From Methylomonas sp. EFPC3 (GTDB lineage: Bacteria > Pseudomonadota > Gammaproteobacteria > Methylococcales > Methylomonadaceae), in NCBI RefSeq assembly GCF_029643245.1, contig NZ_CP116398.1, forward strand, positions 2,728,001 to 2,792,000: a stretch of 64,000 bases of DNA, read 5' to 3'. The notes under the pieces were generated by a model. The model was not told the origin of the DNA. It saw nothing but the letters and a program-made list of their open reading frames with translations, and made no database searches. How positions within the stretch are numbered: the first letter of the stretch is position 1; each line of letters begins with the position of its first letter. A program made the position numbers and the translations under genes. Below, one piece after another: positions 1-64,000 of this stretch.

Positions 1-128
1 GGTTTCATGGGCGCACCGTTCAGGAAATAACATTACTAAATTTAGCTGAATTTCCGGTTTTGGGGGGTACGCAAATGCCGCTTTTTGCCGTGTGCGTCGT
101 GAAATATCCGCACGCCTGCGGGACAGGG

Positions 129-923
129 TCAATTCAGCAGATTAATCAACAACCGCTTGATCGACGCCGGTTCGAACGGCTTGTCGAGAATGGCAGACAC
201 ATCCGATTTTTCGATAGCGGCCAGCCGGCTTTGGTTCTGTTCGCTAGTTACCATCAGGACCGGCGTGGAGCCTCGCTCCGGATGGTTGCGGATATGTTCG
301 ACCAATTGCAAGCCGTCCATTTCCGGCATGTTGTAATCCGTGACAATCAGATCGAAATAGTGCTGGCTGAAAAGCTGCAAGCCTTGTTTGCCGTCGTGGG
401 CAACGGTCAATTGGTCAACGCCGATGTTGTTAAACACCTTAGTTAGATATTTCAAAGAAAAATCGCTGTCGTCGACCAGCAGCACCCGCAAGTCTTCGAT
501 ATCGATATGCTCCAGCCCGAGCTTTTCCGGATGCACGTATTCGAGCGTGGACTGCAAGGCCGTACGCAAGGCTTCGCGACCGAACGGTTTGGGCAGAATC
601 GCAATCGCACCGGCTTGGCGTATCGGCTCCAGGTATTTGATATTGGTCTCGCTGGAAATCAACAAAAAGGCCATTTCGTAGGAGGCACTGTCCTCGCGCA
701 AGGCGTGAACCAATTCCACACCGGTCATATCCGGCAAATACATCGCACTGACCACCAAATCGGGCCGGCTATGCTGCAAACCCTGAAACAACTCCCGGCC
801 GCTGGCAACGCAAATGATGTCGCTGATCCCGAAACTCTGTAAATATTGGATGATGATGAGCTGTTGGGTGTGGGACGGCTCCACCAGAAACACTTGGAGA
901 TTCGACAGCTCGGGATCGGTCAT
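129..923 (-). CDS. Double receiver-domain response regulator, first receiver degenerate
   Basis: A 264-residue cytoplasmic protein made of two CheY-like receiver domains (about 8-130 and 143-264) with no output domain. The second receiver is canonical: acidic pair DD at 151-152, phosphoacceptor Asp196 in TDYNMP, and a DKPF lysine. In the first, the acidic pair reads VEP and the phosphoacceptor position is Ala60 (SAMYLP), though the KPF lysine is kept, so it cannot be phosphorylated in the usual way. It starts 3 bases after the stop of the HDOD/GAF gene and is probably translated with it. Inferred role: a signalling adaptor working with that protein, fed by a kinase elsewhere. Confidence 0.9.
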   Translation of the reverse strand: MTDPELSNLQVFLVEPSHTQQLIIIQYLQSFGISDIICVASGRELFQGLQHSRPDLVVSAMYLPDMTGVELVHALREDSASYEMAFLLISSETNIKYLEPIRQAGAIAILPKPFGREALRTALQSTLEYVHPEKLGLEHIDIEDLRVLLVDDSDFSLKYLTKVFNNIGVDQLTVAHDGKQGLQLFSQHYFDLIVTDYNMPEMDGLQLVEHIRNHPERGSTPVLMVTSEQNQSRLAAIEKSDVSAILDKPFEPASIKRLLINLLN

Positions 924-926
924 GGA

Positions 927-2354
927 TTAATGGCCCTTCATACAGTAGAGAGTCAAGCCGATATGAGCTTGCTTGGCGAAATGGTTGGCGGCGATAAAAT
1001 CTTCGCGGGTTAAAGGTAGCCCATGAATGGAGTGGTCGCAATAGATCAGACCGACCATCTTGTTCTCGGCCCGTATCGGAAAGACAAAACATTCGTGACG
1101 GCCGATATGCTGCACGATTTGGGGGGTATAAAGGCCGGGATGCTGCTCCGGAAATTGCCAGGCGCCTTCGGTTTGGCGCAGGGCGTTGAAAAACAAATTG
1201 GTGGAATTTTCCGAATTCAGAATCCGCAGCTTCTGTTCCGGAACCGGTTTGCGCCAACCCAAGGAAAATTTTTCGTTCAGCGCCTGTTTATCCGGACTTA
1301 GCAGCATGAATAAGGTCCTATCCATTTCCACCCCGCGATGGATGCCTTCCAGCACCATCTCGAACAACTGGTTCAGGTTGATTTGGCCGCTGATATGGCT
1401 GCTGATATCCTGCAGGATCTGAAACTGCAATTGCTTCTTGTCGAACGGTTCTTCGACCGGCGCTTCGTCGGCCACCGCATCGACTTTGATAAAGCGCGAC
1501 GCATCGTCCGCACCGAATTGGCGGGCGATCAGCGCCGCCTCCTGGGTATTTTTCTCGATTCTGGCACGTATTTCCGGCAGCGGCAGCCGGGTGAGCTCGC
1601 TGAACTTAGTCAGACAAGCGGTCATTAGCGGCGAATCCGGGCCGGCCTGCAACGCTTGGCAGATATCGTGACCCAACTTGACCATCTGCACCCGTTTGTC
1701 CGCAGAATCGGGTTTGGCGATCGCTTCTTCGATCAATCCGCCCAGGCTCCAGGACTTGCTGAGCTTTTTGCCGAGATCGCGCAACGAAAAGCCGAGGATT
1801 TTTTTCTCGGCTTCCGCGCCGCTCAAACCGCATTTTTCGAGTTTCGCGTGCGCCTGCTTGGAATGCGGATCGCTGGAACACCAAAACGCGACGTGGCCGA
1901 GATTGTGCAACAGGGCCGCAACAAACACCTCCTCCGGCGAAATATCGCCCACGGCGACCGCAAGATTCTTGGCCTGGACCGCCGCATGCAGAGCCTTGGC
2001 GATCTCCCGGTTGGCCCGATTTTTATCGCTGGTCGACAAAATCGCTTCGAAAAACGAACATGCCAGCGTCAATTCGCGGATGATTTCGGCACCCAACACG
2101 ACAATAGCCCGCGAAACGGTGCTCATCTTCTGCTTGGACGGATTGTAGTACGGGCTGCTACCGACTTTCAGCACCTTGGCAGTCAGGTTGGGATCTTGCA
2201 GAATCACCGTCGCCAACTCCATTGCCCCTTTCTTGCGATCATCCAACGCCGCATAAATATTGTGCGCGGTGTTGGAGAAAATCGGCATTTCCTGGCCGCG
2301 CAACAGCTCCGTCCAGTCTTCCAGGTTTGCCGGCGCTTTTTGTGGTCCGCCCAT
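927..2354 (-). CDS. HDOD domain protein with C-terminal GAF domain
   Basis: A 475-residue soluble protein. The N-terminal part (about 15-215) has HDOD features: hydrophobic helices, the segment NLTAKVLKVGSSPYYN, and HNLGH near residue 150 where HD proteins hold metal ligands. After a linker, residues 310-470 resemble a GAF domain. HDOD proteins are signalling proteins related to HD-GYP but usually without phosphodiesterase activity. The gene lies 4 bases after valS and 3 bases before the double-receiver gene, forming a three-gene operon. The pairing with receivers suggests a role in regulated signalling; the ligand is unknown. Confidence 0.85.
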   Translation of the reverse strand: MGGPQKAPANLEDWTELLRGQEMPIFSNTAHNIYAALDDRKKGAMELATVILQDPNLTAKVLKVGSSPYYNPSKQKMSTVSRAIVVLGAEIIRELTLACSFFEAILSTSDKNRANREIAKALHAAVQAKNLAVAVGDISPEEVFVAALLHNLGHVAFWCSSDPHSKQAHAKLEKCGLSGAEAEKKILGFSLRDLGKKLSKSWSLGGLIEEAIAKPDSADKRVQMVKLGHDICQALQAGPDSPLMTACLTKFSELTRLPLPEIRARIEKNTQEAALIARQFGADDASRFIKVDAVADEAPVEEPFDKKQLQFQILQDISSHISGQINLNQLFEMVLEGIHRGVEMDRTLFMLLSPDKQALNEKFSLGWRKPVPEQKLRILNSENSTNLFFNALRQTEGAWQFPEQHPGLYTPQIVQHIGRHECFVFPIRAENKMVGLIYCDHSIHGLPLTREDFIAANHFAKQAHIGLTLYCMKGH

Positions 2355-2358
2355 CGGC

Positions 2359-5166
2359 TTACAAGGCTTTGATTTTGGCGTACTGTTCCTTCAGATTGGT
2401 CAACGAGGATTGCAAACCGGCCAGTTTCTCGCGCTCCTTGGCAATGACTTCAGGCGGCGCCTTGTCAACAAACGCGGCGTTGCCGAGTTTGCCTTCGATG
2501 CGCGGCAATTCTTTTTCGATGCGTTGAATTTCCTTGTCCAGCCTTGCCAGTTCGGCATCTTTGTCGATCAAGCCGGCCATCGGAATCAGAATTTTCATCT
2601 CACCGACCAGCGCAATCGCCGATTCCGGCGCGTTGTCTCCGGCGTTCAACCAAACGATGGTTTCCAGTCGGCCAAGCTTTAAAAGATAGCTTTCCAATTC
2701 TTTAAGATTGGCTTGGTCGGTCGCCGAGCCGTTTTGCAGCAACACGTTCAAGGGTTTGCCCGGCGCGATATTCATCTCGCCGCGGATGCGGCGGATGCCG
2801 AGGATAAAGTCCATCGCCCATTGCACTTGCGTTTCGGCGACCAAGTCGATAGCGCTTTCGTCGCTCTCAGGGTAAGGCTGCAACATGATGGTCGCCGCGG
2901 TGACGCCGGCCAATGGCCCGACCCGTTGCCAGATTTCCTCGGTGATGAACGGCATGATCGGATGCGCCAGCCGCAGCACGGTTTCCAGGACTCGCAACAA
3001 GGTTTGGCGGGTGCCGCGTTGCAGCAGTGCATCGTCGCTTTGCAGCGAGATTTTCGCCAGCTCCAGATACCAGTCGCAGTACTCGTTCCAGGTGAATTCG
3101 TAAATCGCCTGTGCCGCCAGGTCGAAGCGGTAGCTGTCGATGGCGCTGCGGGTGTCGGCGATGGTGCGGTTCAGTCGGGACAAAATCCACTGATCGGCCG
3201 GGCTGTAGCGGCACTCGGCGCAATCGACGCCGTTATCCTGGCCTTCGGTATTCATCAACACGTAGCGCGCCGCGTTCCACAATTTGTTGCAGAAGTTGCG
3301 GTAGCCCTCGGTACGCTGCAAGTCGAAGCGGATGTCGCGGCCGGTCGAAGCCAGCGAGGCGAAAGTAAAGCGCAGCGCATCGGTACCGTAGGACGGGATG
3401 CCGTCCGGGAACTGCTTGCGGGTGGCTTGTTCGATTTTCTTGGCCAGATGCGGCTGCATCATGCCGGAAACGCGTTTTTCCACCAGCGCATCCAGCTCGA
3501 TGCCGTCGATGATGTCGATCGGATCCAGCACGTTACCCTTGGACTTCGACATCTTCTGGCCTTCGGCGTCGCGCACCAGGCCGTGGATGTAGACTTCCTT
3601 GAACGGCACGTCGCCCATGAATTTCAAGCCCATCATGATCATCCGCGCTACCCAGAAGAAAATGATGTCGAAGCCGGTGACCAGCACGCTGGTCGGGTAA
3701 TGCGCGGCCAATTCCGGGGTTTTGTCCGGCCAGCCCAAGGTCGAGAACGGCCACAGCGCCGACGAGAACCAGGTATCCAATACGTCTTCGTCCTGGAATA
3801 AAACATAGTCGTCCGCCAAGCCGTGCTTGGCGCGGATTTCAGATTCGGAATGGCCGACGTAGGTATTGCCCTTGTCGTCGTACCAAGCCGGAATGCGGTG
3901 CCCCCACCAGATTTGCCGGGAGATACACCAGTCCTGGATGTTGCGCATCCATTCGAAATAGGTATTTTTCCAATTGTCCGGCACGAATTTGATCGCGCCG
4001 GTTTCCACCGCTTCGATCGCCGGCTTGGCTAGCGGGGCGATTTTGACGTACCACTGGTTGGTCAGGAAGGGTTCGATCACCGCGCCGGTGCGGTCGCCGC
4101 GCGGCACCATCAATTTGTGGTCGGCGATTTTTTCCAATAGGCCTTGGGCATCCAGATCGGCGACGATGCGTTTGCGGGCTTCGAAGCGGTCCAGGCCGAT
4201 ATAGGTTTCCGGGATAATTGCAAAACCATCATCATTCGGGCGTATCGCCGCATCGACGGTAAAGATGTTGATCAAGCCTCCGTGCGGTTGGTCGGCGATC
4301 ACGTTCATTTGCTTGTGGCGCGACCAGACTTCGTAGTCGTTGAAGTCGTGAGCCGGGGTGATCTTGACGCAGCCGGTGCCGAATTCCGGATCGACGTAGT
4401 CGTCGGCGATGATCGGAATCAAGCGGCCGGTCAACGGCAGTTCGACCAGCTCGCCAATCAGGTGTTTGTAGCGTTCGTCGTCGGGATGCACCGCCACCGC
4501 CGCGTCGCCGAGCATCGTTTCCGGTCGGGTGGTCGCCACGATCAAGTGGCCGGTGCCATTGGACAGCGGATAGCGCATGTGCCACATCGAGCCGGCTTCT
4601 TCTTCCGACAACACTTCCAGATCGGACACCGCGGTGTGCAACACCGGGTCCCAGTTCACCAAACGTTTGCCGCGGTAAATCAGGCCCTCTTCGTACAATT
4701 TGATGAATACTTCCTGCACCGCAGCGGACATGCCGTCGTCCATCGTGAAGCGTTCCTTGTCCCAATCCAGCGACGAACCCATACGGCGCAACTGGCGGGT
4801 GATGGTGCCGCCGGATTGTTCTTTCCACTCCCAGACTTTTTCGATGAAGGCGTCGCGGCCGTAATCGTGGCGGGTTTTGCCGTCGGCATTGATGATGCGT
4901 TCGACCACCATCTGGGTGGCGATGCCGGCGTGGTCGGTTCCCGGTTGCCACAAGGCGTTATGGCCCTTCATCCGGTGATAGCGGGTCAGCGCATCCATGA
5001 TGGTGTCCTGAAACGCATGTCCCATATGCAAGCTGCCGGTTACGTTGGGCGGCGGGATCATGATGCAATACGATGCACCGTCGCGGTTGGCGGCGAAATA
5101 GCCGTTTTCTTCCCAGATTTTGTACCAGCTTTGTTCGATTGCGTGCGGGGAATAGGTTTTGTCCAT
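2359..5166 (-). CDS. valS: Valine--tRNA ligase
   Basis: Class I aminoacyl-tRNA synthetase that charges tRNA-Val with valine in the cytoplasm. At 935 residues it has normal length. The HIGH-type motif is HMGH at residues 47-50 within [13 protein letters not shown], and the KMSKS loop ([10 protein letters not shown]) is at about residue 550. An editing domain lies between them and a C-terminal coiled-coil arm at about 870-935. The ATG start gives the expected N-terminus. It is the first gene of a minus-strand operon with the HDOD and double-receiver genes, an unusual partnership for a housekeeping gene but clear from the 4-base spacing. Confidence 0.98.
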
Positions 5167-5349
5167 GTTTTGTGTTGGAAAGGCTTGCGTTTATACGAGC
5201 GGATATTTTACCTGTAAAACGTTACCCGGCTAGATTTTCGGTGGATTTGCAAGTATTTAGCGAAAGCAAAGGCCGCGGCGAAGCGATGAGTGAACAATCG
5301 GCCACACGGGAAATTTAGAGCTTTAGCAAATAATCGGAGGCTGGGGAAG

Positions 5350-5371
5350 CGGCCGCGGCTGAACGCGGCCG
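5350..5371 (-). terminator. GC-rich hairpin after the host-attachment gene
   Basis: A perfect inverted repeat CGGCCGCG / CGCGGCCG with a 6-base loop lies 28 bases past the restored stop of the minus-strand gene at 5399-5826. No clear U-tract follows on the minus strand, so intrinsic termination is uncertain; it may simply stabilise the 3' end. Confidence 0.3.
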
Positions 5372-5398
5372 TGCGCTGAATGAAGGATCGGCGACACT

Positions 5399-5826
5399 TT
5401 ACAAGATATGCTCGCGGATAGCCGCTTCATCGGCGGCAACCAGATTTTTATCCAGCGAATGATCCACCAAACTTCGCAAATAGCCGTTGAGTACGTGGCG
5501 AAGCGCACCTAAAATTCAGGCGGCGCGACCAGAACCAACTTGTCGAACTCGCGCCCGACCCGCCCTTGTTCCAACCTGTCGGCGATTTGCCTGGCGAAAA
5601 CCTCGGCTTCGTGGTGTTTCAAATCGGTAGGAGCCTCGAAGGTATGGTCGCCTTCGCCATGTCCGCCGGCAATGCCGCCCTGACGGTCGCTGACCTCGTT
5701 CTGGCCGCGCATCCGGCCTTCGGCATGGGTCAAACCGTCCAATTCGAGCATCGGCTCGATGCGACTGGTTAAGTTGAAAAAACGCGCTCTGCTGCTGTCC
5801 GTAACAATGACTCGGGTGACTGGCAT
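5399..5826 (-). pseudogene. Host-attachment (PF10116-type) protein, frameshifted
   Basis: The first 105 residues match the family annotated as protein required for attachment to host cells: start MPVTRVIVTDSSRARFF, a basic/acidic middle, and KLVLVAPPEF near the C-terminus. The frame then hits TAG. Adding one T to the TTTT run (A-run at 5511-5514 on the plus strand) restores LGALRHVLNGYLRSLVDHSL, exactly the expected continuation, and extends the protein to 142 residues with a stop at 5399. The gene is therefore broken by one missing base in a homopolymer, either a real mutation or a sequence error. The RBS (GGAGG) lies just upstream of the ATG at 5826. The family is related to eRF1-like/RNase folds; its biochemical role is poorly known. 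Confidence 0.8.
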
Positions 5827-6325
5827 AACAACCTCCTCGATAGTACGTTACGTTGCCGGGAGTCTTAGCCGGGTGGATTCTTCGGCTTTACCACGGATCG
5901 TATGCCTCCGCCGCCGCGCTGTCTAAATCGGGATTGCCGGCGAATTTGATCCCAGTCAATAAATATGCGATTGCGCTTCCGCTTCGGCCGGCGTTGCAAG
6001 TAGGCTGGAAGCAGATCGGCTCGCGACGGCGTGGAACCGGTCGCACCGACCCTAGTCCCGGCAACTGCGAAGCGACTATCGCCAAGGAATGCGGCCGGTT
6101 TAGAGCTGAGCGGGTTCGGCGAAAACCGAATTTCAGCCTTACAATTCGGCACGCCGCATCGAACCAAGCGCGCCGAACAGGGTCACCCTAATGCATGGAG
6201 CAATTTTTTCTCGCCCTCTGCCAACCCGGCGAATACGGCCGACAAGCGGCGGATGGCGGTGTAACCGTCCCAAAGGTTGCTGCCGGCAACATTAAAATAA
6301 CTAAAACGCACACAGGGGAACCACC
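5827..6325. other. Intergenic stretch, no gene recognised
   Basis: About 500 bases between the host-attachment gene and the small membrane protein. Short open frames on both strands have no recognisable features, no good RBS and amino-acid compositions typical of shadow frames. The right end holds the RBS (AGGGGAACC) for the gene at 6326. Confidence 0.5.
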
Positions 6326-6679
6326 ATGAAACTATTGCTGTTCACATTTACCACCGGTCTCGCTCTGCTCTACCTCATGAACATGGCGATGCTGAAGTCG
6401 GCAATTCCTAGTGTGGAGTGGAGCATCCACGCCGGCACTCGATTTTTGGTGGGTTTTTTCGTACTCGGCGTCGTTTGTTTTTACTTCAAACAATTGACAT
6501 TCAAACACGCTGTCCAGTTGACTCTGGCCGCGGTCGTTCTCGACTATCTGTACGATTATTACGTCGAAGCCTATCGGCTCAACTTCGAGATCATTTTGCA
6601 CGGTATTTACATGCTGGTCTGGGGCGCGCTGATGGGGTATTTGACCTGGCGCTACAAAAACCAGTCGCCTTCGAAATGA
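6326..6679 (+). CDS. Small integral membrane protein, unknown function
   Basis: 117 residues with four hydrophobic segments (about 3-20, 35-55, 62-82 and 88-108), predicting an inner-membrane four-helix protein. It contains a short aromatic run (LDYLYDYYVEAYRLNFE) between helices 3 and 4. A good RBS, AGGGGAACCACC, precedes the ATG. The MOSC gene follows 54 bases downstream on the same strand. I do not recognise the family. The codon pattern matches its neighbours, so I consider it a real gene. Confidence 0.75.
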   Translation: MKLLLFTFTTGLALLYLMNMAMLKSAIPSVEWSIHAGTRFLVGFFVLGVVCFYFKQLTFKHAVQLTLAAVVLDYLYDYYVEAYRLNFEIILHGIYMLVWGALMGYLTWRYKNQSPSK

Positions 6680-6733
6680 AAGACTTTCTTGCCCGAAGCA
6701 ATCGCTATTTTGCGGCATTCGGTTAACCGAACC

Positions 6734-7285
6734 ATGGATCTGCGGCAAATCTGCCAACGCTTTGCCACGCCTGGCCGGATCGAAGCCATCATCCTGCGTC
6801 CGGCGCGCGGCGAACCGGCGGTTTCGGTCAGAGAGGCCGTCGCCGAACCCGGCCGCGGCTTGCTCGGCGACCGCCGCTCGGCCGCCAAAAAATCCGGACG
6901 ACAATCGTCGAAACGCGAGATCACGCTATTTCAAGTCGAACACCTGCCGCTAGTCGCCGGCTGGTGCGGACTCGACTACCTGGACCCGCTCCGGCTACGG
7001 CGTAATCTGCTAATCTCCGGCTTGAATCTGGTCGGCATGCGTTCGCCGTTTCCGGATACGCAACTGGAATGGATCATCGGCGGCGAAGTCAGGATTCGAA
7101 TCACCGGACCTTGCGACCCGTGCTCGAAAATGGCGGCGGAGTTGGGCGCAGGCAGTTACAACGCCTTGCGCGGCCACGGCGGCATGACTGCGACAATCTT
7201 AGCCGGCGGCGTGATCCGAATCGGCGACCGCGTCAGTTTGCACGCAGTCAGAACGCTGCCCGGAAAAACCGCCCGCCCGGATTGA
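6734..7285 (+). CDS. MOSC domain protein
   Basis: About 183 residues from the preferred ATG at 6734 (an in-frame TTG at 6689 is possible but has no better support). The arrangement EAIILRPARGEP...GLLGDRR...ITLFQVEHLP...RRNLLISG...GPCDPC is typical of MOSC proteins, the C-terminal domain of molybdenum-cofactor sulfurases. A conserved Cys is present in the GPCDPC segment. Related proteins (YiiM/YuaD types) take part in Moco-dependent reductase or sulfur-carrier chemistry; the exact substrate is unknown. Its stop codon directly abuts the stop of the convergent membrane-protein gene at 7286. Confidence 0.85.
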   Translation: MDLRQICQRFATPGRIEAIILRPARGEPAVSVREAVAEPGRGLLGDRRSAAKKSGRQSSKREITLFQVEHLPLVAGWCGLDYLDPLRLRRNLLISGLNLVGMRSPFPDTQLEWIIGGEVRIRITGPCDPCSKMAAELGAGSYNALRGHGGMTATILAGGVIRIGDRVSLHAVRTLPGKTARPD

Positions 7286-8047
7286 TCAAGCCCGTTGCCG
7301 TTGCAGCACCAGCGCCGTTTTACTTAATACTTGCAACAGCGGGCCGGCGCCGGCAATCGCCACCGCGTCGACCAGACAATACCAAGCGGCCACGCCGCTG
7401 GGCGGATTGCCTTGCGGCAGATGCGAGGCGGGATCGATCTCGGCCCAAGCCCAAGTCCCGGCGCTGGTGCCGACGATTTCCAACCACGAGGTAATGAAAA
7501 ACGCCCCCAGATAAACCATCGGCGAACGGCCTTTGAACAGGTAGCCCAAGAACACGATAAACAGTACCGCACCGATCACATCGAGCCGAGTGTAACCGCT
7601 CAAGCCCCAGGCCGCCCAACTGCCGCAAGCCGCGACGACGAAAACAGCGATAGGCCGCGCGTAGCGCTGGAACAGACCGGAGCGACCCAAGGCGACGGCA
7701 GTCAAATAGACTAAACCGTGGCCGGCCGGCACATAAGCCGGTACGTTGCCGAAACGGTAGATGTAACCCTTCATGTAGACCGACGCAAAATATTCGCCGA
7801 TTAGCGCAAACGTCACTGCAACCGCCACTTGAGTGCGAACGTACTTGCACTCGCCGCGTAGCCAGGCGAATAAAAACAGCCAGCCGAACACAGCCAACAC
7901 GTATTGCATGAATTGCGGCGCGAAGCCATCCATGGTCAAACAAATCGTCGTAGTCACAAAAGTGAATCCGGCGATTTGGTAATCGCGGCGGCGGTGTTCG
8001 GCTGAGCTATCGACTGGCGGAAAATGGGGTAGCGAAAAAAAACTCAT
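7286..8047 (-). CDS. Polytopic membrane protein, unknown function
   Basis: 253 residues with about seven hydrophobic segments and short loops, predicting an inner-membrane protein. A central segment (PAYVPAGHGLVYLTAVAL) and SWLEIVGTSAGTWAWAEIDP near residue 200 look conserved, as in uncharacterised families with carotenoid-enzyme-like topology. I cannot assign a function. The ATG is 6 bases after the stop of the YqaA-type gene, so the two are probably cotranscribed. The gene ends flush against the convergent MOSC gene. Confidence 0.75.
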   Translation of the reverse strand: MSFFSLPHFPPVDSSAEHRRRDYQIAGFTFVTTTICLTMDGFAPQFMQYVLAVFGWLFLFAWLRGECKYVRTQVAVAVTFALIGEYFASVYMKGYIYRFGNVPAYVPAGHGLVYLTAVALGRSGLFQRYARPIAVFVVAACGSWAAWGLSGYTRLDVIGAVLFIVFLGYLFKGRSPMVYLGAFFITSWLEIVGTSAGTWAWAEIDPASHLPQGNPPSGVAAWYCLVDAVAIAGAGPLLQVLSKTALVLQRQRA

Positions 8048-8053
8048 AGCGGA

Positions 8054-8479
8054 TCAAATAAAGGCGTAAGCCACGGCGAGGTAACGTAACACTTTACCGA
8101 AAAAGATCGCCAGCAGCGAAGAAAACCAGGACAAACGCAACCATCCCGCCGCGAAACACAAGCCGTCGCCGACCAGCGGCAACCAGGAGAACAACAAAGC
8201 CCAACTGCCCCAGCGGCGCACGGCGCGCAACGAACGCTGCCGCTCGCTAGACAACACAGTCTCGGCCGGATATTTGCCGGCCGCCCACAATCCAAGCCAC
8301 CAGGTGGTCAGTGCCCCCAGGGTATTGCCGACTGTGGCGACGGCCACCAGCGAGATTACCGGAATGTGCTGCTGGCTGACCAAGTAAGCCAACACCGCTT
8401 CGGAACCGCCAGGCGCGACCGTCGACGAAATAAACGCGCTGGCGAACAAGCCCAACAGGCCCCAGGATTCGAATTGCAT
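8054..8479 (-). CDS. YqaA-type small membrane protein (SNARE-associated/DedA superfamily)
   Basis: 141 residues, the size of E. coli YqaA. It begins with the characteristic LFASAFISSTVAPGGSEAVL, followed by VGNTLGALTTWWLG and RRWGSWALLFSWLPLVGDGL. These glycine- and proline-rich re-entrant segments are typical of the VTT/DedA superfamily of inner-membrane proteins linked to lipid scrambling and membrane homeostasis. Function in this branch is not established. It is the first gene of a pair with the membrane protein ending at 7286, downstream of a strong terminator. Confidence 0.85.
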   Translation of the reverse strand: MQFESWGLLGLFASAFISSTVAPGGSEAVLAYLVSQQHIPVISLVAVATVGNTLGALTTWWLGLWAAGKYPAETVLSSERQRSLRAVRRWGSWALLFSWLPLVGDGLCFAAGWLRLSWFSSLLAIFFGKVLRYLAVAYAFI

Positions 8480-8494
8480 TTCCGTGTCCCATAA

Positions 8495-8530
8495 AAAAGC
8501 CCCTGAAACCGAAAAGCTTCAGGGGCTTTT
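8495..8530 (-). terminator. Intrinsic terminator after the cupredoxin gene
   Basis: A perfect 13-base inverted repeat (AAAAGCCCCTGAA / TTCAGGGGCTTTT) with a 10-base loop. The A-run at 8493-8498 becomes a U-tract on the minus strand, directly after the gene ending at 8542. The symmetric T-run could also stop plus-strand transcription. Confidence 0.9.
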
Positions 8531-8541
8531 GCTCATGTGGC

Positions 8542-9441
8542 TTATTTGTCCGGCAGAGCGATAGCGTTTTTACCGGAAACCATTTTCACCAGTTTACTGA
8601 TCAGTTGCACAACCAAGCCAACCAGATGCGCCGATTGCTCCAGAATCGTCGCGACGATTTCCCCGGCACTCATGCCGGCAAAGCGCTTTGCCAACCAAGG
8701 TGCGGCAATCAAGCCGATGGCCAGGCCGATCACGGTAACGCCGGAAACGATTGAATCGTCAGACTGAACCGGAGCCGAAACGGCTTTGGCCGCCGCCGGT
8801 TGCGCCGCAACCGGCGCTGAAGTGACCGGAGCGTCGACCTTTGGATCGTAAGGCTTACCGCTGTAATCGTCTGGAAAAATGCTTGCGGTGACACCCGGAA
8901 TGCTCGGCAAATCTTCACCGCCTTTACCGACCTTTAACTGGCCTTTCATGCCTTTTTCCATGTGCTGAGCGATATCGCAGTGAACCAAATAGGTTTTATC
9001 GCCCGGCGGCAAGATCAGGGTGCCGGACACTTTACCCGGTCCGCTGACTTCCAGATGGAACATGCCTTTTGGGTATAAATACTTGGGCAGGCCATGCATC
9101 ATCCATTGGTGGCGTATTTCGTCTTCGTTGATGAAATGCACGGTCAGCTTGGTGCAAGGCTCGAACTGGTATTCCTGCTGGTCGAACGCGAACATGGTGC
9201 CGGGAAATTTTTCCGAATACTTGTGTCCGGCCCGCACGGTGATTTCCTTGGTGGCGGCGATTTTTTCACATCCGCCCGGCAGGGTGTCGGTGTTTTGGCC
9301 CATCACCATCGCACCGTCCATATCCATCAAATGTCCGTCGCCGTGGTTCATCATCTGATTATGATCCTGAACCTCCTTTGCAGACACAGTCGAGACCGAC
9401 AGAGCGCAGACTAAAGAAGCTAGTGAAAGAAATTTGACCAT
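8542..9441 (-). CDS. Exported membrane-anchored cupredoxin-like protein
   Basis: About 299 residues from the ATG at 9441, chosen because it gives a clean signal peptide (MVKFLSLASLVCALSVSTVSA). A Met/His-rich segment (HNQMMNHGDGHLMDMDGAM) follows, then a cupredoxin domain with plausible type 1 copper ligands: His in EIRHQWMMHG, and Cys, His and Met in HCDIAQHMEKGM. An Ala/Pro-rich linker leads to a hydrophobic segment and a C-terminal amphipathic helix, suggesting a membrane-tethered periplasmic protein. It lies 117 bases after an exported protein gene that looks functionally linked. Likely role (inferred): electron carrier or copper handling. Confidence 0.8.
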   Translation of the reverse strand: MVKFLSLASLVCALSVSTVSAKEVQDHNQMMNHGDGHLMDMDGAMVMGQNTDTLPGGCEKIAATKEITVRAGHKYSEKFPGTMFAFDQQEYQFEPCTKLTVHFINEDEIRHQWMMHGLPKYLYPKGMFHLEVSGPGKVSGTLILPPGDKTYLVHCDIAQHMEKGMKGQLKVGKGGEDLPSIPGVTASIFPDDYSGKPYDPKVDAPVTSAPVAAQPAAAKAVSAPVQSDDSIVSGVTVIGLAIGLIAAPWLAKRFAGMSAGEIVATILEQSAHLVGLVVQLISKLVKMVSGKNAIALPDK

Positions 9442-9558
9442 GGCGCGAGTACCTGTGAGGCGTTGGTGAATCATGAATCTACCGCAAACCGCGGGTTTTA
9501 CTAGTGGACTACTGCATCCGCCCTCTACCGGCTTGGCCGACAAAGGGCGGGTCAATAT

Positions 9559-10152
9559 TTAAAATTCTTTGGCTTTACCGAGCATGCCGTCAACTTTGCT
9601 TTTGAAACCGGCATTGGACAGATAAAAGATGTAAAGACCGGCAAACAGAACCAATGCATACAGGCCATAGCTGCCTTTGCTGGTCGGTTGGCCGCCACCC
9701 GCTTTGAAGCTCATGTGGGCATCCAAACGTTCGCCGCTATCTTGCAACAGAGTGATGTGGATCAGGTATTTGCCGACTTCGGGCACGCCCTCAGGCAGAT
9801 TCAATACCACGGTGCCAGATTTGTGTTTTTCGGCAGCCTGGAAGAATACGCGTTTGCCTTCCGGCTCTTTGGTGACTTCGAATTCGACGGCCATACCGCG
9901 GTAACGTTGGTCTTGGTAATCGAAGACCAATTGGGTCAGCGAACCGGTGTCGGGAATATTGCCGCAAAATTCTTCGGCCGGATAAGCTTTGGGCTGATAA
10001 GCCGTATAGTGGATCCAGTGGTCTTTTTCCAGTTCGAACTTACATTGGTCGGTATCGGTACCGGCCGCACCGCCGTGCGCCCAAACCGACGCAGAAAAAA
10101 CCAGGCCCAGCAAGCCCAGGAAACCGTTTTTTATCATGCGAGAGCTTTTCAT
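9559..10152 (-). CDS. Exported membrane-anchored protein with N-terminal His, copper-related candidate
   Basis: 197 residues. A signal peptide ends SASVWA, so signal peptidase cleavage would leave His-Gly-Gly at the mature N-terminus, as in CopC, PmoB and other proteins using the N-terminal amine plus His for copper. A beta-rich domain of about 120 residues with two Cys follows, then a single C-terminal membrane helix (about 165-183) and a basic tail. The topology resembles PmoD-type proteins, but I cannot confirm that family. The RBS AGGAAGGGG precedes the ATG. The cupredoxin gene follows on the same strand, supporting a shared periplasmic copper or redox role. Confidence 0.75.
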   Translation of the reverse strand: MKSSRMIKNGFLGLLGLVFSASVWAHGGAAGTDTDQCKFELEKDHWIHYTAYQPKAYPAEEFCGNIPDTGSLTQLVFDYQDQRYRGMAVEFEVTKEPEGKRVFFQAAEKHKSGTVVLNLPEGVPEVGKYLIHITLLQDSGERLDAHMSFKAGGGQPTSKGSYGLYALVLFAGLYIFYLSNAGFKSKVDGMLGKAKEF

Positions 10153-10462
10153 AAATCCCCTTCCTGTATTAGTAAATGCTTTAATTTTTATTATCTTTCA
10201 TGTGGTTATGCATGAAACCTGTTTTCGTCGCCGGCGAATCTAAATGCCTGATTTGGATCGAAACAATGGCTAACTCTAGCACATCGCCCTAGGCAAAGAA
10301 AGGTTGGCGTTCCATACTTGGCGGGCACTATTCGTTGCTTAATTTTTTTTGTCAGCAGTCAAAGACAATCCTTATAATGGGGTTATGATCCGTTCCTCGA
10401 AAAGCCTCCGCCCGATCTTTTCCACCGAATTAACCTCTCTGGTCAATTAACAACCAAATCAT
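10153..10462. other. Divergent intergenic region upstream of pgi
   Basis: About 310 bases between the copper-protein pair (minus) and pgi (plus). It must hold both promoters, but I see no convincing sigma-70 pair or operator. Plus-strand ATTTGCG/GTTATGAT-like segments near 10380 could contribute to the pgi promoter. Confidence 0.4.
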
Positions 10463-12100
10463 ATGTCCAAATTAGTAGACTCTGCCGAATGGAACGCCGT
10501 CAAGCAACACCACCGCGAGATTGCCGGCAAATTTTGCATGAAGGATGCCTTCGACAAAGATCCCAAGCGATTCGACAAGTTTTCGATAACCTTCAACGAT
10601 CTGTTATTCGACTACTCAAAAAATCTGATCACCGATCGGACTCTGCCGCTGTTGATCGAATTGGCCAACCGCGCCCAGCTCTCGGAAAAGACCGAAGCCA
10701 TGTTTTCCGGTTCCATCATTAATACCACGGAAAAACGCGCCGTGTTGCATACCGCATTACGCAACCGCAGCAACAAGCCGATTTATTTCCGCGGCCAGGA
10801 CGTCATGCCGGAAATCAACCAGGTGCTGGCCAGAATGCGGGTGTTTACCGAACAAGTCCGTTCCGGCGCCTGGACCGGTTACACCGGCAAAACCATCACC
10901 GACATCGTCAATATCGGTATTGGCGGTTCCGACTTGGGGCCGAAAATGGTCGATACTGCCTTGGCTCCTTACGGCAAGGAAGGCCTGAAAGCGCATTTCG
11001 TATCCAACGTCGACCAGACCGACATCGTCGAAACCCTAAAACCATTGAACCCGGAAACCACGCTGTTTTTGATTTCCTCGAAAACCTTCACCACCCAGGA
11101 GACCATGACCAACGCCCGCTCGGCCCGCGACTGGTTCCTGAGAGCGGCGCAAGAGCAGGGACACATGTCCAAACACTTTGTCGCGATTTCCACCAACGAG
11201 GCCAAAGTCAAGGAATTTGGCATCGACCTGGAAAACATGTACGAGTTCTGGGACTGGGTCGGTGGCCGTTACTCGTTATGGTCGGTGATCGGCATGTCGA
11301 TCGCGCTGTACATCGGCATGGATAATTTCGAAGAACTGCTGATGGGCGCGCATCTGGCCGACGAACACTTCCGTAGTGCGCCGTTCGAGCAAAACATCCC
11401 GGTGATCATGGGCCTGCTCGGCATCTGGTACAACAACTTCTTCGAAGCCGAAACCTACGCGATTCTGCCGTATGCGCAATCCTTGAAATACTTCGCCGAC
11501 TATTTCCAGCAAGGCGACATGGAAAGCAACGGCAAAAGCGCGACGATCAACGGCGAAAAGGTGGATTACAACACCGGACCGATCATCTGGGGCCAACCCG
11601 GCACCAACGGCCAGCACGCCTTTTTCCAGTTGATCCACCAAGGTACCAAACTGATCCCCGGCGATTTTCTGGCGGCGGCGCAAAGCCATTACGACCTCCC
11701 CGACCACCACGATATCTTGATCTCCAACTTTCTGGCCCAGGCCGAAGCCTTGATGCGCGGCAAAACCGAAGCCGAAGTGCGCCACGATTTAAGCCACGAG
11801 CCCAACCTGGACGACGCCTTGATCGCTTCGAAGATATTCGAAGGCAACAAGCCGTCCAACGCCTTCCTGTTCAAAAAACTGACGCCGCGCACACTGGGCA
11901 TGCTGATCGCGTTTTACGAGCATAAAATCTTCGTCCAGGGCGTCGTCTGGAACATCAATTCCTTCGACCAGATGGGGGTTGAATTGGGTAAAGTGCTAGC
12001 CAAGGCCATTTTGCCGCAATTGAAAAACGACGAAACGGTGACCGACCACGACAGCTCTACCAACGGTCTGATCAACGCTTACAAACGGTTGCGCAAGTAA
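10463..12100 (+). CDS. pgi: Glucose-6-phosphate isomerase
   Basis: 545 residues, full length for the family. It interconverts glucose 6-phosphate and fructose 6-phosphate in the cytoplasm; in a ribulose-monophosphate-pathway methanotroph it would link the RuMP cycle to the oxidative branch and glycogen. The phosphosugar-binding segment [16 protein letters not shown] is near residue 145, [14 protein letters not shown] near 205, and the family signature [18 protein letters not shown] near 375-395. The C-terminal catalytic segment [11 protein letters not shown] is also present. It is transcribed alone and followed by a hairpin at 12154-12182. Confidence 0.98.
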
Positions 12101-12153
12101 GCCAAACCAGTCAACACCGCTGGCGTTTGCCGGCGCAGCCCTAGCGGGAGCCG

Positions 12154-12182
12154 CCGCAAAACTCCAGTTTGACGTTTTGCGG
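12154..12182 (+). terminator. Hairpin downstream of pgi
   Basis: A perfect 9-base inverted repeat CCGCAAAAC / GTTTTGCGG with an 11-base loop, 54 bases after the pgi stop. There is no T-run after the stem, so it is only a possible terminator. Confidence 0.35.
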
Positions 12183-12312
12183 CCGACTCTGCCCATCTCC
12201 CCCACTTGGCCAAGTGAATTTTTTAACTGCATCCCAAGGCCCTCGGCGATAGACTGCAATCGGCCGGCAAAAAACCCGGCCACAGCAAATCCACCGACTT
12301 TCGTCGCAAACA

Positions 12313-12359
12313 CCCTCCATAGAGAGGATGTTTGGCTGCGCAGAATATGTTCCAATAGT
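12313..12359 (+). promoter_or_regulatory. GC-rich dyad and candidate promoter of the first LuxR gene
   Basis: An 18-base imperfect dyad (CCCTCCATAGAGAGGATG) at 12313-12330 abuts a possible -35 (TTTGGC, 12331-12336). A 17-base spacer and a possible -10 (AATAGT, 12354-12359) follow. The gene starts at 12406. The same dyad type is seen at 21799, 27306, 48977 and 54566. A LuxR-family protein, perhaps this gene's own product, is the obvious candidate binder (inference). Confidence 0.45.
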
Positions 12360-12405
12360 GAATCCGTCCGCCAGCTGGCGCTCCAGCCCTGCCAAAGGCT
12401 CAGGT

Positions 12406-13521
12406 ATGAAACAAAGCCACGCTTTAGCTTATTTGCGCCAAATCTGTTGCTCAGGCTTGAGCCGTGAGCTCGCGATCGGCGAATTTCTCAAAACCTTGCC
12501 GCTGGTAGTGCCGTCGAACAGCAATACCTTTTCGGTCGGCGACAGCCAATTGAGACCGGTCTACCACATAGCCGGATTCGAATTGGCCGACATGGCGGCC
12601 ACGGCTCCGGAAATTATCGCCGCCTACCATACTCCCGAGCGCCAACGACGCGCCAACGTCTGGTTCGCCTCTCATCCCTGCATCGGCGACCCCAGGGTGA
12701 TGGAACAAGGATTTTATGCGACCGATCTTTACCACCTGATCTACCGCAGATTCGATATGCATCACGTGCTGTGGCTGCCGCTCCCGTTGGACGGCGGCGC
12801 AGCCGGAGTACTTGGGCTTTACCGGCCGCAGCATCAGAAACCGTTCGACGGCCGCGACCAGACCCGGGCGCTGAGTTTATTGCCCTATCTGGCGCATGCC
12901 TTCCGCGCCGGTAACGACAGCAATTTCCAGCTCGGCCCGCCTTGCAGCTCCGGAATGTTGGTGATGGACACTCAAGGCAAGACCGTATTCCAAAGCCCGG
13001 AGGCGACGCGGCTCTTGGAGCTCGCCCGCTACCCCAGGTTACTGCGCGATATGCGCGGTCAGGACCGCCTGCTGGCCAAACTCGCCGAACTATGCCGCAA
13101 TCTGCTCGGCATCTACCGCGGCGAAGATGCGCCGCCACCGTCATTCAGCCATCAAGCCGCCACCGGCCAATATCTGTTCAAAGCCTATTGGCTGAACGGT
13201 TGCGGCGACCAGCCGGAGCGCCTGATCGGCGTGACGGTAGAGTATCGCCAGCCTTTGACGCTGAAACTGCTCAGAGCTCTCCGCGACCAACCGCTGTCGC
13301 CCGCCCAGCGCGAAGTGGCGCTGCTATTGGCCCAGGGCGAACCGTTCGAAAAGATTGGCCAACGCCTGCATATCAAAATGACCACCGTCAGGGACCACAT
13401 CGGCAAAATCTACAACAAACTCAATATTCACCAGCGGGAAGAATTACTGCCTAAGCTGCTGGCGGCCTCCGCAAGCGCTAGCGAACAACTCTACCCGGCC
13501 GAAACGGAGCGGTTTCGATGA
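12406..13521 (+). CDS. LuxR-type transcriptional regulator, paralogue 1 of 3
   Basis: 371 residues from the ATG at 12406, chosen because MKQSHALAYLRQICCSGLS aligns with the N-termini of the two paralogues at 13518 and 17824. The first 230 residues form an uncharacterised, possibly GAF-like sensor region with shared blocks (CCSGLS, EFLKTLP, YRRFDMHHVLWLP). A linker follows, then a LuxR/GerE helix-turn-helix at about 300-365 (LSPAQREVALLLAQG...TTVRDHIGKIYNKLNI). No receiver domain is present, so it probably senses a ligand or protein partner. Its stop overlaps the next paralogue's ATG by 4 bases, giving translational coupling. Confidence 0.88.
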   Translation: MKQSHALAYLRQICCSGLSRELAIGEFLKTLPLVVPSNSNTFSVGDSQLRPVYHIAGFELADMAATAPEIIAAYHTPERQRRANVWFASHPCIGDPRVMEQGFYATDLYHLIYRRFDMHHVLWLPLPLDGGAAGVLGLYRPQHQKPFDGRDQTRALSLLPYLAHAFRAGNDSNFQLGPPCSSGMLVMDTQGKTVFQSPEATRLLELARYPRLLRDMRGQDRLLAKLAELCRNLLGIYRGEDAPPPSFSHQAATGQYLFKAYWLNGCGDQPERLIGVTVEYRQPLTLKLLRALRDQPLSPAQREVALLLAQGEPFEKIGQRLHIKMTTVRDHIGKIYNKLNIHQREELLPKLLAASASASEQLYPAETERFR

Positions 13522-14591
13522 AAAAAAATCACGCAATGGCTTATCTGCGCCAACTTTGCTGTTCCGGACTGAGCAAGGAATTGGTGATCAACGAATTTCT
13601 GCGCACCTTGCCCATCCTGATACCTTCCACCAGCAACGTCTTTTCCGGCGTCGATGCGCAGCTCAGACCGACTTACTGTATTGCCGATTTCGACATGAGC
13701 GAAATGGCCGGCACGATGGTCGAGGTGGTATCGGCGTTTTATACGCCGGAACGCTTAAGCCGGGCCGCAGCATGGCTGAAACGCCATCCGGCGATCACCA
13801 ACCCCTTGCTGCTGGACGACCGCTTTTACCAAAGCGATATCTACAACGTCGTCTACCGCCGCTTCGACATGCACCATGTACTGTGGCTGCCTACCATCGA
13901 CAACGGCAAACCGAATGGCGTGCTGCGCCTGTACCGGCCGAGAACCCAAAAACCCTTCGGCCGCGAGGATCAAGCACTGGCCGGCCAATTGCTCCCCTAT
14001 CTGGCCCACGCGATAAAAGCGGCCAACGACGCCCAGTTCCGCTACGAACGCGAGGCGACTTGCGGAGTGATCGTCATGGACCCGCAAGGCAAAATCTTAT
14101 TTCAAAGCCCGGAGGCGAGAAAGTTACTACACGCCGCATCTACCCCGGCGCTCGACGCCAATCACGACCGGGGAAAAGCCTTGTTAATGACGGAACTGGC
14201 CCGCCTCTGCGCGAAATTACAAGCAGTTTCCCGCGGCCACAGCGCCGCCCCGCCCTGTTACCGCCACACCGGTGCGGCCGGCGAATTTCTGTTCCGGGCC
14301 TACTGGCTGGAAAGCCAAAGCAGCGAGAGCGGCAGCCTGATCGGCATCAGCGCCGAACACCGCGAGCCGCTGAAGCTGAAACTGCTGCGCTCGCTACAGC
14401 ATTCGGCGTTGTCGCCGACGCAAAAGGAAGTGGCAATGCTATTGACGCAAGGCATTTCGTTCGAGCAAATCGGCCAATCGCTGCACATCAAACCGGCTAC
14501 GGTTAAGGACCATGTCGGAAAAATCTACGGCAAACTCGACGTCCGCCAGCGCGACGAGGTATTGCCGAAGTTGCTGGCACTGAGGGCTTAG
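13518..14591 (+). CDS. LuxR-type transcriptional regulator, paralogue 2 of 3
   Basis: 357 residues with the same plan as its neighbour: sensor-like N-terminal region (AYLRQLCCSGLSKELVINEF, RRFDMHHVLWLP) and a C-terminal LuxR/GerE HTH (LSPTQKEVAMLLTQG...ATVKDHVGKIYGKLDV). The ATG overlaps the stop of paralogue 1 (ATGA), so both are made from one message. A tandem duplication with clear divergence suggests the two could form heterodimers or respond to different signals; this is inference. A NarL-type regulator gene follows 119 bases downstream. Confidence 0.88.
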   Translation: MKKNHAMAYLRQLCCSGLSKELVINEFLRTLPILIPSTSNVFSGVDAQLRPTYCIADFDMSEMAGTMVEVVSAFYTPERLSRAAAWLKRHPAITNPLLLDDRFYQSDIYNVVYRRFDMHHVLWLPTIDNGKPNGVLRLYRPRTQKPFGREDQALAGQLLPYLAHAIKAANDAQFRYEREATCGVIVMDPQGKILFQSPEARKLLHAASTPALDANHDRGKALLMTELARLCAKLQAVSRGHSAAPPCYRHTGAAGEFLFRAYWLESQSSESGSLIGISAEHREPLKLKLLRSLQHSALSPTQKEVAMLLTQGISFEQIGQSLHIKPATVKDHVGKIYGKLDVRQRDEVLPKLLALRA

Positions 14592-14710
14592 GCCGCACCC
14601 TCACGGAATATTGGCGACGCGAGCGGTATCGGGCTAACCTAAGCCGCAACCCTCGACTGAATGTCTCGCCGACGGCGGCCACCCGTTACCTTTCAGGACT
14701 TGTCCCAACC

Positions 14711-15361
14711 ATGCAAATATTAATCGTCGACGACCACACCTTGTTTCGGGAAGCGCTGTTGCATGTGTTAAAGCAACTGGACAACAACGTGCTGGTCCAC
14801 GAAGCGGCCAATACCGGCGAAGCCTCGAATCTGCTCAGCCACCGCCGCAATCTGGATTTGGTGTTGCTCGACATCGATCTGCCGGGACAAGACGGCCTCA
14901 GCGCCCTACCCGGCATGCGGGAGCAGGCGCCGACCGTGCCTATCGTGGTTTTGTCCGGCTCGGAAAGCTCGCAGCACGTCAACGCCGCCCTGGAATCCGG
15001 CGCGGTCGGCTACATTCCGAAATCTTGCAGCGGCCACGAGATGTTGACTGCCTTGCGCATCGTGTTGCAGGGCGACATTTACGTTCCGCCGCGCCTGCTC
15101 GGCAAACTCGACGTTGCGCCAACGCTGAAAGTCGAGACCGATGCCGGCCAACACCCGTTGACCGCACGCCAGATCGAGGTACTGGAACTGATGGCGCAAG
15201 GCTTGCCGAATAAATCGATCGCCCGCCGCTTGAATCTGGCCGAAGGCACCGTGAAACTGCATGTCGCAGCGATCTTACGCGCGCTGGATGCCGGCAATCG
15301 CACCCAAGCCGTCACCGCGGCGGCTCGGCTCGGACTGTTGCCGCTGGCCACAGGACTCTGA
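14711..15361 (+). CDS. NarL/FixJ-type response regulator
   Basis: 216 residues: receiver domain at 1-120 with the DD pair (ILIVDDHT), phosphoacceptor Asp54 (LLDIDLPG) and PKSC lysine loop, then a LuxR-type HTH at about 148-210 (LTARQIEVLELMAQG...GTVKLHVAAIL). It ends 11 bases before the convergent stop of the hybrid kinase gene at 15373, making that kinase the obvious partner. It is likely a DNA-binding regulator of nearby extracellular-protein genes, but the target is not shown by the sequence. Confidence 0.92.
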   Translation: MQILIVDDHTLFREALLHVLKQLDNNVLVHEAANTGEASNLLSHRRNLDLVLLDIDLPGQDGLSALPGMREQAPTVPIVVLSGSESSQHVNAALESGAVGYIPKSCSGHEMLTALRIVLQGDIYVPPRLLGKLDVAPTLKVETDAGQHPLTARQIEVLELMAQGLPNKSIARRLNLAEGTVKLHVAAILRALDAGNRTQAVTAAARLGLLPLATGL

Positions 15362-15372
15362 TTCCGGCGAGC

Positions 15373-17466
15373 TCAGTCCCTACCGGGTTTGCTGAGCATA
15401 TACTGCAAGGTACTGCGCAGCTTGGCCGGTTGCACCGGTTTGTGCAGTAACGGAAAACCGCTGGCATCGGCTTCGCGCAAACGTTCCGGCCCGGTATCGC
15501 CGGTGACGATCAGTATCGGCAGCGGATATGCCAACCGGCGGCGCAGTTCCCGCGCCACCTCGATCCCCGACAAATCGCCCGGCAAGCGGTAATCGACGAT
15601 CGCCAATTCGGGCCGCAATTGATGATCGTCGATCTCGGCCAAAGCCTGGTACAGGTCGGCCGCGGCAAACACGCGGCAGCCCCAGCGGCTCAGCAGGCCG
15701 CGCATGCCGTCCCGCACCGCGACATCGTCGTCGATCACCAACAACCGTCTATCCTCCAGCAAATGTAACGGCGACACTGCATTTTGCGGCTCGGGACCGG
15801 GCAAGGTGATCGCGGCTTCCGCCACCAACGGCAGGGTCAAACAGAAACAAGAGCCGTGGCCCAAGCGGGATTTGACTCGAATCTTATGGTTCAACAGTTT
15901 CGCCAGACGCTTGACGATAGCCAAGCCCAAGCCCAACCCTTGCCGGCGGTCGCGGGCCGGATTATGCAGTTGATGAAATTCGACGAAGATCTCGTCGAGC
16001 TGATTGTCCGGAATACCGGGGCCGGTATCGATGACCTGGATTTCGGCACTGCCGCAACGCCGGCGGGCAGCGACCAATACCCGGCCATGCCCGGTATGGC
16101 GTAACGCGTTCCCGATCAGATTGCGCAACATCCGCTCCAGCATGGCCGGGTCGGTGTTGACCAGTAATGGGGCGAGGCGAATCTTGAGCTGGTTGCGGTT
16201 TTCCGCGGCGATCGGCTGAAATTCGCTTTGCAGGCGTTGGAATAAGTCATCCAGCGCGAACGGCTCGATCGCCGGCTTGACCACGCCGGCATCCAATTTC
16301 GATACGTCCAGTAAAGCATTCAGCATCGAATTGATCGCGGCGATCGAGTCGTCGATCTGGGCCAGCAAACCCTGGGTTTCCGGCGCCGCCACCCGGTCCG
16401 ACAATTCGGCGAAGAACAGGCCCAGTGCGTGTATCGGCTGACGCAAATCGTGGCTGGCCGAAGCCAGAAACCGGGTCTTGGCAGCATTGGCCTGTTCGGC
16501 CTCGCGCTTGGCTTTTTCCAAAGCTTGTTCGCGTTTGATCAAATCGCTGATGTCGGTGTAAGTGACAACTCGGCCGCCGTGCGCCAACCCGGATTGGCGG
16601 ATTTCGTAGACCTTGCCGTCAGGACCGCGATAATTGCTCGAGCCTTCCGCGCTGATCGTGATCGGCGGGCTGGCGGCCGCCAATAACTCTGAAAGCCTGG
16701 CATGGCTGTCCACAGTGCCAGCTCCGTCGCCCAGCAAGGTGGTAAATTGGCGGTTCCACATGCGCAGCAGATCGTCCGTATCCGACATCGTGATGCCCTG
16801 CCCCATATTTTCCAGCGCCGTTTCCAGCAACAGGGATTTTTCCTCGGACTCGCGGCGTAAAGCGGCATTTTCGAAATTCAGGCGGAGGGCATGGTTCAGC
16901 ATCCCGGCCAGCCTTAGCGAGCTGGGAATGCTGATAATCGGCAGCACCGAAAAAATGATGGCCGGTACGATGTAGTTGCCGCCGCCTTCGCTTAACAGGA
17001 AATAGTCGATCGCAATCGTCGCCGGAATGTTGACGACCAACACTGCCGGAAAATAGGTAAACCAGGTCAACATGACCCCGACAACCTGAGTAATAGTCGG
17101 CACGGCAATCACCAGCACGTTGACCGGATCGTTGGCATCCAAAAAAAACACCTGGCACATGACCCACCAAAAACCGTTGAGCGCGGCACCCAGCATAATC
17201 AGGCGTTTGAATTTCGGCACGTTGTCGACCAACGCCGTTTTATGCAAGTGGTAATAGTGCAGGACAACCCAGCGAAACAGGTTGATACCCGTCAAAACCA
17301 AAGCCCAAAGCAACAACAGGCCATGGGCGGCAGTCTGCCACAAGCCGACCACAATCAAGATCGTAAACGGCAGCATCACAAAAAACACATATTTGCCCTG
17401 CCGGGTCGTCACCCATAGCCGTTCCACTTCAATTTGCGCTTCGAGATTCCGGTCCGAGTTATTCAT
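15373..17466 (-). CDS. Hybrid sensor histidine kinase with PAS-like and receiver domains
   Basis: 697 residues from the ATG at 17466 (RBS CAGGATC; the further upstream in-frame start lacks support). About six membrane segments occupy residues 25-190. A PAS_7-like domain spans roughly 212-310, HisKA carries His339 in SASHDLRQP, and the HATPase domain has IGNALRHT, DTGPGI and GLGLGLAIV. A C-terminal receiver has phosphoacceptor Asp625 in IVDYRLPG. It belongs to the same subfamily as the kinase at 38591. It is convergent with the NarL regulator and divergent from LuxR paralogue 3 at 17824, so it probably belongs to this regulatory cluster. Confidence 0.93.
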   Translation of the reverse strand: MNNSDRNLEAQIEVERLWVTTRQGKYVFFVMLPFTILIVVGLWQTAAHGLLLLWALVLTGINLFRWVVLHYYHLHKTALVDNVPKFKRLIMLGAALNGFWWVMCQVFFLDANDPVNVLVIAVPTITQVVGVMLTWFTYFPAVLVVNIPATIAIDYFLLSEGGGNYIVPAIIFSVLPIISIPSSLRLAGMLNHALRLNFENAALRRESEEKSLLLETALENMGQGITMSDTDDLLRMWNRQFTTLLGDGAGTVDSHARLSELLAAASPPITISAEGSSNYRGPDGKVYEIRQSGLAHGGRVVTYTDISDLIKREQALEKAKREAEQANAAKTRFLASASHDLRQPIHALGLFFAELSDRVAAPETQGLLAQIDDSIAAINSMLNALLDVSKLDAGVVKPAIEPFALDDLFQRLQSEFQPIAAENRNQLKIRLAPLLVNTDPAMLERMLRNLIGNALRHTGHGRVLVAARRRCGSAEIQVIDTGPGIPDNQLDEIFVEFHQLHNPARDRRQGLGLGLAIVKRLAKLLNHKIRVKSRLGHGSCFCLTLPLVAEAAITLPGPEPQNAVSPLHLLEDRRLLVIDDDVAVRDGMRGLLSRWGCRVFAAADLYQALAEIDDHQLRPELAIVDYRLPGDLSGIEVARELRRRLAYPLPILIVTGDTGPERLREADASGFPLLHKPVQPAKLRSTLQYMLSKPGRD

Positions 17467-17823
17467 GGCTGATCCTGCTGAGCTTGATCGGGAGAGCATT
17501 TTCGCTGGCTGCAGGATAATGGCTGAGCGGCTGCCCTGCAATCGATACGACGGCCTATCTCTTTCGGACTAGCCCCGCAACGCGCCCGGCCGGCTGCCGG
17601 CCGCAAACGGCGGGCAAAGCCCGAGATTGCACGCCCGCCTATCGCTGAGATCGAGACCGACAAAGCCCTAACATAAAAGCCGATTACCCCGAAAGACATA
17701 GGCTGTCAGCCATATTTTCTAGGGCTACCGAATACCAGCATACTTTTTCCCGAAACTGCAAGGCCGGCAAGCGCCAGCGTTTGGCGACCGGCCCAAAACA
17801 ATAACCAGTGGGGGAAATAAGCC
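17467..17823. other. Divergent intergenic region between hybrid kinase and LuxR paralogue 3
   Basis: About 357 bases. GC-rich self-complementary runs (GCCGGC-rich) lie near 17585-17630. The RBS region for the LuxR gene (GGGGGAAATAAGCC) ends the stretch. There is no dyad of the CCC...GGGTA type and no gene that I can support. Confidence 0.5.
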
Positions 17824-18894
17824 ATGAAACAATCTAACGCAATCGCCTATCTGCGCCGGCTGTGCTGTTCGGGTTTGAGTAAGGAGATTGTGATTGCCGA
17901 ATTCTTGCGGGCATTGCCGGCTCTGATTCAATCGCACCACAATACGTTTTCCGGTACCGACGCCAGACTCTACCCGCAGTACCACATCGCCGGCTTCGAT
18001 TTGGCCGGGATGCGCGACACCATTCCGGCCATCGTCGCCGAATTCCACACTCAGGAAAGGCAGCAACGGGCGATTGCCTGGTTTAAAGACCACCCGGCAA
18101 TCGCCGACGCTCGCACCGTCGACCCCGAATTTTACCGTAGCGACATGTACAACTTGGTTTACCGGCCGTTCGATATGCACCACGTGTTATGGATGCCGGT
18201 AGCGCAGAACGGGCGGCCGGTCGGCGTGCTGGGTTTATACCGCAGCAAAAACCAGGCTCCGTTCGGCACCAAGGAACAAATGCTGCTCGGACACGTGCAG
18301 CAATACATCGTCCACGCCTTGGGCAATACCGCCCATGCCGAACCGCAATACAGCGAAAACGGTCGTACCGGTATGATGATCATGAACAGCAAGGGCGAAC
18401 TGCTGAGCCAAAGCCGGGAAGCCGAACAGTTATTAAGTATGGCCAGATTACCCCGCCTGTTGGTCGACGGCCGCCGCGAAGACCGTTTGTTGGGCCGTCT
18501 CTCGCAACTTTGCGCCAATCTCACCGCCGTTTATCGCGGCCAAAACGTACCGCCGCCGCAGTTCTGCCACATCAACCCGTACGGCCGATTTTGGTTCCGC
18601 GCTTACCGCCTGTTCGATTGCCAGGACCAAGGCTCCCAACTGATCGGCGTCACCATCGAACACCAGGAACCGGTGGCCTTGAAAATTCTGCGGGCGATGC
18701 AGGACTTGCCGCTGTCGCCGATGCAACAGGAAGTCGCGCAATGCGTTGCCGAAGGCTTGTCGTACGATCACATTGCCAAACGCCTGCACATCAAACTGAC
18801 CACGGTCAAAGACCACATCGGTAAAATCTACACCAAACTGGATATCGGCCAACGCGAGGAGTTGTTGCCTAAGCTGCTGGCGCAGGCCGGCTAG
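17824..18894 (+). CDS. LuxR-type transcriptional regulator, paralogue 3 of 3
   Basis: 356 residues. Same architecture as the pair at 12406/13518: N-terminal AYLRRLCCSGLSKEIVIAEF, the central RPFDMHHVLWMP block, then the LuxR/GerE HTH at about 290-350 (LSPMQQEVAQCVAEG...TTVKDHIGKIYTKLDI). It sits on the far side of the kinase, so three members of one family surround a NarL/kinase pair. No receiver domain. The conserved FDMHHVLW and CCSGLS blocks suggest a shared ligand fold. A convergent alpha/beta hydrolase gene ends 4 bases beyond its stop. Confidence 0.88.
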   Translation: MKQSNAIAYLRRLCCSGLSKEIVIAEFLRALPALIQSHHNTFSGTDARLYPQYHIAGFDLAGMRDTIPAIVAEFHTQERQQRAIAWFKDHPAIADARTVDPEFYRSDMYNLVYRPFDMHHVLWMPVAQNGRPVGVLGLYRSKNQAPFGTKEQMLLGHVQQYIVHALGNTAHAEPQYSENGRTGMMIMNSKGELLSQSREAEQLLSMARLPRLLVDGRREDRLLGRLSQLCANLTAVYRGQNVPPPQFCHINPYGRFWFRAYRLFDCQDQGSQLIGVTIEHQEPVALKILRAMQDLPLSPMQQEVAQCVAEGLSYDHIAKRLHIKLTTVKDHIGKIYTKLDIGQREELLPKLLAQAG

Positions 18895-18898
18895 CAGC

Positions 18899-19765
18899 TT
18901 AGCGCGAAGTGTCGGCGCCTGCCGGCGTTTGCGCCGACGGCATCGCTACCGTTTGGGACTTGGGCTGTACCGCGGCCAGCACCTCGCGAATCGCCGAAAT
19001 GATAGGCTCCGGTCGTTCCAGCGGCATGGCGTGGCCGCTGTCCACCCAAATTTGAATTGCGCCCGGATAGAGCCGGGCCAGCTCCATTCGTTTGCGATTG
19101 CTATCGACGGCCAGTGCCGACGTATCGGCCAACGGTTGCGCCGCGCTCAGCACAATCACCGGCACGGCGCCAAATGCCGGCGCCGCGAGTACTTCATCGC
19201 CGGTCCGATCGATTTCGGCGAACTCGCCTTCGGCCGCGGCCGACAACGATACTTCGAACAGCCAACGCCACCAAAACGGCCAATGTTCCACAGCCCCCTG
19301 GCCTTTCAGTTGCGCTGGATGGGTGGAATCCACCAGAATCAAAGCCGCAACCTCCTGCGGATAGTAACGGGCATACCATTGCAGGTACAAACCGCCCAGC
19401 GAATGGCCGACCAGAACATAGGGCGGCGCCAGTTTCTGGCTGATCAGCAATTCACGCAGCTCTTGCACCACATGGCGACCGTCGCGCGGCGATGCGACTG
19501 CATCGCTGTTGCCGATGCCGGCGCGGTTGTAAACCAAGGCCGTTGCCGACTCGGCGATTGGCGGATAGACCTCCTCCCACCAAGTGAAGTGTCCGCCCAG
19601 CCCGGTTTCGAACACCACCGGCAAGGTATCGCGCCGGCTCAAGGCAAATTCCACTTGGCGGCCGGCGACATTGGTCGTCGCCACCTGGGGAAGGTTCCCG
19701 CCACAGCCGTTCAGCAGGCCGGCCAACAAGGGCAGCATGGCCGCGGTCGAATGCGCTAGCTTCAT
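18899..19765 (-). CDS. Alpha/beta-hydrolase fold lipoprotein
   Basis: 288 residues. The N-terminus is a lipoprotein-like signal (hydrophobic stretch followed by LLNGCGG), so it is likely anchored to a membrane on the outside. The hydrolase core has an oxyanion-type segment (ETGLGGHFTWWE), the nucleophile elbow GHSLGG (Ser near 120), and a catalytic His in SGHAMPLERP near residue 250; an Asp in LILVDSTHP is nearby. Substrate unknown; esterase or lipase-like activity is plausible. A small lipoprotein gene lies upstream on the same strand, 106 bases away. Confidence 0.88.
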   Translation of the reverse strand: MKLAHSTAAMLPLLAGLLNGCGGNLPQVATTNVAGRQVEFALSRRDTLPVVFETGLGGHFTWWEEVYPPIAESATALVYNRAGIGNSDAVASPRDGRHVVQELRELLISQKLAPPYVLVGHSLGGLYLQWYARYYPQEVAALILVDSTHPAQLKGQGAVEHWPFWWRWLFEVSLSAAAEGEFAEIDRTGDEVLAAPAFGAVPVIVLSAAQPLADTSALAVDSNRKRMELARLYPGAIQIWVDSGHAMPLERPEPIISAIREVLAAVQPKSQTVAMPSAQTPAGADTSR

Positions 19766-19871
19766 CGCCGGGGATGCAATCGATCAACCGAAGTTGCAGG
19801 GACGGCAGCGCCGCCGCGGCGATCTCGGTTCGATACCGCCCGAACGGCTAGCCCACATTGCAGAAATCGCG

Positions 19872-20180
19872 TCATTGGCCCAATAACGGATTTCTGGCCG
19901 GCTCGCCTTTTTTGCTGCAGATCGCTTCCGAAACCATCCGCCCCAGCACCGAGATCGAGCCGCCGACGTAGCAATTGTATTGCAGACCGCTGTCGGTCTT
20001 CACCGAATAGCGGGTGGTGACGCCGTCGTCCACCCGGTTCTCGATTTTGAACTGGTTCTTTTCCAGTCCCAGGGCGTGGGCGGTGCGATCCACCAGCGCG
20101 TCTTGGGTCACGGCCCAGGCCGCGCAGCCGCCAAGCGTTAAACACAAACCGGCATACAGCCAAATTTTTTGATTCGTCAT
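19872..20180 (-). CDS. Small lipoprotein, unknown function
   Basis: 102 residues with a lipoprotein signal peptide (hydrophobic core then LGGCAAW; Cys19 would be lipidated). The mature part has a polar beta-rich segment (RVDDGVTTRYSVKTDSGLQY) and two further Cys that could form a disulfide. I do not recognise the family. It lies between the PEP-CTERM gene cluster and the hydrolase lipoprotein gene. Confidence 0.7.
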   Translation of the reverse strand: MTNQKIWLYAGLCLTLGGCAAWAVTQDALVDRTAHALGLEKNQFKIENRVDDGVTTRYSVKTDSGLQYNCYVGGSISVLGRMVSEAICSKKGEPARNPLLGQ

Positions 20181-20220
20181 TGGATTTCCTGGTTGAATTT
20201 TCTTAATTGAAGCGTGCTAT

Positions 20221-20940
20221 TCAGTCTGTCAGGCGCCGTCTGCCGTTGCCCAACAGTCCGGCCAGACCGGCGCCGAACAGCCAGACCGCAGCGGGGAGCG
20301 GTACCGCCGCAACGTCACCGTCGCGGACTGCCCAGGCATACATGCTTGAGGCGAGATTGTTTTTGTACCAAGTTTGTTGCATGCCTATCGTGGTCGGGAA
20401 AGACCAGGCTTCGTCGGTACGGCTGGGTACCTCGTTGCCGGACCAGTAATCACCCGATTGCAGATTTTTGACCAAGCCGACATCGGTTTGGCCGCCGGTG
20501 CGGCCGTCGCGGAAAATCCCGAAATTTGGGTTGTCGCTACCATCTGGAAACTGATAGGCAGTTAACCCCAGGTTGACGAAGTACATATACCCCAGTTCCG
20601 AGTTCGGACTGGTGACATTCCAGGAGTAATCGGTAGAACCGTCGTTGGAAAAGTTCTCGTTGTAGGCAATGCCGTTGACCGGTTTGATGCTGGCCAGCCG
20701 CCAATCGCCGAAGCCGCCGAACTCCAGTTGTTCCGCCCACGCCATCGCCTCGTACCAATTCATCTTGCCGTCGGCGTCGTAGCCGCTGGTCTTGGCGTAA
20801 TTGGCGTCCTGCAGCCAGGTCACGTTCAGGACGGTGTCGTACAGCATGCCGCCACCGCGGTCCAGCAGCGCGGCTTGGGCGTCAGTCAAGTTGATTGTGG
20901 CAGCCATCGCGACCGCCAATACGGTGTGTTTACAATTCAT
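20221..20940 (-). CDS. PEP-CTERM protein with Lcl/DUF1566-type domain (copy A)
   Basis: 239 residues: signal peptide ending DAQA, then an Lcl/DUF1566-type domain (LLDRGGGMLYDTVLNVTWLQ, DANYAKTSG, FGDWRLASI). The C-terminus VPLPAAVWLFGAGLAGLLG plus Arg-rich tail is a PEP-CTERM sorting signal. Such proteins are exported, processed by an exosortase and usually end up in extracellular polymer or on the cell surface. The ATG overlaps the stop of the upstream paralogue by 4 bases (ATGA), so the two are translationally coupled. No exosortase gene is in the window. Confidence 0.88.
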   Translation of the reverse strand: MNCKHTVLAVAMAATINLTDAQAALLDRGGGMLYDTVLNVTWLQDANYAKTSGYDADGKMNWYEAMAWAEQLEFGGFGDWRLASIKPVNGIAYNENFSNDGSTDYSWNVTSPNSELGYMYFVNLGLTAYQFPDGSDNPNFGIFRDGRTGGQTDVGLVKNLQSGDYWSGNEVPSRTDEAWSFPTTIGMQQTWYKNNLASSMYAWAVRDGDVAAVPLPAAVWLFGAGLAGLLGNGRRRLTD

Positions 20941-21692
20941 AGGATTTTTCCTTGCAAGTGGATCGATTCAATCGGACTGGCGCCGCTGCGACGGCGGCCG
21001 ATCCGCCCGGCCATCAGGCCCAGGCCGGATAAAAACAGGACATAGCTTTCCGGGTTCGGTACTGCGGTGACATCGCCGTCGCGCACGGCCAGGACGTAAA
21101 ATTGGCTACCTTTACCGATGTAGTTTTGCATACCGGTCGCGGTGCTCAGATACCAGGCTTTGTTGCTGTCGCCGCTGTAACTGGTGCCCAGCCAATAACT
21201 GAAGGACTGAAGATTGCTGAACAGGCTTTCGTCGTCGGCCGTGGCCGGATCGTCGACCAGACCGTAGCCGGGCTGGGGCAAGCCGCGCGAATCAGAAAAG
21301 CCCTTATTCCCGAAATCGCCGTAGAACAAATGGGCCAGTTCCGAGCTGGTTAAGGCGACGTTGAAACCGCAGTCGGTGCCGCTGTAGCCGTAGTCGCAGC
21401 CCGCCGCGCCCAAGTCTTGGAAAGTCGGCAAACGCCAGTCGTCGTAGGTGGTGCCGCGCACGCTATCCGCGTAAGTCAGCCCATCCACCCAGGCCACGGC
21501 GTTTTGCCAACTCATCTTGCCGGGAGTATAGGCGCCGCTGGTATTGGCGTAGTTGGCGTCAGCCAGCCAGGTGACGTCAAGGTCGCTGTCGTAGATCAGA
21601 CCGCCGCCGCGGTCGAATAGCTGCGCCTGCACACTGCAGGCAGCCAGCGAGCCGAGCAAGGCCAGCCATGTGCGAAAAGCTTTAGGTTTCAT
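20937..21692 (-). CDS. PEP-CTERM protein with Lcl/DUF1566-type domain (copy B)
   Basis: 251 residues from the ATG at 21692, preceded by GGAGAAAATTG. Signal peptide ends SVQA; the domain starts LFDRGGGLIYDSDLDVTWLA and includes DDWRLPTFQDLGA and the Cys pair in GCDYGYSGTDCGF. The sorting tail is VPNPESYVLFLSGLGLMAG followed by arginines, the classic VPxPES form, unlike the VPLPAA form of most neighbours. It is very close in sequence to the protein at 26504. It leads the two-gene operon with copy A, under the dyad promoter at 21770-21816. Confidence 0.88.
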   Translation of the reverse strand: MKPKAFRTWLALLGSLAACSVQAQLFDRGGGLIYDSDLDVTWLADANYANTSGAYTPGKMSWQNAVAWVDGLTYADSVRGTTYDDWRLPTFQDLGAAGCDYGYSGTDCGFNVALTSSELAHLFYGDFGNKGFSDSRGLPQPGYGLVDDPATADDESLFSNLQSFSYWLGTSYSGDSNKAWYLSTATGMQNYIGKGSQFYVLAVRDGDVTAVPNPESYVLFLSGLGLMAGRIGRRRSGASPIESIHLQGKIL

Positions 21693-21769
21693 CAATTTTC
21701 TCCAAACAGTAGTTCTCGAGCGGATTCGTCAACTCGGTAAACCGGTCAAGGATGCCAAGCCTGGCCGGC

Positions 21770-21816
21770 ATTATCGAAAGGCAAATGGCGCTGGGGAACC
21801 CTACCGGAGTGGGGTA
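21770..21816 (-). promoter_or_regulatory. Dyad-controlled promoter of the PEP-CTERM operon
   Basis: Reading toward the gene at 21692: an 18-base dyad (plus strand CCCTACCGGAGTGGGGTA, 21799-21816), directly abutting a poor -35 (TTCCCC, 21793-21798), a 17-base spacer and a good -10 (GATAAT, 21770-21775). The same layout occurs at 27276-27323 before the paralogous gene. A weak -35 overlapped by a dyad is what a LuxR/NarL-type class II activator would need. An imperfect 17-base palindrome (ATGCAATT t AATTGTAT) lies at 21843-21859. Confidence 0.6.
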
Positions 21817-22315
21817 TCGAAAGCCGTAGCCGGCCTGTTAAGATGCAATTTAATTGTATGTTTTAACCAGGTTTGATCTGGAACGAATTGTCTGAAAATC
21901 GATTGGCATGGGCGCCAAGTCACCTAACAACGCCATTGTCGAGATCCGGCGTGTTTGCTGAATACCACGTCTTCCGCTTATGCCACTTCACGCCGAACGG
22001 AGCCATACGATACTTGCCGGCCAGCGCCCGTCGCGGCGGCCGATTGCCAGCGGCAGATCGAGAGGTTTGTCAGGTAACGGCGGCTTCCGTTGCGGTTGCC
22101 GCCGTTATCCGGCACCGCAACCTATTTGGAGGACTAGGGATTGGCCGCTGACAGCAGCGTGGAGCATGCGCATCAGCGTCCAAAAGCGGGGCGACGGAAC
22201 GCAGGCGCAACTCAAACTCATTGCAACGGCAGGCGACCGAAGGAGGTAGCAGATACCCAGATATCCAACAGCTCAAAGATTTCTAAATGCCTTCTACCTT
22301 TTTGGAGTACAAACA
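21817..22315. other. Intergenic stretch, possible relic of a lost regulator locus
   Basis: About 500 bases. At the equivalent place beside the paralogous PEP-CTERM gene (27324-27441) a NarL-type regulator follows; here only the conserved GTTAAGATGCAA palindrome remains and no regulator reading frame is recognisable. The right end has the RBS (TGGAGTACAAACA) of the next PEP-CTERM gene. Confidence 0.45.
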
Positions 22316-22849
22316 ATGAATTTAAAAAATAACGCTATCCGTTTGCTTGCGCTGCTTATCGTTCTTCTGGCGATGGTTTCGCAAACGGCGAATGCCGCTC
22401 CGGTAAATGTCGATTTGACTTCCGGTACCTGGCTAGTATCCGGGGGCGACACCAGCGGCGTCAGCTGGAACGGTTCGACCCTGGTGTTCGAAACGCAAAT
22501 AGCGATCGGGGACAGCCTGTCCTTGACCGGATATTTCGATTGGGTGGGCAGTAACGGCTCATTCGGCCGCGAGCGGTTCACCGGAACCCTTTTCGCCAAT
22601 CGGGAAATCGAATTATCCGGATTCGAGATCGTACAACCGGCGCGCGGCATCGGCTTGACGAATTACTTCGCGGTATTGGCTGTATCCGGCACGGAAATTA
22701 TCAACGGCACCTGGAGCGGACCGGTCATTCCAAGCAATAACTGGTCAGCCAGATTGGCGCCGGCGCCGGTGCCATTGCCAGCCGCGGTATGGCCGTTTCT
22801 ATCCGGCCTGATTGCGATAGCTGCCTTTCGCTCTAAAAAGCGCACATAA
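22316..22849 (+). CDS. PEP-CTERM protein, short, unknown domain
   Basis: 177 residues. Signal peptide ends TANAA; the mature part is beta-rich with Gly/Ser/Thr/Trp and no domain I recognise. The C-terminus VPLPAAVWPFLSGLIAIAA plus RSKKR is a PEP-CTERM-type sorting signal. It lies between the divergent Lcl-type PEP-CTERM operon and a hybrid histidine kinase gene, both likely functionally associated with it. Confidence 0.8.
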   Translation: MNLKNNAIRLLALLIVLLAMVSQTANAAPVNVDLTSGTWLVSGGDTSGVSWNGSTLVFETQIAIGDSLSLTGYFDWVGSNGSFGRERFTGTLFANREIELSGFEIVQPARGIGLTNYFAVLAVSGTEIINGTWSGPVIPSNNWSARLAPAPVPLPAAVWPFLSGLIAIAAFRSKKRT

Positions 22850-23021
22850 TCCGCTGCGCCGGTGCAAGCGGATCGACTCTGTCGCGGCGGTTTGGCAAGA
22901 TTGCCCGCTCGACTTTGCCGCCCGTTGCACCGCTGCCGACAGCCGGACCGCCTCTTGGCAAACGGATTAATTCGGAAAGATACGGGCACCGCAATCACCT
23001 GACCGGTATTGGAGTAGCGAA

Positions 23022-24812
23022 ATGGCAACACTTATTGCGAAATCGGCTCGACAAGGCGCGGGTAGCTTATCGGAAATCAGCGCCAGCGGCCAATTGCGCC
23101 TATTGGACCTCAGCTTCGCCCGCATCGTGTTGGGTTTCAGTTTATTCCCGGTGGTGGCAACCCCTTTCATCGTCTGGTTACACCAAATCGGCAGGAGTGC
23201 AGTGCCGTTTTGGACTTGGGCCGTTTGCTTCAGCCTGGTAGCGCTATTGGTGAAACTGCTGTTTAACCGTTTCAAGGCCGATTGCACGCGATTGGACGCC
23301 GAGCAGGCGATCAGCCATTGGTTACCGCGGGTGCATGGACTGGCGCTAGTCTATGGATTCGGTTTGTCGCTACCGATAGTAATCATGTCCTGCGCGCCTT
23401 ACCCGTTCGAGTTTGCTATCCTGTTTTTGGTCACCAGCGCCTCGATTGTGGCCGGCAATGCCACTCATCAGTCGCCGGTACTCAGTTGTTTTAAGCGATT
23501 TTTCGCTGCCGGCTGGGGCATTACAACCATCTTAATCCCTTGGGTATTTCCGGAACATTGGCCCTACGTGATGCCATTGACCGCCCTGTATATCCTCTCG
23601 ATCTACAAACACGCCATACTGGTCCATCGCTTTTTTCTGCAGCAGATTTTGCTGGAGCAAGGTTACCGACAAGCCAAAGAAGAAGCCGAAGCGGCGCTCT
23701 ATGCCAAAAACCGGTTTCTGACCACCGCCGCTCACGACTTGCGCCAACCGGTGCATGCCATGGGCTTTTTGATCGAATCCATTTCCCGCCGTAACCGCGC
23801 CGCCGAGTTGCGGCCGGCCCTGCAGGATTTGCGGCAAAGCGTGCAGTCCGTGACCCAGATGTTCAATTCGCTACTCGATTTATCCAAGATCGAGCTCGGC
23901 GCGCAACCGGTGAAGCTGCAACCGGTGGCGATCGATCCGCTGATGACCGATATCGCGACCCTGTTTCGGGAGGAAGCCCAGGCCCGCAGCATCGACTTGC
24001 GGGTCCGCACCAGCGGCGGCAAGGCGTTGGTCAACGCCGATCCATTGTTGCTGCGGCAGTCGATGATTAATCTGATGCAGAACGCATTGCGCTATACCCA
24101 GCGCGGCGGGGTGCTGATGGCGGTGCGCCGCCGGGCCGGGCAATGGCAATTCGAAGTCTGGGATACCGGGGTCGGCATTGCTCAGGCCGATCAGCAGCGG
24201 GTGTATTCGCCGTTCTTCCGCCCCGAGCATGCCTGGCGCATCGATAATGCCGGCCATGGCCTGGGGCTGGCGGTGGTGGCCCGCTGCGCCGATCTTATGG
24301 GTGCCAGCCAGGGCTTGAATTCGCACGAAGACCGGGGCTCCCGCTTCTGGTTGCGGCTGCCGGCGGCGGAGACCGGCGAGCGCCGCTTGGCGGTGCGCGA
24401 GACGCTGCCCTTGGCGCTGGGCGGCGATACCCGGCTGCACGGCCGCTGTCTGGTGGTCGACGACGAGCCGCAAGTCCGCAGCGCCTGGGATGCCTTGCTC
24501 TGCGCCTGGGGCATCAGCGCCGTGTGCGTGGCTTCGGCCGGCGAAGCCTTTGCCGAGCTGGACGCGGGCTTTGCACCGGACGCCATCTTCTGCGACCAGC
24601 GCCTGCGCTCCGGCGAGAGCGGCTTCGAATTACTGCAAGCGCTGCTGGAACGTTGCCCGGAAGCCGCCGGAGCCATGATCAGCGGCGAGTTCGATTCGCC
24701 GGCCCTGGCCCAAGCCGAGCAGGAGGGCTATCTGGTGCTGCATAAGCCGTTGGAGCCGGAGGCGCTGTACACGCTGTTGCGTCAGTTTCTTTCTGAGACC
24801 GGAAAGATATAA
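23022..24812 (+). CDS. Hybrid sensor histidine kinase with 6-TM sensor and receiver
   Basis: 596 residues. The N-terminal 205 residues form about six membrane helices, with the conserved block NATHQSPV...FKRFF...AGWG...PWVFPEHW. A coiled linker leads to HisKA (His238 in TAAHDLRQP), HATPase (NLMQNALRYT, WDTGVGI, GHGLGLAVV) and a receiver (Asp in FCDQRLRSGESG, near 525). From Tyr215 to near the C-terminus the gene is about 97-98% identical in DNA to the kinase at 28089, while the sensor halves differ strongly. Unlike that kinase it has no adjacent NarL-type partner. RBS TGGAG before the ATG. Confidence 0.93.
   Translation: MATLIAKSARQGAGSLSEISASGQLRLLDLSFARIVLGFSLFPVVATPFIVWLHQIGRSAVPFWTWAVCFSLVALLVKLLFNRFKADCTRLDAEQAISHWLPRVHGLALVYGFGLSLPIVIMSCAPYPFEFAILFLVTSASIVAGNATHQSPVLSCFKRFFAAGWGITTILIPWVFPEHWPYVMPLTALYILSIYKHAILVHRFFLQQILLEQGYRQAKEEAEAALYAKNRFLTTAAHDLRQPVHAMGFLIESISRRNRAAELRPALQDLRQSVQSVTQMFNSLLDLSKIELGAQPVKLQPVAIDPLMTDIATLFREEAQARSIDLRVRTSGGKALVNADPLLLRQSMINLMQNALRYTQRGGVLMAVRRRAGQWQFEVWDTGVGIAQADQQRVYSPFFRPEHAWRIDNAGHGLGLAVVARCADLMGASQGLNSHEDRGSRFWLRLPAAETGERRLAVRETLPLALGGDTRLHGRCLVVDDEPQVRSAWDALLCAWGISAVCVASAGEAFAELDAGFAPDAIFCDQRLRSGESGFELLQALLERCPEAAGAMISGEFDSPALAQAEQEGYLVLHKPLEPEALYTLLRQFLSETGKI
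23663..24763 (+). repeat. 1.1-kb near-identical direct repeat, copy 1 (kinase C-terminal region)
   Basis: Matches 28751-29851 with a constant offset of 5088 bases, no indels and about 26 mismatches by eye. It starts sharply at TTACCGACAAGCC and ends at GAGCCGGAGGC. Flanking DNA of the two kinase genes is not similar at this level. Confidence 0.9.
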
Positions 24813-24965
24813 GGTCGATTTCTCGGGATAATACGTCCGCGACAGCAGGACTTGCCGGCTCAGCATATCTGCGGCTCAGCGGTGTGCGCTGGAAGATGGT
24901 AATCCCCCAGACCAAAACCGGAAGCCCCTATGCTACTGAGCCAGCGCACGACGACTAGGCGGCGG

Positions 24966-25760
24966 TCAGCCGATAGTCGAAACGCCATCCAGCGTGTCGC
25001 CGTTTGGACTCACCGTCGATTGGCCGCGCCGCGCCAAGCCTAACCACCCCAATCCGGACAGGAACAGCAACACCGTTGCCGGCACCGGCACCGGCGCGTA
25101 ACCGTATTGCAAATGGTCCACCTCCCAATTGTTTTTACCGGGCATGGAAATTCGAATAGCGGAAATGCCGCTGGCGTTTATCACGCCAAAGAAGCGATCC
25201 TCGCCGGTGGTGCGGGAAATACTGGAATCTCCCAGGGAGTAAGGCCCGAACACGCCCAAGGAACGACCCAAATGGTCGAATGCTTCAAAGATAGTATTGT
25301 CCGACAGGTCGGCGGCTCGCGGAGCGCCGCCGTTGTTTCGCCCGACATCGGTCCACACGATGCCGGCGTGCGTTGGCAGAGCACCGCCCAGCGCTGCAGC
25401 GGAAAAATCGAAAGTAAAACTGCTGGTTCTGTAATTGCTGAACAAACTTCGGGTTTGACCGCTGGCGACACCGTCGATGATGCCGTCGTCGCCGTCTACC
25501 GAATCGCTGAACGCGGTGGTGATACCAGTGGTGAAAACTTCGCGGAGGCTGACCCCCGGCGTGCTCAACACGCCATCCTCAAAGTCTTCGAGATGAAAAT
25601 AGCCGAAATTTTGTCCGTGGAACGGGCTATCGGTAACGCTTGCATAAGCGCTCGGCCCGAGAAATATCGGCGCCGCCTCAGCCGAATAAGGCAGCGCAGC
25701 GAATAGCGCGAGCACCGCCAATTTTCCAATCCCAGTCTTGGGGCATCTAGTATTCCACAT
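24966..25760 (-). CDS. PEP-CTERM protein, unknown N-terminal domain
   Basis: 264 residues from the ATG at 25760, preceded by GAGGAGACAGGTG (a GTG one codon upstream is the alternative). Signal peptide ends SAEAA. The middle has beta-rich text with FHLEDFEDG and GRSLGVFGPYSLGD segments typical of PEP-CTERM proteins with jelly-roll-like domains. The tail VPVPATVLLFLSGLGWLGLAR is the sorting signal; an 18-residue extension (GQSTVSPNGDTLDGVSTIG) follows the basic end, which is unusual since the basic cluster is normally terminal. Confidence 0.82.
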   Translation of the reverse strand: MWNTRCPKTGIGKLAVLALFAALPYSAEAAPIFLGPSAYASVTDSPFHGQNFGYFHLEDFEDGVLSTPGVSLREVFTTGITTAFSDSVDGDDGIIDGVASGQTRSLFSNYRTSSFTFDFSAAALGGALPTHAGIVWTDVGRNNGGAPRAADLSDNTIFEAFDHLGRSLGVFGPYSLGDSSISRTTGEDRFFGVINASGISAIRISMPGKNNWEVDHLQYGYAPVPVPATVLLFLSGLGWLGLARRGQSTVSPNGDTLDGVSTIG

Positions 25761-25895
25761 CACCTGTCTCCTCGTTTGCTAGGTAAAAAATGCGCCGCCA
25801 AGATTCGTTGGTATGCGGCGCAATTGCATGGTTTTCGTCCCGACTTGAGAAATCGACCTGTCACAACACAGGCCCACCAAGCGGCAACAGTTTCC

Positions 25896-26459
25896 TTAAG
25901 CCCGCCAGCGCCGCATATCGACCAACCCGAGCAAGCCGGCGCCGAACAACCAGACTGCGGCCGGCAATGGCACCGGTGCAGTGGTATAGGTCAGATTGTC
26001 GACGATAAATCCGTCGCCGCTCTGGCCGTGGAACTGGATTTTGTCGACCAGTCCGGCGTAGCCGGATGCCAGCCAATAGATATCGCGCGGTTGATTGTCG
26101 CCATCCAGCGGCGAGCTGTAGACTTTTTCCCCCTGGTAAAACAGCGAAAAACTGACGTTGGTATCGGAGCCCCAATAGTTGTAATACAGACCTTGAAAAA
26201 TCACCGGACCTTGATCGAACGTCAGCTCGCCGGCTGTAGCATGCAAACGGCTCTCGCCCAATTCCGGGCCGTGCGCTTCGAATTCTGAGTAACTCGACAC
26301 CTGTACGTGAAACGATTCCCAGCCCGACAAACCGCCGTAGCCATCGACCAGATCCCAGTCGCGGATGCCTTCGAAATCGACCACGGTCGTCGCTGCATTG
26401 GCCAGACCGCTAGTACCGAGCGACGCCGTCAACAGCGCAGCCATCAATGTTTTTTTCAT
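25896..26459 (-). CDS. PEP-CTERM protein, unknown domain
   Basis: 187 residues. Signal peptide ends LANAA, and mature text begins TTVVDFEGIRDW, as in PEP-CTERM proteins with a lectin-like beta-sandwich. The sorting tail is VPLPAAVWLFGAGLLGLV followed by MRRWRA. RBS TTTTGGAGAAC precedes the ATG. It belongs to the minus-strand row of PEP-CTERM genes at 24966-27223 but has 134-bp and 44-bp gaps to its neighbours, so it could be part of one transcript with the gene at 26504. Confidence 0.84.
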   Translation of the reverse strand: MKKTLMAALLTASLGTSGLANAATTVVDFEGIRDWDLVDGYGGLSGWESFHVQVSSYSEFEAHGPELGESRLHATAGELTFDQGPVIFQGLYYNYWGSDTNVSFSLFYQGEKVYSSPLDGDNQPRDIYWLASGYAGLVDKIQFHGQSGDGFIVDNLTYTTAPVPLPAAVWLFGAGLLGLVDMRRWRA

Positions 26460-26503
26460 ACGTAGTTCTCCAAAACTTTAAGCGAACAGGCTGCTTCTAG
26501 CGG

Positions 26504-27223
26504 CTAAACCTTGCCACTCCCCGATCGTTGGGTGTAGAGCAAACCCATCAACATGCTGCCGAACAGCCAGACCGCGCCCGGTAACGGCACAGCCGCCACA
26601 TCGCCGTCGCGCACCGCCCAAGCCCTCATCGCGCCGCCGGCGGATGAGAAGTAATATTGCTCTCCGGTGGACAATCGAAAGCCCCACGCCAAACTGGATG
26701 AGCTTAAGTAGGATGTGCCGAACCAGTAGTAGTCGGACTCGAGATTGCTAAACAAGGACTCGTCGTTGGGGTTGGCCGGATCGTCGATCAAGCCGTATCC
26801 CTGTTGCTGCTGGCCGCTGCCATTGACCAAGGCCTTATTGCCCAGCGCTCCGTAAAATAGGCCAGCCAATTCTGAGCTGGTGGTGTCGACGTTGAAGCCG
26901 CAATCGCTGCCGCTATAACTGTAGTTGCAGCCGGGGGCGCCCAAATCGGTGAGCGTCGGCAAGCGCCAGTCGCTGTAAGTGACGTTGCGAACCGCGTCGT
27001 GGATCGCCAAGCCGTCAGCCCAGGCGTTCGCCTCGTTCCAGGTCATACGCCCATCGTCATCGTATCCGCTGGTTTTGGCGTAGTTGGCGTCCGCCAGCCA
27101 GGTGATGTTTTGGACGCTGTCGTAAATCAGGCCGCCACCGCGGTCGAATAATTGGGCTTGCGCGGCCGGAGCCGCTAAGATGCCGCAAGTGGTAACGGCG
27201 CTGGCCATCAATTTGAGTTTCAT
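26504..27223 (-). CDS. PEP-CTERM protein with Lcl/DUF1566-type domain (copy C)
   Basis: 239 residues, closely related to copy B at 20937: LFDRGGGLIYDSVQNITWLA, DANYAKTSG, SDWRLPTLTDLGA and the GCNYSYSGSDCGF Cys pair. The sorting tail is VPLPGAVWLFGSMLMGLLY. It is followed by a weakly basic end. RBS GGAGCTTATCTT precedes the ATG. The upstream region carries the same dyad plus GATAAT promoter as copy B. It is divergent from the NarL regulator/hybrid kinase operon at 27442-29906, suggesting that this regulatory pair controls it. Confidence 0.88.
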   Translation of the reverse strand: MKLKLMASAVTTCGILAAPAAQAQLFDRGGGLIYDSVQNITWLADANYAKTSGYDDDGRMTWNEANAWADGLAIHDAVRNVTYSDWRLPTLTDLGAPGCNYSYSGSDCGFNVDTTSSELAGLFYGALGNKALVNGSGQQQQGYGLIDDPANPNDESLFSNLESDYYWFGTSYLSSSSLAWGFRLSTGEQYYFSSAGGAMRAWAVRDGDVAAVPLPGAVWLFGSMLMGLLYTQRSGSGKV

Positions 27224-27275
27224 AAGATAAGCTCCGAATCGGAAAAATAACCAAAAATTGTTTCAGTTGGCGGGC

Positions 27276-27323
27276 ATTATCGAGAAGGGATTTCGGCGGT
27301 GGAACCCCACCCCAGTGGGGGTA
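27276..27323 (-). promoter_or_regulatory. Dyad-controlled promoter of PEP-CTERM copy C
   Basis: Toward the gene at 27223: dyad CCCACCCCAGTGGGGGTA (plus strand, 27306-27323), weak -35 TTCCAC (27299-27304), 17-base spacer, -10 GATAAT (27276-27281). It aligns base for base in layout with 21770-21816. The dyad also lies 119 bases upstream of the divergent NarL gene and could serve both directions. Confidence 0.6.
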
Positions 27324-27342
27324 GTTTAGCCGTTGGAATCTG

Positions 27343-27371
27343 TTAAGATGCAAATCATTTGCATGTATAAA
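27343..27371 (+). promoter_or_regulatory. Candidate promoter of the NarL-kinase operon with palindrome in the spacer
   Basis: Possible -35 TTAAGA (27343-27348) and -10 TATAAA (27366-27371) with a 17-base spacer. A perfect palindrome ATGCAAAT c ATTTGCAT (27348-27364) fills the spacer, a position that suggests a repressor site. A degenerate version is at 21843-21859. Confidence 0.5.
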
Positions 27372-27441
27372 AGCAATCTTGACTCTCCAGGAAGAGCCGA
27401 GATAAAACCTTCGGCCGCCTGAACTCAATTGCAAGGAGAAC

Positions 27442-28092
27442 ATGATCGTGGACAACTCGGCTTGGGCAGTGGTAGTGGACGACCATCCGCTGGTGGCGCA
27501 CGGCATCGCCGATTTTTTAGTGACGCACTGCGGTTTTAGCCGGGCGCAGCCGGTATCGGCTATCGCCGAATTTTGGCCGTTGCTGGAAACCGACCAGCCG
27601 CCAGCACTGGCCGTGGTCGATTTTTGGTTGCCGGACGGCGCTTCCTTACCGCTGCTGGCCGAATTGAAACAACGGCATCCGATGATTCGGGTGCTGGCGA
27701 TCAGCGCGGACGACGACCGAACCGTCGCCGAAAAAATCGCCACAACGGGCACCGACGGTTTCATTCACAAACAGGCCGCGCCTAAGCTCTTCGCCAAAGC
27801 CGTAACGGCGGTGATGGCCGGCGAGATCTGGTTCCGCGGTCAGTCCCCGGCTGCGCTGACGCTGGCGCGAGAATTGCCGGTCACCGCCGCCGAGCTGGGC
27901 CTGACGCCGCGGCAGGGGCAAGTGTTGGCGATGATGCTGAAAGGCTTACCGAACAAACGAATCGCGCTGAATCTATCCTTGTCGGAACACACGGTGAAAG
28001 AACACGTCACCGGCATCCTGGAACGTCTCGGTGCGAAAAATAGGATCGAAGTGATTACCAAACTTCGCGGACGCAGCCTGGAAAGCGAATGA
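27442..28092 (+). CDS. NarL/FixJ-type response regulator
   Basis: 216 residues: receiver with acidic pair in VVVDDHPL, phosphoacceptor Asp in AVVDFWLPDG (near 57) and the HKQA lysine loop; LuxR-type HTH at about 150-210 (LTPRQGQVLAMMLKG...HTVKEHVTGILERLGA). Its stop overlaps the ATG of the hybrid kinase by 4 bases (ATGA), so kinase and regulator are coupled. It is divergent from PEP-CTERM copy C, the likely target. RBS AAGGAG. Confidence 0.93.
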   Translation: MIVDNSAWAVVVDDHPLVAHGIADFLVTHCGFSRAQPVSAIAEFWPLLETDQPPALAVVDFWLPDGASLPLLAELKQRHPMIRVLAISADDDRTVAEKIATTGTDGFIHKQAAPKLFAKAVTAVMAGEIWFRGQSPAALTLARELPVTAAELGLTPRQGQVLAMMLKGLPNKRIALNLSLSEHTVKEHVTGILERLGAKNRIEVITKLRGRSLESE

Positions 28093-29906
28093 TCGTCGAT
28101 TCCGATCCCACCGACTCAACAAACAGCCGTTTGCGCTTCGAAGACCTGAATGCCGGAAGCCAGGCCCGATTGTTGGACATTACCCACAACCGATTGGTCT
28201 ACGGCATTACCATCATCCCCTTCGTCGGTATGCCCTTCGTCTACTGGAAGTACCAATTGGATCAAAACGCCTGGGGCCTGCTGATGTGGACGCTGTCCTA
28301 TTTCGTGGCGTTTACGGCGGCACGATTGCAATACCGGAACTACCGGCGAGATAGAAACCGTCTCGATCCGGACGCAACGATCGGTAAATGGATGCCGGTG
28401 ATCTTGCGCATGGCCTTGGCCCACGGCCTGGGTCTGACGGCTTTGGTTGCGGTGATCGCAGGCCGGGTACCGTTCGAATTTGCGTTGCTGCTTTACATGA
28501 GCCTGGCGGCGGTCATGGCCGCCAACGCCACCCACCAATCGCCGGTATACAGTGCTTTCAAGCGCTTCTTCAATGCCGGCTGGGGTGGCTGCACCCTGCT
28601 AACGCCGTGGGCGTTTCCGGAGCATTGGCATTTGATCATGCCGTTGTGCGTCAGTTACATCATGTCCATCCATCGCCATTCGGCGATTGCCCACCGCTTC
28701 TTCCTACAACAGGTGAAATTGGAAGAAGACAGCAAGCGTCTGGCCGAAGATTACCGACAAGCCAAAGAAGAAGCCGAAGCGGCGCTCTATGCCAAAAACC
28801 GGTTTCTGACCACCGCCGCTCACGACTTGCGCCAACCGGTGCATGCCATGGGCTTTTTGATCGAATCCATTTCCCGCCGCAACCGCGCCGCCGAGTTGCG
28901 GCCGGCCCTGCAGGATTTGCGGCAAAGCGTGCAGTCCGTGACCCAGATGTTCAATTCGCTACTCGATTTATCCAAGATCGAACTCGGCGCGCAACCGGTG
29001 AAACTGCAACCGGTGGCGATCGATCCGCTGATGACCGATATCGCGACCCTGTTTCGGGAGGAAGCCCAGGCCCGCACCATCGACTTGCGGGTCCGCACCA
29101 GCGGCGGCAAGGCGTTGGTCAACGCCGATCCATTGTTGCTGCGGCAGTCGATGATTAATCTGATGCAGAATGCGTTGCGTTATACCCAGCGCGGCGGGGT
29201 GCTGATGGCGGTGCGCCGCCGGGCCGGGCAATGGCAATTCGAAGTCTGGGATACCGGGGTCGGCATTGCTCAGGCCGATCAGCAGCGGGTGTATTCGCCG
29301 TTCTTCCGCCCGGAACACGCCTGGCGCATCGACAATGCCGGCCATGGCCTGGGGCTGGCGGTGGTGGCCCGCTGCGCCGATCTGATGGGTGCCAGCCAGG
29401 GCTTGAATTCGCACGAAGGCCGCGGCTCCCGCTTCTGGTTGCGGCTGCCGGCGGCGGAGACCGGCGAGCGCCGCTTGGCGGTGCGCGAGACGCTGCCCTT
29501 AGCGCTGGGCGGCGATACCCGGCTGCACGGCCACTGTCTGGTGGTCGACGACGAGCCTCAAGTCCGCAGCGCGTGGGAAGCCTTGCTCTGCGCCTGGGGC
29601 ATCAGCGCCGTCTGCGTGGCTTCGGCCGGCGAAGCCTTTGCCGAGCTGGACGCGGGCTTTGCACCGGACGCCATCTTCTGCGACCAGCGCCTGCGCTCCG
29701 GCGAGAGCGGCTTCGAATTACTGCAAGCGCTGTTGGAACGTTGCCCGGAAGCCGCCGGGGCCATGATCAGCGGCGAATTCGATTCGCCGGCCCTGGCGCA
29801 GGCCGAGCAGGAAGGCTATCTGGTGCTGCATAAGCCGTTGGAGCCGGAGGCCTTGTACGCCTTGCTGTGTCGAATATTACCGGTGGCCGACAACGACGAC
29901 GCGTAA
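28089..29906 (+). CDS. Hybrid sensor histidine kinase, partner of the NarL regulator
   Basis: 605 residues. About six membrane helices in the first 205 residues, with the same conserved block as the kinase at 23022 (NATHQSPV...FPEHW) but otherwise only moderate similarity. HisKA has His245 in TAAHDLRQP; an HATPase and a C-terminal receiver with Asp in FCDQRLRSGESG follow. The catalytic half is nearly identical to the one at 23022, so both kinases should phosphorylate the same partner while sensing different inputs (inference). Translationally coupled to the upstream NarL gene. Confidence 0.94.
   Translation: MIVDSDPTDSTNSRLRFEDLNAGSQARLLDITHNRLVYGITIIPFVGMPFVYWKYQLDQNAWGLLMWTLSYFVAFTAARLQYRNYRRDRNRLDPDATIGKWMPVILRMALAHGLGLTALVAVIAGRVPFEFALLLYMSLAAVMAANATHQSPVYSAFKRFFNAGWGGCTLLTPWAFPEHWHLIMPLCVSYIMSIHRHSAIAHRFFLQQVKLEEDSKRLAEDYRQAKEEAEAALYAKNRFLTTAAHDLRQPVHAMGFLIESISRRNRAAELRPALQDLRQSVQSVTQMFNSLLDLSKIELGAQPVKLQPVAIDPLMTDIATLFREEAQARTIDLRVRTSGGKALVNADPLLLRQSMINLMQNALRYTQRGGVLMAVRRRAGQWQFEVWDTGVGIAQADQQRVYSPFFRPEHAWRIDNAGHGLGLAVVARCADLMGASQGLNSHEGRGSRFWLRLPAAETGERRLAVRETLPLALGGDTRLHGHCLVVDDEPQVRSAWEALLCAWGISAVCVASAGEAFAELDAGFAPDAIFCDQRLRSGESGFELLQALLERCPEAAGAMISGEFDSPALAQAEQEGYLVLHKPLEPEALYALLCRILPVADNDDA
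28751..29851 (+). repeat. 1.1-kb near-identical direct repeat, copy 2 (kinase C-terminal region)
   Basis: Counterpart of 23663-24763 at a constant 5088-base offset. It covers the coiled linker, HisKA, HATPase and receiver. The boundaries are inside both genes, which points to gene conversion rather than recent whole-gene duplication. Confidence 0.9.
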
Positions 29907-29986
29907 AGCCGTTGGCATGAACCACGGCAAATGGCGCCTATTTTGCTGGATACGCTGGATCGTCACCTTAAAAGCCGGAGTTTGCC

Positions 29987-30391
29987 ATGAATGTTTCCAC
30001 CATAAGCCCCAACCTTGCCGCAACCCGAACAGTCAGCGGAAAAACTTTGCCATCTCCACCGCAAGTCAAAACGGATGCTGCCGACGATAGACAGCCGTCG
30101 CCGCCTACGGTTGATATGCGCAATGTCTCGCTAAACGAAATCAATGCCTTGATCAAGTCCGGCGTGGATGGTTTGCTGGATGTCGTGCCCTACATGCCGA
30201 CCGCCACCATCAACCCAAGCGCCGCAACGGATGCCGGCGACGTGAAGGTAGATTATTTAGGCCAGATCGAGGGGCTGATCGAATTCCGGAAAAGCCGTCA
30301 CGAAGACACCGCCTTTCTGGAACGGGTGCTGAGCAACGTAAAACGTCTGGATGGGATGGCCTTGCCGACGAAACTGGACGTGATGGCTTGA
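29987..30391 (+). CDS. Hypothetical protein, 134 residues
   Basis: A small soluble protein with no signal peptide or membrane segment. The first 45 residues are Ser/Thr/Pro-rich and probably disordered; the rest is helical (LNEINALIKSG, IEGLIEFRKSRHEDTAFLER). A good RBS (CCGGAGTTTGCC) precedes the ATG. Family not recognised. It follows the NarL-kinase operon by 80 bases on the same strand, so read-through is possible. Confidence 0.65.
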   Translation: MNVSTISPNLAATRTVSGKTLPSPPQVKTDAADDRQPSPPTVDMRNVSLNEINALIKSGVDGLLDVVPYMPTATINPSAATDAGDVKVDYLGQIEGLIEFRKSRHEDTAFLERVLSNVKRLDGMALPTKLDVMA

Positions 30392-30466
30392 GTCGGCCTT
30401 GGCTGAGTCATCAAAACCTCACGAATTCAGTTGCAGTCGGGGACGGGATTATCTTTCTGAGGACCC

Positions 30467-30497
30467 TTGACCCTGACGTTGCGTCACGCTCTATGCT
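30467..30497 (+). promoter_or_regulatory. MerR-type promoter/operator
   Basis: -35 TTGACC (30467-30472), a 19-base spacer instead of 17, and -10 TATGCT (30492-30497). A perfect dyad TGACG ttg CGTCA (30474-30486) lies within the spacer. An over-long spacer with a central dyad is the hallmark of MerR-family-controlled promoters, here 30 bases before the MerR gene, so autoregulation is likely. Confidence 0.85.
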
Positions 30498-30526
30498 GCC
30501 GGAACGCATCAGGCAGGAGGCAAATC

Positions 30527-31123
30527 ATGTTGCTTAAAGTGGGCGAACTCGCCAAACGCTGCGGACTGACCGTCCGCACCCTGCATCACTACGACAGCAT
30601 TGGCTTGCTCAAACCTTCCGCGCGTTCCGATACCGGCTACCGGCTGTATCAGCGGGGCGACATTGCCAGATTGCATCAAATTCAAGCCTTAAGGCAGTTT
30701 GGGTTGTCACTGGCCGAGATCGGGGACATTTTGGCCATTGTGGCTTACATCCAAAGCGCTTTCGTTGAGAGTAAATTGCGGATCTACGAAAAATACCTCA
30801 GTGCCGACGAATTCAGCGTGATGCGCGCGAATTACGGCAAACAAGCCGACGCTTGGCCGCCACTGATCGCCGCAATCCGCCAGCATTTGGAGGACGGCAC
30901 ACCGCCCAGCGCTCCCGAGATGCAGGCACTCGCGCGAACTTGGCTGGGCTTGTTCCGGGCCTACGCGGGTGACAATCCGGACACCCATGCCAAAATTCGT
31001 GCCGCGCATCAGGCCGAGCCTTACCTATTCTTTGGTACGTTTATCGATCCGCCCTTGCTAGCGTATGTCTATCAGGCGATGGCCCAACTAGGTCAGGCGC
31101 CCACGCCGGCCCAGGCGCATTGA
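30527..31123 (+). CDS. MerR-family regulator with TipAS-like C-terminal domain
   Basis: 198 residues from the ATG at 30527 (RBS GGCAGGAGG). The MerR winged HTH is at 2-70 (VGELAKRCGLTVRTLHHYDSIGLL, GYRLYQRGDIARLHQI). The C-terminal part (about 90-190) has the helix pattern of TipAS antibiotic-recognition domains (DAWPPLIAAIRQHLEDG, ALARTWLGLFRAYAGDNP). The long dimerisation coiled coil normally between the two is nearly absent, making it shorter than usual family members. Likely a drug- or stress-responsive activator of its own promoter at 30467; other targets unknown. Confidence 0.88.
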   Translation: MLLKVGELAKRCGLTVRTLHHYDSIGLLKPSARSDTGYRLYQRGDIARLHQIQALRQFGLSLAEIGDILAIVAYIQSAFVESKLRIYEKYLSADEFSVMRANYGKQADAWPPLIAAIRQHLEDGTPPSAPEMQALARTWLGLFRAYAGDNPDTHAKIRAAHQAEPYLFFGTFIDPPLLAYVYQAMAQLGQAPTPAQAH

Positions 31124-31229
31124 GGCTGCGGTGAAGCGGAGAAACTGCATCGATCTTGACGGACAAAAGATCGATGCCGCGGGGGACCGACTCGGTAAGA
31201 AGTCGTCAGCGTGAGCGGTTAAAGCAGAT

Positions 31230-31883
31230 TTACAACGCGCCTTCTGAGCCGGTGAATTCAACCCCGGACACATTGCCTCTCACGTCGGAAAAGCATTTCC
31301 AGGGTGCAGTGGCTTCGGGGACCAGCACCATAATCGCCATGCCGGCTTCAGAAGAAAAGATGTCTTTAATCTTCAGCAGGCTTTTGTCGGCGCCAACTTG
31401 TTTCGCAACGGCTGTCAGACAGGCCTTTTCCGCAGCGCTGGTCAGGCTGACATTGCTTTCCGCGCTGCCGGTACTTGCACTGCTGGCAGGGATTCCCACG
31501 TTAATAGTGAAACTGACCGGTTTGCCTGAGTCTTTGGCATTGCCTTTCAGGTAGACGCGAATAATGTAATCGCCGTCTTTCGGTAGCGTCCCGGAATAAT
31601 GGTCGCCTTCGTTCATCCCCACGAATAGGGCTTCATAAGTACTGCCGGGTGGGATGACGTTGAAATAGGCCGCGCCCTTGCCGGCTTTAAAATCTACATT
31701 CAATGTTTGGCCGGCCTTGGCTCGCAACACGTAATCGACGTCTTCGCCGCCTTTGACAGTCCCTTTGATGGTCGCGCTGGATTTGCCTTTGGGAAATTGC
31801 ACGGGTTTGCTCGCCGCCTCGGCGGTGGTGAGTAGGCTCATCGTTAACACGATGCCGGCGAGTAAGCTGAGTAATTGGGTCAT
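31230..31883 (-). CDS. Secreted PPC-like beta-sandwich protein
   Basis: 217 residues. Signal peptide ends AEAAS. Residues 30-125 form a beta-sandwich of the kind seen in widespread secreted proteins (SATIKGTVKGGEDVDYVLRA, YFNVIPPG, YSGTLPKDGDYIIRVYLKG). A second small domain has two Cys and ends GVEFTGSEGAL. Some relatives are labelled DNA breaking-rejoining protein or lysozyme inhibitor, but neither function is supported here. RBS CGGAGTACAAC. A truncated paralogue of a related two-domain protein lies directly upstream (32023-32304). Confidence 0.85.
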   Translation of the reverse strand: MTQLLSLLAGIVLTMSLLTTAEAASKPVQFPKGKSSATIKGTVKGGEDVDYVLRAKAGQTLNVDFKAGKGAAYFNVIPPGSTYEALFVGMNEGDHYSGTLPKDGDYIIRVYLKGNAKDSGKPVSFTINVGIPASSASTGSAESNVSLTSAAEKACLTAVAKQVGADKSLLKIKDIFSSEAGMAIMVLVPEATAPWKCFSDVRGNVSGVEFTGSEGAL

Positions 31884-32022
31884 GTTGTACTCCGTTGTTT
31901 CAAGTTAACGACGATTAGGGACAATCAAGCCGGTCGTTGCGGACTATAACATCCGCCGGCAATGTCAATTAGTCACGTTTGTTACCGCTACAAACGGGGA
32001 TAGCGCCCGAAAACCGTATGCG

Positions 32023-32304
32023 CTAGCCACCGGTAACCACCGCTTCGGGGATTCCGTAGCGTTCCTCATTTCCGATTCGAATCAAAAACAAATCGCCGGA
32101 GCGCTCGAATATCAACGTCAAATTGTCGTCGTAAAAAGCCGGCTGACCGGAAATGAACTCGATACGCCGCTCGCCGCGGCCGTTGCGGTTGATCCGGACT
32201 TCGGCATTGCCTGCGCCCTTGCGAACAACCCCAAACGGGCAGCGGCCGGTCGGTTGGCCGAGCTCCAACGCACAGGGAATATGGCCGGTAGCATGAAATG
32301 CAAA
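32023..32304 (-). pseudogene. C-terminal fragment of a PPC-like secreted protein
   Basis: About 93 codons reading FHATGHIPCALELGQPTGRC...GNEERYGIPEAVVTGG. This is the typical C-terminal domain that follows the PPC-like beta-sandwich in relatives of the protein at 31230. The N-terminal domain and signal peptide are missing: the recognisable frame starts about 25 bases from the 3' end of the group II intron, with an in-frame TGA just upstream. No matching 5' part is visible beyond the intron, so a deletion accompanied or preceded intron arrival. Confidence 0.7.
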
Positions 32305-32364
32305 GAAACTTGGTCATTTAAGTCTCCGATAGGGGTAGGAAAGACCAAAGCCTCCCCTCCCTCC

Positions 32365-32397
32365 GAACCGTGCAGGCGGTTCTCCCGCACACGGCTC
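32365..32397 (-). ncRNA. Group II intron domain V
   Basis: 33-base catalytic hairpin with paired ends GAGCCGTG and CACGGTTC, an inner GCGG/CCGC stem and a GAGA-type loop. This is the most conserved element of group II introns. It begins 18 bases after the maturase stop codon. Confidence 0.88.
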
Positions 32398-32414
32398 TCC
32401 AGTCAGTTGTTTCC

Positions 32415-33716
32415 TCATCGGGATTGGCTAGCCATCACGTAGGCTTCGTGTAACGAGAAAAGCCCGCGCTCGGCAAAGTAGGCATTCTTCCAACGAAACG
32501 ACGCGCTTTTGCTATTGGCGCAGCCCTGCTTCTTGTTCTGTTTCAGCAGGATCGCGCGCAGTCGCCGCCTCACAAAGGCATCCAAGGTGTTGAAGGTGTA
32601 TTTGTGCGCGTGCTTGAAATAGCCGAACCAGCCTTTCAGTACCGGATTGAGCTTCTGTATCGTCCGCTCAATCGACTCGCCGGACGTCCGCCGGGTTCGC
32701 AACCGAATCGCATCCCTTACCTTGTTCAGACTTTTACGTCTGACCGTCCGCCGCCCCGCTTCGAATCGGTAGCCCAGGAATTCGAACCCCTGGCCCGGTT
32801 CCCGACAGTCGCCAATGTGCGTCTTGTCAGGATGCAAGTTCAAGTCGTTTTCGGCCATCCAGACGCGGACACTTTCCAACGCGCGTTCGGCCTCTTCCCG
32901 ACTTTGACAGAGAATCACGAAGTCGTCGGCGTAGCGTACCAGCCGAAAACCTTCCCCCGTCAGCTTCTCGTCCAAAGGATGCAGATAAAGGTTCGCCAAC
33001 AGCGGACTGAGCACCGCTCCTTGGGGCGTACCTTTCATCGGCGTCCAGCGTCTCGCTTCCAACAGAATGTCTTGTTCGAGAAATTGCCGGATCAACGTCA
33101 GAACGTTGCCGTCGCTTATCGATGCTTCGACCCGTTTCATCAGCCTTTCATGCGCAATGTTGTCGAAGTAGCCTTGTATGTCGGCATCAACTACCCAGCA
33201 ATAGCCCTCTTTCAGACCTTGATCCACCACTCGGAGCGCGTCTTTGCATCCGCGCCCAGGCCGGAATCCATGGCTCGTGTCCAGAAATTGCCGTTCGAAG
33301 ATCGGTTCGATGACGCTTTTCAGCGCCGCTTGTACCACTCGGTCCTTGACCGTCGGAATGCCCAGCGGGCGCGTTTTACCGTCGCCTTTCGGGATTTCCA
33401 GCCGTTTGACCGCTTGCGGTCGGTATTGCCCCGTTTTCAGGGTTTGATGCAGCTCCTCCAAGCACTGCGCCGCCTGTGCGTCGAAGCGATCAATGCTGAC
33501 TCGATCGACGCCCGCCGCTCCCCGGTTGCGCTTTACCCGTTGCCAGGCCGCCATCAATACCTCAGGCCGATAAACTTTGTCGTACAAACTGAACCATTTG
33601 CCGCCTTTGACACCGTTTGCCAGTGCCGCCAACATGCGTTCCGTCCAGACAGCCGTTTCCTCCCACGACTTTTGCGGTCCTTGGGTCTCTGTCGCTTGTT
33701 TAGTCGCTTCCGACAC
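32415..33716 (-). CDS. ltrA: Group II intron reverse transcriptase/maturase
   Basis: 433 residues from a GTG start with RBS GAGAGGAG. The reverse-transcriptase domain (about 75-330) has RPLGIPTVKDRVVQ, GFRPGRGCKDAL, PQGAVLSPLLAN and the catalytic YADD at 262-265. It is followed by a maturase (X) domain (NPVLKGWFGYFKHA region). No HNH endonuclease domain is present, so integration would rely on nicked or replicating DNA. The protein appears intact and potentially active for splicing and mobility. Confidence 0.95.
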   Translation of the reverse strand: MSEATKQATETQGPQKSWEETAVWTERMLAALANGVKGGKWFSLYDKVYRPEVLMAAWQRVKRNRGAAGVDRVSIDRFDAQAAQCLEELHQTLKTGQYRPQAVKRLEIPKGDGKTRPLGIPTVKDRVVQAALKSVIEPIFERQFLDTSHGFRPGRGCKDALRVVDQGLKEGYCWVVDADIQGYFDNIAHERLMKRVEASISDGNVLTLIRQFLEQDILLEARRWTPMKGTPQGAVLSPLLANLYLHPLDEKLTGEGFRLVRYADDFVILCQSREEAERALESVRVWMAENDLNLHPDKTHIGDCREPGQGFEFLGYRFEAGRRTVRRKSLNKVRDAIRLRTRRTSGESIERTIQKLNPVLKGWFGYFKHAHKYTFNTLDAFVRRRLRAILLKQNKKQGCANSKSASFRWKNAYFAERGLFSLHEAYVMASQSR

Positions 33717-34297
33717 TCGGTGACTCCTCTCGGTACGTTGTCTGTCTTTCTCGCATCAACTTTCCTACCTCCCTTCCCTCGACGCGGGTTGTGTTGTCCC
33801 GCGCTTTTCCGGCGATGTCATTGTGTTTAGGTTCAGGAGGCCGCGCCTCGGTTCTAATGACCCGGTTTCCCAGATCGGGCTGACCTTGGACAACTTCATC
33901 GCTTTACAGTACTCGGCAACCGCTCCTGCGTTGCTCTACCTCCTGCATCCATGCAGTCGTACGAAGGCTCTGACTCCTGCCGGTGTTCTCTCCCTCCGAC
34001 AGGTCTCCCTGCTTATCTCGCGTAAACTTCCGACCATTCCATCCCCAACCACTTGATGCGCTCCTTGATCGTTTTAGCCGCCATCGCAACGTCAAGGTCG
34101 ATTTTCGGGCTTCGCCATACCCAAGCAGGCTCGCCGCCACATCCCGCCGAATCGGGTTCGTCTCCTACGGACTGGTCGTTCATCGCCAGTTGCTCTCCAC
34201 CCCACCTCGCGGTGACGCAGTTACTTTTGATTACGGAGTCATGGCTTTCTCCGACACGGACTTTCACCGTGCTGTTTACGCGCCTTCGCAGGCGCAC

Positions 34298-34322
34298 CTG
34301 GGTTTCGCGTTGCTCTACCCAG
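34298..34322. repeat. REP-like hairpin at the intron 5' insertion site
   Basis: CTGGGT...ACCCAG inverted repeat with a GC-containing loop, part of a TGGGTTTCGC...ACCCAGCCTACG-type intergenic repeat common in environmental proteobacteria. The intron begins at the very next base. A second hairpin of similar style (GGAT...ATCC core) is at 34476-34503. Confidence 0.6.
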
Positions 34323-34598
34323 CCTACGGCCCTGCGATTGAGCCGAACGTGCTTAATCCGGCGATCAGGAAATTTCGTGTCGTAGCCCGTATTAAACAAC
34401 GCGGAGCACAGGATCGAATTAAAACCCAACCGGATTGCACGATATAAATCCGCGCCGGGTTCCGATTCGTCAAATCCCGGATTCCGCTTACGCTCCATCC
34501 AGGCTACTTGCTAGGCGGGCCGCGGCTATCCCGTGCATGCAGCAAAGCCGAACGCCCGTCGAAACAGCTACGGCTCTGGCCAACCTGTTTGGATTGAC
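34323..34598. repeat. Patchwork of REP-like intergenic repeats
   Basis: Short palindromic pieces (for example CCCGGATTCCGCTTACGCTC at 34476-34495) resembling dispersed intergenic repeats. Frames that cross it read as repeat-derived text (VGWVEQRETQ), not as a gene. Confidence 0.45.
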
Positions 34599-35255
34599 TC
34601 AGTTGCAAGCATCGGCTGCCGTGTAGACGATGGACTGGTAACGGCCCTCGTTTGTAAGGATGGATACGCACGCGCCGCTGTGGTTTTCCCGCCAAAACTG
34701 GGTTGGCGCGTCAACCGAGGAGGACGAGCGCGAAAAGTGGTAGCCGCGCCGCGATAACTCCCCTTCAGCCTGTCCGGCACGGGCACCCACCATGTCGGAC
34801 AAACTGTTTGGCGTTTGTCCGAAGTGGCTGTTGTTTCCATTGCTGTATTGGTTGTTGTAACGCTGGTTATGCTCGGAATTATGCTGTTGATCGTGATGCC
34901 GCCCGTAACGGTTACCCGGAGCGTTTTCGCAATCATGCCGGCCTTTCAGATGTATCTTATGAACTTTGTTGTTCTCTTCTTCGAATTCATAACACTCATT
35001 TTTTTGCTCGTTAAACCACCAACTGTGCGGACCTTCCCGGCCGTATTCGCCGTATCCGCGATCACGCAATTCGTTTTCCGCTTGATAAACGTTTTTGCCC
35101 TTCAAGTCGTAGACCAGGATGGTTTTAAGCTCCTGACCAAGATTGTGGTTATAAGAACTTCCGTTCGAATTATTCGGATTGACAACACAGCCGCTCATGC
35201 TGATCAAAGCAGCAGTGGCAGTGACGATTATCAGGGGTTTAAAGCGGCGCAGCAT
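34599..35255 (-). CDS. Lipoprotein with two repeated small domains
   Basis: 218 residues. Lipoprotein signal ending SMSGC (Cys22). Two similar alpha/beta modules of about 65 residues flank an Asn/His-rich linker (about 115-145): module 1 has LKGKNVYQAENELRDRGY...WWFNEQKNECYEF, module 2 has MVGARAGQAEGELSRRGY...FWRENHSGACVSI. Each module resembles the small sensor-like units with a Gly-Tyr motif and a Cys in the last strand seen in many gammaproteobacterial lipoproteins. RBS CAGGAGAG. Function unknown; envelope location is likely. Confidence 0.8.
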   Translation of the reverse strand: MLRRFKPLIIVTATAALISMSGCVVNPNNSNGSSYNHNLGQELKTILVYDLKGKNVYQAENELRDRGYGEYGREGPHSWWFNEQKNECYEFEEENNKVHKIHLKGRHDCENAPGNRYGRHHDQQHNSEHNQRYNNQYSNGNNSHFGQTPNSLSDMVGARAGQAEGELSRRGYHFSRSSSSVDAPTQFWRENHSGACVSILTNEGRYQSIVYTAADACN

Positions 35256-35512
35256 AAGACTCTCCTGGGGTTACGGTGAAGGTAGTAGCGAATTGCCAAC
35301 CGTTTTCTTCTCGGGTCAAGCTTGGTCGGCAAGGACCATTTCGCTAAGTTTTGAACGACGTTAACAAAGAGTCTAGTCCATGTTCAGAGTTGCCCGAAGT
35401 CGAGTTTCTTCCCGTCGGCTAGCTCCGATTTGACCTTTTAGCCGCAGCGGGAAACGCTGATTAAATCTTCCGTGACGACAGGAAAGACTCGCAGCATCTC
35501 GGCCTGAATTGG

Positions 35513-35740
35513 CGCATCAACGACAAAGGCAAACCCGGCAAAAACCTGTCGTACAGCCAGCGTAAGCAAAACCGGACGTACGCGTCGAGCAGAGCCTGGG
35601 TCGAGCTTATTTTCCGGAGCATTAATACCCATCAAGGCACAAGTGCCAATCCGGTTTCCACAAGCGCCGTTACCGGGGCATGAAGAAAACGGGGCTCAGG
35701 TCAATTGGCTGGAGGGCTTGGTGAATTCGTATCTGCTGGC
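35513..35740 (+). pseudogene. IS5-family transposase relic (C-terminal part)
   Basis: Two overlapping frames carry the C-terminal pattern of IS5/InsH-type transposases: RINDKGKPGKNLSYSQRKQN...SSRAWVELIFRSI in one frame (compare the family's RARVEHPFRVIK) and YRGMKKTGLR in another (compare YRGLKKN). A frameshift and stops show it is dead. No inverted repeats recognised. Confidence 0.5.
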
Positions 35741-36082
35741 ATATTCCAGTCCAAACCAGCCACCCATTCCGATTGAAAACCGCCACCGGTTCCGATTAAA
35801 ACTCAGCCATCGATTCGGTATCGTTACGCCAGTTTCGAATGACTGCTTTTAGACGTGGCAAATTGGCACAACCGACCCATACCCGCCGGTCGATATATCA
35901 GAGGTTCAAGGGTAGGTATCGGAGTAGAGCAGGCGCTCGGGAGCCACCCTCGACGGGCTGGACCTCGGCCAGTGCTACCGTTATTTCCATCGAGCTCAAG
36001 CGGCTGGTGTTGGTTGTATATTAATCCTAGACTAGCAATATTAACCGAACGATAGATTTCCCTGTTAGGAGAAAATAAAACA
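35741..36082. other. Intergenic region before the two-gene unknown unit
   Basis: About 340 bases of mixed composition without a supported gene. It ends with an AT-rich segment (ATATTAATCCTAGACTAGCAA-like, near 36018) and RBS TTAGGAG for the gene at 36083, so the promoter of the unit is probably here. Confidence 0.4.
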
Positions 36083-37081
36083 ATGGTAGCCAGCTTTCTG
36101 TATGAACGCATTACGCGTGGACGGCCCTCCGTCACCGGCACGCTAGCCGAGCCACAAGGAGCCCCAGAACCGCGATTTGCCCTTCAAGGAAGCGTCAACT
36201 GGATGCATGCCTTGGCTTTAGTCGTGCAAGATGAAGCCCTCGAATGGTCCCACATGCAGACTTACTATCAGCATGTACAACGTTTTACCAATCTAAGTGA
36301 CGCAGCAATGAACACCGTGTTTGAGCAGTTGCTGATGAGCCTTCATCACCTGTCTGCAGTGAAGGCGATGGCAAATGCTGGTCGTGATCAAGACCTAGTG
36401 CGAGTTGGGATTATGGCCTGGTACTACGGCATCTACTGTGCCGCCAGTGCAATGATCGCGGCCAGGGATGGTTCACAGCAAAAAGACCATACCAGTACTG
36501 CAACCCAATGGGATCGGCAAATCGCATCTGACGGGTTGGCAGTTTCTCCATTTGCCTTCCGACTAACTACCCTGGTCAAGAAGGATGCGACATCCGAGAT
36601 AGCTGTCCTACGCAATGGCAATAACTTCAGCCTCCCCACGCGCCCCACTAATGTAGCGGACGCTCGTGGTGCCTGCATATCCTATCTCAGTGGAACGCGG
36701 GACTATCGTGAATGGCAGATCTGCGAAGACCTGAAGCTCAAGGAGCTATCCAAGCTCGGACTAAACGATTTCCGCTCAAAGCGAGCGCAACAGCTACGTG
36801 ACGGTCGTCTGCAAGGCAGATGTCTGGGATTCTTGCACCAAGCGTTTCGCTACCGTGGCAAAGCCAACTATCGCGATGCGCTGTTTCTCACCTACGAGGC
36901 GCAAGTCGATACGGTCATCAAAGGGTTCATCAGCGATATGGAAACGGTTCTCAAGGCCTTCATTGTCATGGCTGGTGCATTCTGCTCTAAACGAGTTGAT
37001 TTGACGTACTGGCAAGCATTTCTCGACGATCTCGAAGGGCATTTGGGGCTCACCGTCATGCCGAAATACGTCTGGACCTAA
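36083..37081 (+). CDS. Unknown protein with HEPN-like helical segment
   Basis: 332 residues, no signal peptide or membrane helix. Residues 70-140 look like a HEPN-type helical bundle: LLMSLHHLSAVKAMANAG, then AWYYGIYCAASAMIAARDG and KDHTSTATQWDRQ, recalling the YYAxFHAA...H pattern of HEPN proteins, though a clear R-x4-6-H nuclease motif is not obvious. The C-terminal half is helical and unassigned. RBS TTAGGAG. Composition is less GC-rich than the core genes, and mobile-element debris lies upstream, suggesting horizontal transfer. It pairs with the gene 100 bases downstream; a defence role is speculation. Confidence 0.7.
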   Translation: MVASFLYERITRGRPSVTGTLAEPQGAPEPRFALQGSVNWMHALALVVQDEALEWSHMQTYYQHVQRFTNLSDAAMNTVFEQLLMSLHHLSAVKAMANAGRDQDLVRVGIMAWYYGIYCAASAMIAARDGSQQKDHTSTATQWDRQIASDGLAVSPFAFRLTTLVKKDATSEIAVLRNGNNFSLPTRPTNVADARGACISYLSGTRDYREWQICEDLKLKELSKLGLNDFRSKRAQQLRDGRLQGRCLGFLHQAFRYRGKANYRDALFLTYEAQVDTVIKGFISDMETVLKAFIVMAGAFCSKRVDLTYWQAFLDDLEGHLGLTVMPKYVWT

Positions 37082-37181
37082 AGAGGTCGTCATGAGCGAC
37101 GGCGAAAAGCTGTCCTGGCAGCAAAACAGAGCCGTGACACTTTGAAAAGCGTGCGCGGATAACAATTGAAGGTGAGTACGG

Positions 37182-38159
37182 ATGGTGGATTTGTTGCCAG
37201 TATTTATCGACGCGACAATGACATTGCAACAACTAATGAAGCAATGGTTCGCAGCCTATCCAGCAGGGATGCCTTGGACCATCGTTTCGGATTACTGCAT
37301 CGGAGACAATGGCAAGAAAAACGATGTTTTCTCGTTCGTGGTCATCGCAAATCATGATAAGACAGAGAACATCAGTGAGTACCTCTCAGCGGTGGCTCCC
37401 CGCGACATCAAAAACACAAGACAAGTACCGTGGGGGCTGATGCAGTACCTGACTTGCCCAGAACCGGTGACGTTCAGTGTGTCATTCGTCATTGACAGGG
37501 ATTCGGCGCTCTTGCGTGACTATCTGCGCATCGAGCACATGTCCTGTTTCATCCCGGATGCTTGCGAGTTTGTGGAATCCTTGCGGAAGAACTCGCCAGC
37601 CCACGCTTCTTTGGACCCCACATACTTCGATGACGTACTGAAGCGGCTCAGCACCTTTGAGAGGGATTTAGCGCGGAAGCAATTGAATGCCAAGCTATCT
37701 CGCCAAATTCACCTGGCATCAGGGTTCGCCGCCACGATGTTCTATCTCGTGACCCAGGCGACTCGGGCGGGCTACCTGCGCTGGATTTCTGACAGGGATA
37801 AGCTGATTGAGCACAACGATACCGTCGTCTATGACCTAGCCTTCCTCTATTTCATTCTCATGTCGTCAAGCCAGCTCGGCCAGGAGACCACTACACAGGG
37901 AAATTTGATCCTTGACGTCCCCAATATAAACTTCGAGCTTCCTAACCGAACAGGGGAGCACAGATTTGATGCGCTTATAAGGTTGCCGGACTACTTGGCT
38001 GGGACTCTGGCCGACATCGGTCCAGACATGTCTTACTCGAAGAAAAAGTTCGGTGAGATGCTTTACGGTGTCTTCGTCGACTCGCCTAACAATTGGGTCG
38101 TACAGCTCACATCAAACGGTGAAAAAATCAGTGCTCGTTCTATGCAATACCGCTCTTAA
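37182..38159 (+). CDS. Unknown protein, second gene of the HEPN-like unit
   Basis: 325 residues, cytoplasmic by prediction. The N-terminus (LLPVFIDATMTLQQLMKQWF, then TIVSDYCIGDNGKKNDVFSF) has acidic residues on predicted strand ends, loosely like DUF3800/RNase-H-type folds, but I cannot assign it. A central helical region and an Asn/Asp-rich C-terminus follow. RBS AAGGTGAG before the ATG at 37182. Same strand, composition and context as the gene at 36083, so probably one transferred two-gene unit. Confidence 0.7.
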   Translation: MVDLLPVFIDATMTLQQLMKQWFAAYPAGMPWTIVSDYCIGDNGKKNDVFSFVVIANHDKTENISEYLSAVAPRDIKNTRQVPWGLMQYLTCPEPVTFSVSFVIDRDSALLRDYLRIEHMSCFIPDACEFVESLRKNSPAHASLDPTYFDDVLKRLSTFERDLARKQLNAKLSRQIHLASGFAATMFYLVTQATRAGYLRWISDRDKLIEHNDTVVYDLAFLYFILMSSSQLGQETTTQGNLILDVPNINFELPNRTGEHRFDALIRLPDYLAGTLADIGPDMSYSKKKFGEMLYGVFVDSPNNWVVQLTSNGEKISARSMQYRS

Positions 38160-38590
38160 GTCGGGTAATCACTCGGACGAGGTTGAACAACTAGACATGA
38201 TGCTGAGTTACGGGTAACCGGCAGATTTAAGAGTGGAGAAGCCCTTTGAGCGCCAAGTATCTGGCGACGACGAACTACCGCAATTGGCCGATCCAAGGCG
38301 TTCAAAATCTGGCTGGGTTTGAATCAAAAGCGATGACGGCGATCCAACCTGAATGCCCGGCGGTTTTGATCGAACGGCCGTACGGCAGATAAACGATTGG
38401 CGTAAGGTGGATCCGCGAAACAATCCACCATTTATGGCTTGCGATATACCTGCGCCATTTGATCTTGCACTTGGTTTGGATTTTGGCGGATTGTCGCTAC
38501 GCTCCGAATCCGTATATGGACTCCTCCCGTTTTGCAAGCAGATCACTTCGAATTTGCTGGAGCGCCGTCGTAGTTTGCTTGATGCCCCCC
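38160..38590. other. Intergenic stretch after the unknown unit
   Basis: About 430 bases to the end of the convergent hybrid kinase. Open frames on both strands lack RBS and recognisable features. No repeats or hairpins stand out. It probably marks the right edge of the accessory segment. Confidence 0.45.
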
Positions 38591-40678
38591 TCACGATCTG
38601 GCATTTGCCGCGCCAAGCAAGTGCTGCAAGGTTGCACGTAGTTTGGCGGGATTGACCGGCTTGTGCAGCAACGGAAAGCCGCTGGCATCGGCCTCGCGTA
38701 AGCGTTCGGGACCGGTATCGCCGGTGACGACCAGCACCTCGAACCGGTAGCCCAGTGTTTCCCGCAAATCACGCGCGAAATCGATCCCGGAAACGCTATC
38801 GGCCAGCCGATAGTCGGTAATCAGCAAGTCAACCGCCGAATCCGCCCGCGCCAGCTCGTCCAAAGCTTGCGACAAGGATGCCGCCGCCAAAACCCGGCAA
38901 CCCCAACGCGACAACAGGCCGCTCATGCTCTCCAGCACACTGCTATCGTCATCCAGCAACAACACCTGCTTCCCGGTCAGCAGCGTGGTCGCCAGCAGCG
39001 GTTGGCCGGCCTGAGCCGGGCGCGGCGCAGACTTTAGCGCCAACGGCATCCTCAGCGAAAAGCACGAGCCTTTGCCCAACGCAGAACGCACCTGGAGCGG
39101 GTGGCCGAGCAGCCGCGCCAGCCGTTTGACGATGGCCAACCCCAGCCCCAAACCCTGACGGCGGTTGCGGCCGGCATTATGCAGCTGGTGAAATTCGACG
39201 AAAACTTCGTGCAACTGGTCTTCCGGTATGCCGCGGCCGGTATCGATCACCTGAATTTCCAGCTCCGCTCCGCGCAGCCGGGTACCGACCAAAACCCGGC
39301 CGTTCTCGGTATAGCGCAGGGCATTGCCGATCAGATTTCGCAGCATCCGCTCCAACATCGCCGGATCGGTCGCGACCGGGTATCGGCCGGGCCGGAAGCG
39401 GACGGTATTGCGGTTTTCCTGAGCCAAAGGCTGAAATTCGGCATGCAGCCGCTCGAACAACTCGGCGAGATCGCAGGCTTGCAGTTCAGGCGTGACTACG
39501 CCGGCATCCAGCTTAGAGACATCCAGCAGGGCGCTCAGCATCGAATTGACGGCGTCGATGGCGTCATCGATCCGATCGATCAAGTGCGCCGTGTTCTCGC
39601 CGCGTACCCGCTCCGACAATTCCCCGAAAAACAAACCCAGCGCATGAATCGGCTGACGTAAATCGTGGCTGGCCGCGGCCAGAAACCGGGTTTTGGCGGC
39701 ATTCGCCCGTTCCGCGTCGCGCCGGGCATTCTCCAGAGCCAACTCGCGCTTGATCAGGTTACTGATGTCGGTAAACGTGATCACCCGGCCGCCGTGGCGT
39801 AACAGTACCTGCAGAATTTCGTATACCGGGCCGCCGGGCAGATGGTAATGGGCCGGGCCTTGGGCGCTGACCGGCAGCGGCGGATTCGCTGCAGCCAACA
39901 ACTGCGCCAGGTTCGTGCCGGGTTCGACTTGGCAACCGACCGCGGCCAAGGTATCGCTGAACCGCGCATTCCACATCCGCAAGCCATCGTTCTCGTCCGA
40001 CATCGCGATGCCCTGCCCCATGTTTTCCAACGCGGTTTCCAACAAGGTCGATTTTTCTTCCGATTCCTGGCGCAGCGCGACATTCTCGAAACTCAACTCC
40101 AGCGCGTGGTTGAGCATGTCGGAAAATTTTTGCGTGTAGTAGTAGCTTAACAGCGGTAAAAACGACATCGTGATCGCCGCGGCAATGAAATGTTCGCCGC
40201 CGTAATACAGCAACTCAAAGACAAAAGTCAGGCCGATCGGTATCGACAACATCAAGACGGCCGGATAGTAAGCAAACCAACTCATCATCGCCCCCACGGC
40301 CTGGATAATCGGCGGCAAGCAGACCAGCAACACATTGGCAGGGTCGTCGATGTCCAGAAACAGAACGATACACAGTATCCAGCCCAAGCTGGTCAGCGCG
40401 CCGGCCGATAACACCAACATTTTGTACAGCGTGATGTTTGCCGCCAAGCGCTGCTTGCGGGACCGGTAGTAATGCAAAATCGACCAACGCGATAAATGGG
40501 TCAGCGATGAAAACGCAAACCATGCCAGCAATTGATTGTGCGGCGCGGTATGCCACAGATCGATCACGATCAGCACCGGGAACGGCAGCATTAACAGCAC
40601 TGAATTGCTGATCGCGGTCGTCACCCACAACCGCTCCACTTCGATTTCGTTTCGATATTTGGATTCTATGGCAGACAT
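38591..40678 (-). CDS. Hybrid sensor histidine kinase with PAS-like and receiver domains
   Basis: 695 residues. Same plan as the kinase at 15373: IEVERLWVTT near the N-terminus, about six membrane helices (25-180), PAS_7-like domain (210-310), HisKA with His338 in AASHDLRQP, HATPase (IGNALRYT, DTGRGI, GLGLGLAIV) and a receiver with Asp in ITDYRLAD (near 624). Sequence similarity extends over the full length, so the two arose by gene duplication. RBS GAGGTTAAACGC. There is no regulator gene beside it, so its partner may be one of the NarL regulators elsewhere in the window. Confidence 0.93.
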   Translation of the reverse strand: MSAIESKYRNEIEVERLWVTTAISNSVLLMLPFPVLIVIDLWHTAPHNQLLAWFAFSSLTHLSRWSILHYYRSRKQRLAANITLYKMLVLSAGALTSLGWILCIVLFLDIDDPANVLLVCLPPIIQAVGAMMSWFAYYPAVLMLSIPIGLTFVFELLYYGGEHFIAAAITMSFLPLLSYYYTQKFSDMLNHALELSFENVALRQESEEKSTLLETALENMGQGIAMSDENDGLRMWNARFSDTLAAVGCQVEPGTNLAQLLAAANPPLPVSAQGPAHYHLPGGPVYEILQVLLRHGGRVITFTDISNLIKRELALENARRDAERANAAKTRFLAAASHDLRQPIHALGLFFGELSERVRGENTAHLIDRIDDAIDAVNSMLSALLDVSKLDAGVVTPELQACDLAELFERLHAEFQPLAQENRNTVRFRPGRYPVATDPAMLERMLRNLIGNALRYTENGRVLVGTRLRGAELEIQVIDTGRGIPEDQLHEVFVEFHQLHNAGRNRRQGLGLGLAIVKRLARLLGHPLQVRSALGKGSCFSLRMPLALKSAPRPAQAGQPLLATTLLTGKQVLLLDDDSSVLESMSGLLSRWGCRVLAAASLSQALDELARADSAVDLLITDYRLADSVSGIDFARDLRETLGYRFEVLVVTGDTGPERLREADASGFPLLHKPVNPAKLRATLQHLLGAANARS

Positions 40679-40934
40679 GCGTTTAACCTCGTTTCAATCG
40701 CACGGCATTAGCCGATTCAGCTGTCATGGCGGGTAGCGGAGGCTAACGATTATCGCAAGCGGATAGTGAGATACAAGTGGCAAGATTCACGTGTACGAAT
40801 AGCCTGTGTTTACGTGTCATATAGACGGCAAGTCGGTTTGGCGGTCCCAAAGTCTGATGAAGTGCCGGGGCGGGCTGGTATTACAGTTTGCTTAGAATAT
40901 ACCGTCTCTACCAGCCCCTTCGTATCCGGCCGTA

Positions 40935-43076
40935 CTAGTGATCTCGTGGATATCTCGCCCGCATGGCCCGCATGATGTCCTTGAAGTCATCGATTTCCGG
41001 ATCTGCCGCTATCGCCATTTTCGCCGCAAAAGCGTTCACTTGCGGCCTGGGCGGAATCGGTATAGCGGGCTTATCCGTTCTAGGTGTGCTACGCAACATC
41101 TGCGACACATCGTTGGCTGCCGTGACACGCTCGCCCATGTCCGGCGGATTGGTGTGCAGGAAGCGGCGGATGATGGTCTTCGGAATGGATGTGTGGTCGA
41201 ACACCGCCTTACTGACCGAACCTGCGTCGATCCAAGGCGACACCACGAAGGTCGGCACCCGCACCCCGTAATGATCGATACCCGACACCGGTTTGGCGTT
41301 GGCGGAGTAGTCGTACGGATCGACGTGGTCGTAAAAGCCGCCGTGTTCGTCATAGGTAATCAGTAACAGGGTCTTATGCCAATTTGGCCCGTTCATCAAA
41401 GCGTTGACAATGGTGCCAATCAGGTTTTGCCCGGCGCGGATGTCGGCGGGCGGGCCGTCATCGTTATCGCCATCGTCCGGCTCGTCAACGAAGTTGGGAT
41501 CGATAAAAGACACCGCCGGTAGCGTACCGGCCTGAGCACTGGCGACGAAGCCTTTGAGCGGGTCGTTGAAGTCGACGATGAAGTGATCGTCCAACGTATA
41601 ACGCTCGAACAAACGCAGAAAACAATAACGGTTTTCGTAGTAGTGCCAGCTGACGCCGTGATCGCTCAGATGATCGAACAGGGTTTTGGTTTTGACCGGC
41701 TGAAATTCCGCCAAATGTGGATTATCGGTTTCCGGCAAGCCAAACCGGTTGCGATTCAGTCGGCCAGTCAGGGTGTAAAAGCGATTACAAAAGGTCGGAC
41801 CGGGATGGGCGGCAAACCAGCGATCGCAAATTGCAAATTCGCGGGCCAGGGCATCGTAAACCGGCACGTGGGCAGCGGGGTGGTAGCCCATGATTTGGCC
41901 GACGATTTCCGGTTGTTGAGGAAACTTCTGGGCAAACGCGGCAGCAAAGCCATCCATTTTGCCAGCGTTGATTTGCGCCTCAACCGGCCCATGACTGTGC
42001 GGCGGACTTTGGAAAAACTGGGTGTCGGTCAGCGGGATGGATGGATAGTCCTTGCCCAAGTATCGGTTCTTTTCGCCGTCATGCAAACCGTCGACGTCGC
42101 TACGTCCGCCATGCTTGCTCAGATACCCCAGCATGTGGTCGAACGAACGGTTTTCCATCATCAACACCACGATGTGATCGATGTTGCTCAGCAATCCAGG
42201 TTCCAGCGGCGCTTGCGGGGTTTCCGGAAACGACTCCAACTGGCCGGGCTTTAACAGATAGTCGATGTATATGGCTTCGTCGTCGCTGGAAATACCGGTT
42301 ATTAAAAAGTCGTCGCCCAACAACAGCCGTTTTAATGCCTGATTCAGAGTTTGAATCGCATAGGCGCCGGTTAGCGAGTCCTTTTTGTATAACGCATCGT
42401 AGATTTTATTACGCATCCCGGATTCCATTTCGCTTTCCACTACCGCCCGCCAACCGAAGGCTGCATCGGTTGCCACGTCGGCCTTGATCAACGATTTTTC
42501 GGTTACTAGCAGATTGTTGTCCGCATCCAGCGCAAACTTGAAGGTCAAATCGAGTTTAAACGCGGTGAGATTGACGTTTCGCCAGTTGTTCATCTTCAAT
42601 TCTTCGCCGCCGGTTTCGAAATAAATCAGCATCCGCATGATCGGATTTGTGCCGCCGATGAAGTCCGGTGACAAAATTTCGCGGCTGTTCAAGTCGTTGA
42701 AATGGTAATCCGAGATACGGGAACTCAACTGGCCCAAGTCCCTCGGAAATCCGCTCGCCTCCCGATAAACTTGAGTTCCATTTTCTTGATAGCCGGCATC
42801 CTGATAGACGGTCAACGTACTGTGGCGATGATCGCCGCTTCCCAGGTTATGCAAGCGAATTTTGATCAGTGGCCGACTTCGATTCTCGAAAATTTCGTCG
42901 GATTTTCGTTGCAATAAGTCCAGCGGAATACGTTTTTGGACAATTTTTCCAGGCGGCGGTGCACCCACCAAATTTCGCAGCGAGACCGGAAACACGGCTT
43001 TCCGCTTGACGGCTATCTCGCGCAGACTTGCCGGTTTACCGGTCAAATTTAAAACTTCTCGGATACTGGTGATCAT
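40935..43076 (-). CDS. Phosphoesterase (phospholipase C/acid phosphatase family)
   Basis: 713 residues from the ATG at 43076 (RBS TTGGAGAAA). The N-terminal 280 residues are an unassigned region. The rest is the PF04185 phosphoesterase domain: IDHIVVLMMENRSFDHM, with Glu-Asn as metal/catalytic residues, GPVEAQINAGKMDGF, HPGPTFCNR, and the metal-binding TYDEHGGFYDHVDP near residue 590. The family includes phospholipases C and AcpA-type acid phosphatases. No signal peptide is visible, unusual for this family. It is the last gene of an operon with the GNVGIGT-repeat protein and HypX. Confidence 0.88.
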   Translation of the reverse strand: MITSIREVLNLTGKPASLREIAVKRKAVFPVSLRNLVGAPPPGKIVQKRIPLDLLQRKSDEIFENRSRPLIKIRLHNLGSGDHRHSTLTVYQDAGYQENGTQVYREASGFPRDLGQLSSRISDYHFNDLNSREILSPDFIGGTNPIMRMLIYFETGGEELKMNNWRNVNLTAFKLDLTFKFALDADNNLLVTEKSLIKADVATDAAFGWRAVVESEMESGMRNKIYDALYKKDSLTGAYAIQTLNQALKRLLLGDDFLITGISSDDEAIYIDYLLKPGQLESFPETPQAPLEPGLLSNIDHIVVLMMENRSFDHMLGYLSKHGGRSDVDGLHDGEKNRYLGKDYPSIPLTDTQFFQSPPHSHGPVEAQINAGKMDGFAAAFAQKFPQQPEIVGQIMGYHPAAHVPVYDALAREFAICDRWFAAHPGPTFCNRFYTLTGRLNRNRFGLPETDNPHLAEFQPVKTKTLFDHLSDHGVSWHYYENRYCFLRLFERYTLDDHFIVDFNDPLKGFVASAQAGTLPAVSFIDPNFVDEPDDGDNDDGPPADIRAGQNLIGTIVNALMNGPNWHKTLLLITYDEHGGFYDHVDPYDYSANAKPVSGIDHYGVRVPTFVVSPWIDAGSVSKAVFDHTSIPKTIIRRFLHTNPPDMGERVTAANDVSQMLRSTPRTDKPAIPIPPRPQVNAFAAKMAIAADPEIDDFKDIMRAMRARYPRDH

Positions 43077-43147
43077 CGAATTTCTCCAAAATCGTGCGGC
43101 ACTCCATGCACGAGCCATTAGCGCGTGCATGGACGCCTGAAAGTGAG

Positions 43148-44218
43148 TTATTGCAAGGCAATCAAAACCGGCACCAAGCCCTTACCGCCTTTCAACGGAC
43201 GCAAGGCTTTACCGATGACTGCGCCAAAGGCGCTGAGGGCGTCGCCGGCTTTCATCGCATGGCCCGGCGTCGGCGAGGTAGTCAGTAAGTCGCCGACGGC
43301 AATGTCGCCGAACTCGGCGTCGACCTTGCAATACACCTTGCCCATCAAGGCAATCGGCTTGCGCGGCTTGCCGGTCGGTTGCTTGTCCAGCACGATGCCG
43401 GGCTTGTATTGCCCGGCGCCGGAAACCACGCCGGCCACGCGCTTGTCGTAGGCCTGGCTGCTGGGATGCAGTGAGCCGTCGTCGCCCAATACCATCACGG
43501 TTCCGGCTTCGATATCCGCGTCGCAGATGTCGAAGTCCTCGGCGCAATCGGCGTTGAGCAGGCGAATATCGCCGTTGACGGCAATATTGCCGGCCACATG
43601 CAAGGCTTCTTCCGGGGTTTGGGTACCGATGCCGACGTTACCATTGGCATTGATGCGCATCCGTTCCATACCTCCTTGCACGTCGTCCACCCGGAATACC
43701 AAGCCGTTTTCCAGGTTGCCGGCACGCACGTCGATAAAGCCGGATTGATAGGTGTTGTTTATGTAGCCGCCGAACAGACGCATGCCAACCTGGCCTTGGT
43801 CGGTTATCCCGCCGAAATACAGATTGCCATGCTCGCCACCTACAGGCGCTGGCAATTGCACATTGCCGGAACCCAGCGTCAGCCGCTGGCTGGCATGGGC
43901 TGTACCGATGCCCACATTTCCGGTCGCTTTAACCAATGAAATCCCTCTATCCCACTGCCAGTTGCCATTCGCATCGTCGCCGGTGATATGCAGAAAATCG
44001 CCACCGGCATGGGTCCTGGTGTGGAAGATATAGCGATAGCCGTTGGCGTCCGTGCCGGCCACAATGTCCGCGCTGACGTGCAGTTTGGCTTTCGGGTCGG
44101 CGGTGCCGATGCCCAACCTATCGCTGGAAATATTAAGAGAACTGCGGTTGCCGTTTTGGTCGGTCACCGCTTGAGAATTCGCGGTTAAAGGGTTATCCAA
44201 TTGCAGATTGGTAGTCAT
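43148..44218 (-). CDS. GNVGIGT-repeat protein with peptidase-G2-like C-terminus
   Basis: 356 residues from the ATG at 44218 (RBS AGAGG; a GTG three codons upstream is the alternative). Three repeats of the GNVGIGT/DRLGIGT type lie in the first 220 residues, each followed by a short beta segment as in tail-fibre-like proteins. The C-terminal 120 residues (GTVMVLGDDGSL, YDKRVAGVVSG, VGDLLTTSPTPGHAMKAGD) match a widespread domain related to autoproteolytic fibre chaperones. It has no signal peptide. It lies between hypX and the phosphoesterase gene, 28 and 71 bases apart, in one operon. Confidence 0.85.
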   Translation of the reverse strand: MTTNLQLDNPLTANSQAVTDQNGNRSSLNISSDRLGIGTADPKAKLHVSADIVAGTDANGYRYIFHTRTHAGGDFLHITGDDANGNWQWDRGISLVKATGNVGIGTAHASQRLTLGSGNVQLPAPVGGEHGNLYFGGITDQGQVGMRLFGGYINNTYQSGFIDVRAGNLENGLVFRVDDVQGGMERMRINANGNVGIGTQTPEEALHVAGNIAVNGDIRLLNADCAEDFDICDADIEAGTVMVLGDDGSLHPSSQAYDKRVAGVVSGAGQYKPGIVLDKQPTGKPRKPIALMGKVYCKVDAEFGDIAVGDLLTTSPTPGHAMKAGDALSAFGAVIGKALRPLKGGKGLVPVLIALQ

Positions 44219-44246
44219 TTCGTTCACCTCTGGTTAAGTTTTAATC

Positions 44247-46073
44247 TCAAGAGTTTTGTAAAGCGCCGGCATTGCGCGATCTGTCGGGCGATACCGATCG
44301 CGACGGCAGTTGCCGAACCACTTGGGCTTTGGCTTCCGCTTGCCGATGGCTGGCGATAGCACGCGGCGTGTCTTTGGCCGCCTGTTTAAACACGAAAGCC
44401 TTGCGGGCCTCGTGGTAATCGCCACTGCCGTAAAAGTTTTCGAACATTTGGGCTAACTCTGCCTGACGATAAGCCGCCAACGGCTGCTCGGCTTCGTCGC
44501 GGCAACGCCGACCGGCTTTGGCGCCCAGTTCTTCCCGCAATAACGCGTCGTTTTCGAGACGGTGGCGTACCAGGTGTTTGACTTGGGCAACAAACAAGGC
44601 ATGCGAACTATCCAGCACTTGATCGACCATACCCAGTTGCCATGCTTTTCTGGCGCTGAGCGGAATACAGGCTGTCGACAAACGCTCCGCAGCCTCCGCA
44701 CCCACCCGCCTGGGCAGGAGATAAGTCCAATATTCCGAACCGTATAGTCCGCCCATGTTGCGGTAATGCGGGTTGAACACCACCCCAGCCCGCACCCACA
44801 CCAGATCGGCGGCTAACGCCAGAATCGCCCCGCCAGCACCGGCGTTGCCGGCCACAGCGGCGATGGTGAGCTTGTCGGGAGTCTGGATGATTTGTCTGAC
44901 CAGATCGTCGATGGCGTTGATATTCAGCCAGGATTCGTCCGCCGGGTTTTGGGCGGCCTCGATGTGATTGAGGTGAATGCCGTTTGACCAGAAATCCTCA
45001 CCGCCCATCAATACGATGGCTTTGATGCTTAGCCCCGCCAGATAGCGATACACTTTCAGCAGTAAACGGCATTGATCGGTACTCATACCGCCGTTGTGGC
45101 AAGTAAAGTGCAGAAAGGCCACGTCCCCTTCCAACTCGTACCAGATCTCCTGTAGTGGATATTGTCGGCCCGGCTTCAAGTGATCGATCGTCAGGCGCTT
45201 GACCCCGGTTGCGAACCAGCGGGCCATGCCCTGCCGTGGCGCTTGGAGCAGGTCACCCAATGCCATTGCGGCCGGCAACTTAATGCCCTTTCCGTCCGCC
45301 CGCTTTGGTTTGAGATGGCCAATCCAGACCGCACCGTCGACGGTGGCCCGGCAAATAGCCTGTTCGGCGATCGCCACGATGCTGCCGGGTTTACCGATGA
45401 ACTGGTCGTCGGCATGGGCGTTGAACAGGTAAAACGGCTGACCGCACACTTGATCCAGTACGCCGGGACTGCCGTCCGCAGCGCGAATTCTGGACACGAT
45501 TTCGGCACTGCTGTGCTGTTGCCAGTCGATGGCGCGATCGCTCTGCTTCATCGCCGGGCGCAATCTGCCGGTGACGCTGGGATTGCCGTAATCCAGGGGT
45601 TCCGGGCGGAAGCTGGGAGCCTGTATGTAGCTCATGGCTTCCCACAGACACTCGACGGCGGCTTGCGTCACTTCCCGGTTGAACAAGCTGCTTTTGGTGG
45701 CTGCGCGCATCGGAAACGTGCGGCAGGCCCAAATTGGCCCGGCGTCCATTTCCGCGTCGGCGGCCAGCAGGGTTACTCCCCACTCCGGCAAACCTTCCTG
45801 AATGGCCCAATCCAGCGAGGACGGGCCGCGGTCGCCTTTTATGCCGGGGTGTACGATCAGACAGGTGTAGCGCTGGTAAATCGTGGCCGGAATGCGCCGG
45901 GTTAAAAACGGGCAGAGGATAAGTTCGGGATGAAACAGCTCAACCCCCTCCAACAGCCGGGCTTCGTCGCCTAAATGCAATTCGACAGAGACGTCATGGA
46001 CGGCATCGTTGAGTTCGGTAAAAAAACGCTGGGTCAGGCCTGAGAATGCTGTGGAAACTAATAAGATACGCAT
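44247..46073 (-). CDS. hypX: HypX/HoxX-type hydrogenase maturation protein
   Basis: 608 residues from the ATG at 46073 (RBS CAGGAG). The N-terminal 270 residues are a formyltransferase-like domain (MRILLVSTAFSGLTQRFF, LIVHPGIKGDRGPSSLDWAI). The C-terminal half is an enoyl-CoA hydratase/isomerase-like domain (VLMGGEDFWSNGIHLN, AAVAGNAGAGGAILALAADL). HypX makes CO from formyl-tetrahydrofolate by way of formyl-CoA, supplying the CO ligand of NiFe hydrogenases under air. No hydrogenase or hyp genes are in the window; here it heads an operon with a fibre-like protein and a phosphoesterase, an unexpected context. Confidence 0.9.
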   Translation of the reverse strand: MRILLVSTAFSGLTQRFFTELNDAVHDVSVELHLGDEARLLEGVELFHPELILCPFLTRRIPATIYQRYTCLIVHPGIKGDRGPSSLDWAIQEGLPEWGVTLLAADAEMDAGPIWACRTFPMRAATKSSLFNREVTQAAVECLWEAMSYIQAPSFRPEPLDYGNPSVTGRLRPAMKQSDRAIDWQQHSSAEIVSRIRAADGSPGVLDQVCGQPFYLFNAHADDQFIGKPGSIVAIAEQAICRATVDGAVWIGHLKPKRADGKGIKLPAAMALGDLLQAPRQGMARWFATGVKRLTIDHLKPGRQYPLQEIWYELEGDVAFLHFTCHNGGMSTDQCRLLLKVYRYLAGLSIKAIVLMGGEDFWSNGIHLNHIEAAQNPADESWLNINAIDDLVRQIIQTPDKLTIAAVAGNAGAGGAILALAADLVWVRAGVVFNPHYRNMGGLYGSEYWTYLLPRRVGAEAAERLSTACIPLSARKAWQLGMVDQVLDSSHALFVAQVKHLVRHRLENDALLREELGAKAGRRCRDEAEQPLAAYRQAELAQMFENFYGSGDYHEARKAFVFKQAAKDTPRAIASHRQAEAKAQVVRQLPSRSVSPDRSRNAGALQNS

Positions 46074-46220
46074 GGGATACTCCTGATTACTCTCGTTTCT
46101 GGCTGTCGTAGCCCATGACGCACGCCCTTCGAAAACATCAGGGTGAAACGGTATTGATGGGCGGGACAACAAACACGCCCGGCGACGGCATCGCAGCCAA
46201 ACCGCCGGGCAACATCGCGG

Positions 46221-46457
46221 TTAACCGCCCTTGCCGATGCCTCGAATCAGCGGCCCGAAGAACTCTACGCAACCGGCGGTCGGGCATGCGGTTTGCGCCC
46301 GATATTCCTGAGTGCGGATCGGCGTCGGTTTGGGTTGCTTGGTGCTGTAACCGCGGCCGGGGGTACCGGCCTGAACCGAGCCGACCCAAAACAGGCCCAG
46401 CCCGGCGACAGCAAGCAAGCCGCGGATGGAGTGTTGTTTTAACTTAATGTTTTTCAT
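46221..46457 (-). CDS. Small secreted protein, 78 residues
   Basis: Signal peptide ending SVQA, giving a mature protein of about 48 residues with Pro/Lys-rich start (TKQPKPTPIRTQEY) and a Cys pair in ACPTAGCVEFF. RBS AGGGGAATTATC before the ATG. It follows the HAF-repeat PEP-CTERM gene by 24 bases, so it is probably the last gene of that operon. Family unknown; export with the PEP-CTERM protein suggests a joint surface role. Confidence 0.72.
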   Translation of the reverse strand: MKNIKLKQHSIRGLLAVAGLGLFWVGSVQAGTPGRGYSTKQPKPTPIRTQEYRAQTACPTAGCVEFFGPLIRGIGKGG

Positions 46458-46481
46458 GATAATTCCCCTAACAATATTGAA

Positions 46482-48656
46482 TTAAGCGTTGCGGCGGCGG
46501 CCGGCCAAAGCAAGCAGAGCCGAACCGAACAGCCAGAAAGCGCCGGGCAACGGTACCGCCGCGACGCCGATTTCGCCGGTGGTGTACAGCTTGGAAAAAT
46601 CCCAGCGCAAACCGTTGGCCAAGGTCGCGAAGCGAGTATCGATCCGCGTGAACTTACCGGAGCTGCTGCCCCAGTCGAACAAGTCGAACACATCGCCGGC
46701 CTGGGCCGCGAAGTTGTCCCACCACATCAGTTGCAGCACGCCGCCGAAATTGAGGTTGCCGGCTACTTGCAATTGATCGAACTGCTGACCGGCTTCGAGA
46801 CCGCCGATTTCGGCCAGATACAGGTTCTCGCTGCCGAAGCTGGCGCTACCGCTGTTGGCCACCAAGGCCGGCGAATTGCCCAAGGACAGGCCGCCTTCGT
46901 AATAACTGGTGCCGGTGCCGCTCAACAAGGCACCGTCGCGCACCACCACCTGGCCGAAAAACACGGCGCCGGCATCGCGCCCTACCCGTAATTCGCTGCC
47001 GGATTGCAAGGTCACGTCGCCCCAGAATGCGGTTTCGCCGTTGCCGGACAGCACGATTCGGCCGGTTTTGGCGTTGGTCACGGCGCCGGTTACGCTATTG
47101 GCGCCAAAGCCGACCTGCAGCTGGCCGCGATTTTCCAGGCCGCCGGCAAAATCGGCGGCGGCATTTTGCAGTTGCAATTGGCCCTGATTGATCAACATAC
47201 GATCGGTGTGCAAGCGGGCCAGATTGGCGCTGGCGCCGATCAATTGGATACTGCCGGCGTTGTCGACGCTACCGCCCAGTAAGCGCATCTGCTCGCCGCT
47301 ACCGACCTGTACCCGGCTGGCGGCATCGATTTGCAAGCCGCCGTCCAACGTACCGGCCCCGGTCAACGCGGCATTTTGCAGACGAGTGCCGCGCTCGGCC
47401 GCGGTATAGCCACGATTCAAATCAAACGCCACGCTTTGGCCGGCGCTACCGCTCACGACAAGACTGCGCACGCTGGCATGGGCGCTGCCCAAAATAGCGG
47501 CGTTACCGCCCGGATTGACGACAACATCGTGCGGTTGGCCGGGCGCGAAACCGAAACTGCCGAATCCGGCGTAATTCCAGCGCGCGGCATCGTCCCAAGC
47601 CCCGTTGCCGTTGCCTTGCCATTCCGGATGCAAGGTCAGTACAAAGCCTTCGGCTTCAGCCCCTTCGTGCGAACCGAAGCCGACGATCTGGCCGTAACGG
47701 TTGATGCCCAAGGCGTGGTGCAAGGTCCAGCCGTCCGCTGCCAGCCGGTTCAAGTCGTAAATCCGGCCGTTATTCCACAGCACGGCATGCATGGCGTTGT
47801 CGGTGGTGCGCGAATAGCCGACGATCTGACTGGTATCGTTGATGTCCGAAGCCCGACTGTCGCCGCCCAGACTGCCCAGGTCTTGCATCCGGCCGTTGGC
47901 GTAATGAAAGGCGTGGGGGAGGTACTCATCCGGCCTCAACGAACTGTAGCCGACCACCTCGCCGGCGTTGTTGATCGCCGTGCCTTCGCTGGTATCGCCG
48001 CCCAGGCCGCCAATCGTTTGGCCGACGCCGTCGCGGTACAAGTGGGCAAGCGAGCCGAGCCCGTTCGGACCGGCCACGTAACCGGCGGCGTCGCCGCGAT
48101 TGTTGATCGCATTCACGCCCCTCCCGCCGGTTTTCAGCAACGTACCGTTGCGGTAGATCACGCCGGCAACGCTCCGGTCCCCTACCAAGGTACCTGCGAT
48201 ATCGCCGTGGTCGTTGATCGCCCATGACAGGCTTTTACGGCTATCCGTGCTCAAGCCGGTCATCTCGTTGGCGCCGTCCCGCCGGATAAAGAGTTGATTG
48301 GTATACGGATGGTCGGCATCGACGTTGACCGAGGCCACGACGTCGCCCCGGTTATTGATCGCGTAAGCTTGTACCGATTTGCCGCCGACGGTGATTTCCT
48401 CGGCGCTACCGTTGCGGTAAATGTAAGAACGGGTAACGCTTGGTTCCCGGTCCTTGCCGGGCAGATTGTTCAACAGCAGGATTTGGCCCTGGTCGTTGAT
48501 GTCGCGGGCAACGCTGTTGCGGTCGCCTTGCAGACCGGTACCGGCAAAATCGTAACGGGCCGCCGCGGCGGCCGGAACCGCCGCCAACGATCCGCCGGCC
48601 AGCACCGCCGCAACAGCCCAAGGCAGAGGTCTTATCTGAAAAATTGGGAATGACAT
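46482..48656 (-). CDS. Large PEP-CTERM protein with HAF repeats
   Basis: 724 residues. Signal peptide ends PAAAAA. Residues 35-340 hold HAF-type repeats, recurring units such as AINNRGDVVASV, AINDHGDIAGTL, AINNAGEVVGYS and DINDTSQIVGYS, which probably form a beta-propeller. Residues 380-680 are a beta-helix-like region of Gly/Ala/Asn-rich repeats (GAGTLDGGLQIDA, LQVGFGANSVTGAV). The C-terminus VPLPGAFWLFGSALLALAG plus RRRNA is the sorting signal. RBS CAGGAGATAACC. It is the main gene of a three-gene operon flanked by two tiny secreted proteins; adhesion or matrix function is inferred. Confidence 0.9.
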   Translation of the reverse strand: MSFPIFQIRPLPWAVAAVLAGGSLAAVPAAAAARYDFAGTGLQGDRNSVARDINDQGQILLLNNLPGKDREPSVTRSYIYRNGSAEEITVGGKSVQAYAINNRGDVVASVNVDADHPYTNQLFIRRDGANEMTGLSTDSRKSLSWAINDHGDIAGTLVGDRSVAGVIYRNGTLLKTGGRGVNAINNRGDAAGYVAGPNGLGSLAHLYRDGVGQTIGGLGGDTSEGTAINNAGEVVGYSSLRPDEYLPHAFHYANGRMQDLGSLGGDSRASDINDTSQIVGYSRTTDNAMHAVLWNNGRIYDLNRLAADGWTLHHALGINRYGQIVGFGSHEGAEAEGFVLTLHPEWQGNGNGAWDDAARWNYAGFGSFGFAPGQPHDVVVNPGGNAAILGSAHASVRSLVVSGSAGQSVAFDLNRGYTAAERGTRLQNAALTGAGTLDGGLQIDAASRVQVGSGEQMRLLGGSVDNAGSIQLIGASANLARLHTDRMLINQGQLQLQNAAADFAGGLENRGQLQVGFGANSVTGAVTNAKTGRIVLSGNGETAFWGDVTLQSGSELRVGRDAGAVFFGQVVVRDGALLSGTGTSYYEGGLSLGNSPALVANSGSASFGSENLYLAEIGGLEAGQQFDQLQVAGNLNFGGVLQLMWWDNFAAQAGDVFDLFDWGSSSGKFTRIDTRFATLANGLRWDFSKLYTTGEIGVAAVPLPGAFWLFGSALLALAGRRRNA

Positions 48657-48700
48657 GGTTATCTCCTGGAACAGTTCGAATCCGATTCAGCAAGGCCGGC

Positions 48701-48877
48701 TCAAGCCGCCTGGCCGCCGGCATCCGGATCTTCGTCGCTAGTCCAGGCGACGGTTACCGACTGAGCCGGACCCGTCGCTACCCAGCCGGCGGCCGCATTC
48801 GCGCCGCCGATCACTAAAACCGCTAACCAGAAAGCGCGACCAGCCGCGCGTTGTTTACCAACAAGTAATGTGTACAT
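48701..48877 (-). CDS. Tiny secreted protein, 58 residues
   Basis: ATG at 48877 with RBS GGGGGAACTCAG. It encodes a cationic start and hydrophobic stretch (RAFWLAVLVIGGANAAAG) as a signal peptide, then a mature part of about 30 residues ending TSDEDPDAGGQAA. It is followed 44 bases later by the HAF-repeat PEP-CTERM gene and preceded by the dyad at 48977, so it is the first gene of that operon. Too short to assign. A start-proximal regulatory or chaperone-like role is possible. Confidence 0.6.
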   Translation of the reverse strand: MYTLLVGKQRAAGRAFWLAVLVIGGANAAAGWVATGPAQSVTVAWTSDEDPDAGGQAA

Positions 48878-48976
48878 CTGAGTTCCCCCAAAACGAATGA
48901 ATAAAAACCGGCGGACCTAACAGCCGCAGCCTGGGTCCGTTGGGGGATAAGGTAACAATTGCCGGTTTTCGAAGCG

Positions 48977-48994
48977 CCCTACGTGGGGAGGGTA
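48977..48994 (-). promoter_or_regulatory. GC-rich dyad upstream of the HAF PEP-CTERM operon
   Basis: CCCTACGTGGGGAGGGTA on the plus strand, 100 bases upstream of the first gene at 48877. Toward that gene a -35-like CTTCGA and a weak -10 (CTTATC/TTATCC) follow at 17-18 bases, so the placement resembles the other dyad promoters but the -10 is poor. Confidence 0.45.
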
Positions 48995-49068
48995 GCGGGT
49001 GTGAAATATTACCTGGCGGGGGAGGCTGGTTCGGCAACGGACGCACCGCCAGGGCGTTGTAGTGGTCC

Positions 49069-49563
49069 ATGGCAAGCCAGGGCTATTGGCTGATGGAGTT
49101 TATTTCCATATCGCAGATCATTAAGCAAGCGCCGGCGCAATACGGCAGAGCCTATCTTTATTCCGAAACCGACGATAACGATTTGACGTATTTCATCGTT
49201 CATCAACTGGAAGTCATCAGAAAAGCCATAACTGCTTTACATCAATATCTGGAAAAGAAAACGGCGGAGATATTCGAGATAGAGCAATGCCTGGAAGGCT
49301 CGGCTTTACAAGGAAAATTAAACCACAGGCAGTTGGCGATTCTGAGACATGCCCTGGATCACCCGACGACCATCTACACCATCCAGCAACATCAGGCCGC
49401 CCATAAACTCAGCTACCAAACCGCGCGCACCGATTTACTCAAAATGGCAGACGAATTTCATATCCTGAGCAAGCACAAATATGGAAATGCCTTCGTTTTT
49501 TTAGCCCCCCCCGATCTCGGACAGAAACTGACTCAACTGGAAGCACGCTATAAAGCCAAATAA
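49069..49563 (+). pseudogene. C-terminal remnant of a Fic-family protein
   Basis: 164 codons. The text QGYWLMEFISISQIIKQAPA, YGRAYLYSETDDNDLTYFIV and the following long helix plus winged-helix segment (LNHRQLAILRHALDHP) match the region after the catalytic Fic core in Fic/DOC proteins. The catalytic HxFxDGNGR region, about 200 residues upstream in relatives, is missing, so the remnant cannot AMPylate. No upstream fragment is recognisable. It lies next to the MITE-like element and the defence-like ATPase, indicating an unstable locus. Confidence 0.75.
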
Positions 49564-49783
49564 GGGCCATAGCGGATTAAGGTAACATTTGTTCGAAAGC
49601 GGGAATAATTTGGGGTGTTTTGAAATTTTTGGGGGTTGCTATCGGCCAAGAGCGGTCGGCCGATAAATTGGGCCAATGGCAAGTGAGAGCCAGAAAACTG
49701 CCATCCAACGCTTCTCATAAACCGCACCGGTCAATAACCTGCCTTGGTCAGCTTCCCGTTTGATCCGGTTTTTAACCACCCCC
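49564..49783. other. Intergenic stretch after the Fic remnant
   Basis: About 220 bases, continuing to 49931 with the MITE-like element. No gene is supported. Confidence 0.4.
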
Positions 49784-49919
49784 TAACAGGTTGGTGAAAA
49801 ACTCTTTTTTGGCGTTGAATGACTCTATATTTAGTGCCGATGAAGCTATTTTTCCTACTAAATACTGGTTTGATTGAGCAAAATTAGCGTCTCAAATATG
49901 GTTTTTCACCAACCTGCTA
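49784..49919. repeat. MITE-like element with 19-base terminal inverted repeats
   Basis: CAGGTTGGTGAAAAAC at 49787-49802 is repeated in perfect inverse at 49901-49916. With TAA/TAG outward the repeats reach 19 bases with one mismatch. The 98-base interior is AT-rich and non-coding. It ends 12 bases before the stop of the AAA ATPase gene. This is the shape of a non-autonomous insertion sequence derivative; no transposase is present. Confidence 0.6.
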
Positions 49920-49931
49920 AGTGCTCAACAC

Positions 49932-52523
49932 TTACTTTCTTTTTTTCGATCTCTTGATTTTTGTTCTGATGGTTTCATAGCGATTGATTTCGGCGTTTAA
50001 ATTTTCCACTGTGGGCTTTTGATACGCATATTTATCGCTATGAGTATGTCCTTCCATGTATCTGCAGCATTTACCGAAATTATCAAGCAATTCAGTTTTT
50101 AACTCTTCGTCAAAGCAAACATCTTTAAGTGATTCAACACTGACACGTTCATTGAAGCGTTGAACGACATTATTGAACAAGTCGTTTATAACCAAAACCT
50201 CATAACAAGTACGGAGTTCGGTGAACGCTGATTTTACAAGGTATTCTCTCTGCGCCGGCGGGCAATCTGTTTTATTTGCTTCATCATAATGGCGTCTCGG
50301 AATTACAGAGTTACGATATTGCTTTTCATAAGACGGTGCATTGTTTAGAAACACATATCCAGGCGTATCATCTCTTTTTTCAATCCAGTGGCATACATGG
50401 TCAACCTTGAATTCACAGCATGCAGAAATCAATGTTGAGACAAAAACTAAATCGTGGGTAAAAACTACTACCTGGTTTTTTGTAGATTCTTCTGCAATCC
50501 GTTCTGCAATACGGCCTTTTCTTTCGTCGTCAAGTGAAGTTACCGGGTCATCAAAAATAACTCCGCAAGTGATTTCTGATAGCTTAATTTCTGCGAGAAA
50601 ATCCGCAAGCGAAATGATTTTCTGCTCCCCTTCACTTAAAATCTTTGAGGGTTCTTTTCCTTTCAAAAACAACTGTCGATAAGATGTGCCAGCCGAGCCA
50701 GTATGGGAAATATTGATGCCTATTTCGCAATTCAAAGATTTACACTCATCATTGAAAGCTCTGACGTATGCTTCGTTAAAATATTTTCCAGAAAGCTCTT
50801 TTTCCTTGTCTGTGATTTTACGTTTCGAAATTTTACCTTTTGCCTTTGTCGCTGTGGCGGCCCATTTCAGGTTACTAACATATGTTTCAATACCCGTTAT
50901 ATGCTGTTCAAGTTTTTCTTTGTGATTCAGATATGTGATTGAATCTTGTAGTTTCTTGATATCTGCTGTGGGGTCATTCTCTTGGAGCTTTGTTATGTTG
51001 CCTTCAATGCCCTGAACGATTCTGTCGATGTGAGTCGTATCAGTTTGAATTGCTGTCCTGTTATTTGCTGTCTTCGTTGTTAGGTCTGAAATTATGCTTT
51101 CAGATAAAGCTTTCTGCTTTTGTAAATATTCCTTAATTTCGAGTGTTTCTTTCTTATGCTTTTCAAGCATCCATTTTGTTAATACACCGTTTTCGGGTAG
51201 CAGGTCGAAATTTAACTCTTCATAGTTCTTGTTATGTGTATTCAATGCTGTCTGAGCATTTTTTGCATCCTGCTCTGACTGACTCTTAATAAAAATCCAA
51301 TATGATGCAATTAGTTTCTGTGCTTCAATAGAAAGTGGCTGCTGGCACAAAATACAATAGTCATCGGCCTTTGGGTACTTCTCGTTATCACCCACCTGTT
51401 GTTTTGCAAAATCCTGGGCCGCTGTTATGAAACCTTTCCATTCTTTGCTGCCGACATTCATTATTTTGTCGGTCTTGAAGCTCTCGATACCTTCGGTTTT
51501 AGCGGTGTCATCTTTTGACAGACAGTCCGATATTGCTGTTTTGATTTCAGAAAGTGATTCCGCTGTAAAGAATTTGTTGTTGTCGGCAATGGATATTTTT
51601 AATGTCGTTAAGAGTTCTTTGTAATCATTTAAATCTGCAATCTCTTTATCTTTCTTCAAAGTCTGCAGTTGCGCCATTTGTTCTTCAAGTTCACTTCGTT
51701 TTTTCTTCTCTTCTTCTGTAATCGGGATTAGTTTTTTGAGGTCATCAATTTGGGTTTTTGCGGAAAGGGTATTCAGTACATTCTTGATGTCTGACTCACC
51801 ATCGAACAACGAAGGATAATCCTTTGTAACGCTCTTATTGGTAATGTCGGCGGTTATTTTTTCTTCTATTTTTTTGAAGGCCTCGATTAAATCGCCGAAA
51901 AAATCAAGCCCAGCTGGCCTAAACTCGAATTGATTCCTATTGGTTAAATGGACATTGACGCATTTGTTGTCGAATATTGAAAATTGTCTGAATTCGTTTT
52001 GTTGTTTGTGGTCTGGGTATGTAAGGGCATAAAGTTTAGATTTGGAAGTAAAGCTGATTTCTGCTGATACATTACTATGACCGCTTGCGACATGAATGTT
52101 CGGCAGAATATCTTCCGTAGAACGGCTATGAAAAGCCTTCTTCAATAGGCGAGTATATCCAGTTTTTCCCGAACCATTTACGCCGTAAACAATTGTTACC
52201 TGAGGGCAAAACTCAATCTTTTGATTTTCTACAAGCGCGTTTACGCCTTTGAGGTTTTGCAAGCTGGTTAGCAGAAGGTCATCTTTGAAACCGTCACAGG
52301 ATGCGTTGTCGCAACTTATTACAATAGCAGGCTTCTCTGTTGATGGTTTTAAGCCAGCATCTTCAAGAACGTAGCTGTATGCAGTGTCTATATCGGTATA
52401 AGAAATTGATTCCCCGGATAGCAGTTTTGAACTCAGATATTTTGCCCAATATGGCAACGATTCAGCGAACTGTTCAATTTCTGAATTCAAGCTATCAATC
52501 TTGCCTTCATTTGCTTCAGTCAA
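49932..52523 (-). CDS. AAA ATPase with zinc hook, RloC/PrrC-like anticodon-nuclease candidate
   Basis: 863 residues in an AT-rich block unlike the surrounding GC-rich core. ABC/SMC-type ATPase parts: Walker A GVNGSGKT (114-121), signature LSEGEQ (629-634), Walker B GVIFDDP (654-660), D-loop SLDD and His690. Between them are coiled coils with a CILC zinc-hook-like pair (Cys390, Cys393). The C-terminal 150 residues hold Arg771-x3-Glu775 and His826/His828, echoing the Arg/Glu/His anticodon-nuclease triad of PrrC and RloC. This predicts an ATP-regulated tRNA-cleaving phage-defence protein; the nuclease part is inference. No hsd genes are adjacent. Confidence 0.85.
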   Translation of the reverse strand: MTEANEGKIDSLNSEIEQFAESLPYWAKYLSSKLLSGESISYTDIDTAYSYVLEDAGLKPSTEKPAIVISCDNASCDGFKDDLLLTSLQNLKGVNALVENQKIEFCPQVTIVYGVNGSGKTGYTRLLKKAFHSRSTEDILPNIHVASGHSNVSAEISFTSKSKLYALTYPDHKQQNEFRQFSIFDNKCVNVHLTNRNQFEFRPAGLDFFGDLIEAFKKIEEKITADITNKSVTKDYPSLFDGESDIKNVLNTLSAKTQIDDLKKLIPITEEEKKKRSELEEQMAQLQTLKKDKEIADLNDYKELLTTLKISIADNNKFFTAESLSEIKTAISDCLSKDDTAKTEGIESFKTDKIMNVGSKEWKGFITAAQDFAKQQVGDNEKYPKADDYCILCQQPLSIEAQKLIASYWIFIKSQSEQDAKNAQTALNTHNKNYEELNFDLLPENGVLTKWMLEKHKKETLEIKEYLQKQKALSESIISDLTTKTANNRTAIQTDTTHIDRIVQGIEGNITKLQENDPTADIKKLQDSITYLNHKEKLEQHITGIETYVSNLKWAATATKAKGKISKRKITDKEKELSGKYFNEAYVRAFNDECKSLNCEIGINISHTGSAGTSYRQLFLKGKEPSKILSEGEQKIISLADFLAEIKLSEITCGVIFDDPVTSLDDERKGRIAERIAEESTKNQVVVFTHDLVFVSTLISACCEFKVDHVCHWIEKRDDTPGYVFLNNAPSYEKQYRNSVIPRRHYDEANKTDCPPAQREYLVKSAFTELRTCYEVLVINDLFNNVVQRFNERVSVESLKDVCFDEELKTELLDNFGKCCRYMEGHTHSDKYAYQKPTVENLNAEINRYETIRTKIKRSKKRK

Positions 52524-52738
52524 TGAAAACCTCCCTGTATTGTGTTGGCTAACAAATTATTAAATTGTCCTGTATATCTTTCCAATCCGGCAGAAATTTA
52601 GCTGTTTGCCATTATAACTGTCTCTTATATGCCTACTACCAGCCATTTCAGTAACTCAGGACAAAGTCCCCTTTGGGTCGACTCAGGCCTTACAGCACTA
52701 GATTAAACGCAACGGCCTCAACGTGTCTAGCGGATGGA

Positions 52739-53314
52739 TTATTCCGCCGGCCCAGCTAACAACCTTTCCGCCTGCCGATAACTCAAGCCGGAAATTCCGG
52801 ATTTTTGCATCGATTGTTTCAGCGAATAGGCCAGTGCCGAGGCGAGGACGCGGGAGTAGTACGGCAGGGTTTCCAGATATACCGGCAAGGCGGCGTCGAT
52901 GGTTTCGGCTTGTTGCAGTTGTTGTTCGAGTTGGCGGCGGCGGTCGGCGATTTCCTGGAGGAAGGCGTTGTCATTGGCGCAGGCGTCGGATAGCTCCAGC
53001 GTCCAGCTCAAATCGGCTTGCAGTTCGCATGCGCCGATGAAGCGGCCGGATTGGGCCGGCGGCCATTGTTCCGGCGCGATCAACGACAGCCGGTACTGGT
53101 TATCTTTGAAGTACAGCCAATAGGTTTGCCCGGCGGTCGGTTTGAAGCGAATCCGGCTGTTTAACACGAACAGCGAGGTGAACAAGTCGCTGCTGATTTG
53201 TTGAAGGTTCTTGGCGGGTACGACCAGTTGCTGCTTGGCTTGTTGCAAGCTGTCCAATAGCGCGACCAAGCCCTTGCCCTGGGGATTTGCCGATTTGTTG
53301 ATTGAACTCGTCAT
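52739..53314 (-). CDS. DUF2452 family protein
   Basis: 191 residues, soluble. Opening NPQGKGLVALLDSLQQAKQQ, then LVVPAKNLQQISSDLFTSLF, YWLYFKDNQYRLSLIAPEQW and SWTLELSDACAND match the DUF2452 pattern of gammaproteobacteria; a coiled helix (LQEIADRRRQLEQQLQQAE) follows. The C-terminal 50 residues extend beyond the usual domain. Biochemical function unknown. GC-rich like the core genome, so it marks the right boundary of the AT-rich ATPase insert. Confidence 0.88.
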   Translation of the reverse strand: MTSSINKSANPQGKGLVALLDSLQQAKQQLVVPAKNLQQISSDLFTSLFVLNSRIRFKPTAGQTYWLYFKDNQYRLSLIAPEQWPPAQSGRFIGACELQADLSWTLELSDACANDNAFLQEIADRRRQLEQQLQQAETIDAALPVYLETLPYYSRVLASALAYSLKQSMQKSGISGLSYRQAERLLAGPAE

Positions 53315-53534
53315 GCCAAGTGTCCGCTAATCTGCCGAAAGTTTTGCGCGACGCCGGCTACGCGCCGACCGCCGCGGCATCATCGTACCAAAATAGCGGG
53401 GTGTCAGTTCCCGATGTGTTCAATACCAAAAATCCAGGGTAGCTGGAAGACGCTGGCGGGATCGGAACGTGCCGGCCCGGATTGCGCGGGCCGGCAGCAA
53501 ATGGAGTTGGCGGCCGCAAAGGCCGCCGATTGCG

Positions 53535-54290
53535 TCAGGCCGCCAGCCGCCGTTTTTTGGCGAAAGACAAACCGGCTGCGCCGGCCAGGAACAAGGTCCA
53601 AGCCGCCGGCAGCGGCACCGGCGCGGTTTCCAGGATCAATTGCGGTACAGGATCGGTACTGCCTTGCGCGCCCGAGAAGTAATAAGGCACCAGCAAGCCG
53701 CCGTTGCCGTCGTCTTGGCTGACGAGAGGATCGATGACCCCGCCCAACGCGAACTTGCCGCCCAGTTTGGCGTTCAAGTCAGCCAGCGCCCCCGCCAAAT
53801 CGATGGTCAGAATCGAACCGGTGGTGATGGTGGAGGCCTTCAGATCGGTCTGGCCGTAAAGGGTGCCGTCGTTCATATCATCGAAGGCCGCCAGATTTTC
53901 CGCCGCGCTGGAATTGCCGTTGGTCAGCACATCGACGCCGGTCGAAACCGCGGAAATTTTGTAGTGATCGGTTTCGTTCGGCGATCTGCCGTCGCTGGGC
54001 GAAAAGATTTTCAAGGTCGCGCCGACGATCTTGCCGGTGATTTGGCTCAAGTCGTAAACGAAATAGTGGCGGATGGTAATTTGGGTGTCGGTGCTGGAAA
54101 AAGGACTGCCCAGGTCGTAGCGCGGCAAATTGTCCGGCGTGGTATGAGACACAGTGGTGGTGGCACCGCTGACGGTTCTTTCGAAGATGCCGAAGTTGGC
54201 GGCGTCGACCGTCACCAGGGCGGCACTAGCGTTAGAACTGATCGCCGGCAACAGCAGCACGGCCAGTAGCGAAGATTTAACAAGATTCAT
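53535..54290 (-). CDS. PEP-CTERM protein, unknown N-terminal domain
   Basis: 251 residues from the ATG at 54290 (RBS CAGGTGA). Signal peptide ends NASAA; the mature part is a beta-rich domain with YDLGSPFSSTDTQITIRHYF and a DNRSP-like loop, of the type often called DNRLRE or PEP-CTERM N-terminal domain. Sorting tail VPLPAAWTLFLAGAAGLSFA followed by KKRRLAA. The 270-base leader upstream carries a candidate dyad promoter (54538-54583) and a hairpin. Confidence 0.85.
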   Translation of the reverse strand: MNLVKSSLLAVLLLPAISSNASAALVTVDAANFGIFERTVSGATTTVSHTTPDNLPRYDLGSPFSSTDTQITIRHYFVYDLSQITGKIVGATLKIFSPSDGRSPNETDHYKISAVSTGVDVLTNGNSSAAENLAAFDDMNDGTLYGQTDLKASTITTGSILTIDLAGALADLNAKLGGKFALGGVIDPLVSQDDGNGGLLVPYYFSGAQGSTDPVPQLILETAPVPLPAAWTLFLAGAAGLSFAKKRRLAA

Positions 54291-54514
54291 CGTATTCACC
54301 TGAGTTTGGAAATGGACTAAAACATGTTGGCCGCATCCTTGGGGGGGCAGATCAACATCAATAACCGCCAAACCGCAAGGTTCCGGCGGCATGCAACAGC
54401 ACGGCCTGGATGCGCCGAAGCTGTCGGTACTTGCAGTAGCGCGGAAACCGCGAGCGAATCGCTGTTGCCGAACTGCGGTTAACCGGGGGCGTGCTTTGAG
54501 TTGTGCTTCGACGC

Positions 54515-54537
54515 ATCAGCCCGGTTACTGGGCTGAT
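54515..54537 (-). other. Hairpin in the leader of the PEP-CTERM gene
   Basis: Perfect 8-base inverted repeat ATCAGCCC / GGGCTGAT with a 7-base loop, directly after the predicted -10 of the dyad promoter, so it would lie at the 5' end of the transcript. It could protect the mRNA 5' end; no riboswitch fold is recognised. Confidence 0.35.
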
Positions 54538-54583
54538 ACTGTAATCGGTCCGGCGCCGCGCTTCCCCCTCCCCAGAGAGGGTA
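54538..54583 (-). promoter_or_regulatory. GC-rich dyad and candidate promoter of the PEP-CTERM gene
   Basis: Dyad CCCTCCCCAGAGAGGGTA (plus strand, 54566-54583) abuts a weak -35 (GGAAGC on the minus strand, 54560-54565); a 16-base spacer and TACAGT (54538-54543) follow. The layout matches the promoters at 21770 and 27276, but the -10 and leader length make it less certain. Confidence 0.45.
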
Positions 54584-54700
54584 TTTGCAGGTGAATATTT
54601 CACAAACGGCAAAATGTGCTACGGCCGGGTTTCCGCGCCGTCAGCCTTTCACCGTTTGGGGGATAAGCCAATCTGGGGGTAAGACTTGGCTTGTTGCGGT

Positions 54701-57700
54701 TTAGAACGACATCTCGATTCCGACCCAATACGCTCTGGGCGCACCGGGCCCGATGAAGGTACTGCTCAGCCAATCCCTGGAGTTGTAATTCCAGCCACTC
54801 GGACCGATGGCACCGCGCTCCGACGGCGAAAACGGATTGGTACCCAGCCGCCCGGCCGTCGCATATTGCCGATCGAACAAATTATTGATCATGCCGAACA
54901 CTTTGACCGTCTTACTGACTTGGTATTGGGTTTTCAAATTAAAGATGGCAAAGCCGGAGACGCTGCCGGCATCTTTGTATTGGCGGCCTCTGACCAGAAT
55001 CGAATTACCCAGTTGGTCGGTGGTGTAGTAATAGTGGTAGGCGCCCTGCTGATGGTCGTTGTTTTCATTACCGCGCACGAAGGAGGCGGTGTGCGCCACC
55101 ATGTTGATGCCGAACTGCCATTGCTCGGTTACATGAAAATTCAGCGAAGCGTTGATGTTGTGCAACGGTACGCCGGGCATACGGTCGCCGGGATTTACTT
55201 CGATCATGTCCTGCAAGGCCACAATCGGCCTCCCGGTCGAATCGTACAATTGCTGCCCGAAGTCGGCATTGACGTCGCGCTGAGCGGCGCTGCTGTTGTG
55301 CGGACTCAGCATGAACAGATGCGATTGGAAGGTAGCGTCGGTATAGCCGTAGTTCAGCGAGAAATCGACGATGCCGGCCTTGCCGGAAAAACCGAACTCG
55401 ATCCCCTGCCGCCGGGTCTCGCCGATGGTGTCGAAAAAGCTGCGATCGGCGGTAATGCCGACCAGATAAATGTCGTTGCTGACGTCGGTGCGGTAGACGC
55501 CGGCATTCCAATTCCAATCGCCGAAGACTTTGCCACGCACCCCAAATTCGTAAGAACTCGCGAAAATCTGCGGCAGAAACGGATCGCCGGACAAGGCGGT
55601 CGGCAAGGTGCAGGAGCCGCCGATTGTCGCCAAACTTTTCGGTATTGATTGCGAGTTGGGGTCGCCCGGATCTTGCGGCACCATGGTGCCGTCGTAGGCA
55701 CAGCCCAGTTCCACAGTGGACGGGGTCCGCGTGCCCCGGCTCCAGTTAAAGAACGGATTCAAGTCCTTGTATGGTACGTCCTGGTTTTTGAACGGCAGAT
55801 AACTAAAGCCGGCCGACGGGTTGAACGAGGTGTAGTCGAAGCTTTCCGAAGTTGGGGTTTCGCTATATTGGCCCAGGCCGTAGTAAGGGTTTTGCGAGTT
55901 ATAAACGTCATTTAACCAGCGCTCGTCGTTGTAGTTGGGCGTATCCCCACACGAGGCCAGATCGCTGCCGTTGCACAAAATGACCGTCGGCCGGTATTGA
56001 TTGAGGTCTTTGATATCGCTCAAACTTTCGAAACCGGCACGGGTACGGGCCCGCATCCGGTTTTTGACGTTGGTGCGATTGAAGCGACCGGAAACGCTCA
56101 GGTGTAGATTATCCACCGGCGAAAACGTCTCGCTGAAATAGCCGCTGAGGGTGCGGGAAACGCCGCTGAAGGAGTTGTTGTTGATGTCCTGCTGGCTGGC
56201 GGTGTATATCGGATCGATGTTGGCCGGGTCCAGATACACCCGGTGACTGGCGTCGATCAAACCAAGGCGCTGGCTGGTGTCGAAATCGGTCGAGGCATAA
56301 TCGATGGAGCCGCCGAACATGAATTTATGCCGCTTGTTGTTCCAGTTCAATTGCAGCGAGGCGCCGTCGGTGATCTGGCCGATGTCGGTTTTGCTCAATA
56401 CCCCGATCGGAGTTCCAGGAATGTAGCCGGCGGGCGAATAAATCGGATTGGGATCGATCGGATCGGTGTTGTTAACCGCCGCACCGTTGCGCGGGCCGGA
56501 CACCCTCTCGTAACGCACGGTGCTGCAGCCGGTACTTAAATTCAAAGGATCCAACGGAAACAGATTATTGCTTTCCTCCACCGTCAAGTTCTTTTTGTTT
56601 ATGCTCGTCGGATCCAGGGTACTGGTGCCGGTAAACGGATCGTAGATAAAAATGCCGTAATCGATAATGCCGTCGTGATTGGCATCCTGGTAGCGGCACA
56701 CCGGCTCTCCGGTCAAAGTGCCGTTCGCTTGCACCACTTGATCCTTTCCCGGTCCGTCGACGCTCATGTCGGAAAATCCTTCGTAAATATCGCCGGCAAC
56801 CGATTTACGGTTGCTGTCGCGGCGGTAAATTTGCCCGGTGACACTCCACTCGTCGTTCAAAAACAGTTCGCCGCCCAAGGTGTATTGCTGGAGCTGATTT
56901 TGGGTGCTGTCCGGCGAAGTAAACACCGAGGCCGGATCCTGCCGGTACAAATCGGTCGGAATCAAGCCGTTTCCCAACAGGTTGTTGCCCACCACCAAGG
57001 TGCTGAAACGCAGATTGTAATTTTCGCCGCGCACATCGAAACGAGCGAAACCCTGGTTGACCTGGGACGGCGAATTGTCCCGCCAGCCTTCTTCGTCGAA
57101 TCCGGTAAAGGACACGAAAGCGGCGACGGTACCGTTGTTCCAGCCGGCGGTCAGCTCGCCTTTCTTCCGATCCCACGATCCGCCGGTAAACCGCAAGTTG
57201 ACACCGCTATCGTCAAAACCGTTTTTGGTGCGTAGCGACAAGGCGCCGCCCAGCGTATTCAATCCGAACAACGGATTGGAACCCGGAAATACGTCCATGC
57301 TGGACAAGGCGTTCATCGGGATCAAATCCCAATTGACGATATCGCCGAAGGGTTCGTTCACCCTGACACCGTCAATAAATACCGACAGGCCTTGCGGCGT
57401 ACCCAATTGCGGCGACGCCGAAAAACCGCGGTAGCTGATATCCATCTGGAACGGGTTGCCCTGGTAATCGTTGACGTTAACCGATTGCAAATGGCTGTTC
57501 ATCAAGTCGCCCATGCTGGTGGCCAGGGATTCCTTGATGTCTTTGGCGGAGATCGACTGAATGTTGCCGGCGATTTGCTCTTTGTCCAGTTGCAAACCTT
57601 CGAGCGGGCTGATCTTAGCGGTGGGTTTGCCTTCGACGATGACACTATCCAATTCATTGGCTTCGACTTCGCGCTCTGCCGCCGGACATTGGCGGACACC

Positions 57701-57793
57701 AAACATCAGGACCAGCGCTAGGAGCGACCAAGAGAACGTAGTTCGGCATCCGCAGACTGAGTGCGGTGAATAGCGATCGGAAAGCGACAACAT
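54701..57793 (-). CDS. TonB-dependent outer-membrane receptor
   Basis: 1030 residues. Signal segment ends CPAAE; a TonB-box-like ELDSVIVEGK follows at about 47-56, then a plug domain (to about 220, SISAKDIKESLATSMGDLM, ISYRGF, GLSVFIDGVRVNEPFG, FGLNTLGGALSL). The rest is a 22-strand-type barrel ending in a terminal Phe (YWVGIEMSF). It imports a substrate (often siderophore, B12 or another large molecule) powered by TonB. The substrate is not shown by the sequence; in methanotrophs copper chelates are one possibility. No TonB or ABC genes are adjacent. It is downstream of no obvious regulator. Confidence 0.95.
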   Translation of the reverse strand: MLSLSDRYSPHSVCGCRTTFSWSLLALVLMFGVRQCPAAEREVEANELDSVIVEGKPTAKISPLEGLQLDKEQIAGNIQSISAKDIKESLATSMGDLMNSHLQSVNVNDYQGNPFQMDISYRGFSASPQLGTPQGLSVFIDGVRVNEPFGDIVNWDLIPMNALSSMDVFPGSNPLFGLNTLGGALSLRTKNGFDDSGVNLRFTGGSWDRKKGELTAGWNNGTVAAFVSFTGFDEEGWRDNSPSQVNQGFARFDVRGENYNLRFSTLVVGNNLLGNGLIPTDLYRQDPASVFTSPDSTQNQLQQYTLGGELFLNDEWSVTGQIYRRDSNRKSVAGDIYEGFSDMSVDGPGKDQVVQANGTLTGEPVCRYQDANHDGIIDYGIFIYDPFTGTSTLDPTSINKKNLTVEESNNLFPLDPLNLSTGCSTVRYERVSGPRNGAAVNNTDPIDPNPIYSPAGYIPGTPIGVLSKTDIGQITDGASLQLNWNNKRHKFMFGGSIDYASTDFDTSQRLGLIDASHRVYLDPANIDPIYTASQQDINNNSFSGVSRTLSGYFSETFSPVDNLHLSVSGRFNRTNVKNRMRARTRAGFESLSDIKDLNQYRPTVILCNGSDLASCGDTPNYNDERWLNDVYNSQNPYYGLGQYSETPTSESFDYTSFNPSAGFSYLPFKNQDVPYKDLNPFFNWSRGTRTPSTVELGCAYDGTMVPQDPGDPNSQSIPKSLATIGGSCTLPTALSGDPFLPQIFASSYEFGVRGKVFGDWNWNAGVYRTDVSNDIYLVGITADRSFFDTIGETRRQGIEFGFSGKAGIVDFSLNYGYTDATFQSHLFMLSPHNSSAAQRDVNADFGQQLYDSTGRPIVALQDMIEVNPGDRMPGVPLHNINASLNFHVTEQWQFGINMVAHTASFVRGNENNDHQQGAYHYYYTTDQLGNSILVRGRQYKDAGSVSGFAIFNLKTQYQVSKTVKVFGMINNLFDRQYATAGRLGTNPFSPSERGAIGPSGWNYNSRDWLSSTFIGPGAPRAYWVGIEMSF

Positions 57794-58014
57794 GGGAAAG
57801 GTCAGTGGTTGGTAAGTTGGCCTCGTGCGAGGATGGCTCTAACGAAAACTGCGCGATTCTAATCGGCAACCTCTTCGAGGGATACAGGAAAAATTCCTTA
57901 TATTTCAATAATTTTTTAGGATTTTTTCCTGCGCTTTATGCAGCAATATGCCTGCTAGAATGAAAAACAGGTCTCGGTAGCGAAGACCGAATTCTTCGAC
58001 TCGTCAGCACGCTT

Positions 58015-59180
58015 ATGAATATTTACAAGACGGTGTTATCCGGCGCCGGTATCGCTGCGGTAGCCATGATTTTCGGCGGCGCCCTGCAATGGTCGACCGG
58101 CGACCAGCACTCGCTCGCTACCCCTAAGCTCTTGATTGGCAATGGTGAAAAGCCGACTCGGCCACAACAAAACGCCGCAACGGCCAATGCATCGAGCAAT
58201 GCCGACTTGGCATTGGCCGATACCGACCCGACACCCCTATCGCCTAACGAGCCAAATCCGGCTCCCGCGGGAAAATTACCTGGTGTGTTTCGCGGCGACT
58301 GGGGGAAACCCCGATCTATGCCGCCAATGACCGGGTCAACTACGCCGGCTCGGCCTATTTGAGCCTACAAGCCGAGAATCAAAACCAAGTGCCGGACAGC
58401 AGCCCTAACTACTGGCGCTGGTTAAAGACCTACAAGGCCGCCGACCTGGAAACTTGCCGAACCGCCAAGGCCGGCGATGATCTGACCCGTTGCGACTTTA
58501 GCGAGAACACGAGCCTAAAGGATCGAAATTTAGCCGGCGCCGTGCTGTTCAAAGCCCGTTTGGGCGGCGAATTGGGCCGCGCTGATTTGAGCGGCGCCGA
58601 TTTATCCGGCGCGGCAGTGATCGGTTCGCTGGTTATCGGCGCCGAAACCCGGGTGGCCGGCGCCAATCTGTCCAGCTTGCAATCCGACGGCAACAACCCG
58701 CTGATCGCCGAATCGGCCAATCTGCAACAAACCAACTTCAGCCAAGCCAATTTGTCCGGCGCCAAACTGGCCGGCGCCGACATGTCCCAGGCGCAATTGG
58801 CCCACGCCACCATGACCGGCGCGGAACTCAGCGGCACCCAATTGGCGAACGCCGACATGCGTAACAGCAACCTCAGCTACGCCAATTTAGCCGGCGCCGC
58901 ACTGACCGACACCCGGTTGCGGGAAGCTAATCTGTCCGACGCCAATTTAAACGATGCCTTACTTGCCGATGCCGATCTGCAACAGGCCAACTTAGCGGGG
59001 GCGGAGCTTGGCGGCAGCGATCTATCCGGCGCGGATTTGCGCGGCGCCGACCTCTCGGCGGCCAAAGGCAGCGAACGGGCCGTTATCGATAGCCGCACCC
59101 AATTTCTGTCCGCCATCTGTCCGGATGGCGTGACGGTCGACGGAACCCAGGTAACCACCTGCGTTGGACACGGCTTCTAG
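58015..59180 (+). pseudogene. Secreted pentapeptide-repeat protein, frameshifted
   Basis: A signal-like N-terminus (SGAGIAAVAMIFGGALQW) and a Pro/Ala-rich linker lead to FRGDWG at 58300, where the frame breaks. One extra G in the GGGGG run (58301-58305) restores ETPIYAANDRVNYAGSAYLS, a carbohydrate-binding-module-like motif (W...Y...D.V.Y.G..Y), followed by about 190 residues of pentapeptide repeats (A(D/N)LSG type: LSGADLSGAA, LAGADMSQAQ, LADADLQQAN). The restored protein has 388 residues. Broken by a single base in a homopolymer, it could be real, phase-variable or a sequence error. The repeats predict a right-handed quadrilateral beta-helix exposed outside the cell. Confidence 0.8.
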
Positions 59181-59252
59181 CCGCAATGCTCAAGGACGAG
59201 CAAACCCTCCTCAATAGCAACGACACACAATTTATCGAACTAAGGAGAAACC

Positions 59253-60080
59253 ATGAAACACACATCACTTGCGGCAGCAATGCTCGCCGCCTTTGCCGTC
59301 TCCGGATCGGCCATGGCCACCGGCCTGATAACGCTACCGGCCACCGGCTTTGCCGTCCCCGGCGGCACTTCGGCCTACGCGACCTGCAACCTGACCGGCG
59401 ACTTCGGCTCTTTGGAGTCGACTCCGCCAACGTTTTCGCCCAACGGCGGCGCCAACAACACCTGCGCGGTGCCCAGCAATAATCCGCCGGTCAGCGGCTA
59501 TTCTCTGGTCGTCAGCACCCCGCGCAATATCCGCATCAACAACATCACCATCGGTACCGTAACCGACCAAGTCTGGCGTAACGCCGCCGGGACCAGTTGC
59601 GTTTACGCCGCTAAAATCCGCCTGAACAACGTCGACTACAACCCGTCGTCAGCCGGCACCCAGTATTTCGAAGTCAACGATTTCAAGCGCGCCGGCTTTC
59701 GCAATCGCGGCCCGGTTTCCGCCGGCTACAATTTCGTCACCCGCGGCGGCTCGGCATCGGATGAAGTCTTATTCCGCGTCGGCTTGACCTCTACCTCGGT
59801 CGCCCACGTCGCCGGCAGCACGGTAGCGCAACCCTTGACCTCGGTCGCCCCCATCAGCGACAACTGGGTGGACTTTACCTCGGACGTCAATTTCATGGAC
59901 CCGGACGGCTCGTCGATGCGTGATTCGTCTTGGTTTTACGTGCAAAGCGGCTGTACTTCGGCAACGCCGACCGCCGTGACCGGCGCGTTGCGCTTCCGTC
60001 AAACCGGGCAGGAAGGCCAACCCGTTGTGGAAATCAGCGTGGACGGTTACGCGCCGGCCGGCGCCAATACCAATCAATAA
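59253..60080 (+). CDS. Secreted protein, unknown function
   Basis: 275 residues. Signal peptide ends GSAMATG; mature part is beta-rich with three to four Cys (ATCNLTG, NTCAVPS, TSCVYAA, SGCTSAT), suggesting two disulfides. It has no PEP-CTERM tail, membrane anchor or domain I recognise. RBS AAGGAGAAACC. It follows the pentapeptide-repeat gene by 72 bases on the same strand and may be coexpressed as part of a surface or secreted set. Confidence 0.75.
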   Translation: MKHTSLAAAMLAAFAVSGSAMATGLITLPATGFAVPGGTSAYATCNLTGDFGSLESTPPTFSPNGGANNTCAVPSNNPPVSGYSLVVSTPRNIRINNITIGTVTDQVWRNAAGTSCVYAAKIRLNNVDYNPSSAGTQYFEVNDFKRAGFRNRGPVSAGYNFVTRGGSASDEVLFRVGLTSTSVAHVAGSTVAQPLTSVAPISDNWVDFTSDVNFMDPDGSSMRDSSWFYVQSGCTSATPTAVTGALRFRQTGQEGQPVVEISVDGYAPAGANTNQ

Positions 60081-60264
60081 TTAACCAATTCTCCGGAATC
60101 GATCGGACGCTTCGTCCAACAGTAAACCGGCGCAACCGCGCGAGCAGCAGAAGCTTGCGGTTGCCCCGGCACCTTAAGCTCAGGCAACTCAAATCAAATA
60201 GCTGCGGTTGGACCGGAGCCGCGAATATTCAGATCATCTGTAAGCCCTTGCGGCGAAACCCCAT

Positions 60265-61794
60265 TCAAAGCCCGGACAGATCCGTCAACACTGCCTGCGC
60301 CCGGCAAACCAGCGCATCGCGTTCGGTTGCGGCAAAACGGTCCAGGTTGCGATAGACCATGCTCAGGCGAGGATTGCGCTGTAACTGGTCGCGGTGGCGG
60401 ATGAAAAAATGCCAGTACAGCGCGTTGAATGGACAAGCGCGCTCGCCGCTGCGGGTCTTTTTATCGTAGCGGCAGCCCTTGCAATAATCGCTCATCCGGT
60501 CGATGTAAGCCGCGCTGGAGACGTAAGGCTTGGTGGCTAGCAAGCCGCCGTCGGCGAATTGGCTCATGCCCAACGTGTTGGGCAGTTCCACCCATTCGAA
60601 GGCGTCGATATAGACCCCCAGATACCAGCGATGCACGGCCTCGGGCGCCAAGCCGGCCAGCAGCGCGAAATTGCCGATCACCATCAGCCGCTGGATATGG
60701 TGGGCATAAGCGTATTGCAACGACTGACCGATGCAGGCCGCCAGGCAATTCATCTGGGTTTCGCCGGTCCAGAACCAGGACGGCAGCGGCCGGGTGTGGC
60801 CGAAATGATTGAGTTGCGCATAATTCGGCATCTTGGCCCAGTACACGCCGCGCACATATTCGCGCCAGCCGATGATTTGCCTGATGAAACCTTCGACGGC
60901 CGCCAGCGGCGCTTGGCCCTGGCGATAGGCGGCTTCGGCTCGCTCGACCACTTCGCGCGGGCTGAGCATTTTAGTGTTCAACGCAAACGACAGCAGCGAA
61001 TGAAACAGCCGCCAGCTGCGCCGGCTCATCGCGTCCTGAAAATCGCCGAACTGGGCCAAGCCGTCGCTGATAAAAGCGTCGAGCTGCTGTAACGCTTCCG
61101 CCCGATTCAGCGGCCAGCGAAAGTCTTCGGCGTCGGCCGCGCCGAAACTGCTGATGCCGGCAGCGACGATGTCTTGCCACAGCGTAGTATGGTCATGCCG
61201 CGGCCGGTTGTCGTAAGTCACCGCCGGCACGCCGGGCCAGGCCTTGCGGTTGTCATGGTCGAAATTCCATTGCCCGCCCAGCGGCCATTGCCTGTCGTCG
61301 AGCAATACGCCGTGTTTGACCCGCATCCGCCGATAGAATTTTTCCAGCAACCAATGCGGCTGTTCGCCGAAGCATTGGGCGGCGGCGTCGCGCTCGGTGT
61401 AGAAATGTTCACTGTCGCAGGCCCGGCTGGCGATAGCCAAGTTTTGGCAGTACTCCCGCAACTGCCGATCCAGCCGCCATTCGTCGGGTAACTGGTATTC
61501 GAAACGCTGCGCTTGAAAGCGTTCGATCAAGCAATCCAGATTGGCGGTCAGCGCTTGCCGGTTGTCGGCATCGTCGATTTTCAGGTAGTGCACGCGATGG
61601 CCTCGAGCGGTCAATTGCCCGGCAAAGTCGCGCATCGCCGCAAAAATGCCGATGATTTTTTGGGCATGGTGCAGCACGTAATCGGTTTCCTGACGGATTT
61701 CCATCAGCGTATAGACCACGTTCGGGTCGCTATCGACCAACCAGCTATGCAGAGGATTGAGCTGGTCGCCCAGGATCAGGCGCAATGTAGTCAT
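60265..61794 (-). CDS. FeS-containing cryptochrome/photolyase-related protein
   Basis: 509 residues from the ATG at 61794, which overlaps the stop of the upstream DUF2256 gene (ATGA). N-terminus [18 protein letters not shown] is typical of deoxyribodipyrimidine photolyase-related proteins (FeS-BCP, PhrB/CryB type). Cysteines for a 4Fe-4S cluster are visible in YCKGCRYD and RACPFN near residue 440, with another in MNCLAACIG. Members bind FAD and repair (6-4) photoproducts or act as light sensors. It is the last gene of a four-gene cluster with a second photolyase. Confidence 0.92.
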
Positions 61795-61940
61795 GGCGCG
61801 GTTACCGCAGGCCGTTGCCGGCGGCAGCGTTCCGAGCAATATTTCACGGCATCCCAGTCTTTTGCCCATTTCTTGCGCCAGGCAAACCGCCGGTTACAGA
61901 CCGGGCAGACTTTCGACGGCAGCGAAGCCTTGCGATGCAT
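61791..61940 (-). CDS. DUF2256 small zinc-ribbon protein
   Basis: 49 residues. [20 protein letters not shown]...[10 protein letters not shown] carries four Cys of a zinc ribbon, the DUF2256 signature. It starts at the ATG overlapping the stop of the upstream photolyase gene by one base (TGATG) and its stop overlaps the next ATG. Members are commonly found beside photolyase genes; the role is unknown, perhaps in DNA or protein binding. Too short to notice without the conserved Cys pattern. Confidence 0.88.
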
Positions 61941-63463
61941 CAAAATTCCAATTCGGTTTGCATCCAGCCGCTGGCGGCTCGAGCTTTTCGACGCGGCGCC
62001 GGCCGCTGGCGCGAACCGTGTTTGGCGACGATGGCGGCCTTGGCGGCTTTGACTTCGGCCTTGCCACGCACGGCATAAAGTCTGGCTTTGGCTTGCCGGG
62101 TGGCGATTTCCAGATCGACCGGCGGTTCGGCAATATCGACGCCGACCTTGACCCCGCATTGCTGTTGCAGTCTGGCCGGCATCCGCCACGGTTCCAACAG
62201 CCATGCCTGCGGCACCCGCCGCATGGCCGGCAGCCAATGCCGAACGAAGTGGCCGTGCGGGTCGTGGTCGCGAGCTTGTTTGATCGGGTTATAGACCCGG
62301 GTGGCGTTGATGCCGGTGGTGCCCGCCTGCATTTGCATTTGGCTCCAGTGAATGCCCGGCTCGTAATCCAGAAACTGCCGGGCCAGCCAATGGCCGACCG
62401 GCTGCCAGTGCAGCCACAGCGGATAGCTGGCCACCGAAACCAGCATGGCCCGCATCCGGAAATTCAGCCAGCCGGTCTGCTTCAACATCGCCACGCAGGC
62501 GTCGACCAGCGGCCAGCCGGTGCGGCCGTCGATCAGGGCTTGAAAATGATACGGATTCCAATCGGCTTCGCGCAGACCGTCGTAGCCGCGATGCATATTT
62601 CTGAATTCCAGCTCCGGCTCGCTTTCCAGTTTCTGGATGAAATGGCAATGCCAGTAAAGACGGCTGACGAAAGCCGTCAGACCGGCCCGGCGCGGGTCGC
62701 CTTGCGGCAAGGCAGCGATCTGGCGGCGGCTGGCTTGCACTACTTCCCGCAAGCTCAGACAACCGAAGGCCAGATACGGCGACAGCCGCGAGCAGGCGCT
62801 TGGAGCCGATAATGGCGAGGAGATGCCGCCGCGATATCCGCGGCTGCGTTCGAACAGAAAATCGCGCAAGGTTTCGATACCTTGGCGGCGACCGCCTGGT
62901 TGGCGCTGCGGCGGATCAGGTTGAGTTAGACCCAAGGTCTGCGGTTCAGGCAACGTCATTGGTAACTCCGGTTGCAGCCATTGGACGTTTGTCGGTGCCT
63001 CAAGACAGTTTGCGGCCATCAGTTTTTCCCACTCGGCCTGCCACAGATCGCGATCCTGCAGGCGGCGCACGACGCCGAATTGGGGATATTCGTGCCAGGG
63101 CAAATGCCGAGTCCGGCACCAGCGCTGCACGGCCAAGTCGCGCTGAAAGCTGAGCCAGTTGCCGGTTTCCTGATGCGAGTACAAGGCCGCGAATGGCGCC
63201 TGCCGCCACAGCCGTTCCAGCACATCGACCGCTTCGCCGATTTCGACCCGCAAGCCGCCACCGCGTTTGCGTAGCGCCAAATCCAGGTCTAACAGACTTT
63301 CCCGCAGAAAAAGGTAGTGCTGGCTTGCCGCATCGGCCGCGGCCCACAGGCTGGGCTCGATGATGTACAGGCACTGCACCGGGCCATGGCGGCAAGCTTG
63401 CCACAGCGGCGCGTGGTCGTGCAGGCGCAGGTCGCGCTTGAACCAGACCAGGTTGTAACTCAT
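61940..63463 (-). CDS. Deoxyribodipyrimidine photolyase/cryptochrome family protein
   Basis: 507 residues. N-terminal Rossmann domain [20 protein letters not shown] and the FAD-binding C-terminal part ([49 protein letters not shown]) identify the photolyase/cryptochrome family. About 507 residues is on the long side because of a basic C-terminal tail ([12 protein letters not shown]). Predicted to repair UV pyrimidine dimers with blue light, or act as a photoreceptor. It overlaps the DUF2256 gene by one base and follows the TIGR02450 gene by 3 bases. Confidence 0.94.
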
Positions 63464-63466
63464 CGC

Positions 63467-63703
63467 TCAATGCCAGCCCTGACGCCAGGTGGCGGTGTCC
63501 TGCAAGGCCCGCCACGGCAGCAGTTGGATGCGCTTACTGTGCACCGCTTCCAGTTCGATCAACTCCAGCGGTAGCGTCGGATCGTCGGGCCATAGCACTT
63601 TACTGACAATAAAGTGTTTTTCCCGGTTTTGCGGCGCAACTGCGGTCCATTTGCTGAGCAGCAATTTACGCGGATTGAGTTTGGGCGGTTTGGTTGGGGT
63701 CAT
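63467..63703 (-). CDS. TIGR02450-family Trp-rich protein
   Basis: 78 residues. The text NPRKLLLSKWTAVAPQNREKHFIV...ELIELEAVHSKR...IQLLPWRAL...TATWRQGW is the conserved small Trp-rich family of TIGR02450, regularly placed beside photolyases. Function unknown. It is the first gene of the photolyase operon; the following gene starts 3 bases after its stop. Confidence 0.88.
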   Translation of the reverse strand: MTPTKPPKLNPRKLLLSKWTAVAPQNREKHFIVSKVLWPDDPTLPLELIELEAVHSKRIQLLPWRALQDTATWRQGWH

Positions 63704-63799
63704 GGCTGGCGAGATGCGGGCGTTTAGTCTGCGAGCTTACCAGTCGATCCGGATTTGGCGAGACTTTGCAGCCAAGGTGCGAATCGAATGCGCAACGGG

Positions 63800-63819
63800 G
63801 CTCCCGCGTTCGCGGGAGC
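63800..63819. repeat. Perfect GCTCCCGCG / CGCGGGAGC palindrome
   Basis: A 9-base inverted repeat with a TT loop, of a kind dispersed in intergenic regions of proteobacteria. Its own role is unknown. Confidence 0.5.
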
Positions 63820-63844
63820 GACGGTGGGGTTCGATCATTTACAG

Positions 63845-63870
63845 CTTGGTAGTTATAACCAACTACCAAG
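63845..63870 (-). terminator. Hairpin after the HtrA-type gene
   Basis: Perfect 10-base inverted repeat CTTGGTAGTT / AACTACCAAG with a 6-base loop, 6 bases past the stop at 63876. No strong U-tract, so termination is only probable. Confidence 0.45.
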
Positions 63871-63875
63871 CCCAA

Positions 63876-64000
63876 TCAATTCCCCGGCTGCAAGGTTACT
63901 TCGACTTCGCGGGTCTGGCCGTTGTTGACCAGTTGTACTTTGACGACATCGCCGATTTTCTGTTCGTCCAGGCGGGCGAACAATTTGGACAAGGAGTCTA
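63876..64000 (-). CDS. HtrA/DegP-type serine protease, C-terminal end (partial)
   Basis: The last 40 codons before the stop at 63876 read SKLFARLDEQKIGDVVKVQL...TREVEVTLQPGN, matching the last PDZ-domain strand of trypsin-like periplasmic proteases (LDxxKxGDxVxLxVxRxGxxxEVxVTL). The rest lies beyond the window. Confidence 0.7.
   Translation of the reverse strand, partial: DSLSKLFARLDEQKIGDVVKVQLVNNGQTREVEVTLQPGN

Follow-up and report, generated by a model that had tools for sequence, protein, structure and literature searches.

Do the five GC-rich dyads in a 64,000-nucleotide stretch of Methylomonas sp. EFPC3 (the window) form one family, read by one LuxR/NarL regulator that controls a single PEP-CTERM regulon, as a first-pass annotation had proposed? 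Two related sigma70 class-II regulons are favoured here from sequence comparisons, with a probability of roughly 0.78: class A dyads would be bound by the response regulator (RR) encoded at 27442, and class B dyads by the LuxR-type solos encoded at 12406, 13518 and 17824.

Dyad positions, classes and frequency

The five 18-mers were all confirmed in the sequence at their claimed coordinates, as was their gene context of four minus-strand PEP-CTERM genes (20937, 26504, 46482 and 53535) and one LuxR-type gene. The pattern given for them, CCCWMC-N7..9-GGGTA, held for four dyads and failed for the 12313 copy, which ends in GGATG. With a symmetric core of 16 bp (6-N4-6), the dyad at 27.3 kb occupies 27305-27320 and not 27306-27323. 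Instead of one family, the dyads split into class A (21799 and 27305; consensus CCCYAC-N4-GTRGGG) and class B (12313, 48977 and 54566; consensus CCCTCC-N4-GGAGGG, only approximated at these three positions). Judged by their letters, the classes are related (sister) sets with a nearly identical half-site, one base apart, and the dyad at 48977 (same-species copy) is a single mismatch from either consensus; both points speak for a single regulon, a reading taken up below.

The loose pattern matched 12 times in 4,443,658 bases and 13 times when read backwards, and the word is therefore not rare in itself, but its clustering is unusual, with 4 matches inside the window against 0.17 expected (Poisson P 3e-5, which is post hoc because the pattern was derived from these same sites). 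The near equality of 12 and 13 is what favours the dyads being chance GC-rich words; this has a negligible probability, being contradicted by the clustering and by the cross-genus conservation, fixed spacing and recovery with an other-genome matrix described below. Class A words with 2 mismatches numbered 47 genome-wide, below the reversed control (103), and one of them, at 36643 within ORF 36083-37081, was set aside as probably due to chance.

Class A promoters and the response regulator

On the minus strand at 21.8 and 27.3 kb, the dyad abuts a poor -35 followed by GATAAT, as had been claimed (TTCCCC-N17-GATAAT and TTCCAC-N17-GATAAT, respectively). The features of the two loci are as follows.

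27305..27320, class A dyad CCCCAC-CCCA-GTGGGG, promoter region shared by a PEP-CTERM gene and the divergent RR operon
27276..27281, minus strand, predicted -10 GATAAT facing 26504-27223, spacing to the dyad 23 nt and the same in relatives
27344..27349, plus strand, predicted -10 TAAGAT (TGTTAAGAT) facing RR 27442, spacing to the dyad 23 nt
21799..21814, class A dyad CCCTAC-CGGA-GTGGGG in a paralogous divergent promoter
21770..21775, minus strand, predicted -10 GATAAT facing 20937-21695, spacing to the dyad 23 nt
21839..21844, plus strand, predicted -10 TAAGAT facing 22316/23022, spacing to the dyad 24 nt
27442..28092, plus strand, NarL/FixJ-type RR (REC + GerE), candidate class A activator
28089..29906, plus strand, hybrid histidine kinase adjoining the RR, candidate RR partner
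26504..27223, minus strand, PEP-CTERM protein, 57% identity to 20937, predicted class A target
25896..26459, minus strand, PEP-CTERM-like protein, probably co-transcribed with 26504
20937..21695, minus strand, Lcl_C / PEP-CTERM protein, predicted class A target
20221..20940, minus strand, PEP-CTERM-like paralog overlapping the end of 20937
22316..22849, plus strand, PEP-CTERM-like protein on the plus-strand side of the 21.8-kb promoter
23022..24812, plus strand, second hybrid histidine kinase, paralog of 28089

A PEP-CTERM-like protein resembling 25896-26459 by eye was seen as a separate class A target in genome G026 (L154).

RR 27442 matched the receiver domain PF00072 (50 bits) and the GerE HTH PF00196 (58.8 bits) of Pfam, both above cut-off. 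A class A dyad was present upstream of the RR orthologs in 21 of 26 loci, from Methylomonas and several other genera, and absent near the RR in five (L094, L095, L098, L103 and L104). A complete promoter, with GATAAT spaced 23 nt from the dyad and no more than one mismatch, was found in 15/17 congeners with the RR and 0/19 without it (Fisher 2e-8, which overstates the evidence because the genomes are related), presence of the RR being defined by an analyst-chosen E <= 1e-45 with only 20 candidates scored in many genomes. G002 carried the RR and lacked the standard class A spacing, and the promoter of G012 was matched only at 2 mismatches. The recognition-helix residue of the RR (His versus Gln/Ala) agreed with the version of the site in 12/12 and 9/9 loci, by a rule fixed after the helices had been inspected and with the five dyad-less loci of the 26 excluded.

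In L144, L150, L152 and L157, exact class A words reading TTCCCTAC-N4-GTAGGGAA adjoin one recurring gene pair, tra-like by eye, and were taken as another family; they were kept in the exact-dyad counts, to which they contribute the sole exact site for G002 and one of the two for G027.

Class B dyads and the LuxR-type solos

The class B dyads, their predicted -10 hexamers and the adjoining genes are listed below.

12313..12328, plus strand, dyad CCCTCC-ATAG-AGAGGA, class B-like with 2 mismatches, 5' of the LuxR-type gene
48977..48992, minus strand, class B dyad, sense CCCTCC-CCAC-GTAGGG, 1 mismatch
48949..48954, minus strand, predicted -10 TACCTT, 22 nt from the dyad
54566..54581, minus strand, class B dyad, sense CCCTCT-CTGG-GGAGGG, 1 mismatch
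54538..54543, minus strand, predicted -10 TACAGT, 22 nt from the dyad
12406..13521, plus strand, LuxR-type solo (GerE HTH only), candidate class B activator
13518..14591, plus strand, LuxR-type solo paralog, 54% identity to 12406
17824..18894, plus strand, LuxR-type solo paralog, 52% identity
46482..48656, minus strand, HAF-repeat PEP-CTERM protein, predicted class B target
53535..54290, minus strand, PEP-CTERM/VPLPA-CTERM protein, start picked by similarity to the same-species copy, predicted class B target

The first LuxR-type gene most likely starts at ATG 12406, in line with its relatives, and ATG 12328, inside the dyad, was rejected. In the frame 12328-13521 Pfam gave GerE alone and no autoinducer-binding domain. 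Genes 44247-46172, 43148-44227 and 40935-43130, on the same strand after 46482, may share its transcript.

An exact class B dyad was found in 6/37 genomes of the genus, the same six that carry at least two solo copies; G005 and G034 each have one distant solo (49%) with no class B dyad in front. TAnnnT lay at exactly 22 nt from the dyad at 17 of 21 sites (background 8/1470), the sites being 24 hand-picked ones, oriented by the analyst toward a nearby gene, less three G151 copies. The four exceptions were 12313 (TCCAAT at 22 nt, 12351-12356), the solo promoters of G013 and G030, and one G018 site. When a matrix was built from 17 class B sites of four other genomes, 67501, 54566, 48977 and 12313 ranked top in 102 kb with scores from 31.8 down to 19.6, the highest score among ten simulated sequences being 14.3.

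Instead of activator sites, the dyads could be operators for a repressor, or RNA/terminator hairpins. GC-rich inverted repeats located 5' of genes would suit either, but in many promoters the dyads precede the predicted -10 by a constant distance, outside the predicted transcripts and with a poor -35, and we regard this explanation as very improbable.

For a single regulator reading both classes, besides the kinship of the half-sites, the recognition helices are similar (TVKEH versus TVKDH/TVRDH). Against this, G017 and G030 (both <80% complete) carry class B and solos with neither an RR match nor an exact class A dyad, many other genomes carry class A and the RR without class B, and the hexamer spacing is 22 nt for class B versus 23 nt for class A. 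On this distinct regulator tracking and distinct spacing, a single family of five dyads was rejected, and one shared regulon is judged improbable. Scarcely better placed, and likewise unlikely, is that another regulator of the island reads class B and the solos are passengers, for example the response regulator 14711 with kinase 15373. In the window and in G030, both are interspersed with the solos; however, the partial class B stretches of G018, G013 and G017 contain the solos and no close relative of either gene, and only 31-34% matches were found, in L198.

PEP-CTERM genes across the genome

The proposal of one PEP-CTERM regulon was not supported, in that the dyads fall into two classes, each with its own candidate regulator, and the predicted targets include non-PEP-CTERM genes. 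Nor was enrichment seen: among 30 genome matches, examined over 500 bp upstream each (81 bp for one), 0/28 genes outside the window's dyad genes had a class A or B dyad at <=2 mismatches. The remaining two were window genes 53535, whose dyad was seen, and 46482, whose upstream stretch ended before the dyad visible in the window sequence.

The sigma54-like pattern TGGCAC-N5-TTGCW had no match better than 3-4 mismatches in the 500 bp before 8 window PEP-CTERM genes. Such sites (<=2 mismatches) were noted at 12/30 other PEP-CTERM matches, a hint only, the count being without a chance control; five of the 12 lay 66-101 bp before the start used.

Proposed regulation

In class II activation, the activator site lies at a fixed distance near -41.5 and replaces the -35 element. 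With the hexamer taken as -12 to -7, dyad centres would fall near -43.5 (class A) and -42.5 (class B). The original interpretation is supported in part: judged by sequence, the dyads behave like conserved cis-elements at a putative class-II distance from a predicted -10, linked by co-occurrence to LuxR/NarL-type regulators of the same region and located before surface-protein genes. Conservation, fixed spacing, regulator-site co-occurrence and helix-site covariation were shown by computation; direct binding, phosphorylation, activation rather than repression, and the transcript extents are inferred.

In the two-regulon model, the dyads would substitute for the poor -35. RR 27442, presumably phosphorylated via hybrid kinase 28089, would bind CCCYAC-N4-GTRGGG and, from one shared dyad, activate both its own operon and the surface-protein gene that diverges from it. 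The solos 12406/13518/17824 would bind CCCTCC-N4-GGAGGG and activate themselves together with dispersed genes for PEP-CTERM and other exported proteins.

More tentatively, and as a whole at somewhat less than even odds, the RR may be a portable module that uses one 16-bp dyad to express its own operon and also any surface-protein gene adjoining it divergently (in methanotrophs one for a PEP-CTERM protein, in Comamonas/Diaphorobacter one for a Gly-rich lipoprotein and in Acerihabitans one for an autotransporter), with one helix residue shifting specificity (His, CCCC-type sites; Gln/Ala, CCCT-type sites) and a LuxR-solo family with the sister half-site CCCTCC controlling another surface regulon of that island.

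No published description of LuxR-type activator control of this cell-surface protein class was found. In the text excerpted from PMC1569441 (Haft 2006), the documented control of PEP-CTERM genes in Proteobacteria is by PrsR with sigma54, and additional regulators and motifs are said to be still undiscovered. Methylomonas sp. LW13, for which disruption mutants exist and which is thus genetically tractable (PMC11072679, in part), carries class A sites (L088). The present analysis adds two motifs with candidate regulators, predicted promoters and one specificity residue open to testing, and cautions that look-alike dyads within one island can have different regulators.

Comparison with known systems

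The EvgA box has a layout similar to that of these dyads; a literature search on this layout found nothing. The nearest curated RR family to 27442 is that of CrbR, of which it is not a member (99.5 bits versus the NCBIfam ErdR/CrbR cut-off of 390), and its closest solved full-length relatives are NarL and DevR, whose genes and signals differ. EpsA (TIGR03020), associated with XrtB/PEP-CTERM, shares a LuxR-type HTH and, by name, the PEP-CTERM link; two solos and the RR matched only its C-terminal end (24.8-30.1 bits versus a cut-off of 170), and for solo 12406 no match was listed.

PrsK/PrsR resembles the present case in two-component control of PEP-CTERM genes through a common upstream DNA box; PrsR is a sigma54 activator acting at a -24/-12 promoter, in contrast to the GerE-type regulators and -10 hexamers here (PMC1569441, excerpted text). 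In Pseudomonas, CrbS/CrbR (MxtR/ErdR, ACTU inverted repeat) likewise combines a LuxR-type RR and a hybrid kinase with an imperfect inverted repeat before an RpoD promoter; CrbR requires this repeat at -52 to -36, and its AC-N4-GT core is the same as here, which speaks for the two-regulon model (PMC5715377, excerpted text). It differs in its outer half-site, which is TACT-like versus CCC here, and in its targets, which are acetate genes versus surface proteins here.

Dyads in the window and across the genome

All five 18-mers of the first-pass annotation were recovered where it had placed them, and were divided into class A (CCCYAC-N4-GTRGGG) and class B (approximating CCCTCC-N4-GGAGGG). The sites and candidate regulators are as follows.

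12313, 48977 and 54566: class B dyads
12406, 13518 and 17824: LuxR-type genes with a GerE helix-turn-helix (solos), candidate class B activators
21799 and 27305: class A dyads
22316 and 23022 (kinase): plus-direction genes of the 21.8-kb site
27442-28092 and 28089: plus-direction genes of the 27.3-kb site, a NarL/FixJ-type response regulator (RR, candidate class A activator) and a hybrid kinase (candidate partner)

The window spans positions 2728001-2792000 of a single-contig genome of 4,443,658 bp. A loose dyad pattern gave 12 matches in this genome, 4 of them inside the window (0.17 expected). When up to one mismatch is allowed, the class A word occurs four times genome-wide (21799, 48977, 67059 and one elsewhere). 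Because 47 words were found at two mismatches vs 103 for the reversed control, the class A word alone is not enriched genome-wide; six of the 47, one of them inside an ORF, fell in a 46-kb stretch of this region (0.48 expected).

Class A promoters and their distribution with the RR

The 21.8-kb and 27.3-kb class A sites are paralogous divergent promoters. In the minus direction, facing PEP-CTERM genes, the order at both is dyad-TTCC(C/A)C-N17-GATAAT, in agreement with the proposed layout of a dyad abutting a poor -35 with GATAAT 17 bases on; in the plus direction, the dyad is followed after 23-24 nt by TAAGAT. A palindrome, ATGCAAATnATTTGCAT, perfect at 27348-27364 and with three mismatches at 21843-21859, overlaps the start region and -10 of the RR direction. 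Other Methylomonas RR promoters contain similar palindromes, and this one may be an additional operator or form a 5′ hairpin.

Named relatives of the RR were from Methylomonas (M. koyamae SM2 copy, 100%), and of 151 genomes searched (E ≤ 1e-45), 18 had the RR, 17 of these among 36 genus members. In the named genome collection, a class A dyad (at most two mismatches) preceded the RR within the 240 bp scanned at 21 of 26 loci. Once L094 and L095, where no RR-proximal site is present, are subtracted from the results of a stricter scan, the exact CCCTAC form counts eight methanotroph loci, one of Cupriavidus and one of Acerihabitans. Two Methylomonas and ten Comamonadaceae loci carry CCCCAC-like or weaker forms. 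Several methanotroph loci carry a second exact copy a few kb off, near a PEP-CTERM gene.

Exact class A 16-mers occurred in 21 of 151 genomes, namely 15/18 with and 6/133 without the RR (G002 being counted only via a tra-like site). The full promoter (GATAAT, 23 nt, dyad) with at most one mismatch was found in 16 of 37 genus genomes; among the 36 covered by both searches, it was found in 15/17 with the RR vs 0/19 without, G151 carrying the promoter but falling outside the RR search. Two mismatches added G012 and G002 (both with the RR, the latter by its tra-like site) and G033 and G004 (both without), and the reversed control gave one match. In G026, a class A promoter lies away from the RR, upstream of another PEP-CTERM-like gene (L154). 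Perfect TTCCCTAC-N4-GTAGGGAA dyads near position 1501 of L144, L150, L152 and L157 lie between one recurring divergent gene pair, one member tra-like by eye, and are probably the site of another regulator.

The RR recognition helix SEHTVKEH accompanied at least one half-site with C at position 4 or G at 13 (12/12), and SE(Q/A)T-KEH accompanied CCCTAC/GTAGGG sites (9/9), under a rule fixed after a first look at the helices and with loci counted irrespective of kinship. More than one helix/site change may have taken place, to judge from the methanotroph and Comamonadaceae cases.

Genes divergent from the RR were surveyed with six Comamonadaceae loci (L098-L101, L103, L104) set aside. In Diaphorobacter and at four Comamonas loci the gene resembles, by eye, a Gly-rich lipoprotein, and in Polaromonas another lipoprotein; in Acerihabitans it is an autotransporter (209.5 bits), and no kinase adjoined the RR within the stretch fetched there. 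No Pfam match above cut-off was obtained for those of L106, L107 and L102. Two cases count against a surface-protein rule: the Paracidovorax cattleyae gene resembles a HAD-type hydrolase, and no clear divergent gene was found in Cupriavidus.

Class B sites and solos

Exact class B dyads were present in six of 37 genus genomes (G000, the source genome, whose exact site, 3771010, lies outside the window; G151, G013, G017, G018 and G030). Solos (E ≤ 1e-60) are present in these same six, at two to four copies per genome; G005 and G034 have a single 49% copy, with no class B dyad upstream. TAnnnT, the predicted -10, lies exactly 22 nt from the dyad at 17 of 21 non-redundant sense-oriented sites (15/18 outside the window). 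It is missing at that distance from one G018 site and from three solo promoters, those in the window, G013 and G030; AAATA and CGAAA flank the sites. With at most one mismatch, dyad plus hexamer was confined, among the 37, to the six genomes and a lone G008 match. At two mismatches it occurred in 25/37 genomes, a level taken as noise because the reversed control was about as common outside the six.

A matrix built from 17 sites of G018, G013, G017 and G030 and scanned over 102 kb ranked 67501 (31.8), 54566 (29.8), 48977 (19.9) and 12313 (19.6) highest; the best score in ten simulated sequences was 14.3. The regulators common to the fetched class B stretches of those four genomes are the solos, a close relative of response regulator 14711 being found in those stretches only in G030. 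An element, GTGAAATATT(C)ACC, lies directly upstream of two class B dyads (54590-54603 and 49001-49013) and also precedes the distant solo of G005/G034; the window holds four matches at two mismatches (1.05 expected).

Predicted targets

Genes behind class B sites in other genomes encode solos, PEP-CTERM, Lcl_C-like and RHS-type proteins and, by look, a lipoprotein. The class B promoter at 67501-67516 (L136), 3.5 kb past the window end, faces the secreted-looking 66453-66923, and a G030 site lies upstream of a protein with a similar C-terminus. A class A-like word (67059-67074, one mismatch) lies 3 kb past the window end, 442 bp from this promoter. A 454-aa gene lies downstream of the 3771010 site, as it does in G151. 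Behind class B sites of G018 and G013 stands a gene whose product is similar to SpvB/TcB-type RHS proteins (L200:10515-17651; L201/L202), labelled by Pfam for L200 and by likeness for G013.

The anticipated enrichment upstream of PEP-CTERM genes was not borne out: among 30 PEP-CTERM matches of this genome, the 28 lying outside the window's dyad genes all lacked a class A or B dyad (at most two mismatches) upstream. By eye, 32415-33716 resembles a group II intron-type reverse transcriptase. PEP-CTERM gene 46482 is followed, in the same orientation, by:

40935-43130: phosphoesterase-family protein
43148-44227: protein without Pfam match
44247-46172: formyltransferase/enoyl-CoA hydratase fusion

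Comparison with known systems

A PrsR/sigma54 box is reported for 99 of 167 PEP-CTERM genes in Proteobacteria, with further motifs expected (Haft 2006, PMC1569441); Aquincola pepA requires RpoN (PMC9850573); DAP-chip mapped D. vulgaris DVUA0057 to PEP-CTERM genes (PMC3333781); and EmbR is a LuxR-type response regulator acting in biofilm control (PMC3684757). No LuxR-type dyad for PEP-CTERM genes was found in titles, abstract openings or excerpts of the open literature on PEP-CTERM regulation (PEP-CTERM with LuxR; Methylomonas; exosortase/promoter/response regulator; regulon; two-component/binding motif), subscription journals and preprints lying outside this scope.

The regulators would bind the dyads directly and activate in response to signals, the RR presumably after phosphorylation. 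With the hexamer taken as -12 to -7, dyad centres fall at -42.5 (class B) and -43.5 (class A). The NCBIfam family nearest the RR is ErdR (99.5 bits vs a cut-off of 390). CrbR, the regulator named for this family, requires an inverted repeat that spans -52 to -36 and has the same AC-N4-GT core as the class A dyads (PMC5715377).
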